A stretch of 64,000 nucleotides of DNA. Origin: Xiphias gladius (lineage: Eukaryota > Chordata > Actinopteri > Istiophoriformes > Xiphiidae). Made by a program: the position numbers and the translations under genes. Shown here one piece after another: positions 1-64,000 of this stretch; within the stretch, counting starts at the first letter, position 1, and the number at the start of each line of letters is the position of its first letter. The stretch covers positions 20,580,829-20,644,828 of the forward strand of contig NC_053418.1 of assembly GCF_016859285.1 (NCBI RefSeq), given 5' to 3'. Under the pieces are notes generated by a model. It did no database searches. It was given only the letters and a program-made list of their open reading frames with translations, and was not told the origin of the DNA.

Positions 1-183
1 AAATGAATAGTTTATTAACCGATTAGTCAACTGATAAAGTATTAAATGGCAACAATTTTGATAACTGACTAATTGTAAACATATTTTTTTTATGCACTAA
101 TGCCACAAAAAAATAAAAAAAATCATTCGTACCAGCTTCTCAAATGTGAATATTTGCTAGTTTCGCCTAGTTTCCTATCATTG

Positions 184-217
<34 letters not shown>

Positions 218-720
218 AAAAAAAAAACATTTTCTGACATTATATACACTTAGCAATCAATTGATTATGAAAGAAAACAATTGTCATAATATATAAAAAT
301 AATTGACAGAAAAAAATGAAGCAATTTGATAAAACACAAATTTACAAGAAATTAACAAGACATATAAACTAAAACAGATCAGGTCGTAAAACTATATTTT
401 GACACAGTGTCTCTCTATAAGATGGAGGATGGAAGACCTGTTCTTCAAGTGGTGCAAATTTCAAACAAGTTGATCAAATTATGTAGACCCAAATAATATG
501 GAGTACACCTAGGGCTTTTGGGGTCCCTGGCATGTTTGACTGTAATAAAGCACTCAGACTCTTAGCAGGACAAAGTGAGATTAAGAAAATAACAGGACGT
601 GCATGAATGACTCAAGTTATGTAATGTTTTCATAAATTCAGCTTCAAGCTCTTCTTCTAGCTCTTCCTCTTGCTCCTCTTCTACCTCCTCCTCTCGCTCC
701 TCTTCTAACTCCTCCTCTAG
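1..720. repeat. Duplicated flank, copy A (with (TA)n and inverted purine module)
   Basis: Position 1 onward matches 16,157 onward almost base for base, apart from indels in the A-run and the TA microsatellite (about 187-213 here, much longer in copy B). The first 330 bases resemble the interspersed element at about 50,300-50,650 (shared words such as CCAGCTTCTCAAATG and TTTTGATAA-TGA). Around 640-720 lies a pyrimidine tract (CTCTTCTAGCTCTTCC type) that is the inverted form of the array's purine tract; it meets the first purine tract at CTCCTCTAGAGG. Because position 1 is already inside the duplication, the copy may extend to the left of the window. Confidence 0.85.
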
Positions 721-3700
721 AGGACACAAGAGTAGAGGAGGTGGGAGGGCAATATGAGATGTGAACCCTCTCATGTAAAAGGTAAATATTTCATGTTATT
801 TTCAGATGTATTAGATGCATTGATGGATTGTACCAGATTTTACCTGATTTCTGAAGTTTTTAACCTGCTTGTCTTCCATTTTCTTTTAGGGAGGGGTGAG
901 GAGAAGACAGGACACTAGAGTAGAGGACACAAGGGTAGAGGAGAGGAGAGGAGGCAGGAGGGCAATATGAGATGTGAACCTTGTCTTTTAAGAGGTAAAT
1001 ATTTCCTGTTATTATTTGATTTCATGCAGTGATCAAATGTACCTGTTTTTACCTGATTTCTAAAGTTGTTAACCTGCATTTTAACCTGCTTGTCTTCTTT
1101 TTTTCTTTTAGGAAGGTGATAGGAGAGGACACAAGGGTAGAGGAGAGGAGAGGAGGAGAGAGAGGAGAGGAGGGAGGGCAATATGAGATGTGAACCTTGT
1201 CTTTTAAAAGGTAAATATTTCCTGTTATTATCAGATTTCATACAGTAATGGATTGTACCTGTTTTTACCTGATTTCAAAATTTTTAAACTACAACCTCCT
1301 TGTCCTCCATTTTTTTTTGGGAGGAGAGAGGAGAGGAGGCGGGAGGGCAATATGAGATGTGAACCTTTTCTTCTAAAAGGCAAATATTTCCTGTTATTAT
1401 CAGATTTCATGCAGTGATGGATTGTACCTGTTTTTAACCTGATTTCTAAAGTTTTTAACCTGCTTGTCGACCATTTTTCTTTTAGGGAGGAGAGAGGAGA
1501 GGTGAGGAGGAGAGAGGAGAGGAGGCGGGAGGGCAATATGAGATGTGAACCTTGTCTTCTAAAAGGTGAATATTTCCTATTATTATCAGATTTCATGCAA
1601 TGATCAATTGTACCTGTTTTTACCTGATTTCTAAAGCTTTTAACCTGCTATTTAACCTGCTCGTCTTCCATTTTTCTTTCAGGAGGAGAGAGGAGAGGAG
1701 AGGTGAGGAGAGGAGAGAGGAGAGGAGGCGGGAGGGCAATATGAGATGTAAACCTTGTCTTTAGGTAAATATTTCCTATTATTATCAGATTTCATGCAGT
1801 GATCAATTGTACCTGGGTTTACCTGATTTCTAAAGTTTTTAACCTGCTATTTAACCTGCTTTTCTTCCATTTTTCTTTCAGGGAGGAGAGAGGAGAGGAG
1901 AGGAGGAGAGAGGAGAGGAGGCGGGAGGGCAATATGAGATGTGAACCTTGTCTTTAGGTAAATATTTCCTATTATTATCAGATTTCATGCAGTGATCAAA
2001 TGTACCCGTTTTTACCTGATTTCTAAAGTTTTTAACCTGGTACTTAACCTGCTCGTCTTCCATTTTTCTTTCAGGGAGAGAGAGGAGAGGTAGGGAGAGG
2101 AGGAGAGAGGAGAGGAGGCGGAGGGCAATATGAGATGTAAACCTTGTCTTTAAAAGGTAAATATTTCCTATTATTATCAGATTTCATGCAATGATCAATT
2201 GTACCTGTTTTACCTTATTTCTAAAGTTTTTAACCTGGTATTTAACCTGCTCGTCTTCCATTTTTCTTTCAGGGAGGAGAGAGGAGAGGACACAAGGGTA
2301 GAGGAGAGGAGGAGAGAGGAGAGGAGGCGGGAGGGCAATATGAGATGTAAACCTTGTCTTTAGGTAAATATTTCCTATTATTATCAGATTTCATGCAATG
2401 ATCAATTGTACCTGTTTTACCTGATTTCTAAAGTTTTTAACCTGCTATTTAACCTGCTTTTCTTCCATTTTTCTTTCAGGGAGGAGAGAGGAGAGGACAC
2501 AAGGGTAGAGGAGAGGAGAGGAGGAGAGAGGAGAGGAGGCGGGAGGGCAATATGAGATGTGAACCTTGTCTTTAGGTAAATATTTCCTATTATTATCAGA
2601 TTTCATGCAGTGATCAAATGTACCCGTTTTTACCTGATTTCTAAAGTTTTAACCTGGGACTTAACCTGCTCGTTCCTTCCATTTTTCTTTCAGGGAGGAG
2701 AGGAGAGAGGAGAGAGGAGAGGAGGAGGAGAGAGGAGAGGAGGCGGGAGGGCAATATGAGATGTGAACCTTGTCTTTAGGTAAATATTTCCTATTATTAT
2801 CAGATTTCATGCAGTGATCAAATGTACCCGTTTTTACCTGATTTCTAAAGTTTTTAACCTGCTACTTAACCTGCTTGTCTTCCATTTTTCTTTTAGGGAG
2901 GAGAGAGGAGAGGTGAGGAGGAGAGAGGAGAGGAGGCGGGAGGGCAATATGAGATGTAAACCTTGTCTTTAGGTAAATATTTCCTATTATTATCAGATTT
3001 CATGCAATGATCAATTGTACCTGTTTTTACCTGATTTCTAAAGTTTTTAACCTGGTACTTAACCTGCTCGTCTTCCATTTTTCTTTCAGGGAGGAGAGGA
3101 GAGGACACAAGGGTAGAGAGAGAGAGAGAGGAGAGAGGAGAGGAGCGGGGAGGGCAATATGAGATGTAAACCTTGTCTTTAGGTAAATATTTCCTATTAT
3201 TATCAGATTTCATGCAATGATCAATTGTACCCGTTTTACCTGATTTCTAAAGTTTTAACCTGGTACTTAACCTGCTCTTCCATTTTTCTTTCAGGGAGGA
3301 GAGAGGAGAGGACACAAGGGTAGAGGAGAGGAGAGAGAGGAGAGAGGAGAGGAGGCAGGAGGGCAATATGAGATGTAAACCTTGTCTTTAGGTAAATATT
3401 TCCTATTATTATCAGATTTCATGCAATGATCAATTGTACCTGTTTTTACCTGATTTCTAAAGTTTTTAACCTGGTACTTAACCTGCTCGTCTTCCATTTT
3501 CTTTCAGGGAGGAGAGAGGAGAGGACACAAGGGTAGAGGAGAGGAGAGGAGGCGGGAGGGCAATATGAGATGTAAACCTTGTCTTTAGGTAAATATTTCC
3601 TATTATTATCAGATTTCATGCAATGATCAATTGTACCTGTTTTTACCTGATTTCTAAAGTTTTTAACCTGGTACTTAACCTGCTCGTCTTCCATTTTTCT

Positions 3701-6700
3701 TTCAGGGAGGAGAGAGGAGAGGACACAAGGGTAGAGGAGAGGAGAGGAGGAGAGAGGAGAGGAGGCGGGAGGCAATATGAGATGTAAACCTTGTCTTTAG
3801 GTAAATATTTCCTATTATTATCAGATTTCATGCAATGATCAATTGTACCCGTTTTACCTGATTTCTAAAGTTTTTAACCTGGTACTTAACCTGCTCGTCT
3901 TCCATTTTTCTTTCAGGGAGGAGAGAGGAGAGGACACAAGGGTAGAGGAGAGGAGAGGAGGAGAGAGAGGAGAGGAGGCGGGAGGGCAATATGAGATGTA
4001 AACCTTGTCTTTAGGTAAATATTTCCTATTATTATCAGATTTCATGCAATGATCAATTGTACCTGTTTTACCTGATTTCTAAAGTTTTTAACCTGGTACT
4101 TAACCTGCTCGTCTTCCATTTTTCTTTCAGGGAGGAGAGAGGAGAGGACACAAGTGTAGAGGAGAGAGGAGAGGAGGAGAGAGAGGAGGCGGAGGGCAAT
4201 ATGAGATGTAAACCTTGTCTTTAGGTAAATATTTCCTATTATTATCAGATTTCATGCAGTGATCAAATATACCCGTTTTTACCTGATTTCTAAAGTTTTT
4301 AACCTGGTACTTAACCTGCTCGTCTTCCATTTTTCTTTCAGGGAGGAGAGAGGAGAGGTGAGGGGGAGAGAGGAGAGGAGGCGGGAGGGCAATATGAGAT
4401 GTGAACCTTGTCTTTTAAAAGGTAAATATTTCCTATTATTATCAGATTTCATGCAGTGATCAAATGTACCTTTTTTTACCTGATTTCTAAAGTTTTTAAC
4501 CTGCTTTTTAACCTGCTTGTCTTCTTTTTTTCTTTTAGGGAGGAGAGAGGAGAGGTGAGGAGGAGAGGAGCCGGGAGGGCAATATGAGATGTAAACCTTG
4601 TCTTTAGGTAAATATTTCCTATTATTATCAGATTTCATGCAGTGATCAAATGTACCTGTTTTTACCTGATTTCTAAAGTTTTTAACCTGGTACTTAACCT
4701 GCTCGTCTTCCATTTTTCTTTCAGGGAGGAGAGGAGAGGACACAAGGGTAGAGGAGAGGAGAGGAGGAGAGAGGAGAGGAGGCGGGAGGGCAATATGAGA
4801 TGTAAACCTTGTCTTTAGGTAAATATTTCCTATTATTATCAGATTTCATGCAGTGATCAAATATACCCGTTTTTACCTGATTTCTAAAGTTTTTAACCTG
4901 GTACTTAACCTGCTCGTCTTCCATTTTTCTTTCAGGGAGGAGAGAGGAGAGGTGAGGGGGAGAGAGGAGAGGAGGCGGGAGGGCAATATGAGATGTGAAC
5001 CTTGTCTTTTAAAAGGTAAATATTTCCTATTATTATCAGATTTCATGCAATGATCAAATATACCTTTTTTTTACCTGATTTCTAAAGTTTTTAACCTGGT
5101 ACTTAACCTGCTTGTCTTCTTTTTTTCTTTTAGGGAGGAGAGAGGAGAGGTGAGGAGGAGAGAGGAGAGGCGGGAGGGCAATATGAGATGTAAACCTTGT
5201 CTTTAGGTAAATATTTCCTATTATTATCAGATTTCATGCAATGATCAATTGTACCTTTTTTTTACCTGATTTCTAAAGTTTTTAACCTGGTACTTAACCT
5301 GCTCGTCTTCCATTTTTCTTTCAGGGAGGAGAGAGGAGAGGACACAAGGGTAGAGGAGAGGAGATGAGGAGAGAGAGGAGGCGGGAGGGCAATATGAGAT
5401 GTAAACCTTGTCTTTAGGTAAATATTTCCTATTATTATCAGATTTCATGCAATGATCAATTGTACCTGTTTTTACCTGATTTCTAAAGTTTTTAACCTGG
5501 TACTTAACCTGCTCGTCTTCCATTTTTCTTTCAGGGAGGAGAGGAGAGGACACAAGGGTAGAGGAGAGAGGAGAGGAGGAGAGAGGAGAGGAGGCGGGAG
5601 GGCAATATGAGATGTAAACCTTGTCTTTAGGTAAATATTTCCTATTATTATCAGATTTCATGCAATGATCAATTGTACCTGTTTTTACCTGATTTCTAAA
5701 GTTTTTAACCTGGTACTTAACCTGCTCGTCTTCCATTTTTCTTTCAGGGAGGAGAGAGGAGAGGACACAAGGTGAGAGGAGAGGAGAGGAGAGAGGGAGA
5801 GGAGGCGGGAGGGCAATATGAGATGTAAACCTTGTCTTTAGGTAAATATTTCCTATTATTATCAGATTTCATGCAATGATCAATTGTACCTGTTTTACCT
5901 GATTTCTAAAGTTTTAACCTGGTACTTAACCTGCTCGTCTTCCATTTTTCTTTCAGGGAGGAGAGAGGAGAGGACACAAGGGTAGAGGAGAGAGGAGAGG
6001 AGGAGAGAGGAGAGGAGGCAGGAGGGCAATATGAGATGTAAACCTTGTCTTTAGGTAAATATTTCCTATTATTATCAGATTTCATGCAATGATCAATTGT
6101 ACCTGTTTTTACCTGATTTCTAAAGTTTTTAACCTGGTACTTAACCTGCTCGTCTTCCATTTTTCTTTCAGGGGGGAGAGAGGAGAGGACACAAGGGTAG
6201 AGGAGAGGAGAGGAGGAGAGAGGAGAGGAGGCGGGAGGGCAATATGAGATGTAAACCTTGTCTTTAGGTAAATATTTCCTATTATTATCAGATTTCATGC
6301 AATGATCAATTGTACCTGTTTTTACCTGATTTCTAAAGTTTTTAACCTGGTACTTAACCTGCTCGTCTTCCATTTTTCTTTCAGGGAGGAGAGAGGAGAG
6401 GACACAAGGGTAGAGGAGAGGAGAGGAGTAGAGAGGAGAGGGAGGCGGAGGCCAATATGAGATGTAAACCTTGTCTTTAGGTAAATATTTCCTATTATTA
6501 TCAGATTTCATGCAATGATCAATTGTACCTTTTTTACCTGATTTATAAAGTTTTTAACCTGGTACTTAACCTGCTCTGTCTTCATTTTTTCTTTCAGGGA
6601 GGAGAGAGGAGAGGACACAAGGGTAGAGGAGAGGAGAGGAGGAGAGAGGAGAGGAGGCGGGAGGGCAATATGAGATGTAAACCTTGTCTTTAGGTAAATA

Positions 6701-9700
6701 TTTCCTATTATTATCAGATTTCATGCAATGATCAATTGTACCCGTTTTACTTGATTTCTAAAGTTTTTAACCTGGTACTTAACCTGCTCTGCTTCCATTT
6801 TTCTTTCAGGGAGGAGAGAGGAGAGGACACAAGGGTAGAGGAGAGGAGAGGAGGAGAGAGGAGAGGAGGCGGGAGGGCAATATGAGATGTAAACCTTGTC
6901 TTTAGGTAAATATTTCCTATTATTATCAGATTTCATGCAATGATCAATTGTACCTGTTTTACCTGATTTCTAAAGTTTTAACCTGGTACTTAACCTGCCT
7001 GTCTTCCATTTTTCTTTCAGGGAGGAGAGAGAGAGAGGACACAAGGGTAGAGAGGAGAGGAGAGAGAGGAGAGGAGGCGGAGGGCAATATGAGATGTAAA
7101 CCTTGTCTTTAGGTAAATATTTCCTATTATTATCAGATTTCATGCAATGATCAATTGTACCTGCTTTTACCTGATTTCTAAATTTTTTAACCTGGTACTT
7201 AACCTGCTCGTCATTTTTTCTTTCAGGGAGGAGAGAGGAGAGGTGAGGGGGAGAGAGGAGAGGAGGCGGGAGGGCAATATGAGATGTGAACCTTGTCTTT
7301 TAAAAGGTAAATATTTCCTATTATTATCAGATTTCATGCAGTGATCAAATATACCTTTTTTTTACCTGATTTCTAAAGTTTTAACCTGGTACTTAACCTG
7401 CTTGTTCCATTTTTCTTTCAGGGAGGAGAGAGAGGGTAGAGGAGAGGAGAGAGGAGAGGAGGCGGGAGGGCAATATGAGATGTAAACCTTGTCTTTAGGT
7501 AAATATTTCCTATTATTATCAGATTTCATGCAATGATCAATTGTACCTGTTTTTACCTGATTTCTAAAGTTTTTAACCTGGTACTTAACCTGCTTGCCTT
7601 CCATTTTTCTTTCAGGGAGGAGAGAGAGAGGACACAAGGGGGAGAGGAGAGGCGGAGAGAGGAGAGGAGGCGGGAGGGCAATATGAGATGTAAACCTTGT
7701 CTTTAGGTAAATATTTCCTATTATTATCAGATTTCATGCAATGATCAATTGTACCTGTTTTACCTGATTTCTAAAGTTTTAACCTGGTACTTAACCTGCT
7801 CTTCTTCAATTTTTATTTCAGGGAGGAGAGAGGAGAGGACACAAGGGTAGAGGAGAGGAGGAGAGAGAGGAGAGGAGGCGGAGGGCAATATGAGATGTAA
7901 ACCTTGTCTTTAGGTAAATATTTCCTATTATTATCAGATTTCATGCAATGATCAATTGTACCTGTTTTTACCTGATTTCTAAAGTTTTTAACCTGGTACT
8001 TAACCTGCTCGTCTTCCATTTTTCTTTCAGGGAGGAGAGGAGAGGACACAAGGGTAGAGGAGAGGAGAGGAGGAGAGAGGAGAGGAGGCGGGAGGGCAAT
8101 ATGAGATGTAAACCTTGTCTTTAGGTAAATATTTCCTATTATTATCAGATTTCATGCAGTGATCAAATATACCCTTTTTACCTGATTTCTAAAGTTTTTA
8201 ACCTGGTACTTAACCTGCTCGTCTTCCATTTTTCTTTCAGGGAGGAGAGAGGAGAGGTGAGGGGGAGAGAGGAGAGGAGGCGGGAGGGCAATATGAGATG
8301 TGAACCTTGTCTTTAGGTAAATATTTCCTATTATTATCAGATTTCATGCAGTGATCAAATGTACCTTTTTTTACCTGATTTCTAAAGTTTTTAACCTGCT
8401 TTTTAACCTGCTTGTCTTCTTTTTTTCTTTTAGGGAGGAGAGAGGAGAGGACACAAGGGTAGAGGAGAGGAGTGGAGGAGAGAGGAGAGGAGGCAGGGCA
8501 ATATGAGATGTGAACCTTGTCTTTAGGTAAATATTTCCTATTATTATCAGATTTCATGCAGTGATCAATTGTACCTGTTTTTACCTGATTTCTAAAGCTT
8601 TTAACCTGCTTTTTAACCTGCTCCTCTTCCTTTTTTTCTTTTAGGGAGGAGAGAGGAGAGGACACAAAGAGGAGAGGAGAGAGAGGAGGAGAGGAGAGGA
8701 GGCGGGAGGGCAATATGAGATGTAAACCTTGTCTTTAAAGGTATTTTCTATTATTATCAGATTTCATGCAGTGATGGATTGTACCTGTTTTTACCTGATT
8801 TCTAAAGCTTTTAACCTGCTATTTAACCCTCTTTTCTTCCTTTTTTCTTTTAGGGAGGAGAGAGGAGAGGTGAGGAGGAGAGAGGAGAGGAGGTGGGAGG
8901 GCAATATGAGATGTAAACCTTGTCTTTAGATAAATATTTCCTATTATTATCAGATTTCATGCAATGATCAATTGTACCTGTTTTACCTGATTTCTAAAGC
9001 TTTTATCCTGCTTTTTAACCTGCTTGTCTTACTTTTTTCTTTTAGGGAGGAGAGAGGAGAGGACACAAGGTTAGAGGAGAGGTGAGGAGGAGACAGGAGA
9101 GGAGGCGGGAGGGCAGTATGAGATGTAAACCTTGTCTTTAGGTAAATATTTCCTATTATTATCAGATTTCATTCAATGGTCAATTGTACCTGTTTTTACC
9201 TGATTTCTAAAGCTTTTAACCTGCTATTTAACCTGCTTGTCGACCATTTTTCTTTAAGGGAGGAGAGAGAAGAGGTGAGGAGGAGAGAGGAGAGGAGGCG
9301 GGAGGGCAATATGAGATGTAAACCTTGTCTTTAGGTAAATATTTTCTATTATTATCAGATTTCATGCAATGATCAATTGTACCTGTTTTTACCTGATTTC
9401 TAAAGCTTTTAACCTGGTATTTAACCTGCTTGTCTTCCATTTTTCTTTCAGGGAGGAGAGGAGAGGACACAAGGGTAGAGGAGAGGAGAGGAGGAGAGAG
9501 AGAGGAGGCAGGAGGGCAATATGAGATGTAAACCTTGTCTTTAGGTAAATATTTTCCTGTTATTATCAGATTTCATGCAATGATCAATTGTACCTGTTTT
9601 TACCTGATTTCTAAAGTTTTTAACCTGGTATTTAACCTGCTTGTCTTCCATTTTTCTTTAAGGGAGGGAGAGAGAGGACAAGAGGTGAGGAGGAGAGAGG

Positions 9701-11081
9701 AGAGGAGGCGGAGGGCAATATGAGATGTAAACCTTGTCTTTAGGTAAATATTTCCTATTATCAGATTTCATGCAATGATCAATTGTACCTGTTTTACCTG
9801 ATTTCTAAAGTTTTAACCTGGTACTTAACCTGCTCGTCTTCCATTTTCTTTCAGGGAGGAGAGAGGAGAGGACACAAGGTAGAGGAGAGGAGAGAGGAGA
9901 GGAGGAGAGGAGGCGGGAGGGCAATATGAGATGTAAACCTTGTCTTTAGGTAAATATTTCCTATTATTATCAGATTTCATTCAATGGTCAATTGTACCTG
10001 TTTTTACCTGATTTCTAAAGCTTTTAACCTGGTATTTAACCTGCTTGTCGACCATTTTTCTTTAAGGGAGGAGAGAGGACAGGACACAAGGGTAGGAGAG
10101 GAGGAGAGAGGAGAGAGAGGAGGCTGGAGGGCAATATGAGATGTAAACCTTGTCTTTAAGAGGTAAATATTTCCTGTTATTATCAGATTTCATGCAGTGA
10201 TGGATTGTACCTGTTTTACCTGATTTCTAAAGCTTAACCTGCTATTTAACCTGCTTGTCTTCCTTTTTTCTTTAAGGGAGGAGAGAGGAGAGGTGAGGAG
10301 GAGAGAGGAGAGTTGGCGGGAGGGCAATATGAGATGTAAACCTTGTCTTTAGGTAAATATTTCCTATTATTATCAGATTTCATGCAACTATCAATTGTAC
10401 CTGTTTTTACCTGATTTCTAAAGTTTTTAACTTGCCATTTAACCTGCTGATCTTCTTTTTTTCTTTTAGGGAGGAGAGAAGAGAGGACACAAGGGTAGAG
10501 GAGAGGAGAGGAGGAGAGAGGAGAGGAGGCAGGAGGGCAATATGAGATGTGAACCTTGTCTTATAAAAGGTAAATATTTCCTGTTATTATCAGATTTCAT
10601 GCAATGATCAGTTGTATCTGTTTTTACCTGATTTCTAAAGTTTTTAACCTGCTTGTCTTCTTTTTTTCTTTTAGGGAGAGAGGAAAGGACCTGATTTTAC
10701 CTGATTTCTAAAGCTTTAACCTGCTATTTCACCTGCTTGTCGACCATTTTTCTTTAAGGGAGGTGAGAGGAGAGGTGAGGGGGAGAGAGGAGAGGAGGCG
10801 GGAGGGCAATATGAGATGTGAACCTTGTCTTTAGGTAAATATTTTCTATTATTATCAGATTTCATGCAATGATCAATTGTACCTGTTTTTACCTGATTTC
10901 TAAAACTTTTAACCTGGTATTTAACCTGCTTGTCGAGCATTTTTCTTTTAAGGGAGGAGAGAGGAGGTGAGGAGGAGAGGAGAGAGGGCGGGAGGGCAAT
11001 ATGAGATGTAAACCCTTGTCTTTGGGTAAATATTTCCTATTATTATCAGATTTCATGCAGTGATCAAATATACCTTTTTTT
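721..11081 (+). repeat. Tandem array block A, about 51 units of roughly 205 bp
   Basis: The marker GCAATATGAGATGT recurs at about 752, 963, 1179, 1348, 1534, 1738 and so on to 10,998, with spacing 169-216 bp (mostly 190-213). Each unit has a nearly pure purine body of variable length (GGAGGAGAGAGGAGAGG...), a conserved segment ending GTAAATATT, the segment TTATTATCAGATTTCATGCA, four spaced ACCTG words, TTAACCTG, a pyrimidine run and CAG or TAG. Most length variation is in the purine body. Two subtypes occur: CCTTGTCTTTAG|GTAAAT and CCTTGTCTTTTAAAAG|GTAAAT. Reading frames across units are not maintained, so this is not a conventional coding gene. It may be a minisatellite/satellite derived from an exon-intron unit. 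Confidence 0.95.
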
Positions 11082-11581
11082 NNNNNNNNNNNNNNNNNNN
11101 NNNNNNNNNNNNNNNNNNNNNNNNNNNNNNNNNNNNNNNNNNNNNNNNNNNNNNNNNNNNNNNNNNNNNNNNNNNNNNNNNNNNNNNNNNNNNNNNNNNN
11201 NNNNNNNNNNNNNNNNNNNNNNNNNNNNNNNNNNNNNNNNNNNNNNNNNNNNNNNNNNNNNNNNNNNNNNNNNNNNNNNNNNNNNNNNNNNNNNNNNNNN
11301 NNNNNNNNNNNNNNNNNNNNNNNNNNNNNNNNNNNNNNNNNNNNNNNNNNNNNNNNNNNNNNNNNNNNNNNNNNNNNNNNNNNNNNNNNNNNNNNNNNNN
11401 NNNNNNNNNNNNNNNNNNNNNNNNNNNNNNNNNNNNNNNNNNNNNNNNNNNNNNNNNNNNNNNNNNNNNNNNNNNNNNNNNNNNNNNNNNNNNNNNNNNN
11501 NNNNNNNNNNNNNNNNNNNNNNNNNNNNNNNNNNNNNNNNNNNNNNNNNNNNNNNNNNNNNNNNNNNNNNNNNNNNNNNNN
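11082..11581. other. Assembly gap of exactly 500 N
   Basis: The run of N begins inside a repeat unit and ends in single-copy sequence. The round length of 500 suggests a placeholder rather than a measured gap, so the true length of array block A is unknown. Open frames drawn across it are meaningless. Confidence 0.99.
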
Positions 11582-12146
11582 CTTGGGAAAGCCTGTGAGT
11601 CTTGTTGGAGTGTTTCAGCGGTGATCTTAAAACAATGTTTGCGATGCATAATCTTTGTTGGCGTGTTTTCCATCATCTCTCATATTTGTCATATGCTTGT
11701 GCTCTCTCTAACTGTCAAAGATCCTGTATCCCCGAGTCCAAAGAAGACCTTATAAGTGCAACAAAAATATCACCCCCAGGGTCTTGATAGGCTAAGAGTA
11801 GCCTGTTGGGGGTTGAGATGGCTGCAGTACAGAGACAGAGGAGAGCACACATCTTTTTTGAGAGATGTTTGTAGTGATTGTCAAATATGGCCTTGGTCAT
11901 TATGAACAATACATTATCTGATGCAATATTTCTAATTTGGACTAGGGATGTTGGTGTAGCTGCCGCTTTCTTGTAAGCTGTGACCTCCAAACACACTTCT
12001 GATTGGATGTTACGCCCCTTATATTGCGTTGTTCAGTAGTGCAAATGACAGGAACACAGCAGGCAACAATTAAGTTAAATCCTTGTGTCTGACTGTTCCT
12101 TTTCCGAGCATATTTGTCATTAATCATTGTGATCACTTGAGAGCTA
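11582..12146. other. Single-copy segment between the gap and an array remnant
   Basis: About 565 bases of non-repetitive sequence interrupt the array. I see no protein-like frame, no clear transposon ends and no RNA gene. The array resumes directly at about 12,147 (ACAACCTGCTTGTCTTCC), so this is either an insertion into the array or sequence placed here by assembly next to the gap. Confidence 0.6.
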
Positions 12147-12650
12147 CAACCTGCTTGTCTTCCACTTTTCTTTTAGGGAGGGGTGAGGAGAGGAGAGGAC
12201 ACTAGAGTAGAGGACACTAGAGAAGAGGAGAGGAGGTGGGAGGGCAATATGAGATGTGAACCTTCTCAAATAAAAGGTATATATTTCCTATTATTATCAG
12301 ATTTCCTGCAATGATCAATTCTACCTGTTTTTACCTGATTTCTAAAGCTTTTAACCTGCTATTTAACCTGCTTGTCGACCATTTTTCTTTAAGGGAGGAG
12401 AGAGGAGAGGAGGCGGGAGGGCAATATGAGATGTGAACCTTGTCTTCTAAAAGGTAAATATTTCCTGTTATTATCAGATTTCATGCAATGATCAGTTGTA
12501 TCTGTTTTTACCTGATTTCTAAAGTTTTTAACCTGCTTGTCTTCTTTTTTTCTTTTAGGGAGGAGAGAGGAAAGGACACAAGGGTAGAGGAGAGGAGAGG
12601 AGGAGAGAGGAGAGGAGGCGGGCGGGCAATATGAGATGTGAACCCTGAGT
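12147..12650 (+). repeat. Array remnant, three units
   Basis: Three further units of the same repeat are present, with the GCAATATGAGATGT marker at about 12,247, 12,422 and 12,628. They carry the same AG-purine body-GTAAATATT layout. The last unit stops right after ATGAGATGTGAACC, at the edge of the tail-like sequence that follows. Confidence 0.93.
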
Positions 12651-12651
12651 G

Positions 12652-12720
12652 TTGGGCAACTGTAGCAAAGCAATTTTCCTGCAGGGATCATTAAAGTTTT
12701 TCTCAATCGGATTCTTTTGT
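12652..12720 (+). repeat. Retroelement 3'-tail-like fragment
   Basis: The words GCAATTTTCCTGCAGGGATC and ATTAAAGTTTTTCTCAATC resemble the tail shared by many fish non-LTR elements (GCAATTTCCC..GGGATCAATAAAGTTTTTCTGAATC type). Only the tail is visible. It sits exactly where the array stops, so it may mark an insertion point. Confidence 0.4.
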
Positions 12721-13085
12721 TATAACATTCTATAGATGATAATGATAATCTATTTTTATTGAAGAGGTTAATGTATATTAAGTTATATTTATTTTACGTT
12801 ATTCATTAATGTAAAGAGGATTTTCCATTGAAGAATTTGACAATTAAAATGACATTTCAACTGCAAAACATGGCCTTTTGCACATTTCTTATAGAGGATA
12901 ACAGTCTTGCATCAAATAGTGAATTCCACTGTATGCAGATTGTGTCATGCATGTCTGCACAGTGCTATGTTGTCGGGGTTGGCGTGGCCCGTGGTGGTGG
13001 GGTTCCAACTGAAGAAAACATCTCTGTAATTGTAATTGTAATTGTTTGTTGGAGAGCTATTTTGAAAGGTCTGGCTGCATCTTAG

Positions 13086-13457
13086 GCAGCACAGAGATTA
13101 GCAGAGATTGTACAATGGCAAGTTCCAGCACCGAAGTGTATGAAAGACATCGGCAAGTTTCCACTGTCCGTGAATGCAGCACAGAGCTGTGTGGCCAGAC
13201 ACCTGAGGAGATGTGTTGGGGAACTGGATGAGAACAGCTTATGGCTCTTCCTTTGCTTCTGTACCTGGGCTGATCCTCTGTTTGGAAGGGACATCACTGT
13301 CAACTTCACTGAAACTGGCAAATTTTGGTCTCATCCTCAAGCAAACAAATGTGGATGCTATCTCATTTAACCAATTAATTATCAGAACTATCCAGATCTC
13401 TGCAGTGATTTCAGTGTGATCCGAAACAGCTCAGTTTGGGTGATGGATATAGTATAA
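13086..13457 (+). pseudogene. HECT-domain C-terminal fragment (G2E3-like E3 ligase), with internal stop
   Basis: One frame reads an AEIVQWQVPAPKCMKDIGKF-type segment, then NAAQSCVARHLRRCVGELDE, then LWLFLCFCTWADPLFGRDI, then VNFTETGKFWSHPQANKCGC, a TAA at 13,368-13,370, and in the same frame NYQNYPDLCSDFSVIRNSSV followed by WVMDIV and TAA at 13,455. This follows the end of the HECT-like domain in fish G2/M-specific E3 ligase-like proteins (RHLRRYI..ELDE..LRLFLRFCTG, ..HTCG..L.LP.., the F..EF motif). An AG at 13,084-13,085 could be a splice acceptor. The stop inside the conserved block and the lack of the rest of the domain argue for a decayed copy. AATAAA occurs downstream at 14,265. Family assignment is from memory of the pattern. 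Confidence 0.6.
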
Positions 13458-14632
13458 ACCTCAAATTGCTCAGTGGGCGTGCATGTATTCTGGGATGTTG
13501 AAATTCACATGTCTTGTTTTCATTATACAAAAAGGCACAATAAAGCAAACAGTGTGTGTTTTTTCACCAAGATGTTGTTCAGATTGGTCATTGGTCATTA
13601 CATTATGTGGAGAAGCCAATCACAGTTTAGCTTTATTACAATACTGAATGCTGAAACAGTTTTGGTGGCCCAGTGCAATATTTAAGAGATGTAATGACGC
13701 CTTTCATGTTGGGTTCCTGCTGACGCCTGCCTTTGTTCATTGAACCGTCACGAGTAAAATCGATAACAACTTTGCAATAATTGCGTTTTGCAAAAAGTTC
13801 TACTTGATAAAGTTGAGGAATTTGAAAGTATGGAGGAAACACAGTTCACATTGAGCACCTGCCCATCCTCTGTTCTAAAGATTTTGGTTTTGATATTACA
13901 ATGGAATCTGAATCATTTGAAGTGTAGTGGCCTGCACTTTTATAGTTTTGTAGTTCTCGTTAACATCGAAACCAACTGTCAATGAGTGAAGCTTGGCTAA
14001 GCACTCCTGTCAAATCATTTTCAAGGCGTAAACCTGTCTTCTATGACAAAGAATCGTACTGTAAATGACTTTAGTGTGTACGAAGCACATACATGTGGAC
14101 CAACACAGTTTTGTTTTGCTATTGATATATTGTTAAAAATGCACCACATCTGTCAGAAGTGATAGTAAGGTTAGGAAGTCAATTTTTAGTGTCAAGTAAG
14201 GTTTTCAACAAAATTCTGTTACAAGTTTACAAGTTTGTCAATTATTTTTGTAAAAAACAATATCAATAAATAAAGAACTGCAGTGTGTGAAAGCAGAAAC
14301 TTTTTATTTCATTTGCTTATAAGTAAATGTTGAACCATATGAAAGCATTTTCAAATTGACCCTCTAGACTCTGTAGTTGATAGTCACACACAAATGATTG
14401 TGAGTGTCTCCTTCATGTAGTACAGCAATATTAAAAATAGTAATAGCTTTTTGTAATTCACAGATAATATCTATGCAAGCAATGGCTGTTTAAAGCTATT
14501 TTAATTTCCCGCATTTCTAAATAGGCCTAACCTGACTTACTTAATGGTATTTCAAATAAAACAGATCGCTGTGTAAGCGCAGACAGGAGTGAGAAAGGTG
14601 TAGCTCGTAGGCTAAAACTACAAAAAATGTAT
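13458..14632. other. Intergenic, AT-rich; only a polyadenylation-type motif seen
   Basis: No protein-like frame or transposon ends are recognisable. Overlapping AATAAA motifs lie at 14,265-14,274 on the plus strand, and TTTATT (AATAAA on the minus strand) lies near 14,302. The latter could serve the minus-strand ORF just upstream. Confidence 0.5.
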
Positions 14633-14959
14633 CTAATCATCACTTAGTTGGATGTTGATGGTTTTCCTCAACAGCTCTAAAAGGGCTTTACTGGGGAACT
14701 GTGCGCATTCCTCCACCAGTACCGCACAAAGATCAAATATATCTTCATCATCGCAAGGAACACAACTGAGAAACACACATTGTCCTTTGCACATATCCAG
14801 CTCCTCTTGATCAAGTGGCATGGCACAGTCCTCAGTGTCCCATAACTCTGGGATGGAGAACATCACATTTGGGTTGGACACAGGTCGGATTCGGTGACAT
14901 AGACATAAAATGTCTACTATAGTGAGCAAATGAAACAACATCATCACTGAATAAGCCAT
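14633..14959 (-). CDS. Hypothetical small cysteine-rich protein with a signal-peptide-like start
   Basis: An uninterrupted 108-codon frame runs on the minus strand from ATG at 14,959 to the stop at 14,633. Residues 1-21 (MAYSVMMLFHLLTIVDILCL then C) are strongly hydrophobic and look like a secretory signal peptide. The rest contains seven cysteines (residues 45, 57, 61, 66, 69, 78, 85), an acidic stretch (CDDEDIFDLC) and a possible C-terminal helix (SKALLELLRKTINIQL). I do not recognise the family. The composition is more protein-like than other frames nearby, and an AATAAA lies about 330 bases downstream on the same strand. It could be a single-exon gene, one exon of a larger gene, or a chance ORF. 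No function is assigned. Confidence 0.35.
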   Translation of the reverse strand: MAYSVMMLFHLLTIVDILCLCHRIRPVSNPNVMFSIPELWDTEDCAMPLDQEELDMCKGQCVFLSCVPCDDEDIFDLCAVLVEECAQFPSKALLELLRKTINIQLSDD

Positions 14960-16156
14960 AGTCGTGGGTCATTTAGTCGTTTTGAGTCATAGCTATGAGG
15001 TCCACACATTTAAATTGTATAGGCACCAGAGGGCACTTTGTCTCAGGGAAACAGTTTTTCCCCGTCGATTTGATGCATTTCTGCAAATGCGGTGATGCAG
15101 TGGTCACATCTTCAGATGCAGTCATATTCTTTTTATACAGGTCCCTTGACTTTTCCACACAGGTCTCATGTAGAAAACATGGTTTTAAAAGCATCTAACA
15201 CAAGCTAAGATTTCACTTGCTAGCCACAATAAGTCCTATCATATAGTCAAACTCATGTCCCAAATCTGTCACTGTGGTAAAAACTGGAGACTCCATAATA
15301 AGTATAAAGTCACATGTGAAGGACCACACCAAGGTAGTTAACTGGCATTTGCCAAAAGATGGGAGCACAGAGAGCAGCAAATATAGATATAGGCAATAAA
15401 GGTAAAGGCAGGTAAATGTAAGGCTGTGCATAATGTACGGTGGGAGAGCTGTGAGATGTGACATGTTATTCGAACGGACCTGAACATTCCACGGTCGCCA
15501 TGTTTTGTCTCCAGGTGCATCATTTGGACCCGAGCATCATTTAAACATCAACAACCCTCTAACGGTCAGAGAAACACGGTTTTTCTACTTCCAGTCGACT
15601 ATTTCTTTGAAAAGGAGACATCGACCTGCAACTTTTTTCCATCTCGACATCTACTAACGACCTACTGACATCGACGAGAGGAGTTTTTTTCATGGAAGTT
15701 GTGAGATTTTTTCACGTTTTAAACCCATGATGTTTATCCATGTATTTTGCTGTTGAGACTTTCTGAACCTCCGACATTCAATGTTGGCAATATTTTCAAT
15801 TACCAGTGTAAATGAATCAAAGGAGACGGACGGTTGACTCTTTTGACTGAAGTTTGAATAAGAAAGGCTGTTTTCTGGGTTTATTCTATACGGAGCGCCC
15901 CCTTGAAATCACGTTCAACTATTAAAGCATGCTGAGAAATATCAATAAAAATGATGTTTAAATATATACTTATATACATATGAGTGTTTAACACAAAACT
16001 TCACACTAAAACTGGTCAGTTTTATGTCACGGTGCCCCGACGAACATACACGGTTAACGGAAGTATAAAGCAACTGCACGATGAGAGTTTTCTAGAAAAA
16101 CTGTTTCCATTAATTGAATAAAGGTCAAAAATGGCGTATTAAAGTACTGGTTGCTG
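14960..16156. other. Intergenic, no gene recognised
   Basis: No convincing coding frame or paired repeat ends are seen. The segment 15,480-15,930 has an unusual balanced-composition stretch (GACATCGACGAGAGG, CACGGTTTTTCTACTTCC) that feels like part of an interspersed fish repeat, but I cannot define its borders. Confidence 0.4.
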
Positions 16157-16336
16157 AAATGAATAGTTTATTAACCGATTAGTCAACTGATAAAGTATTA
16201 AATGGCAACAATTTTGATAACTGACTAATTGTAAACATATTTTTTTTATGCACTAATGCCACAAAAAAAAAAAAATCATTCGTACCAGCTTCTCAAATGT
16301 GAATATTTGCTAGTTTCGCCTAGTTTCCTATCATTG

Positions 16337-16403
<67 letters not shown>

Positions 16404-16908
16404 AAACAAACCCATTTTCTGACATTATATACACTTAGCAATCACTTGAAGATGAAAGAAAACAATTGTCATAATATATAAAAATAATTGACAGAAAAAA
16501 ATGAAGCAATTTGATAAAACACAAATTTACAGAAAGTAATTAACAAGACATATAAACTAAAACAGATCAGGTCAGAAACTATATTTTGACACAGTGTCTC
16601 TCTATAAGATGGAGGATGGAAGACCTGTTCTTCAAGTGGTGCAAATTTCAAACAAGTTGATCAAATTATGTAGACCCAAATAATATGGAGTACACCTAGG
16701 GCTTTTGGGGTCCCTGGCATGTTTGACTGTAATAAAGCACTCAGACTCTTAGCAGGACAAAGTGAGATTAAGAAAATAACAGGACGTGCATGAATGACTC
16801 AAGTTATGTAATGTTTTCATAAATTCAGCTTCAAGCTCTTCTTCTAGCTCTTCCTCTTGCTCCTCTTCTACCTCCTCCTCTCGCTCCTCTTCTAACTCCT
16901 CCTCTAGA
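16157..16908. repeat. Duplicated flank, copy B
   Basis: This is near-identical to 1-720. Differences are a shorter A-run near 16,265, a longer TA microsatellite (about 16,338-16,396) and small indels near 16,440 and 16,540. The inverted pyrimidine module at about 16,828-16,908 again abuts the first purine body of the following array block. Confidence 0.9.
16338..16396. repeat. (TA)n microsatellite
   Basis: An almost pure TA run of nearly 60 bases. The paralogous position in copy A (about 187-213) is roughly half as long, so this locus has changed length since the duplication. Confidence 0.95.
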
Positions 16909-19900
16909 GGACACAAGAGTAGAGGAGGTGGGAGGGCAATATGAGATGTGAACCCTCTCATGTAAAAGGTAAATATTTCATGTTATTTTCAGATGTATTA
17001 GATGCATTGATGGATTGTACCAGTTTTTACCTGATTTCTGAAGTTTTTAACCTGCTGTTTAACCTGCTTGTCGAGCATTTTTCTTTAAGGGAGGAGAGAG
17101 GAGAGGTGAGGAGGAGAGAGGAGAGGAGGCAGGAAATATTTCCTGTTATTATCAGGTTTCATGCAATTATCAATTGTACCTGTTTTTACCTGATTTCTAA
17201 AGTTTTTAACCTGCTTTTTAACCTGCTTGTCTTGTTTTTTTCTTTTAGGGAGGAGAGAGGAGAGGACACAAGGGTAGAGGAGAGGAGAGGAGGAGAGATG
17301 AGAGGAGGCGGGAGGGCAATATGAGATGTAAACTTTGTCTTTAGGTAAATATTTCCTATTATTATCAGATTTCATGCAGTGATCAAATGTACCCGTTTTT
17401 ACCTGATTTCTAAAGTTTTTAACCTGCTATTTAACCTGCTTGTCTTCCTTTTCTTTTTAGGAGAGGAGAGGTGAGGAGGAGAGAGGAGAGGAGGTGGGAG
17501 GGCAATATGAGATGTAAACCTTGTCTTCTAAAAGGTAAATATTTCCTGTTATTATCAGATTTCATGCAATGATCAATTGTACCTGTTTTTACCTGATTTC
17601 TAAAGCTTTTAACCTGCTATTTAACCTGCTTGTCTTCTTTTTTTCTTTCAGGGAGGAAAGAGGAAAGGACACAAGGGGAGAGGAGAGGAGAGGAGGAGAG
17701 AGGAGAGGAGGCAGGAGGGCAATATGAGATGTGAACCTTGTCTTTAGGTAAATATTTCCTATTATTATCAGATTTCATGCAATGATCAATTGTACCTGTT
17801 TTTACCTGATTTCTAAAGCTTTAACCTGCTATTTAACCTGTTTGTCGACAATTTTTCTTTCAGGGAGGAGAGAGGAGAGGAGAGGAGGAGAGGAGGAGAG
17901 AGGAGGCAGGACGGCTAATATGAGATGTGAACCTTGTCTTTTAAAAGGTAAATATTTCCTGTTATTATCAGATTTCATGCAATGATCAATTGTACCTGTT
18001 TTTACCTGATTTCTAAAGCTTTTAACCTGCTATTTAACCTGCTTGTCAACCATTTTTCTTTCAGGGAGGAGAGAGGAGAGGTGAGGAGGAGAGAGGAGAG
18101 GAGGCGGGAGGGCAATATGAGATGTAAACCTTGTCTTTAGGTAAATATTTCCTATTATTATCAGATTTCATGCAATGATCAATTGTACCTGTTTTACCTG
18201 ATTTCTAAAGCTTTTAACCTGCTTGTCTTTTTTTTTCTTTTAGGGAGGAGAGAGGAGAGGAAAAAAGGGTAGAGGAGAGGAGAGGAGGAGAGAGGAGAGG
18301 AGGTGGGACGGCAATATGAGATGTGAACCTTGTCTTTAGGTAAATATTTCCTATTATTATCAGATTTCATGCAATGATCAATTGTACCTGTTTTTACCTG
18401 ATTTCTAAAGCTTTTAACCTGCTATTTAACCTGCTTGTCTTCCTTTTTTCTTTTAGGGAGGAGAGAGGAGAGGACACAAGGGTAGAGGAGAGGAGAGGAG
18501 GAGAGAGGAGAGGAGGCGGGAGGGCAATATGAGATGTGAACCTTGTCTTTAGGTAAATATTTCCTATTATTATCAGATTTCATGCAATGATCAATTGTAC
18601 CTGTTTTTACCTGATTTCTAAAGCTTTTAACCTGCTTTTTTTTTTTTTTCTTTTAGGGAGGAGAGAGGAGAGGAAAAAAGGGTAGAGGAGAGGAGAGGAG
18701 GAGAGGAGGAGGGCAATATGAGATGTAAACCTTGTCTTTAGGTAAATATTTCCTATTATTATCAGATTTCATGCAATGATCAATTGTACCTGTTTTTACC
18801 TGATTTCTAAAGCTTTTAACCTGCTATTTAACCTTCTTGTCGACCATTTTTCTTTCAGGGAGGAGAGAGGAGAGGACACAAGGGTAGAGGAGAGGAGAGG
18901 AGGAGAGAGGAGAGGAGGCAGGACGGCTAATATGAGATGTGAACCTTGTCTTTCAAAAGGTAAATATTTCCTGTTATTATCAGATTTCATGCAATGATCA
19001 ATTGTACCTGTTTTACCTGATTTCTAAAGTTTTTAACCTGCTTTTTAACCTGCTTGTCTTCCTTTTTTCTTTCAGAGGAGAGAGAGGGAGAGGAGAGAGA
19101 GAGAGAGAGGAGGCGGGAGGGCAATATGAGATGTAAACCTTGTCTTTAGGTAAATATTTCCTATTATTATCAGATTTCATGCAATGATCAATTGTACCTG
19201 TTTTTACCTGATTTCTAAAGCTTTTAACCTGCTTGTCTTTTTTTTTCTTTTAGGGAGGAGAGAGGAGAGGAAAAAAGGGTAGAGGAGAGGAGAGGAGGAG
19301 AGAGGAGAGGAGGTGGGAGGGCAATATGAGATGTGAACCTTGTCTTTAGGTAAATATTTCCTATTATTATCAGATTTCATGCAATGATCAATTGTACCTG
19401 TTTTTACCTGATTTCTAAAGCTTTTAACCTGCTATTTAACCTGCTTGTCTTCTTTTTTTCTTTTAGGGAGGTGAGAGGAGAGGACACAAGGGTAGAGGAG
19501 AGGAGAGGAGGAGAGAGGAGAGGAGGCGGGAGGGCAATATGAGATGTGAACCTTGTCTTTAGGTAAATATTTCCTATTATTATCAGATTTCATGCAATGA
19601 TCAAATGTACCCGTTTTTACCTGGTTTTAAAAATATTTCCTGTTATTATCAGATTTCATGCAGTGATGGATTGTACCTGTTTTACCTGATTTCTAAAGCT
19701 TTTAACCTGCTATTTAACCTTCTTGTCGACCATTTTTCTTTTAGGGAGAGAGGAGAGGACACAAGGGAGAGAGGAGAGGAGAGAGAGAGAGAGGAGGTGG
19801 GAGGGCAATATGAGATGTAAACCTTGTCTTTAGGTAAATATTTCCTATTATTATCAGATTTCATGCAATGATCAATTGTACCTGTTTTTACCTGATTTCT

Positions 19901-22900
19901 AAAGCTTTTAACCTGCTATTAACCTGCTTGTCTTCTTTTTTTCTTTAAGGGAAGAGAGAGGAGAGGACACAAGGGTAGAGGAGAGAGGAGAGGAGGAGAG
20001 GAGAGGAGGAGGCGGAGGGCAATATGAGATGTGAACCTTGTCTTTAGGTAAATATTTCCTATTATTATCAGATTTCATGCAATGATCAAATGTACCCGTT
20101 TTTACCTGATTTCTAAAAGTTTTAACCTGCTATTTAACCTTCTTGTCTCTTTTTTCTTTTTAGGAGGAGAGAGGAGAGGACAAGGGTAGAGGAGAGGAGA
20201 GGAGGAGAGAGGAGAGGAGGCGGGAGGGCAATATGAGATGTGAACCTTGTCTTTAGGTAAATATTTCCTATTATTATCAGATTTCATGCAATGATCAAAT
20301 GTACCTGTTTTTACCTGATTTCTAAAGTTTTTAACCTGCTATTTAACCTTCTTGTCTTCCTTTTTTCTTTTAGGGAGGAGAGAGGAGAGGACACAAGGGT
20401 AGAGGAGAGGAGAGGAGGAGAGAGGAGAGGAGGCAGGAGGGCAATATGAGATGTGAACCTTGTCTTCTAAAAGGTAAATATTTCCTATTATTATCAGATT
20501 TCATGCAGTGATCAAATGTACCTGTTTTTACCTGATTTCTAAAGCTTTTAACCTGCTATTTAACCTGCTTGTCTTCTTTTTTTCTTTTAGGGAGGAGAGA
20601 GGAGAGGACACAAGGGTAGAGGAGAGGAGAGGAGGAGAGAGGAGAGGAGGCGGGAGGGCAATATGAGATGTGAACCTTGTCTTTAGGTAAATATTTCCTA
20701 TTATTATCAGATTTCATGCAATGATCAAATGTACCCGTTTTTACCTGATTTCTAAAGTTTTTAACCTGCTATTTAACCTGCTTGTCTTCCTTTTTTCTTT
20801 TAGGAGGAGAGAGGAGAGGACAGAGGAGGAGAGAGGAGAGGAGGCGGGAGGGCAATATGAGATGTGAACCTTGTCTTTAGGTAAATATTTCCTATTATTA
20901 TCAGATTTCATGCAATGATCAAATGTACCCGTTTTTACCTGGTTTCTAAAGTTTTTAACCCGCTATTTAACCTTCTTGTCTTCCTTTTTTCTTTTAGGGA
21001 GGAGAGAGGAGAGGTGGAGAGGAGAGGAGGAGAGAGGAGAGGAGGCGGGAGGGCAATATGAGATGTGAACCTTGTCTTTAGGTAAATATTTCCTATTATT
21101 ATCAGATTTCATGCAATGATCAATTGTACCTGTTTTTACCTGATTTCTAAAGCTTTTAACCTGCTATTTAACCTGCTTGTCGACCATTTTTCTTTTTTAG
21201 AGAGGAGAGGACACAAGGGTAGAGGAGAGGAGAGGAGGAGAGAGGAGAGGAGGCAGGAGGGCAATATGAGATGTGAACCTTGTCTTATAAAAGGTAAATA
21301 TTTCCTGTTATTATCAGATTTCATGCAATGATCAATTGTACCTGTTTTACCTGATTTCTAAATTTTTTAACCTGGTACTTAACCTGCTTGTCTTCTTTTT
21401 TTCTTTAGGGAGGAGAGAGGAGAGGAGAGGAGGAGAGAGGAGAGGAGGCAGGAGGGCAATATGAGATGTAAACCTTGTCTTTAGGTAAATATTTCCTGTT
21501 ATTATCAGATTTCATGCAATGATCAATTGTACCTGTTTTTACCTGATTTCTAAAGTTTTTAACCTGGTATTTAACCTGCTTTTCTTCCTTTTTTCTTTTA
21601 GGGAGGAGAGAGGAGAGGTGAGGAGGAGAGAGGAGAGGAGGCGGGAGGGCAATATGAGATGTGAACCTTGTCTTTTAAAAGGTAAATATTTCCTGTTATT
21701 ATCAGATTTCATGCAGTGATGGATTGTACCTGTTTTTACCTGAGTTTTCTAAAGCTTTTAACCTGCTATTTAACCTGCTTGTCTTCTTTTTTTCTTTTAG
21801 GGAGGTGATAGGAGAGGAGGATACACTAGAGTAGAGGACACAAGGGTAGAGGAGAGGTGAGGAGGAGAGAGGAGAGGAGGCAGGAGGGCAATATGAGATG
21901 TGAACCTTGTCTTTTAAAAGGTAAATATTTCCTGTTATTATCAGATTTCATGCAATGATCAATTGTACCTGTTTTTACCTGATTTCTAAAGCTTTTAACC
22001 TGCTATTTAACCTGCTTGTCGACCATTTTTCTTTAAGGGAGGAGAGAGGAGAGGACACAAGGGTAGAGGAGAGGAGAGGAGGAGAGAGGAGAGGAGGCAG
22101 GAGGGCAATATGAGATGTGAACCTTGTCTTTTAAAAGGTAAATATTTTCTGTTATTATCAGATTTCATGCAGTGATGGATTGTACCTGTTTTTACCTGAT
22201 TTCTAAAGTTTTTAACCTGCTATTTAACCTGCTTGTCGACCATTTTTCTTTTAGGGAGGAGAGAGGAGAGGTGAGGAGGAGAGAGGAGAGGAGGCGGGAG
22301 GGCAATATGAGATGTAAACCTTGTCTTTAGGTAAATATTTCCTGTTATTATCAGATTTCATGCAGTGATGGATTGTACCTGTTTTTACCTGAGTTTTCTA
22401 AAGCTTTTAACCTGCTTGTCTTTTTTTTTCCTTTAGGGAGGTGATAGGAGAGGAGGAGACACTAGAGTAGAGGACACAAGGTTAGAGGAGAGGTGAGGAG
22501 GAGAGAGGAGAGGAGGTGGGAGGGCAATATGAGATGTAAACTTTGTCTTTAGGTAAATATTTCCTATTATTATCAGATTTCATGCAATGATCAATTGTAA
22601 GTGTTTTTACCTGATTTCTAAAGCTTTTAACCTGCTATTTAACCTGCTTTTCTTCCTTTTTTCTTTTAGGGAGGAGAGAGGAGAGGTGAGGGGAGAGAGG
22701 AGAGGAGGCGGGAGGGCAATATGAGATGTAAACCTTGTCTTTAGGTAAATATTTCCTATTATTATCAGATTTCATGCAATGATCAATTGTACCTGTTTTT
22801 ACCTGATTTCTAAAGCTTTTAACCTGGTATTTAACCTGCTTGTCTTCTTTTTTTCTTTTAGGGAGGTGATAGGAGAGGAGGAGACACTAGAGTAGAGGAC

Positions 22901-24025
22901 ACAAGGTTAGAGGAGAGGTGAGGAGGAGAGAGGAGAGGAGGCAGGAGGGCAATATGAGATGTGAACCTTGTCTTTTAAAAGGTAAATATTTCCTGTTATT
23001 ATCAGATTTCATGCAGTGATGGATTGTACCTGTTTTTACCTGATTTCTAAAGCTTTTAACCTGCTATTTAACCTGCTTGTCGAGCATTTTTCTTTAAGGG
23101 CGGAGAGAGGAGAGGTGAGGGGGAGAGAGGAGAGGAGGCGGGAGGGCAATATGAGATGTAAACCTTGTCTTTAGGTAAATATTTCCTATTATTATCAGAT
23201 TTCATGCAATGATCATTTGTACCTGTTTTTACCTGATTTCTACAGTTTTTAACCTGCTTTTTAACCTGCTTGTCTTCTTTTTTTTTTTAGGGAGGTGAGA
23301 GGAGAGGACAAAAGGGTAGAGAGAGAGGAGAGGAGGAGAGAGGAGAGGAGGTGGGAGGGCAATATGAGATGTGAACCTTGTCTTTAGGTAAATATTTCCT
23401 ATTTTTATCAGATTTCATGCAATGGTCAATTGTACCTGTTTTTATCTGATTTCTAAAGTTTTAAACTACAACCTCCTTGTCCTCCATTTTTCTTTTAGGG
23501 AGGAGAGAGGAGAGGAGAGGAGAGGACACTAAAGTAGAGGAGAGGTGAGGAGGAGAGAGGAGAGGAGGAAGCGGGAGGGCAATATGAGATGTGAACCTTG
23601 TCTTTTAAAAGGTAAATATTTCCTATTATTATCAGATTTCATGCAGTGATGGATTGTACCTGGGTTTACCTGATTTCTAAAGTTTTTAACTACAACCTGC
23701 TTGTCCTCCTTTTTTCTTTTAGGGACGAGAGAGAAGAGGAGAGGACACAAGAGTACAGAACACTAGCGTAGATGAGAGGTGAGGGGGAGAGAGGAGAGGA
23801 GGCGGGAGGGCAATATGAGATGTGAACCCTCTCATGTAAAAGGTAAATATTTCATGCTATATTAAGATTTATTAGATCCAGTGATAAATTATACCTGTTT
23901 TTACCTGATTTCTAAAATTTTTAACCTGCTATTTAACCTGCTTGTCTTCCATTTTTCTTTTAGGGAGGAGAGAGGAGAGAACACTAGAATAGAGGACACA
24001 AGAGTAGAGGAGAGGTGAGGAGACC
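16909..24025 (+). repeat. Tandem array block B, about 33 units of roughly 205 bp
   Basis: The same unit as block A, with the GCAATATGAGATGT marker at about 16,937, 17,317, 17,505, 17,722 and so on to 23,812. Units here more often have CTTGTCGACCATTTTTCTTT and GCTATTTAACC spacer variants and several carry AAAAAAGGGTAGAGG instead of CACAAGGGTAGAGG. Some units at 21,800-22,920 carry a longer purine body with ACACTAGAGTAGAGGACAC. The array ends abruptly at about 24,025 within a purine tract (GAGAGGTGAGGAGACC). AG acceptor-like and GTAAAT donor-like sites persist through the block despite variation elsewhere. Confidence 0.95.
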
Positions 24026-24239
24026 TTTTTTGAACTTAAACCAACCCTTTATAGGTCCAATTTTTTAAATTCACAATAAACAAAGGAAGTAAGTTAAACA
24101 AGTACATACCACCCGTGCACAAATTTACCAAAGTATCCCTCCAAAAAATCCCAACAAGAACAATAAATAAGAAAATAAACAACACGTTTTGTTATTGTCT
24201 TTTTTTGAGAAACTCAGAATAAATTATTCTTGAGCTATA

Positions 24240-25215
24240 TTACACAAGACATCTCCAGTTCCCGAAATTTAAATAAACTGTAAGTCTGACACCATTTGAT
24301 AATATACAAACTCTGTTCAAAGATGTGTAGCCACCGCACCTGCCATGTCTATCTGTGGCCACGGCCAAATGCACCACCCTCCACTGGAGAAACACACCTT
24401 GTTTCTCATCTGAGGTTTGTACAGAGACCTCCAACTGCCTCTAGGAGATGACCTTGGTGCCAACACACCAAACAACCTCGACTCTTGGACACTGGCTGAA
24501 GATGCTCTAATAAGAACTTTTGTAGTTGCAATTGATCTCTTTTTTGATACTTTGGAGAAGTCCAGTAGTTCTGGTGTTCTAAAAGATAGCGGGGCCCCGT
24601 TTTCTTCCTCCTGCTCCTCCACTGCAGCAGAGATGAATGATTATGTAAATTCGAGCAATATGACTGGTTGATCCTCTGCAGACTCCATCCTGCAGATCAA
24701 TCGTACATTACAATGGGACAACGTTGAGGGTAGACCAGTAAGTAAATATGTGACCACACTAAATGGTGATCTGAAAAACCAACGGGTGATATTGTTGCTT
24801 TAGTTAACCTGATATTGTAGGTTTGATTAAAATGATTCGTATCAACTCTAGCTGCCCTCACACTGGCCTCAGTGACTTTCACCCATGTGTATTGTCCAAC
24901 TGCTGGATGACGTTTCCTCCAGTCATGTGTAGGGTCATTTTCTGCAACAACACTGGACAAAAGGGAGGCTGATGTTTGATGAGGCTCTCCTGCATTTCTG
25001 TCAGCTGAAGGACGTGTAGTACAGTTCCAGTCTCCTCCTGCCACTATTACTGAACCGCCATTAAACAATTTCAGTTTATCATTAAGTTTGTGAAACACTT
25101 GTATGCAATCAGCACCAGAGTTCCCAGCAAATACATTCAGAAACACAAAAGATATGTCTCCGATTGTTGCTTGCACTACTTGAATCCTACCCCGCTCTAC
25201 TTCACATTCTGATGG
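24240..25215 (-). mobile_element. Degenerate LINE (L1/Tx1-like) copy, ORF2 fragments
   Basis: On the minus strand, 25,215-24,697 reads GRIQVVQATIGDISFVFLNV, then VIVAGGDWNCTTRPSADRNA with EPHQTSASLL, then YTWVKV and VGFSDHHLVW. The GDWN..., HP...YTW and SDHHLV motifs are those of the AP-endonuclease domain of LINE ORF2. It lacks the domain's N-terminal part. Further along the same strand (24,620-24,240), frameshifted pieces SWRSLYKPQMRNK and FLQWRVVHLAVATDRHG resemble the C-terminal zinc-knuckle region of such ORF2 proteins (LYKPP..KR..DLQWRILHG). The reverse transcriptase in between is missing, so this is an internally deleted, inactive copy. Confidence 0.7.
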
Positions 25216-26069
25216 CTGATGGTTGTTAATTTATTTATTTTTTTTTTTGATGAGCCTTAAGTGCTGCTGTGTAACAAACAGAAATGCATGGCAATGAAAA
25301 ACGTTGCAAGGTTAAGGCTGTTTGGGTTTGTCATATTAGTCTGTAAATAGCAGGTAGGCTTTTGGCCTTTTTGTGTGTCAAAAGCTGTTTGCAAAATGAG
25401 CGGATGAAAGATTTGAGAGCTCATACTATTTCAAAATCATTAATACAGTAGTGTGGTGAATTTCAGAACTGTTATTTGAATTATTATCTGACTCTCTAAG
25501 TACTGCATTTATTGGCCCACTACATCCTTGGTGGCAATGTATGGACAAAAGGCAAAACTTACAGACTTTTTACCAAATTTTAAGTCTAGTCAAGTTTTTC
25601 TGAACTATCTTTACAGTGACATTTAAATCAAGAGTTTCACACTATTTCAACTTAAACATGTAACAAGAGTTTATCATGGTCAAAAAAACGGTAAAACTGA
25701 GAGAGGAAGACCTTTAATATTTAGATTAAGTTATATAACAATCAGGCCCCTCACACTACAAATGAAATATGAGAGCTGTGTACGTCCCAACTTCTGGGCT
25801 TGCTGGGCGCTGTGTCTGCTTTCACATCTACAGTAGTGCCAGTAAAGAAGCATAACTAAACTTATGGTCAAACTTTAAGGTGCTACTATGTCATGTTAGA
25901 AAAAATGTTTGTTGATGGCAGTACTATTAAAGGTGCGAGCTGTTATAATCCATGCTTAAAAACAATGGAGGTTTGATTTACAGAAAATAATTTGCTGCAA
26001 AATCGATGGCGGTCAAATAACAAATTTTGATATTGCTTTTCAGATATAAAGCTTATAAGTTTATAAATA
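25216..26069. other. Intergenic, AT-rich, nothing recognised
   Basis: No gene or repeat with defined ends is visible. A T-run lies near 25,233-25,249, next to the truncated end of the LINE copy. Confidence 0.5.
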
Positions 26070-26350
26070 TAAGCTGTGTCTGAATTCACTCATGTTTTCA
26101 CTCATTCACTACTCCCTATATAATAGTAGTTTAATGAGCAGTAAATTGGGATTTCAGACACTTCCCTTCAATTTGCAGAATCACACAAAGGTATGTTGTA
26201 AATCTGTAAATCTACAATACATCTGTGCTTCTTTAAAATGTGATGGAGTGCATTGTGGGAGTGTTTGCAGGAAGTCAATGCAATGGATACTACCTTTTCA
26301 TTCCTTTTTCGCAGCAGACATTTCAACTTGTCATAGTAGGTGTTACAGAT
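26070..26350. repeat. Probable MITE remnant (TGTGTCTGAATTCACTC end)
   Basis: GCTGTGTCTGAATTCACTC is followed by CATTCACTACTCCCTATATA and later GGGATTTCAGACACTTCCC, giving inverted TGTCTGAA/TTCAGACA ends. CATTGTGGGAGTG follows near 26,250. The pattern resembles a common fish element with TGTGTCCGAATTCACTC ends and an internal CACTACTCCCTATATAGTAG motif. Borders are uncertain. Confidence 0.4.
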
Positions 26351-26932
26351 AACATGTCAGAATGCACCAGCAGTAGATATGACAGTTCCTTAGCTAACAT
26401 TATTCCAGTGATTCTTAAATTTAGGGGTCCTGTTGTTAGTGGGACTATTGTTTTATACATATATTCATGTAAATCATACCTATGTCGGTAGAAAACAGCT
26501 TATGCCACGATGATAGCAACTGGTTCAAAGTTTTAAAGTATTTATGGTGTATAATAAATAAGATGCTACATATGTGTATGTATGCCTTGTCAACGATATA
26601 ATTAGTGATTGGGTTCTACTAATAAATTCAACCTGCTGAAAATAATACACATATAATTTGGTTGGTTGGCTCTAAATTTCTTTTATGGATGTGTCACATT
26701 GGCTACAGTGGCTAGGCTAACAATAGCCATGTTAGCTAAGGCTAGCTCCTATATTAGCTTTGGATACATCAACAATTATATGTAAAATTACTGTTCTATC
26801 ACGTTTATGTGCAAGAGCAGCAAGAATTTCTTCCCATTCTGACGTGAAAATAATACTGGAATAACTGAGTTCTCTCCATTATATGGTGACTGTGTTTATC
26901 TAAAGACGTTAGAGACGCATATGAACTTTTAA

Positions 26933-26996
26933 ATTATCTTGTGTGCACAAGATAATAACTCCTTCCCAGAAGATAATAACTTGTGCACACAAGATA
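26933..26996. repeat. Near-palindromic GTGCACACAAGATAA repeat pair
   Basis: ATTATCTTGTGTGCACAAGATAAT (26,933-26,956, written here as two halves ATTATCTTGTGT and GCACAAGATAAT) is almost a perfect palindrome. A second copy of the half-site, ACTTGTGCACACAAGATAA, follows about 25 bases later. It looks like part of a short interspersed fish repeat. Confidence 0.5.
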
Positions 26997-26999
26997 AAA

Positions 27000-27172
27000 A
27001 TATCACCTTACTGGACGTTAACTGTAGCGAAGTACAATATTTGAGTTAAAAAATACTGGAATATGAGTTAAATTACTGATTTTTAAAAAGACTCCACAAA
27101 GTAAAAGTACACAAAAAAACGACTTTGTTACAGTAATGAGAGTAAATGTAACTCATTATTTCCACCACTGAT
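27000..27172 (-). repeat. hAT-like element end, truncated
   Basis: The plus strand ends GAGTAAATGTAACTCATT and ATTTCCACCACTG. Its complement begins CAGTGGTGGAAATAATGAG and TTACATTTACTC, the hallmark end of a widespread teleost hAT-type element (CAGTGGTGGAAAGTAAC). The body AGTACAATATTTGAGTTAAA also fits. The other end is not seen. Confidence 0.6.
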
Positions 27173-27940
27173 GATAAGTATGAAGTATGAAAATGTCTGC
27201 TGTGAAGAAGGCCTACAGGGGCCCACCACTAATTTTTGCCCTGGGGCCTGTTCATGTGTAAATCCGGGCATGGTACCAGTTCTCCAGTTTGCCTGGGAGC
27301 AGTTAGTTTATCCTTCATTCTTCAAATGTATGCACCAAGGTTTGCCTCTTCAGAGTGGCATCTAACAAAACTGATGTCTGGCAGGTTCCACCAGAAGTGC
27401 CATTATTGCCATTGTCATCAGAGTCCGTCTTATGTCATGTTCTGTTCGTATTCATATGTTGTTAGACACAGTGAAATCCGGGTGTGTTACAACTGTCAGA
27501 GGCATTTAATGCACACCAAACCTTAAAAATGGTGGTTTTAGAGGCAGTAACCGCCTCCTAAAAAAAATCCCCTTTGATGATGATATAAAAAATATAAAAT
27601 TATAATATAAAATATATTAAATAAATATAAAATAGGTCTTTTCCATAAATCTACATTTCTAAATCAAACTTCGTGACAAATCTAGTTTAAAGTTTTCTGA
27701 CCACTTTTGCTGAATTCACCCTGCGTGCGTGCGTGCGTGGGTTAGTTCGATTTTAATCACTGTAACAGTGCACACGGGCGGGGTTTAAGCTATTACAGGG
27801 TTTTCTTTTAAAAGGTCGTTTTGACTTTACGTTGAAAATGAAACGCGCTATAAACCAATTATTTTAGCTGTTACCGGAGACAGGAAAAAGACCCAAATCG
27901 CTGACGGTTCATGAGTCAGCCAGGTTTAAAATTTCATGGT
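27173..27940. other. Intergenic; short GCGT run only
   Basis: There is an AT-only stretch around 27,580-27,640 and a short (GCGT)n at about 27,723-27,740. I see no gene. The next feature is the GC-richer promoter region of ppp2r2a. Confidence 0.5.
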
Positions 27941-28289
27941 GCTCCCTCACCGCTCTCTCAATTTGAAGCCTGCTGAACACCGCCCGAGTTGCGCCATTTT
28001 GAAAGTGTAATGCTGGGAGAGGCAGAGGCGAGGGAAATCTCAAAGTAGAGTGCAAAGTCTAAAAGCCAGTACTAAGGATTGTAGATACTCTCTTTGGTTG
28101 AAAACTGTTTAGTGGTGTCTGTATCAACCGGCCCTGGGACTTGTGGGTTCTTCGGACTTACGAGCAGCACTCCCCGCTTCATTCCTCCACTGCTCCTTGA
28201 TCAGAACCACCCAGCCGACCCGGGTCAGCACTGCTCCAGTCAAGGGCCCGAGCCCGCTACAGAGATCCCCTCTGTCTGAGTCGCTCACC
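27941..28289 (+). promoter_or_regulatory. ppp2r2a: ppp2r2a promoter / 5' UTR region (CpG-rich)
   Basis: Base composition changes from AT-rich to GC/CpG-rich just upstream of the start codon. GCGCCATTTTGAAAG at about 27,990 contains a GCCATTTT word that fits the YY1 initiator class. No TATA box is evident, as expected for a housekeeping phosphatase subunit. Transcription start is inferred, not seen; the region from about 28,000 to 28,289 would be 5' UTR. Confidence 0.5.
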
Positions 28290-31200
28290 ATGGCAGGTAA
28301 AACTAGAGAGCAAAGACCGTGAGAGTGTCTGATGTTTCATTATTGTTATCTCTATGATGGGTTTGTCTCTTCTGTTGTGGTTAACCAGCGCAGGCTAACT
28401 AGCGAGCTAGGATACTTCCAAGATGCTAGATGTGTGTGTCACTGACAGCGTGAAAGTGAGCGTTTTCCACAGCAAACATGCCTTAAGTATTTCCAATGAC
28501 CGGGAATTTCCTTCACCATTTTTAATATGCGATTAGTATGAAGTTACGTGCGGCCCTGTTCTCATAAGACTAATTTATTTAGCTTAGTTAGCACCAGGCT
28601 AACTCGTGTAAAGTTGTCTTTGGCGGTGGTGTATTAAAACTTGGGGTTGTGTTTTGTGCAGGGGCCGGTGGTGGGAACAGTGATGTGCAGTGGTGCTTTT
28701 CCCAAGTCAAAGGAGCGATAGATGATGATGTCGCAGAAGGTAAGTCCATTTGGTGGTCACCGAACAGTTGACCACTGTCTGGTTGGCATCCTGTGCATGC
28801 TTGTTTTGAGGTTAGCTTTAATGCTAGTGCTACACGTTCTGTTTTGAGGTGTTTCTACATATGAAAAGTTATTAGAGTGATCTCTATTTTAGAGCACCAG
28901 TCCGTCTATACTGGAGTAAAAGGGTCAGTGGTGTGGCACAGACTTGCTCATTGTGCAGTAGGCCTGTTACAGACTGGTAAATCCTGGCGGACGTCTGACA
29001 ACATTCATCTATTTTTGGCAAAATTGCTGCAAAATTGCTGCAAAATTTCAACAATCACTACTTTTATAATTCCCCATTGTGTATTTGTCCAGTGTATGTT
29101 ATGTAATGTTTGCATGCTTGGGAGTGAAATTCACATCAAAATTGAATAGTTATAGGTTTTAACCTCTGCAGGACAAGGACATTTCGTAAACAAGTAGGAA
29201 GTTCATGAAGCAATGCGTTTATTTGGTTGAGCAATCAGTTCGGTTGGGTTCTACTTCGAATGTGTTTCACAGTGCGTTAATGTCCTACTTTTAAAGGGTC
29301 TGATAGGTAAAGTCAAAAGAAAAAAATTCCCACTTAGCTCTGTCTCTATCTAGCCCTGGGGATGGTCTTTATAATTTGAGACTTCTGTTGCAAATCCATC
29401 AAGATAGAGGTGAATGGAATTTCAATTAAATGAAGACCTGGACAGCAAAGTGTCTTTCCAGGGAAAATCCACATTAAAGACTGATTATTATTTATTATTA
29501 TCCTGATTAACTGGAACATAGTGTCTGAAAAGATGCTTTGCTGTTGTTTTTAAACTGCCTGTACAGCTAGATACCACTAGGGGTAAGTGAGAACATATTT
29601 TTTGTGATTTGGATGAACTGAATCTTGCCGTACTATAGGTAATTTTAACAAAGCACATGGGGATAAATAATGCAAATGAAGTGCAAAAAATAAGTCCATG
29701 AGGTAGGGGATTTTTATATATATACACACTATAGTTTTATCTTCACAAGAACAGAAAGAGCAGTGGTGGGTTGTAGCCCCTGTTTTCCCATTGTCCAATG
29801 AGTAATATCACAAGTGCCCTAAACACCCACGTTTACAGTACATGATAGACTTATTTGTGTGTGAAGGACTACACAGCTGTTTTCAGTAATCTTTGCCTGG
29901 GAACAAGTATAAACGTGAGCCTCTCCTTGTGTCACTACACAGTAGTGCATAGGCTAAAAACACAACTACTTCTATAGCTGAAATAGCTGCTGAAATAGTC
30001 TCCTTCACTCTGCCATTTTTGTTTTATATGAGAGTTTGTATGGAGTCAGGTTGTATCAGGCACTTTGTGTGCTTTGCTAAGAGAGGAACAACACCATAGT
30101 CTATATTAAGGACTGCACTAGCTCAGAATAGTGCTAGCATGTAAACAGGGAGTGATTGTTGTGCTGTAGGATTCGATGAGAATGCTTGTCTTTGAGAAGT
30201 GGTGAGTAGCTGCGAAAAGCAAGTGTGCCCCCCCCCCAGACTTTATTTTCCATTGTCCTATCACATTAGTGTATATACACATGTACATCACTGCTCTGTT
30301 GTGTTTTCGCCATGGTTGACGTGGTTTTCCACACCTACAGGTAGACAAAATGGAGCTAAACGTACAATATCTTTAACGCTGCTGGAAGAATTTTGTGCAT
30401 TACTGGGAGGGAAATGAATCATTCAACCAGAAAAGCCTCGCAAACCAGTGCGAAATATTTTCACATCAAACACACCTCAGGTTTACACAACAGTTAACTT
30501 TCAACAGTCACAAATTAGTCTCTTAAAAAAAGTGCTAATTTTTTTTTTTTTTTTTTTCCCCGATTATATTCTAATTACACTACCTTATTGACAGCTGACA
30601 TCATATCTACGGTTGAATTCAACCACTCTGGGGAGCTACTAGCCACCGGGGACAAGGGGGGTCGTGTTGTCATCTTTCAGCAGGAGCCAGAGGTAAGTTT
30701 TGGTGACTCATCTTACGAAACTAAATCTGTACAAACAGTGCAATCATTCTTTTTCACATTGGAGAAATTCATGACTTGGTTACACAGGCTGCACATTTTA
30801 CTGAATTCAGAATTTAAGCTGAAAATACCATTTTGAAATTTAAAAAAACATATTAAAAAAAAAATCATCTGATCATACATGAGCTGAAACGCTGATTCTT
30901 GCTCTCAGCATTGGTCTATTTCAACCATAATAATACTTGAACCTAATTCTGATCTTTGGTCTGTTATTGTTTAGAGTAAGAATCAGCCACAATGCCGAGG
31001 GGAGTACAATGTTTACAGCACCTTCCAGAGCCACGAGCCTGAGTTTGATTACCTGAAAAGCCTCGAGATCGAGGAGAAGATCAACAAGATTCGATGGTTG
31101 CCTCAGAAAAATGCAGCACAGTTCCTTTTGTCTACAAATGGTTAGTGGATTCTAATTAAACTGACTGACTGTAGTAAGAAGGAATTGGTGATATTGAGCT

Positions 31201-34200
31201 ATTTTAAACTGAAACCTTTCCTCTGTCCTCTGGAGACACCATATGGTAGCAAGTGGTCTAAATTTACACAGTTTCTTATGTAACCAAAGATGACTTTTTC
31301 ATACTCTCTGCTCTTTTTCATTGGCAGATAAAACCATAAAGCTGTGGAAAATTAGTGAGCGTGACAAGAGACCAGAGGGCTATAATTTGAAGGAAGAAGA
31401 TGGGCGATACAGAGATCCCAATACAGTCACAACATTAAGGGTGTGTATCAGTTGCTATATTACTGTCATGATAATGTTGAACATGTACAGTATGTATCAT
31501 TATGTTGCTACTAACCATGTTTTACTGTGCCGGAATTGTAATTGTAAGCTACAGTTGAGGTTCTGTGCTCGGTTCCCATCCATTCCTTAAATGAGTACAT
31601 CAAGGTAATGAATTAAAACGGAAATATGTTCAGCTTCTTTGCAAGTTACTTGAAAGCCCAGTCATTATGGCGCTGTCTGGAAGTTGCCAGTTGTTTTTGA
31701 TTCATGCAGACATTGAGCAGTCATATTGACATGTCTCAGCAACAAAAGCACTGGTGTAATTAATAACATTAACAATCGATTCCCGCAGTTAGTGCTGTGC
31801 AACCATTAATGCTATTAGTTACACGTGTGTTCAAAAGTCAAAATGTGTGTTCTGAAAAAGGTCTATTCAGCTTTACTTTCACACAGCGTTTTTCTCCCTG
31901 GTCATGTGCCTCCTCCAGTTTGTGAAACCATGATCTATATTTATTGAATAGTTTCCAAATATAGACTCAGTTTAACAGAGTAGCCTGTTAAACCTAGGCT
32001 AGACCCTTCTTTCTTTGTTTATAAAGACTGTTAACTGTTACTGTTTGTGTCGGTATTAGTGACACCCCCACCCCCACCCCCGTTTGGGGCAGTGACAGTA
32101 CAATATGATGACCACACAATCTTTTCTAAAAATAAAGTGATTGTAACCCTGCTCCTCTCCTCAGGTACCAGTATTCATGCCCATGGACTTGATGGTGGAA
32201 GCCAGCCCTAGACGAGTGTTTGCGAATGCTCATACCTACCATATCAACTCCATCTCAGTCAACAGTGATTGTGAGACCTACCTGTCTGCAGATGACCTGC
32301 GCATTAACCTCTGGCATCTGGAGATCACTGATCGCAGCTTTAGTATCCTTTTGTTCTTGAATTCTAAGACTATTAGCTTTACTGGCACTTGCAGTCTTTC
32401 AGGCCCATGTGTTTTATTATTAGGCAGTAATTGTTCATGTGATTTGGAAATGTTTTTTTGTTGTTTGCCAATATTTTGATCCAGGAAAAAAGTGTCAAAT
32501 ACATGGTCGATTATAAGTGAACATAAGTGTTTGAGATATTACTTTTTTGTGCATATGTACTGTGTGATAGGGCTGTAGTCAAACAAATAAAAATCTTGGT
32601 CGACTGAAATCTTACCTTCTCTTCAAACAATCGATTGGTCGAATCTGCACGTTATCTCTAGATTAATTAAATCGGCCACAGTGCACTGAGTGCACTCTAC
32701 CTGGTAGCCTTATTAGCCTAAATGAATTCTAAATAAACATAAAAAGCTAGTATTTGCGGTGTATTAAATTATTTTGACCAAAGTATTTCATATTGAAATG
32801 ACAACAACAGAACCAGAGCTGACCAGTTTGCACCTGCCCATATTCATATGATTTCTGAAAATAGAACTACATCAGATGGTGATCCCAGAACAAGAACTGT
32901 TGAGGAATATATAATCAAAGCCACAAGCATTAAACGCGAAAGTTGACGGAGCATCCTAACACAGACAAGTTGGCCTACAGTTTGAGGAAGATATGATATC
33001 TCGTCTGACCAATGAGAATCTGGTTGGATGAGAGCATATCGACAAATCAGTCGACCGGGAGGCTACAGCCCTACTGTGTGAAATAATGAATGGTATGTCC
33101 TGGTTAGCTAGTTTTTTTTCATTTGAGGTCGTTCTGACTCACTGTTAGATTATGATCCCCGGCATGCATCCTGTGCACCTGCCCACCACACATCCAACTG
33201 GATACAGTCGGACTGTACATCACTCTGTCCCTGCAGCAAAACGGAAACTCGCTGCATATAGACACCTTTTTCTGATCCATGTCAGTAAATTAATCAATCT
33301 GTTTTATTATATAGGCCATATAAACAATGACTCTGTGGTTCTGTGCTGGTGTATTTAAATAAAAAAGAAAAAACCGTAGACACACAACATTGGTCAAAAA
33401 AAATTGTTGGTGTGCATTGGTCTCTACCACAGCGTCATATTTGATACTACCACCAGATGTCCCCAAAGAGTGGACTTTTCAACTTCTACACTTAGTTGCT
33501 CTGACATAGTCTAAAATTTGAAAAGTGAAATGTGTGTGTTTGGCCCCAAAGTAGTTGTAGTGTAAAGAAATGTATGACTCCTGCACTGAGCTGACCACAT
33601 GGCTTTCTGTTGAGAAAGCTGTTGAGTGTCCTAACTCTCTAAGGGAGCAAAATGAATTATGTGCTGGCAAAATGTTGCTTGCTATTGTAAGTACATTCAC
33701 AAAATAAGGAAGTGTTGATGTTGACACCTATCTAGTTCAGCGCACCTGTAAATAAATGGGATTCTTAATGCAGGATCTCAGAGAGGACAGCATTTTCTGA
33801 CTGGAGAATTACTCCATTATACTGTTGTTGTTTTTTTTTTTTTTTTTTTTTAATAACAAAATTGACCTCCAAAAATTAGTATTTGCAGACCCAGAGCCAT
33901 GCTAAACCTTTTTCGGCCACTTGGAAATATGGCAATGGTAGGCTACATTTGTACTCGTTCAGTAATAACTTTTTTTCCATTTTTATTTCAGAAGTATTTT
34001 TAAGTTTTGGGAATGTCTGTTTAGCCCCTTGACCTTAACCTCACTTCTTCAGATATTGTTGACATTAAGCCAGCCAATATGGAGGAGCTGACAGAGGTGA
34101 TCACAGCAGCGGAGTTTCACCCCAACCAATGCAACACTTTTGTCTACAGCAGCAGTAAGGGCACCATCCGCATGTGTGACATGAGGGCATCAGCACTGTG

Positions 34201-37138
34201 CGACAAGCACGCCAAAAGTAAGCCAATTTCATTTACGCTGTGTCCCTGTAGGGGAGCTGTTGAATTCTGAGATGTGTCTGTCTAAGGGAACTGGGTGATA
34301 GACAGTGAATACAGAATAGGTAAAATTTTCTGAAGAAAATCTCAGTGAGCTCACTTTAGTAGAACGACAGTGCTTTAATGCATATCAAGCCTAAAAATCC
34401 CTGCTCGACCAGCTCCTATTGTGATGCCAGTCTTTCCGTTAAGGACTATGGTAATAGTATCTTTATCAACTGTAATGCAAGTTGACTTGAATGGGGCTCA
34501 CATTCCAGATGTTTTGGTTGGGACGTAGCTTTTCTAACAGCTGTAGCTCAGCTATTAGCCAAGAAATCTGCTTTAACCAAGCCTTCAGTTTCCTGAAGAG
34601 AAGTTTAGACTAGTGAAGCACCATACATCCATATGAGCGGGCAAGTCTTATCAAAGGTGAAAGGTTTTGTCAAATACCAACATCAGTTATCTTGAACATC
34701 CGTTGGTCAGGGTAGAGGAACATCTTTGAACCAACAGAAAAGCTGGCCATACTGAGGATCAATCTTAGGAACTTCCACCTATGCAAATTTGCAAAATCAC
34801 ACGCCTTCCTGAAGAGAAGTTTAAGGCCCTGTTCAGACCTGGCATTATTATGAATCTCAGGTGATCCGATCACAAGTGGACGGCTATAAGTATAGGTGTC
34901 AATGCACCCAAGATGTATTGAGGATGCATTTGAGGTCCGATCACTCAGATCAGAGGTGGTCTGGGCTGCATGTGGCCAAATTCGTTTAGGAGTGTGAACG
35001 AAAAGGCGTCCTGAGACCATTGAAGGACCGCTGACTCAACTGACATCCTCTAATTATCTCATTAACAAATACAAGTCGTACAAATCATGTAAGCTGCTTT
35101 TGTCTGTGACGGCTGAAAACTTCGAGAAGGTCGTAGAGATATATTATGAAAGCATCAAACATCGGGGGAATTTGGTTTTTCAAGAACAGGCCAAGGAAAT
35201 AGACCCACTCTGTAGTTATTTTTTCTTTTCTTTTAATTTCCCGCCGACTAGGCATCGAGAATTGAATTGCTGCCACCCGATGGTTAAAAGCAACAATGCA
35301 TTTTGTGTTTGCAAAAGAAATTGATGTACGTGTTTATTTGCATATAGAGCGGGGAATTGAGATTGGATCGCAAGCGGTCACTCGCGATGCATGTGTAGGC
35401 GGATTCTAATGCCAGGTGTGAACTGACGTACGTAGAGCTGTCCACTTGTGATGGGATCGCCTGAGATGCATGATAGTGCCGGGTCTGAACAGGGCCTAAT
35501 TAGAAGTCTAAACACTATACACCTGTGTGGGCTCAATAGTCTTGTGAAAGCAGAAAGTTTAGAGGGAGAGGGAAATGAGTCTTCATTCAGCTAACAATTG
35601 CCCAGAAAGCATAAGTTCTAGCTCTTTAAAATTTACGTGAGTTGCAGCACGAGTAGCTATATATGATGATAATTAATGTGTACACAGAATTTAAATGAAG
35701 GGAGGAGCCTTGAGTTTAAAAATAGTGTATGGGAGTTTGCTAGTTCTCTCCCTATTATTTAAGGATCAGAGCTCAAAAACTGTTCATTCTGCCTCTAAGA
35801 TTTTCCATTTTTAGAGAAAGCAGGCTTGTAGAAACACATTGTGTATGATAATGTGGGACTGAGAGAACAGACAGACTTTAATATGTTGCTGCATTAAATT
35901 GTGCACCGCTATATAAAAATTGTAGCCTGTCATTGTAATTAATAGCAGGGGGATAGTTGGGGAATACTAATGGCATGCATGCTTTTCTTTTTTTAAGTGT
36001 TTGAAGAGCCAGAGGATCCAAACAATCGTTCGTTCTTTTCTGAAATCATCTCATCCATCTCTGATGTAAAGTTCAGCCACAGTGGACGCTACATGATGAC
36101 CCGCGACTACCTGTCTGTCAAAATCTGGGATCTGAACATGGAGACCCGACCAGTAGAGACATACCAGGTCTGTAACTTCTGCCATGCCCAGACAAAAATT
36201 AATGTGTTATCAGTGTTTTTTTTTTTTGTTTTTCCAGCAGATTGTAATTCTTACATCATTCTACCGTTTCTCCACAAGAAGGAATTGTTTTACTGAAGTC
36301 ATAATCAAAATATCCAGGTCTGTTGCAATGTTATTTTCACTCTAGCACAACTGTTAATTGTAATTACAACACCTCTTCATCACTTTACTTCAACAGGTGC
36401 ATGAATATCTCAGGAGTAAGCTGTGTTCCCTTTATGAGAATGATTGCATCTTCGACAAGTTTGAGTGTTGCTGGAATGGGAACGACAGGTGAGAACTTTT
36501 TCTTTTTTCTTTTTTTTTTACATGTTCAGTCAGTGTAAGAGAACTGTCGTGACAATGTCCATGCAGTCATTTTTGGTTTATTTATCATGTCTTTGCAATT
36601 CTCCACACGTTCAACATGCATGACGCATTTTTGGGCTGACCCTTATTTGACGCAAGTGAACCCAGCAACCCCGGCTTTATCACTTATTGAGGTTATCTGC
36701 CCTGTGCAGATTTGGTTTGGGTGGCAGAGGGGTATTCTGTACGTGCTCTGTTCAGTGGTTCATGACAGATAACAATACGCTGGTGGCTTTTTGATTCATT
36801 TTCCGTCATTATTATAATCTGTCCTACCGTTACTCACTCATACCTTGTCTCTCTGCAGCGTTGTGATGACTGGTTCCTACAACAACTTCTTCAGGATGTT
36901 TGACAGAGGCTACCGTCAGGACGTCACCCTAGAGGCCTCACGGGAGAACAGCAAACCACGATCGGTCCTAAAACCTCGCAAAGTAAGCACAGGTGGGAAG
37001 CGTAAAAAGGATGAGATCAGTGTGGACAGTCTTGACTTTAACAAGAAGATCCTCCACACTGCCTGGCATCCTCTGGACAACATCATTGCTGTGGCCACCA
37101 CCAACAATCTGTACATATTCCAGGAGAAACTCAACTAG
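28290..37138 (+). CDS. ppp2r2a: PP2A regulatory subunit B55-alpha
   Basis: B55/PR55 WD40 beta-propeller subunit that directs protein phosphatase 2A (with the A scaffold and C catalytic subunits) to substrates, including mitotic CDK targets. Coding exons: 28290-28296, 28662-28739, 30595-30692, 30975-31140, 31328-31440, 32165-32342, 34053-34217, 35998-36167, 36397-36488, 36859-37138. All have GT-AG borders. They sum to 1,347 nt, 448 aa, against 447 in mammals. The protein starts [20 protein letters not shown] and ends [13 protein letters not shown]; family blocks such as [14 protein letters not shown] and [19 protein letters not shown] are intact. The paralogue PPP2R2D is similar, but [22 protein letters not shown] and synteny with bnip3l/dpysl2/adra1a favour the alpha gene. 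The exon 7/8 junction codon gives Met where mammals have Leu. Introns 6 and 7 each host a MITE. Confidence 0.97.
32568..33073. mobile_element. Non-autonomous hAT MITE in ppp2r2a intron 6
   Basis: The element begins TAGGGCTGTAGTC and ends GGCTACAGCCCTA, so the outer 11 bases form inverted repeats (TAGGGCTGTAG). It is flanked on both sides by a perfect 8-bp direct repeat, CTGTGTGA (32,560-32,567 and 33,074-33,081), the target duplication length of hAT transposons. The 506-bp interior has no transposase frame. Internal words GGTCGACTGAAAT and CAATCGATTGGTCGAATC suggest subterminal repeats. The perfect target duplication suggests fairly recent insertion. Confidence 0.88.
34825..35496. mobile_element. 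Harbinger-like MITE in ppp2r2a intron 7
   Basis: The left end GGCCCTGTTCAGACCTGGCA is matched by the inverted complement of the right end (GGCCCTGTTCAGACCCGGCA). Homology continues for about 60 bases (ATCTCAGGTGATCCGATCAC against ATCTCAGGCGATCCCATCAC, then AAGTGGAC). A TAA flanks both sides (34,822-34,824 and 35,497-35,499), fitting the 3-bp TWA target site of PIF/Harbinger elements. No transposase is present in the 672 bp. Frames inside it are not genes. Confidence 0.85.
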
Positions 37139-40100
37139 CATTTGTTGAACCGCTCAGATCCCAGTTTCTGCTTGAGCCCCACTGTGCTGATACATAACAA
37201 ACAATATCTGTCTGTCTGTCTGTCTTTGGCTAAATCCCCAAGTCTTGATATGATCTGCCCTTGGTGATTCTAATTATTGACTGTGAAAAGACTTACTCTG
37301 TTGACAACAAACAGCGGCATTAACACAGCAAATCCAACCAAGGCATCACAAGCACATTTTCTATGATTATTACAAATATAAACATGCAGGGTTTGTAGAT
37401 CTGAGACCAGACTTTGGGACTTAGTGTCACGGGTTTCCTTCATCAGAATCACTCCATTCATCAAGTTACTGTTTGCAACTCCACTACATCCCTAACCAAA
37501 GGGAAAATGTGTTAAATACACGTATTTGGCTAATTTGTTTCCTTATTCTTTTGTGCCATCGTGACATGATTCATTTGTATGTCATAGCTACTAATAGTTA
37601 AGTTTTTGTAGCTACCTTGTTTTATTAGTTTGAATAGGAAATTCTCCCTATTGTTAATAAGTCTTTCTGTCACCATGTTCCTTTTCATACTGGCCTGCAA
37701 CACTGCTAATACAAGCTGTCAACACTCCATATTTGCCCCAAGTATTTGTCAAGTTGCCAAGTTCACTCACCATTTCTTTCCTAATATACAGTATGGTTAT
37801 GCTGTTAAAGGACTATTCTAGTGTTTTATCATGTTTCAGCTCATTCTCTACAAATAATGTATAACTTACATTACTGTTAACTTTTGTCCACAGTGTACCA
37901 ATATTTATTAGATCAAATTTCTATCTTAAAGGCAGCCACCGGTTTACATTCATTTCTCTACAGTAAGAAAGTCAACATACTTGAACTTAACTTGACATGT
38001 ATTCCATCACAGTGAGCCTTTTGTTGTCTTTGATTAAGTCAAAGTAATTTTTCTGTGGTAACGTAGTTGCAAGCAAGAAAAGTCAGTGTGTGTTCAAGCA
38101 TAACATAACATCTGACAATGAAGGTAAGTCTCCTAAAATCAGCTTTTTTTAAATGCAGGAAATAATGAAAGTTTCTTCTATAGAGCTTCTGACACAATAG
38201 CTTGGAAATGCTGAAGCTCAAAACTGTAATGCTAGAGAGTCCTGGACATATCAAAATCTGGTTTTCAAAACAATCCCCGGTCTGACTAAATGTTCACTGC
38301 GATGGATTACTTATCTCAAGCTCAAGCCTGTAAGTTGATTATCATAGTGTACTGAAATGGCTACATTGAGGAAAAGTATCAGCAGTAATGTATACGTAAT
38401 TTTCTAGTTAATGGGCTAAAACCTAAAAAAAAAAGAAAAATCTTGTGTAGTCCTTAACCATGGACATAGGAATGGCGAGTGCACACAGTCATCAGGTATT
38501 GTGGTTTTAGGAGTTGAATGGGGGCCAATCATGCCAAAGTCCTATACACTCTAAAGTCAGATTCATTTAAAGCTATCTTGCAGACAAGGTGACCCCGGTC
38601 GGACCGGTCACCCTTGCACATGTGTGGACCACCATATAGAGCTCAGGACAAAAGCTTACATACGTGGAAGGGCATGATGGCGTGCTGTGGCCCTTTTGGT
38701 TTGAGGCACTGACATTGAGTGCTGCTGTCAGCTTCCCCACAAAGCGCATTGTGGTGTTGTAGATTGATCGCTTCACCCTCTGGATCTAGTTTGCGTTTGT
38801 AGAGTTTTTTTTATGATGTTTTGTACTGTACCTGATAAAAGAAGAATAATCACTATAGCTGATTTATTTTTGTATAAATTAAGGCAATAGGATTACAGTC
38901 TTATCACTGTAGTTTCTTTAGCTGTCTTTCTCGGACTGATTGTAGATGGAAGGTGGCTTGAAGGTCAGGTAACCTTTTTTGTAATATAACATTGGGACGT
39001 TTTGTTCATTCTGGCAGGTATTTGTTTGAAAGCTAGAGACTTTCTGTGACATCAAGGAAGTGTGTCGTTTCTGGCGTGGGATGTCCAAAGGAAAGTATTT
39101 TCAGGTGTCAGTACCTCTGGAGTCATAAGCACTATAATGTTGTTTTTTTTTTTAAATTTGGCTGACTGTAACTGATGTCTATGTAGAACCCATTTGGACA
39201 CTTCAGAGTTTGATTCTGAGTTAATTTTGGATCTTAAAGTTTGTTTTTTTTGTGCCATGGTTTTGTTTATGAATAATTTTGCTCGCTGTGAAAGAATAGG
39301 TCCTTGTAGGCCTGAATGGGAAAGGCATTTTAATCAATCTGTAATGTTCAAACTGTTAAATCAGGTTCTCTCTAAAGCTAGTCAGGTCAATTGACTAGGC
39401 GGAGTTACTGATTTAGAATTATTGTATGAAATGTCTTCTCTCCCCTGTGATGCAGGGGTAGCTCTACTATATCCTCTCCAGACGTGTTTATTTAAAAAGG
39501 AGAATTTGTGATGCACTTGGCTTGCAGTCGATTGTTGTATGGAAGCCATCGTTAATGACTGTGTTGAACATGGGAAAATTTAACTCCACTGTTTCTCTGC
39601 TACACTATGCTTCGGTGCTGCCACTTCTCTTTGAAGCAAACTGGCTGATTATAGCATAATTTCCACTTCATTACAATTGTGTTCTGGTGTCAGATTAAGC
39701 CATTGAATCAGGGCATGAATCTTTTAGGTCCACTGGGTTACATTTATGTGTCACTCTTACCATAGACAACTGATTTCCAGTCACTAGGATGCCACCAAAA
39801 TAACCACCCAACTCCATATGTGGTGTTAAGCTACTGTTGAGTGTCTCTCTCTCAGGGCTCTGGATAATGTCCTCTAGTAATATGACACCTTGCAAATCTT
39901 TTTTTAATTTTGAACCTTCAACCTGTTGAAAAACAACTTTTCTTTATTGTCTGATGCAAGATTGTGTGAGGGTTGATCAAGTTATTTCCCTCATGTCATA
40001 TACGTACAAATCTGTATAACATGCCACCTTTCTCCCATTCCACGGTCAAGGATGATTCAATGAGTTAGCCACCACTCAACAAGGAGAGCTGTCCATTCAA

Positions 40101-41043
40101 TATGAGATCAGTAATCAGCTTTGCTCGGTCATTCATTCAAAGGAAGCATTTACTCACTCACTCATTCACTGTTGAATAATTACTCCTCTGACAACATGCT
40201 GGAAGTGAGAAATGTTTGAAAATGCAGAAATCTATAAATCGAAATAGTACTATATTAGAATTGGCAAGTTTCCTTTTTGAAAAAATCTTAACGTTGGCTT
40301 TTACAAAATCCCATTTTTGCAGACACAGCAGAGATGGTCATCACACTGACATTTTATAAAATATTACCAAACCAGTCTTTTTCACTTTCCCCTCATGTCT
40401 CTGATGCTGTTGTTCAAAGCTATGGTGTAAACTACAAAGATGTTCAGAGGAACCTTATTGCCTTTCTTATAGCATTAAGAAGAAATAAGATAATCAAGTA
40501 TGTTTCTTGAACTTTCTGGCATGCCAGACAGGAGACTGCTCAGGGGAATTTTACTGCTGTTGTGTGATCAAAACCTTGTACCTTCAAGAAGGCAGCTTTT
40601 CAGGAAAAACTGCCTGACTTACAGGCAGATCATGGTAGATCATACTTTTTTTTTCTTCCACATTCAAGTTTCTATTAAGGCTTTTGAATATGAACCTTGG
40701 GTCAACTCAACTTGTCCTATATACACTATAACGGATCATGAAATCTCAAGGAAACTGTCTAAATTGGAGTTAAGAGGTTTTTCCACTTGCAGCAGCAGTA
40801 TATACATGTCTAATGTATCACAGGAGTTAAAACAAAATGCACTTTTATTTTTGTGAACTTCATTAATTTGTATTTTTTTTGTTTTTGTTTATTTCTTTCA
40901 AGGGGCTCTTGAATAAAGATTGTTGGAGAGTTTTGGTGATCTGTTTAAATGGTTCATTGTACAGCTATGTTTGTCTTTGTCAAATGGAATAAAGTACACT
41001 TTAGATGAAAAGTAATGAATTTCAAACCTGGATTCTGAATAAA
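37139..41043 (+). other. ppp2r2a: ppp2r2a 3' UTR (inferred) with clustered poly(A) signals
   Basis: No further gene is visible after the ppp2r2a stop. The first canonical AATAAA motifs are a cluster at 40,912, 40,988 and 41,038, implying a 3' UTR of up to about 3.9 kb. Long AT-rich 3' UTRs are usual for this gene. Use of these sites is inferred. Frames in this stretch are short and not protein-like. A GC-rich hairpin lies at 38,585-38,616. Confidence 0.5.
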
Positions 41044-42303
41044 AAAGAATGAACTGCTTTATGGTTTGTGTATGGAAGATAATGTGCTGTAAACGTGAAA
41101 TGATTACATAAGCTTTATCAAGATGTTTTTGTTACTGTAGGGATTTGAATTACAAAACTAAGCCTAACATACAGTTTCTAAATCAAAATCACTTTTCAAA
41201 GCATGGTTGAACCTATTTTAGACCCGTTTCATCACCAAGGCAGAGTTGCTGCGGTGTTTTTAAAAAGGGCAAAATATTTTCAAATTTCTGCTGCTCTGTC
41301 AGACAATGCTGGTCTTACTAAAATCATTGTCTAGGAATGTAAATACCGCTGCAATTCCCTTCTTACTGGGAACCCTCTGATCATGATGACTTCTCCGAGA
41401 TATTCTCAAGATATCTCAGCAGCAGAGAAATACCACTGCTATGCATCCATTTGAAGCTAAGCAAATAATTTTCCAACATAGTGTGCAGTTTTATGACAGC
41501 AGTCTGCACCTGCTCCCACCATCTCAACCCTCTTGGGGAAGGGGCAGAGGGTTACTCAAGTGCTGCCTTTTTCTGTGAAACCTCTCTGAAATCACATGTT
41601 GCGCATGTAACCCGATGCCTATCACATGATACTATGCAAATGCAGCACTTGACATTTATTCACCAAAAACAAGTTATTCATAATCCACTAGGACCCTTTT
41701 GTTGACCTGTGAGAGCAGTGATGTATATTAGACCCATTCTCCACAGCTCTACAGCAAACACTACCGATGGATATGCACACCTACCTGCATTAATAGCTAA
41801 GTCAAGCCATGTAGCCCAGCATTTATATTTGGATAGTGAGTGATAGGAGGTGACTGGGGCTAGCTTTACTACTATCATCAGTCCTCAAACCCTCCGCAGA
41901 CTCAGATGGCCCAGATAGAAAGAGTCCACCCAGGTCCTTCACTCCAACACATCAGCAGGTCAGGACCTGATGATAGCACAAATGTCATGTACTTATATCA
42001 GCCATAAATGCCCTGGATAAACTTCATTCTTATTCATTTAATTGTGACTGTTCATGCAAAATTTGTACTAAAATTTTTGGTGAATCTTGCATACTCATGT
42101 ACACTTGTGATGAGTGACCATTTTGACCTTTAACTAAAAATAACACGTTTAAAAGCAAAGGGGGGGGAAATGCCCTTCACTGGTGTAGAGCTGCCTTCAG
42201 ACTCTTGGCTGTCCGTGGTCTGGACCCTGGACATAGTCAGCGCCTGCGCACACAGTAGATTGTTGCGTGTCATGTTGATCAACGCTAAAACTGGCTAGTC
42301 AAC
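41044..42303. promoter_or_regulatory. bnip3l: Intergenic and bnip3l promoter/5' UTR
   Basis: Nothing gene-like is seen until the bnip3l start codon. The last 120 bases become GC-richer (CAGCGCCTGCGCACACAG). A single GCGTG at 42,265-42,269 matches the hypoxia-response core (RCGTG), which would fit the known HIF control of BNIP3L, but one 5-mer is weak evidence. No TATA box was noted. Confidence 0.35.
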
Positions 42304-45021
42304 ATGTCCACCTCTGCTGCTCAGCAATACAATAACGCAGAGCCCGGGCTTCACGGTACGTACCCTCGTCAGTTTTTCCATGCTCCCTGTTGCAAAGGCT
42401 ACGGTAGCTATTCTTAATACGTGTGTGTGTTTTGAGGATATTCGTGTAATGAAGAGTTTATTGTAAAAGTTACATCGGGTATGGAATTTCCTCTTCTTCT
42501 GGGAGGGGCGGAGGGTGATGTTGTTTTGGCGTCAACACGAGCTAGCCAATGGCTTTGCGATAAATGTTCGATTGATGGAATGGCAGCCAATCGCGTACAC
42601 AAGACGGCGTTGGGCGGGCTCTAGCCAAAAATAAAAACAAGTTTGGGACAAAAGACGAAATAAATGTTGTTTTTATTTGCTACTGTTATTTAAAAAATCC
42701 GGATAACAGGTTATATCAGTCTGACTCGTCGTGTAGTCGACTAGAGTCCAGTTGCCTTCTTTTTTATTCAACAAGCCACTGTCTTTCTAATGAAATGCCA
42801 ATTCTAAAGGGAGACAATGGTAGGATGTTAGCCAAAGTGCCTGCACACTAACAGCACATAAAACACATTTAAATCACCAAGCCGGCAAAAGGTGGGTACA
42901 GACTCGAGTCGATAAACGATTTCTTTACGGACCAAAACAGAAACCCTTATATATATGACAGCATCACAATTGGAACAGCGACGTGCCTGGGCAGATTGTC
43001 TCTCAATGCACCCCACAGTTATGCAAGAGAGCAGCATCGATGACAAACTCGTCTGTAAATGTGCAGTCGGTCATGCATACGTGCTTCGTCGAATGACATG
43101 AATTGTATTCTGTATTCAGCGAGCCTTTCATGGGGAAAAGGGCGTCTCATGCTATGAGGTTTACATTTTGTGCCCATTCAAGCCCACTGGCTATAAGAGA
43201 TTACATAACTCCTTCCTGTCTGGGGGAAAAAAAAAAAAAAATGTGCAAGCTGTTTGTGGGGCAGTGGCACAAAGACATGCATGCTATAATGGATGCAGTG
43301 CACAGCCGGTTTATTTGAATGCACAGTGGCAGTGGTACAGGAACTGTAGGTCGGCTCTTTCCTTTGGAAAGGAGACAGAGGTGTGATTCTATGTGGTATT
43401 CATTCAGCCGCTACGGTTTGCACTCTAACACAACAAGCCTAATTTCCCTTCCTTCCCTCCTCTTGACCTCTGTGTTGCCAAGGCTCTTGGGTAGAGCTGG
43501 AGCTGAATGGGAACACGGGGACCCAGGGCTTGCAGCCCGACCTGCTAATGACACCCGCTGCTGACCAAATAAACGCAAATGCTGGCGTGAGTCAAACTCT
43601 GCAGACCTTGGAAGTGGTGCCTGAGAATGATGAGACCCTTATTGGGGGATTAGAGCATGTGCCGTCATCCTCCTCCATCCACAACGGAGACATGGAAAAG
43701 ATCCTCCTGGACGCACAGCATGAATCTAGCCCAAGTAGCTCCTCCTGTGATAGGTAGGAATAAAGGCCATTATATGCTGTTTAAAGCTCTGACAAGTGTG
43801 TTTGCATGGAAGTAAAGTGGACTTCACTTTCTTTACTGTTAAAACATGAGGTTTTTTTTTTTTTTTTTTTAACTCCAATGTGTTGATTCAGTCCTCACAG
43901 GCCACCAAGTCCAGATCAGGATGAAGGTCAGATAACTTTTGATGTGGAGATGTCCAGCCCAAGAGATAGTCAGGTCAAACAATATATTTAACTCTATGGT
44001 TTAAAGCCTTTTCAAGTCTTTTCATTTTATGCTAAAACCTAACTGCTTTACCTCCACATTTGCAGTCAGAGGAAGATGGTGCGGAGAAGGACAGAGAGGA
44101 AGACATCCTAATGAAGACAGAAGTAGACTGGGTCTCTGACTGGTCCAGCAGACCAGAAAACATTCCACCAAAGTAAGCAGACGTTCACTTCCAGAATAAT
44201 TCTCAAATAGTTGTTCAAGATATTGTCTTCATTTGTTTTCTGAAATCATTTTGCATTAATTGGTTGGTTGATTACTCCTCTTAGAGAGTTCCACTTCAGG
44301 CATCCCCGACGTTCAGTATCTCTCAGTATGAGAAAGAGTGGAGTCATGAAGAAAGGTGGCATCTTCTCTGCTGAATTCCTCAAAGTCTTCCTCCCTTCCT
44401 TACTCATCTCACACATCCTCGCTCTTGGCCTCGGGTACGTCTGAATTCATCCACTTCTGCCCTCATGTAATGCAAGGCTCAGCTTTGCAGTGACAAAGTA
44501 ACATTTTCTCGAGTTGTACTGATGTTTTTCAGTTTTATGCATCTGATGCCTGTCTGCTCAGTCTTGGGCCTCTTTTATAAAGCCGTGAAAATGGTGAAGA
44601 GCAGACCTGCAGCACACTCCACAGCCAATCACCACCCGAATGATGCACCTACCAACTGCCTGCTGAAAGTTTAGGAGTAGAGTAGGAACCAGCATCTGAG
44701 GGAGTAGCTATTGTCACCTGCAAGTTGTAACTGTTCACTCGGATAATTTATTTCATTCAGAGGAACGAGCTGGCCTCCATGTGCATTAAAATGTGTACCT
44801 TAATTTTAATTTATCAATTGATATAGATTGATGACTTTATATCACTGTCACATCATTAGTGTCAGCATTTCCATTTTTCACTGTGTCCAATATCTTTTTA
44901 TGCATTATCCCATCCATTTTTTCTAAACTGGTTTGATTTCATGCATTTTCTGGATTTGATTTTTTTTTCTAGGGTGTACATCGGGAAGAGAATTGCCACA
45001 GCCTCCACCAGCTCTTACTGA
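42304..45021 (+). CDS. bnip3l: BNIP3-like mitophagy receptor (NIX)
   Basis: Outer mitochondrial membrane protein of the BNIP3 family that recruits LC3/GABARAP for mitophagy. Exons: 42304-42355, 43483-43753, 43892-43973, 44066-44172, 44285-44434, 44973-45021; all GT-AG; 711 nt, 236 aa (human 219). The N-terminus is [20 protein letters not shown]. The LC3-interacting WVEL motif straddles the start of exon 2 (GSWVELELN). Next come the hallmark block [20 protein letters not shown] then LLDAQHES, the BH3-like/conserved [20 protein letters not shown], and a C-terminal anchor [20 protein letters not shown] ending [11 protein letters not shown]. The anchor keeps the small-residue His motif (SHILALGLG) used for dimerisation. 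The exon 1 acceptor partner is AAG rather than CAG. An alternative last exon may exist in intron 5. Confidence 0.96.
42480..42620. promoter_or_regulatory. bnip3l: CCAAT/GC-box cluster in bnip3l intron 1
   Basis: Within 140 bases of intron 1 there is a GC box (GGGAGGGGCGGAGGG, about 42,500), two CCAAT boxes (AGCCAATGG near 42,544; AGCCAATCG near 42,586) and GACGGCGTTGGGCGGGC. The spacing resembles a core promoter in either direction. No transcript is visible, so this may be the downstream half of the bnip3l CpG island or a second start region. Confidence 0.35.
44533..44674 (+). CDS. bnip3l: Candidate alternative last exon of bnip3l
   Basis: GATGTTTTTCAG at 44,521-44,532 is a good acceptor. 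Spliced to exon 5 (ends CTC GG), the next base completes Gly and the frame stays open for 46 codons, reading [46 protein letters not shown], then TAG at 44,672. A variant poly(A) signal ATTAAA follows at about 44,785. The product would keep SHILALGLG but swap the rest of the anchor for another hydrophobic, then basic, tail. It could be a chance open frame in an intron; no expression evidence is available here. Confidence 0.35.
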
Positions 45022-46537
45022 ATAGAGGAAGAAGCAGTGCCTGGATGTTTTCCTGTCTCCACGTCTCTCCACCATCCTCCTGTAGTCGAGATGTCTCTCT
45101 GCATCTATTGTACGCTCACATTTCCCTTCCAGTCAGCATCCAATTGTGTCCCATTGTAGATGTTAGGTATAAAGGTGTACACATTACGTAATGTGGTTGC
45201 ACTACATCACATTTTGACACCGAGCAACATTGTATCTGTAGCAGTTGTCACTAACTTGAATCCAGTAGATAACAGATGCTGTTTCTGAATTTGATGTCAG
45301 ATGGCTTCAGGGTTTTGGATTTTTTCTGAAATTTCTCAACTTGTTTTGATGTTATGACATGAGAAATCTGGCCCTCTCCTAGGAATGAATGAACCAAAAA
45401 TATGCGCCATATCTGCAATACAAACTAACTGAATTGGCTCTGGGAACAGAAGGGACTTTTATCGCCTTAACTTTTTGAGCTTAACATTCAAGGTGCAGTA
45501 AACTGGCAGGTGGGCAACAATGATGCTGCACAAGTGGGATTTGTTTTTAAATTCCACACATTTTTGAGGGTAGAACTTGAATCATGTTGACTCCTGAGGG
45601 TTTCATTTAAAAGCTTTGTTTTTTGTTTTGTTTTTTTAAGGTGGAAAGCTTAAACATTGATGTAGTATGTAGCTCCAACATTTTACAGTGGGGTTGTTTG
45701 AGGATACTATGATTATGGAACAGAGGCCGGATGGCATTTTACCAGGCCATATGCTATTTTTATTTCTTTTTGCCTACATATCTTCTTCTTTAACACATAA
45801 TATAGCAGCAATGGCAAAGTGCCAAATTTTATTTTTCACCACTGCACATTGGTGATTTATCTTAGACTGTTTTTTGGTTTTCTTATATGTTTAGTTATTT
45901 AAAGATGTAGATGTAAAAAATTATTAAAGCTGTGATCTGCCCCATGTAATAGACACCTCTTGACATTGTACAATTTGTTTATACATTGGTATTAATGCAT
46001 ATTATGCATGCTTATGAATTGTTGCAGAGTAAGTAATGTGTTTTTGCTGTTGTTTAATTGCTGAAGGGTCAGTTGCAGAAACCACGGCAGAGGAAGGTAT
46101 TTCTAGGGGCCTCATTTAAGAGTGTTATCTGACTTATATCTAGATTTCACTTTGCAATCATTTCACATAGTTGATACAATTAACAGCGTACATTGTGTGT
46201 AGAACTTCCATAAAATGACATAAGAAGCATTTCCTGAAGAAAATGCATGTGATTTCTGTATATTGATGCTGATTGGATGACTGGATTACTCTTCTGTCAG
46301 TGTTTGTTAATGGATGGCATTACAATCATATGAGAAATCATTGGCCATAATGTACAATATTTGCTGTAGTGACAGTATTGGCTGTAGTGACAGTATTCGT
46401 TTTCAAGCTCTCAACATGCATTTAGGCTTTAATACATTACATAACTTATACTAACTCATAAACTGTACATGCCATCATAACAGGCTTATGTACAGTTGAT
46501 CAGTGTGCAATACAGATCGTTTTGGAATTTGAATAAA
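45022..46537 (+). other. bnip3l: bnip3l 3' UTR (inferred)
   Basis: AT-rich sequence without coding frames runs to a canonical AATAAA at 46,532-46,537. An ATTAAA at about 45,923 may be an alternative site. The direct repeat TGGCTGTAGTGACAGTATT (about 46,370-46,400) is present. Confidence 0.6.
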
Positions 46538-47440
46538 GTTTGTACTGTATACAGTGGCTGAGATATAAATACCAAGGAAGTGAATAGAGCTCCATAGACC
46601 TTAATGCATTATTTAAGCCATAATAACTAAGAAAATGAACATATCATTATGGGCTTCTTAGTGAGCAGCAAGTTAATTAATTTACATTTCATAAACAAGA
46701 ATATAATAATAAGTTTGAAAGAGAATAGACAGAATTATTTCATGTCTGGATAGGTTTTCAAATAGGATAAATCATACAGGCCATCAGCCCTCTCTGTCCC
46801 TTGCCTGGCAAATTCAGTTGTCACCACTCCTATATCCTCTGCTAAATCCACGTCCTTCCCTTCTGAATTGGGTAAGGTTTAAACTCCTCTTCCAACTTAA
46901 TATCCCTTAACTTCTGTGATAACCTAGCTACGTTAACAGAACACAATCAGTAAAAAATGAATTCTTATTTGTGTTATTAGCTAAATCATTTTAAAAAAGC
47001 TTCAAAATATCCTCATGCATGTGTAACCCTTTTCAAATCCAGGGAAGATTCACTAAGAGCAATGCTCTTTTTTCTCATGTGTACACTCTCAGTTATAAAT
47101 GCCTGGAAGCTGTACATCCACAGTAGGCCACTGAGCAGCTGCAGAGTTTAGGATTAAGGTTCTTGCTCAAGGGCTCCTCGGTAGCAGTAATGGATGCCTC
47201 TGTTTGACTTTCACTACGCAGATCTATCCTGGCGGTTCAGGGATAAAACCTTTTCAACACAGGCTCACTTGTCTAACTTTTTTTAAGGCCACGGATGCCC
47301 CAAATTGTACATCTAAAAAGCATCTGTTTTCCTTGCTTTTTTGCTTCATGGTCCTTTTCTCCACTGTCATTATGTGAAATTTTATTCCGTCCATCTGATT
47401 GTTATCATACTGGTAAACATGACATTAAAGTGAAACGTCG
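46538..47440. other. Intergenic, nothing recognised
   Basis: No gene, RNA or defined repeat is visible between the bnip3l poly(A) signal and the element at 47,447. Confidence 0.5.
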
Positions 47441-47446
47441 GTCACC

Positions 47447-47815
47447 ATGGGTGGATTATGGGTCTTACTGGGCACAGGTCCAGGGGGTTAAAGGGTCAGG
47501 GAGCCTGTGTGCCAGAACCTCTGTTTTAGGTGACTGTTAATATTTCTAGTTAGCAAGTCAATCAAATGACAACAAAGAGACTCAAACCAACTACAAAAAA
47601 ACGCAAATCAACCACAAAATCGCAGAACAGCTGCAAAAAGATGCAAGAAGACTAAACAGACACAAAATGACTTCAAAGAGATACAAAATTACCATAAAGA
47701 GGCGCAAAGCGACTACAAACAACTGTCTTGGGTGTCTTCCTCTTAGGTGGAGGGGTGTAAAAGGGAGGCCTTTTACATGTCTGTGCCCAGGGGCCCATTG
47801 TCTCATAATCCATCT
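47447..47815. mobile_element. Interspersed element with inverted ends and internal CAAA tandem motif
   Basis: The left end ATGGGTGGATTATGGGTC with CTGGGCAC is mirrored by the right end GTGCCCAGGGGCCC with GTCTCATAATCCATCTA, whose complement reads TAGATGGATTATGAGAC. The interior 47,560-47,720 is an imperfect tandem of CACAAAATGACTACAAAGAG type, a pattern found in a common fish DNA-transposon-like repeat. Target duplications are not clear. Confidence 0.6.
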
Positions 47816-48230
47816 ACTTTGCTCAGGGTGATAAATAGTGTTTCAATTATTTTCAACTATACATGCAATAATCGAAAGTTTATCCATTCCACAAACAACT
47901 ATTGATGCAAGGTATAAGACAAACCGCCACAAAATGTGACTGCTCCTTATATAAAGTTCTTCTGGGATGACAGAAATGAACCAGCTCATTTACAGAAATA
48001 TGGTATTGGATAATTAACAAACCTCTTATATAACCGAGGATAAATGTTTTTTTACGTTTGGCAATTGTAATTGTAATTATAACTGTAATTATTCTATTGC
48101 CCAGGAACCTGTTGAGATCCCTGACTGGTGCTGATCTGACCAAGTCAATGAAAACAGGTAACGCCTATAACCTGTTTGCCCCCAAAACTGGTGATAACAC
48201 ATTACAGAAACATGGAGCTGCGACTGTGCA
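47816..48230. other. Region upstream of dpysl2, no gene
   Basis: AT-rich and short (TAATTG)n-like sequence around 48,060-48,100 precedes the GC-rich promoter. No protein-like frame was recognised. Frames that run into the promoter are composition artefacts. Confidence 0.4.
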
Positions 48231-48545
48231 GGGCGGGGCAGTGCGCATGCGCGGTACCTCTTCGTGGCCCTTCTGTTCTTGGTCCCCGTCTGGTCTTCAG
48301 GGACCCATTCTAGCAGTAAATCTAAGGATACGACTGTCAGGCAGCGGTATAACGTCTCCTTTCAAGTCATTTGTTAGGCTGCGCCGTGCGAACGTTCCTT
48401 GCTATCGACAGGGACCGCCCAGGGCGTCGACTGGCCAACAAGCAGAGCATCCATTCATCCTTTCATTGGCAGCTGAGCTTTTGCAGTCGAGCTAGCTCGC
48501 GTTAGCCAAGAGGCAGGGGGCATCTGTGTCAGAGGGTTCCTCAAA
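48231..48545 (+). promoter_or_regulatory. dpysl2: dpysl2 promoter / 5' UTR with GC box and NRF1 site
   Basis: GGGCGGGGC (48,231-48,239) is a GC box, followed directly by TGCGCATGCGC (48,242-48,252), a perfect palindromic NRF1 site. The start codon is about 295 bases downstream. CpG density is high through to the ATG and there is no TATA box. NRF1 sites are common in TATA-less neuronal and housekeeping promoters. The transcription start is inferred. Confidence 0.6.
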
Positions 48546-55648
<7,103 letters not shown>

Positions 55649-57546
55649 GCTCTTCTCGCGACTGAGCCGTAGTGCAGGGCAACATGGGACCAGAGGCCAC
55701 TCTTACCGCTGTCACATCACATCTGGTCACCTCTGACTCCCCCTGCACTCCACCGAAAAGCACTCCATCCATTCTTATTCACACACTACCACTATGTCAC
55801 CTCATGCAAAAAAAAAGCACTATTCCATTTTGTTTCATCTTTCCTGCCATATTCCACTGTCATCAAGGAAGGATCAAGTGATTTGAAGCAGCTTTTTTGT
55901 AGTTTTTAAGCCCAGTTTGATTACTGATGAAAGTAATTTGTTTACATTTGTTTACATTTTTGTATAATTTTTGCTGTACATGTTTGAGCTGTCTAGTTGC
56001 CCTCTTGGCACAGAAAGTTGACAGAAAAGTATGTTTGGGAAGTGGTCAGTGTCATGGGCATTTTAGAAGCAGCAGTCGTTTACAGTTTTTCTTCTTGCAC
56101 TGTTTATTTCCCAGGTATCAGTTAGAATGTGCTGGTGGTCGTGTTACACGACCACCTTTAGTTGACAGTGAAGCCTCCACTGTCCCTGTGGTAACACTTC
56201 TACACTGTAACATTGCTGTTTTAGTACAAAAAAATTCTCACATTCTTAATACGAAAATCTCAAAATACTTATCATGAAAGCTTAATATTGTTTCTGCATC
56301 TCATAAAACGTTTTAATTTTATCTGAAGTTTGCAGTGTTCAGTTTTTGTGTAGGTACTGTGTGCGGCTGAACAATTCACTTTGGTCTTCCTTCCGTGTTA
56401 TAATTGCACTTTCTTCATTTTTTAAAACTGATGTGCTATGTTTTTATTAAGTCATTTTAGAAAGCACTGACTGCACTGAAAGGAAAAGAAAGGGCATTTT
56501 CGAAGTAAACCACTCATTTAGTTTCACCCCCAGTGTGGGGGCGGGGAGCAATGGCTGGTACATAACATTTTGTCTGAGAAACATGAACCTTTTTCCCTCG
56601 TTTCATCATTTTGTTTTTTGCCTCATGTTTGTGAAAAGGTTTGTCAGGGCAATAAGCTTCCAATGATCAGACCGGTGTATATTGTTCAGGATTCAGACAG
56701 ACACTATGAAGAAGCTATGGGGGGTTTGCCGTCAACCTCTCTGCACCTGGTGCTATATGACCATTGGTGTATATGTGCACATCCACACAGCAGTCGTGTA
56801 AGCTCTGTAATAAGCCACAGCCGGGGTAGAGTCACCATCTACTCAGTTTTGACGGAATTTGTCTTGCACCTGTAACAATCCAAATGGTAAAAGTGTATGT
56901 GAGCTTGCAACATTTTATTTGTATTGGACGTGTCTGTATGTTTTAGGATATTTGTTGAATTGAACTCCTTGCTTGCCTATTCTGTATGATATTGATAGCA
57001 CACTGTATCTATGAAGGCTCTTTAAAGAAGTGGAACCATGATCTTTGAGACCTGATGAAAAATGCTTCAGTATGTTAATGAAATCCCTCACAATGTGCTG
57101 ATGATGTGTCCACTGTTTTCAGTGTTAGTGTTGTGAATGAATTACAAGATACCCAGTTCTTCTTCTCTTACCCCTCTATCTGCCCAACTTTGTTGACACC
57201 AGATTCACTCGAGGTAGTAACTGTATTCACCAAACCACAACGGGTTGGCGGTGATGCAGAACCGTACGACCAGAGTGTAACACAGTGGGTTATTTCTTCT
57301 TCATTGCCTTGTCAAGTGTAGGTTTTGTATGCCAAGCTATAATGTGAAGTGATTTACATTTGGGGAAGTTTCTTGGTAATGGTTGTTGAGTTGTAATGTT
57401 GAGCACTGTTGTTGCCCCTCTCCCAGCAAGTGTGACACTCTCTCAATCATGTATGTTTTGTAGGTTACCAGGGTTTTGGGGGAAATCATTGGTCCCGTCA
57501 GCATTTGACCCCATCTGTGTTGACTTCAGTGGATTAAAATAATAAA
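55649..57546 (+). other. dpysl2: dpysl2 3' UTR (inferred)
   Basis: Non-coding sequence from the stop codon to AATAAA at 57,541-57,546 (with ATTAAA eight bases before). A T-run follows. Length about 1.9 kb. Confidence 0.6.
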
Positions 57547-60500
57547 AAATTAAAATAATGTAACTAACCTTTTTTTTTTTTTTTTATAAATGAAGTTAAC
57601 CGTATAGAATTTAAATGGAAAAACTTTATCCTTTAATGATCTAATTATGTCATATAAAGTATACCTGGAAAGAATTGTAAGTCATTATTATGGGTAATGT
57701 AGGGATAATGTTAGTAATGTTTATTGCCCATATTGAGTTAATCTTACTATTGCCTGTCTGCATTTTCAGTTGACCTCTCGCTGTGCTCACCTAAAATCTG
57801 AGCTCAAGACGTGTACATACGAGCTGATTTTATGTGACATAACAACTTGTTCGGAGGCCAATATGCAACTTACGTAAACCTCCAGCACACATGCAGTAAG
57901 CACAGACCTTTCAATGAAGTAGCAGACATATGTCCAGTGATGAAACCTTTTGAAGTTGAATACATTTGAATATTCATAAATTTAAGATTTTTCAGTGAGG
58001 GAGTGAGGAGTAAATGTAATTTTAAGAATTTTGAACTAACTAATTGAATTTTTTTTGCGTAAAACCCATTCAGACACAAATAAATATATCTTAAAAACAT
58101 TTTGTAGATATTCTTAAATAATACAGTGCTAATAGGGGTCTTTCTTCTGCATCATGAATGCTTTTGTAAGGAAATTTTCAAAGGACTTTTACTTGTGATG
58201 GAGTATTTTTAAATTGTGGGATGGCTACTTTTATTTAAGTTCGGTCCTTCCACCCCTAATTAAAATATTCTCTTTTATGTTAAATAAGCAAATTAATTGG
58301 AATTAATTTATTAGAAGTGTAGTCTGACAACTGAGCATAGTGTTCTTATAATTAGTACTGAATTGCACAATTTCGTCCAGGAACCTTCTTAAAAAATTAC
58401 AGATATATGAAAATCTCTCCAGAAGATCAGTCAACTTTTTGGCATCTAAAATAAAGCTATTTTGTTGAGTCACACCACATCCAAGCAGTGGAGGGAGTAA
58501 ATGCAGAGAGACAGTGAGACACTAGGTGGGGACACAGAGTCCTGGTGCGCAGCGTCAGCCTCAGAGCAGCAATTTTGTTCTTCCATCTCCTTAGACGCTT
58601 CACCCATGGAGGGGGCGCTTCCAGTTAAATGAACTGAGCAAGACAGTGGCTACATCACAGTGAATGCACATGTCAGCAAAAGTTCTGTCATTAGTTGGTA
58701 TGAAGCTCCCCTGGCTGTTTGACAGTTGTCCAATTAGGACTTCATATGAGGAGCACACTGATTAAACCAGAGAGGGGGAATCCTGTATTGTCGACATCTT
58801 CCCCAACTGATGAGAGCTTTAGAAATAGAAGACAGAGAGAGAGAGAAAAAAAGGCTCAGGAAGACTTTACAAAGCTAAACCCTCGTAGGGAAGTGAGCAA
58901 ACATGAGTCACCAGCAGTGCTTGCTATGCTTTCAATCCACTAGAACACAGACACCACTATTATGAGACAACAATCCCTCCCAGGATCGATATGTCGTCAC
59001 TACAGTATCATTGTGAACATTAATTTAGAACTCTATATGCATTCATGATAAAATGTAAGTGTTTAGAATCAGTGATCGTGGGTTCAGTAATTTGCAAATG
59101 CATTACAAAAGAATGCTGAGAAAATATAGATTATACACTTATTGATAATTTCACCATGATAGAATTAGGTTGCTGGATAAAATCAGGGGATGCAAATGAA
59201 ACACAGGAGGGGACGTTCTTGCCCTGCTCCAGTCTATATCTGCCTCCTGCGAGGCTGCAGATCTAATTACGGTATTCATTACAGCCATTTCATTTGGAAG
59301 ATGATACACTGTATCTTTATAAAGCACGGCACACCGGTATTTGTTGGCTGAGGTTTTGTTCATAATCCCACCACTCCTGATAGAGGCGAACAATAAAGGA
59401 ACGGGTGAATTAGGTCATCTGTACCATCTGTAGTTTATTGCTGCGGCTGCTAGCTCCTCTCCTAATGGCATCTGAGCAGAGATGTGGTGTGATTTACAGG
59501 TTCACAGACACGCCAGTCAATGACAATGCGGACACAGACGAGCACTCTCGCTGCTTTGCCAGGTCCCTCCCCTGTGGGAAAGCTATCTAGTGCACTTCTT
59601 CCACTGAATTTAACGCCCAGAGGAGGACGTTGGCTTAATGACGCCGACTGAATCGCTTCCCTCTCAGACTCACAAAGGGAGTACGTCTTGGTACTACAGA
59701 GGGTGTAGCCAAGAGAAAATAAAATCAATACTGCTGGCAGAGGTTGTCCTCTTGCCCTTTGATGCCTCTGCGTAAACAGGGATACTTTGTAGTCATGAGC
59801 TCCCACTGAACACACTCCGTTGTTCACCTTTTGCACTGGTAAATGCAGCGCTCACACAGAAAATCTTAAGAAGGCCGAGCTAAAGACTCTGTGTGCTTTG
59901 TATGTGGATGGTGACTATAAAAGACAGAAACACAAGGAGTACGGCCTAAGAGAAGAATGTCTGAGACTGTGTATGACTTAATTTGACATCTCCAAATCTG
60001 GTGGATTTTTAAGAGGCTTGGGGGCTGGTCAGGATTGAGGTCAGCAACCACAAGGTCAGTTAAAATTCCACAGAAATATATTAAGACATCCATCTGGCAC
60101 TGCTCAGAGGTAGATGAAATTGTGGGAATGTGGACGGATGAACTACAAGTTTTGAGGGGCTATATATTTAGTGAATCAACCCCCCCCCAAAAAGGAATGA
60201 AACACCAAAGAGTCCAAAAATGTCCCCATGAATCCCTTGTTAGGAAGATGTCATACAAATTTATTGTAATCTGACACGGAAGTATGCAACGTCCCTTGGT
60301 TTCAACTGTGTACAGAGCAGTACACAGACAACATTTTGACAACAGGAAAAGCATTAGGCAAACTTTGGAGACGACAGGAGCACCGCTGACCAGCATTTTC
60401 GAAACATTTGTTGAAATCATGCAATATATAAAATTTTCCTATTTACATTTTTATACATTTGAAATGCTCCACGTAATATAAAATATGTAAACATGTAGAA

Positions 60501-60631
60501 ATCTTTTGGTCCTCTTGAGGAAATAATTTCACAGCTTTTCTATTATTTGGTTGATTTTCATTTGGTCCACCTCGAGGGAGTGCTTACAGGGTCTTTTTTC
60601 CACACTCTTCCAAAATTTGATAGACATTTGC
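57547..60631. other. Intergenic region between convergent dpysl2 and adra1a
   Basis: No gene is recognised. The stretch 59,180-59,860 has balanced composition and mixed motifs (TCTAATTACGG, ATAAAGCACGGCACACCGG) unlike the AT-rich surroundings; it could be a conserved non-coding element, but that cannot be judged from one genome. A C-run lies at 60,180-60,187. Confidence 0.4.
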
Positions 60632-60637
60632 TTTATT
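60632..60637 (-). terminator. adra1a: Poly(A) signal candidate for adra1a
   Basis: TTTATT on the plus strand is AATAAA on the minus strand, about 315 bases past the adra1a stop. It is the first canonical signal in that direction. Another lies near 60,259. Confidence 0.4.
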
Positions 60638-60952
60638 TTATGATAAAAAAAAGAATCAGTAATATGTTGACAGCTCTCCCGAGCTGTATTTGGCAGTAGT
60701 GTGTTTTTATAAAGGTGTAACATCTTGGTAAAGGGTTAGTGCTTGGGATATTTCTGTGGGAGATTTGGACGATCTTACATTCCAGGAAAAATCACAGAAT
60801 GAAATCAAAGCTGAGATATTTCAAATTTAAATATCAAAGCAGCCATTCCAACACAGCTCATCCTTTGTAATGTTACCAGAGCAAAAGGAAATGTATTCTC
60901 ATCTGTGACCTTGAAAGGAGAGTCGTGACTAATGGATGAAGGATTACAGTGG

Positions 60953-61506
60953 TTATACAGGCTCTCCTTTTTCCGACAGGGACAGTTGGTGGATTTTAAT
61001 GGTGGGAAGGTTTCCGCCAGGAGGGGGTTGGGCGCAGTTTGTCTCCTGCGAGGGAGTCCCACTACTGAGGATGCAGCAGCAGGTTTGGTGGAAGCCTTTA
61101 CTGCAGAGTTTGGCTACTTTAGTTCTGTTTGTCTTGGGCGGTCCAGATCCACTTGTGGGGCCTCCCGAACAGACCCTCCACTCCGTGCTGTCCCTCGAGG
61201 AAGGGGTCCTGGACAAGGCCATAGAGGAGGAGGGACTGAGCCGACAGGGAGCCCCCCTGCTGTCCAGGCCCAGTGTGAGTGGCTGGCTGTGACCTTGTGT
61301 TTGACTCTGACCTGAACTCAGATGATGACGGTGCGTTCTGGGTGTCATTCTAAAACAGCAAACTCCAAGTAAACTCTGGAAAGCTTTCTTAAACTCCTGG
61401 TTGGAGCACGGGTAGATGATGGGGTTGATGCAGCTGTTGAAGTAACCGAGCCAGAAGGTGATCTTGAACACAGTGTCAGAAGGTCTGTATGCAGGGAACA
61501 TCGAGC
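60953..61506 (-). CDS. adra1a: Alpha-1A adrenergic receptor, last coding exon (TM7 and C-tail)
   Basis: Gq-coupled plasma-membrane receptor for noradrenaline and adrenaline. Only the second coding exon is in the window. On the minus strand TGTTCCTACAG (acceptor) precedes the codon-splitting G|GC, and 183 residues follow to TAA at 60,955-60,953. They read [54 protein letters not shown]7 with the NPxxY motif (NPIIY), helix 8 and a CC palmitoylation-type site. The tail has a distal block ([18 protein letters not shown]) and ends [19 protein letters not shown], close to the human alpha-1A ending (PTIKVHTISLSENGEEV). The intron sits at the usual place for alpha-1 receptors, after TM6. Exon 1 (TM1-6) must lie beyond 64,000. 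Confidence 0.95.
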
Positions 61507-61649
61507 CTGTAGGAACATTAGTCACACAAGCGTGATTAACAGCAAAAACCAAACGGATTTCTCGTCTGACACATGGCGTTTGATATGTCGGAAAGCAAGA
61601 GTCTACAATCATTCTAGCAGCTCTGTGAAGCATAGCAGGGATTTAGACT

Positions 61650-61800
61650 AAATGGTAGTATCAGCATGCTAATATTTAGCAGGTAATATTGACCATGTTC
61701 ACCTTCTTGGTTTAGTATGTTAGCAGGCTAACATTTGCTACTTAGCACTGAACACAAAGTACAGCTGAGGCTGCTGGGTAAAACTATGAATCAGCAAGTG
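61650..61800. repeat. Interspersed fish repeat (GCATGCTAATATTTAGCAGG type)
   Basis: CAGCATGCTAATATTTAGC, TTAGTATGTTAGCAGGCTAA, CATTTGCTACTTAGCACTGA and ACACAAAGTACAGCTGAGGC follow the order of a very common teleost short repeat (GCTAACATTTGCTAATTAGCACTAAACACAAAGTACAGCTGAGG). Recognition is from memory; borders are approximate. Confidence 0.6.
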
Positions 61801-62129
61801 CTGAGAGAAACATATAATTGCTCTCATTGCATCCACTTAAGACGATTTATTTTTAATTGTTCCATCCAGTTTCCACTTTAAAAAAAAGCTCCTTACTTGC
61901 CATCAAAGTCCAGGGTTTTATCATAAATGGTGCTGCTTTGGATTAGAGGAAGCATTCACAGCAGAGTGTGAGTGGGATCGTTCATGATGAAGCAGAGACA
62001 ATGGCTTAACAGGCCCATTACGTGCAGGCCTGTTTGTCACTGAAAATGTAGGTGACTCTTCACATATCCAGTGGCTGCCAGTGAAACATTAAACAAATTA
62101 AATGGCTGACTTCTTTTGTGGTCGCAATA

Positions 62130-62153
62130 TATCTATCTATCTATCATCTATCT
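62130..62153. repeat. (TATC)n microsatellite
   Basis: A short imperfect ATCT repeat in the adra1a intron. Confidence 0.85.
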
Positions 62154-64000
62154 TCAGAGGTAGGAGGGGAAAAGCTGTCTTGTGAAATGCTTTATTGCGC
62201 GAGCTGCTGCAGACGTTTAAACTTGAGCTTTTGAGAAATGAGATTGTGATATAGAGATGGATAGACCGAGGAGGTGGAGAGAGATTTCGAGAGCAAATTA
62301 TTTTGTGCCCGGCTGTGCAGCTCATACATTTTACCTCCAGCTGTGCCAAAAAAACAATTCTATTATTTCTGATACCCTTGATAGATTCACTTTTTTGGTG
62401 AAAAAAGAAAGGCATTGCAGCCGTTACAGAAGTGTATTGTTGTCCAAAATCAATTAAACATCGGTGTGTAAACTGTCTAACTCTAGTTTTTGCAATGTTA
62501 CTTTCAAATAAAGCACAACATATTTTGGGTTGAGAAAGATATATGACCCCTTAGCTTATAAACCCTTGTCAAAATCTGTTGGAAAAACCTGCAAAATTCA
62601 GTGTGGTCGGTCTGCAACGAAGGTTGTTTTTCCTAGTTGCTGAGGTACAAGGTTTTGACCAAACAGCGACAAAATGGTGCGCTCATGAGAGAGATAACAA
62701 GGGGGAAAAACAGTAATTGCCCACATTATTAGCAAGCATTGTGCCAATACAGCTGCCCCTAAGGTGTGAAATATGACTTTCACAGCCACAGATATTAAAA
62801 CATCCCACAACTAAATTAATTTTAAAGCAGCAATAATTGTTTGGTTTTTTTTGGTCACCCAGGGGCAGCAGAACAAGCTAGAAACGCTACACTGACATAT
62901 TATGACCTTATAAAGTTGTGGTAAACATTTGCCTGTGGACACATCGTCCAGACACAGAGCAACATTAGTATTTGGAATCATGTCTCTGGCAAACTGATGA
63001 ATATAAGTCCAGTATTCACTTTCCTTTTAGCTCTGTCTTGGCTTCCACCAACTACTGAGGAAAATACCTGACTCTTTAGCAGTTGAATGCTCCATTATGT
63101 TCACGTTAACCGTGACTGTCTGCTGTTTAGTGCTAAGCAGTTAGGGTACAGTGGGTTTATCAGATTTTTTTTTTTTTCTCACTGAAAACAGCTGCCTACG
63201 GCTGAAAACAATGTTGACGGGAGCTGACAGAGTGAACTTGAACAAGTTAGTTGCATGACATAAAACCAAAACAATGATCTGATAGGTGCTACAAAAGCTT
63301 AGCGGAGCTGAGGGGAATTGCAGAGTTGGGTGATTATTATCTGTGGGTTCGTCCCTACAAGCGACCCCTATCACATTACACATCACATTGACCAATTGAT
63401 CATATAATATTGTTGACTGGTGCAGCTTTAAAGAGAAACGTAACACTCACTGAGAACTTCTCGCCCTTGTGTTGTGATGTACAAGTGTACTCCAGGGTGT
63501 GTCGTTACACTGTGACATCACAACATCACCTGTGACCACACACAACAACACCGAGACTTGAGGTTTACAACCAGAAAGGGCGCTGAAACACAGATTACGG
63601 CCTGGTCTGAATTAGTCTTTATTTACTTGTTTAATATTTTTTATGGGGACTTCTTATGCTTTTAGTAGATACTGATGGAAGAAAGATGACATGAAAACAG
63701 TTCCAGTTCATGCTCAGTCATCATTTAGCACAAGGGCACCCCATGAAGCTATTCTTTAAATTAGCAATGGATTGCTTTACACTTCCTTATAGTCCCTGAG
63801 AAGGACTTCTGAAATGTCAAGGAGAACAGAGGACAATCCACGAATAAACACAGAGCCTGACAGCTCACCTTTTTAAGATGTTTTGACATGATCAAATTCC
63901 CACAATTTATTTTTCTCTGATGACAAAATAATTCCTCCTTCAATAAACCAAATCAAACAATCACAACTTATCTTGTACTACACATCAAAACAGTGATTCA

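Follow-up and report, generated by a model that had tools for sequence, protein, structure and literature searches.

The window, a stretch of 64,000 nucleotides of the Xiphias gladius genome (NC_053418.1, positions 20,580,829 to 20,644,828), carries within its first 24 kb tandem units that each resemble a short exon followed by a short intron. The first-pass annotation counted about 87 of these units between 721 and 24025. This number was borne out, as the unit core GGCAATATGAGATGT, with at most 3 mismatches allowed, has 87 matches in 1-24100 (83 of them exact), and most units carry GT, AG and a purine-rich body. The idea of a single array had to be given up: the units belong to modules in which a 5' region precedes an array; a 3' tail is seen once, and the dividing stretches are a 500-N gap and a spacer (Table 1). 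The same module was also found at the C19 end, on C196 and on C615 (such names are contig labels used in genome-wide comparisons), and genome-wide there are 251 exact matches to 20-base unit words. Four arrays were compared, holding 51, 33, 66 and 50 cores. Their units are alike both within and between arrays, and lag analysis revealed little extra similarity between neighbouring units, which was slight in one array. Long arrays of homogenised head-to-tail units are a satellite trait. A satellite would have no gene-like surroundings, whereas the 5' region and the 396-nt tail (three ends seen) occupy fixed places here.

Table 1 Features of the modules in the first part of the window
Feature	Position	Strand	Basis or remark
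5' region of module A, 3' part	1-720	+	1-748 matches window 16157-16935 at 94.1% and the C19-end copy at 98.8%
24-bp repeats forming a pyrimidine tract immediately ahead of exon 1 of module A	642-718	+	Repeat structure
Exon 1 of module A, purine-rich, with the ancestral-type ending CCCTCTCATGTAAAAG ahead of the donor	721-781	+	Sequence
Array A, 51 cores, units mostly ~190-217 bp	748-11081	+	Core matches
Assembly gap, 500 N, within array	11082-11581		Sequence
Last units preceding the tail (given to module A by succession only; the gap may conceal another module)	12140-12639	+	Core at 12625 without donor, candidate terminal exon
3' tail, candidate terminal exon and transcript end	12640-13035	+	ATTAAA at 12690
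Module B 5' region, leading up to array B	13036-16906	+	97.9% to C196
CpG-preserving stretch, candidate promoter	15401-16300	+	Four windows with CpG observed/expected of 0.95-1.12
Pyrimidine tract ahead of exon 1 of module B	16829-16905	+	Repeat; homology to the C23 Ser-rich ORF
Exon 1 of module B, purine-rich, likewise with an ancestral-type ending	16908-16968	+	Sequence
Array B, 33 cores, abrupt end in a purine body at ~24025	16935-24025	+	Core matches

The remainder of the module A 5' region precedes the window, starting at L012:6889 (C19:20577717), and matches 13036-16156 at 98.6%. The segment 12640-16935 matches the C19-end copy at 97.8%, and the 396-nt tail is identical in three places (the window, C196 and the C19-end copy). 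The pyrimidine tract of module A is followed by an acceptor-like CTAG scoring 7.6 bits with textbook splice weights. Over 77 nt this tract is 85.7% similar to the Ser-rich ORF of a relative on C23, with the order conserved. CpG observed/expected is 0-0.58 in the other 18 windows, outside the candidate promoter. The candidate promoter overlaps a block (15449-15959) common to diverged relatives on C23, C323, C197 and C11, at 69-77%. CpG preservation is weaker in the relatives (0.59-0.75 at this block in C23, 0.61-0.94 in C197 and 0.38-0.49 at the block in C11, where high values occur only further upstream). The C23 version of the block has 40 matches on 23 contigs, 21 of which cover a short core only. 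An ORF at 14636-14968 on the minus strand was rejected as a gene because the two further copies of the module have a different reading frame at either end of it; it has no Pfam match.

Parsing of the units showed a regular exon-intron layout. Donors are GT in 84 of 86 parsed units, with one GC and one AT; acceptors in 85 parsed units are TAG (37), CAG (37), AAG (10) or absent (1), the acceptor search itself having sought AG. Introns measure 115-118 nt in 64 of 83 cases and otherwise 103-119 nt, apart from one of 182 and one of 189 nt, and the exons of window units 60-120 nt. When units were aligned to one consensus, omitting stretches outside 140-235 bp or with N, both GT and AG were found to be kept in 72 of 80 window units and in 262 of 283 over four loci, some of the misses perhaps being alignment slips. 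Complete splice signals, ascribed in the annotation to every unit, are thus kept by most units but not by all. Splice strength was scored with textbook weights, not with MaxEnt. On this scale the best exon in a two-unit stretch reached 21.4 bits, a score equalled in 3 of 1000 first-order shuffles. The best 60 of 130 acceptor-donor pairs on the plus strand of array A scored 18.4-24.4 bits, while the top of 51 pairs on its minus strand scored 16.4 bits; in the control region (24.1-64 kb) pairs of at least 18 bits numbered 7 of 145 (plus strand) and 4 of 104 (minus strand). Splice-like signals in the array exceed chance. Some purine bodies also contain a donor-like GAG/GTGAGG of 9.9 bits, which is stronger than the commonest unit donor (7.9 bits, 58 of 86); 20 other unit donors score 9.3 bits.

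The annotation further held that splice borders persist while purine bodies vary freely, and it proposed per-position conservation as a check. The outcome largely went against it. With 283 units cut blind to the borders, rare changes per site amounted to 4.0 for donor GT and 3.5 for acceptor AG, compared to 1.29 for the intron and 0.43 for the exon block, a value that may be depressed by picking units on their exon core (at most 3 mismatches). The first seven exon bases are highly variable (2.14 rare changes per site), and the last two, AG, are without change across 192 units. In C852, changes were found at 14% for the donor, 5.2% for the acceptor and 8.1% for the intron interior. The C852 acceptor and the invariant last two exon bases hint mildly at border constraint. 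In an earlier Fisher test GT/AG had seemed less changeable than the intron (p = 2e-7) and, at p = 0.08, than the exon core. This test was replaced by the rare-change count because the acceptor search demanded AG and shared variants were counted repeatedly. An excess of A>G over T>C, which would hint at germline transcription, was not found among the rare changes (14 versus 18). Selection on the splice dinucleotides was rejected, GT and AG exceeding both intron and exon block in rare changes; no constraint on them is detectable at the level of the unit. The observations of the first-pass annotation are in all partly confirmed.

Relatives of the units occur in low copy number elsewhere in the genome. 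The best unit matches were found on C323, C23 and C11 (78-79%) and on C1034, C1036, C197 and C604 (76-77%), and the 5' blocks are collinear in C23, C323, C11 and C197 at 69-85%. The relatives on C23, C323 and C11 are diverged and not homogenised, consisting of a promoter-like block followed by few purine-rich exons, the ends of which are similar and the introns alike only in part. Homology between the C23 and C323 copies is near-continuous over ~8.7 kb. C23 has four donors of the type AAAAG/GTAAATAT and one AAAAG/GTAACTAT; C11 retains several of the C23 exon borders, and judged by eye C11, C23 and C323b have lost some of the borders. Both C23 and C323b have an upstream ORF (308 and 556 aa from ATG, respectively) right after an acceptor-like CTTCAG. 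The C11 copy apparently lies between inverted repeats of ~2 kb (the same ORFs in both directions, not aligned), for which a transposon origin could account. Among the matches listed, out of 114 in all, the ancestral-type exon end was seen in C11, C23, C323 and the GLO1-type arrays, and within the C19 family, again among the matches listed, where modules begin and in the final unit of array B. The GLO1 branch is a separate 176-bp array upstream of GLO1 exons, amplified together with them. The GT donor is kept in 96 of its 146 units and lost in 50; an acceptor was recognized in 37 of 137 units by a rough pattern, so that this count is unreliable.

The suggestion of a satellite derived from a single exon and its intron finds good support, because the relatives, in gene-like loci that are not homogenised, carry the same exon type singly or a few times. 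Judged from these comparisons, the arrays share their origin with the gene-like relatives and arose by tandem duplication at two levels, of units and of modules; apparently an exon-intron unit of the gene-like family was amplified twice. We consider it likely that the locus is a gene-derived tandem exon array, with the proposed steps of transcription and splicing included. The ancestral gene-like family would have had a promoter-like block, a Ser-rich ORF exon and few purine-rich exons with the ancestral-type end before GTAAAT. In the C19 lineage one exon with its intron of ~117 nt may have been multiplied by unequal exchange or replication slippage, resulting in blocks of ~33-66 units, after which the whole module (5' region, array and 396-nt tail) would have been tandemly duplicated. 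The 5' region may act as a promoter from which RNA polymerase II would read the array toward the tail, and splicing of many units would yield a long purine-rich non-coding RNA. A putative transcript of this kind, non-coding and built from dozens of tiny exons, is possible because each module repeats the promoter-like 5' region and the 3' tail as well. Tolerance and homogenisation, and not a need for each exon, are the most probable reasons for the persistence of the array. The interpretation offered in the first-pass annotation is overall partly supported.

It may instead be, with somewhat less than an even chance, that the array is an inert satellite, the splice words being relics of the founder exon passed on by homogenisation, with no useful transcription or splicing. 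This is consistent with GT and AG changing as often as other sites or more (in C852 the donor only), with amplification of GLO1-type arrays despite so many lost donors, and with the lack of genome matches (0) to one exact junction pattern expected of a spliced exon-exon retrocopy. The promoter-like stretch and tail that repeat along with the modules, the retention of GT and AG in most units and the unchanged last two exon bases speak against an inert satellite. The likelihoods of these two readings overlap, since the satellite reading disputes only the inferred steps. Rather unlikely is a non-autonomous transposable element that has a tandem repeat inside it and carries promoter and array together. 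The many matches of the C23 promoter block, though often to its short core, and the seeming inverted repeats around the C11 copy would fit such an element, but many copies are tandem modules, the C23/C323 homology is near-continuous and ordinary gene exons are carried by the GLO1 branch.

By analogy to HSATIII RNA under stress, the GGAGA-rich exons might titrate SR proteins, as a splicing-factor sink or architectural RNA. GGAGA, an SRSF1-type word, occurs 4.75 times per exon versus 0.012 per intron (GGA 9.1 versus 0.18), the sole point in favour. Within the units, length varies most in the purine bodies, whose make-up is accounted for by simple slippage, and we regard this role as improbable. 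Equally doubtful is a stronger version, in which one purine-rich exon of a vertebrate gene family was amplified twice independently, so that each module of the resulting transcription units would contain 30-66 or more near-identical exons, the RNA forming a dose-variable SR-protein reservoir. Such a reservoir would have many modules per cluster, and its spliced GGAGA-rich product would be kilobases long. A host gene releasing snoRNA or microRNA from its introns, as SNHG14 does, is very unlikely and was rejected: tandem exon-intron units with near-constant introns recall the SNORD115/116 layout (accessible part of PMC11608373), but Rfam gave no match reaching the gathering score anywhere in the window and three matches, all far below it, in 12100-18000, and the consensus intron folds no better than its shuffles (z = 0.55). 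Protein-coding repeat exons are hardly credible, in spite of the upstream ORFs of C23 and C323b behind CTTCAG. Exon lengths occupy every phase, split 34/29/21 among 84 window exons and 46/43/24 among 113 exons at the C19 end (three of the latter, of 176-191 nt, are probably mis-parsed), so the units are not coding, and the Ser-rich tract of the window is shortened to ~77 nt.

Coding tandem exon repeats in which the reading phase is kept are known from NBPF/Olduvai, nebulin and titin PEVK. As in these genes, an exon-intron unit expanded inside a gene, but the array exons lose phase. HSATIII is a short GGAAU-type satellite; it has no exon-intron units, and GGAAT is absent (0) from 84 window exons. 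Like HSATIII of the nuclear stress bodies, as portrayed in the accessible parts of PMC10505914 and PMC7151548, the array is a purine-rich tandem repeat that could bind SR proteins. Satellites derived from other genomic sequence include retrotransposon tandem repeats and CharSat01-52 of Characiformes (PMC7004042, PMC8210747, accessible parts). As in those cases existing sequence was amplified to arrays; unlike the satellites these excerpts describe, the array repeats a complete exon with its intron and remains within a duplicated gene-like module. The human SNHG14 locus at 15q11-q13, a long non-coding transcription unit with SNORD115 and SNORD116 clusters in 48 and 29 tandem introns, shares with the array dozens of tandem exon-intron units, here with usable-looking splice signals (262/283 with GT and AG). 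According to the same excerpt (PMC11608373), SNHG14 is transcribed and its introns encode box C/D-like snoRNAs, whereas transcription of the array is putative and its intron is unstructured and without Rfam match. Compared to SNHG14, the array unit is small (~0.2 kb) and its exons are polypurine. No system resembling this array was found among the papers listed in literature searches, which is not proof of its absence, and no paper matching a GLO1 tandem in teleosts was found.

The locus offers a satellite caught near its source, as low-copy gene-like loci and two array branches (C19 and GLO1 type) are present in one genome together with copies at differing stages of splice-site decay. It makes testable whether dozens of adjacent, near-identical exons can be paired and joined without error by the spliceosome, and whether splicing competence affects which repeat units spread. 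The GLO1 branch illustrates that such an array can sit upstream of ordinary enzyme-gene exons and amplify with them.

The genome was searched over 690.8 Mb in 1298 contigs (denoted C plus number; L numbers are stretches taken from them), with the window at C19:20580829-20644828. The word GGCAATATGAGATGT, a short exon core by which units were counted, occurs 87 times in window positions 1-24100 at ≤3 mismatches (83 exact), and its exact form was not found on the minus strand. Units have a purine-rich exon (60-120 nt) that ends at a donor, followed by an intron of mostly 115-118 nt. The first-pass annotation had described about 87 units in one array, each with complete splice signals. The number is correct, but the array is split by an N gap, followed by other sequence to ~12140, and by a spacer (table); three cores lie after the gap. 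Complete signals are a property of most units, not of every unit: GT is present in 84 of 86 parsed donors, and 84 of 85 parsed acceptors end in AG, in a search that itself looked for AG.

Features of the window and their coordinates
Feature	Position	Remark
Leader tract	642-718 and 16829-16905	CTAG next; 85.7% over 77 nt to the C23 Ser-rich ORF at the matching place
Array A	748-11081	51 cores, before the gap
Gap	11082-11581	500 N
Spacer	12640-16906	second interruption
Tail	12640-13035	396 nt
ATTAAA	12690	within the tail
Promoter-like block	15449-15959	common to diverged loci on C23, C323, C11 and C197
Array B	16935-24025	33 cores; stops abruptly at ~24025

The stretch before 721 is a copy of the spacer end, and a copy of the earlier part of the spacer sits just upstream of the window. 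In the repeating module, a 3.9-kb 5' region is followed by an array and then by the tail; additional modules were found on C196 and C615, and an exact genome search with the 20-base unit word gave 251 hits (199 plus, 52 minus). Among three copies compared, 37 of 3969 columns of the 5' region are substituted; the tail is identical in the three module copies where it was seen, and the 5' regions differ by ~1-2%. The end of the tail resembles fish LINE tails. The last 28 kb of C19 (L009-L011, C19:31009803-31037999) is a contig attached through a 500-N gap; in the part examined, up to 258 bases from its end, it is made up of modules of the same family, with arrays of 66 and 50 cores and a tail plus 5' region between them. 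This contig may belong inside the gap of the window, and a scaffolding artefact may account for its position at the chromosome end. Array A and the last array at the C19 end begin with seven units that can be matched one to one (0-12 edits); their middle units cannot, as expected from unequal exchange in the interior.

Low-copy relatives of the array occur on C23, C323 and C11. Read by eye, the C23 locus has successive purine-rich exons with introns alike only in part, donors AAAAG/GTAAATAT (four times) and AAAAG/GTAACTAT (once), acceptors TTTTATTTTTAG (twice), TTTTGTTTTAG and TTCTTCAAG (once each), one candidate acceptor place without AG behind the T run, and a final acceptor-like TTTGCTTTGCAG followed by AATAAA ~320 nt on. 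Over the exon stretch, the C323 copies are 95-96% alike to it and C11 ~71-77%; other long pieces of the C323 copies are 83-99% alike. Several borders are kept and some lost in C11, and C23 and C323b have each lost single borders (by eye). For the exon end GTGAACCCTCTCAYRTAAAAGGTAA, 114 matches were counted in the genome; among the matches listed are C11, C23, C323, C1034, C1036, C197 and C604, the first unit of the C19-family modules (twice in the window, C19 end, C196, C615) and also the unit that closes array B. Inside the C19 arrays, most units carry an altered end, CTTGTCTTTAG or CTTGTCTTTTAAAAG. Because GTGAACCCTCTCAYRTAAAAGGTAA is found in relatives and at module starts and the altered end in interior units, comparison of these sequences points to a derived array whose first exon is ancestral in type. 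With this exon end present in non-array relatives, the earlier proposal of a satellite born from one exon plus intron is well supported, the array being taken as an amplified exon.

Directly after an acceptor-like CTTCAG, the C23 and C323 relatives carry a Ser-rich ORF (L049:3366-4289, L048, L047) of 308 aa in C23 and 556 aa in C323b; in C323a the frame is changed at 276 aa, and repeat tracts vary in length among copies. C197 and C1036 retain the ORF start MEQ.Y in a remnant of 19-22 aa. The C11 relative apparently lies between long inverted repeats (L050:1-2200, 6734-9908), with the same ORFs facing oppositely on both sides.

A second branch of arrays, with units of ~176 bp that are 68-78% alike to the window unit (blastn pieces), is located on C1036, C197, C604 and C1034. 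On C1036 the order is promoter block, array and GLO1 exons 2-6, numbered as in the human gene; the preceding module holds only exons 2-3 plus a piece of a later exon. GLO1 pieces, some incomplete, lie at six places along this 77-kb contig, and also on C197, C604 and C1035 (on C1035 GLO1 pieces alone were seen). GLO1 was not seen on the 6-kb contig C1034, and a query with the human protein gave no match in the window; a separate diverged GLO1 is on C4. On C1036 (L052, L055, L056), C197 (L053, L057) and C604 (L054), modules that combine the promoter block, purine array and GLO1 exons have been amplified in tandem. Donors of this branch (149 cores examined) are GT in 96 of 146, AT in 46, AC in 3 and GA in 1.

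Upstream of array B, CpG observed/expected is 0.95-1.12 in four 300-bp windows starting at 15401-16001, and 0-0.58 in the 18 remaining windows from 12601 on. The CpG-keeping stretch overlaps the promoter-like block; CpG is less kept in its relatives (C23 block 0.59-0.75, C197 0.61-0.94, C11 block 0.38-0.49). The C23 version of the block has 40 genome matches, 21 of them to a short core only. An 89-nt core of the block repeats every 6.4-8.6 kb on C276 and C275, a spacing which suggests another tandemly amplified family carrying the same block (C22 and other contigs were also named). The leader tract with its CTAG could serve as a polypyrimidine tract and acceptor. Leader tract and first exon (window 16840-16968) have a strong predicted RNA hairpin (z = -3.4, 0 of 200 shuffles as good), which would pair the pyrimidine tract with the purine exon and could hide the first acceptor.

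Scored with textbook splice weights, the best 60 of 130 acceptor-donor pairs on the plus strand of array A reach 18.4-24.4 bits. The minus strand has 51 weaker exon-like pairs (maximum 16.4 bits), because polypurine bodies read as polypyrimidine tracts on the opposite strand. GAG/GTGAGG within some purine bodies outscores the commonest unit donor and, by score, may act as an alternative donor inside the exon. GGTGAGG words are present in about one third of purine bodies (window 1683-1735 and other units; T at one column in 26 of 83).

The main rival explanation is an inert satellite, on which the conservation of the splice borders bears. Rare changes (seen in ≤3 units) were counted per site in 283 units of four loci: 4.0 at the donor GT and 3.5 at the acceptor AG, against 1.29 for intron sites and 0.43 for those of the exon 3' block. 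The borders, said earlier to persist while the purine bodies vary, are thus, at GT and AG, not more conserved than their neighbours, and unit-by-unit protection of GT and AG is therefore not visible. In a set of 192 units the values were 2.5 for both GT and AG, 0.83 for the intron interior, 0.64 for the exon 3' block, 1.40 for the branch zone, 2.14 for the first seven exon bases and 0.75 for donor +3 to +6. Mild signs toward protection are the last two exon bases, without rare change in these 192 units, and the acceptor in 30 units of C852, where departures affect 3 of 58 acceptor cells (5.2%), 8 of 57 donor GT cells (14%) and 152 of 1870 intron interior cells (8.1%). The exon 3' block is the most conserved part of the unit, which may reflect constraint, gene conversion or, in part, the use of this core to pick the units. 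A first Fisher test, in which GT and AG appeared to change less, was set aside since the acceptor search required AG and shared variants were counted repeatedly. No strand bias of changes, which would hint at transcription, was found in the 283 units (A>G 14, T>C 18), and a search of the genome with one exact junction pattern found no spliced retrocopy.

A coding role of the units is excluded by exon phase, small RNAs are unsupported by Rfam matches and intron folding, and an SR-protein sink, at which motif density might hint, is an unlikely role. The array is therefore taken to derive by amplification from an exon of a gene-like family, and probably still to lie within a transcription unit, whose transcription and splicing we infer. 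Earlier reports describe a non-coding host gene built of exon-intron units in tandem, SNHG14 (PMC11608373), and satellites arisen from other sequence (PMC7004042, PMC8210747). The literature searched did not yield a description of a comparable polypurine exon array.

To the right of the arrays, window 30519-61642 contains a PPP2R2A-like exon, a BNIP3-family exon and a DPYSL2-like exon, together with a rhodopsin-type receptor piece (7tm_1 under its cut-off), presumably ADRA1A-like.
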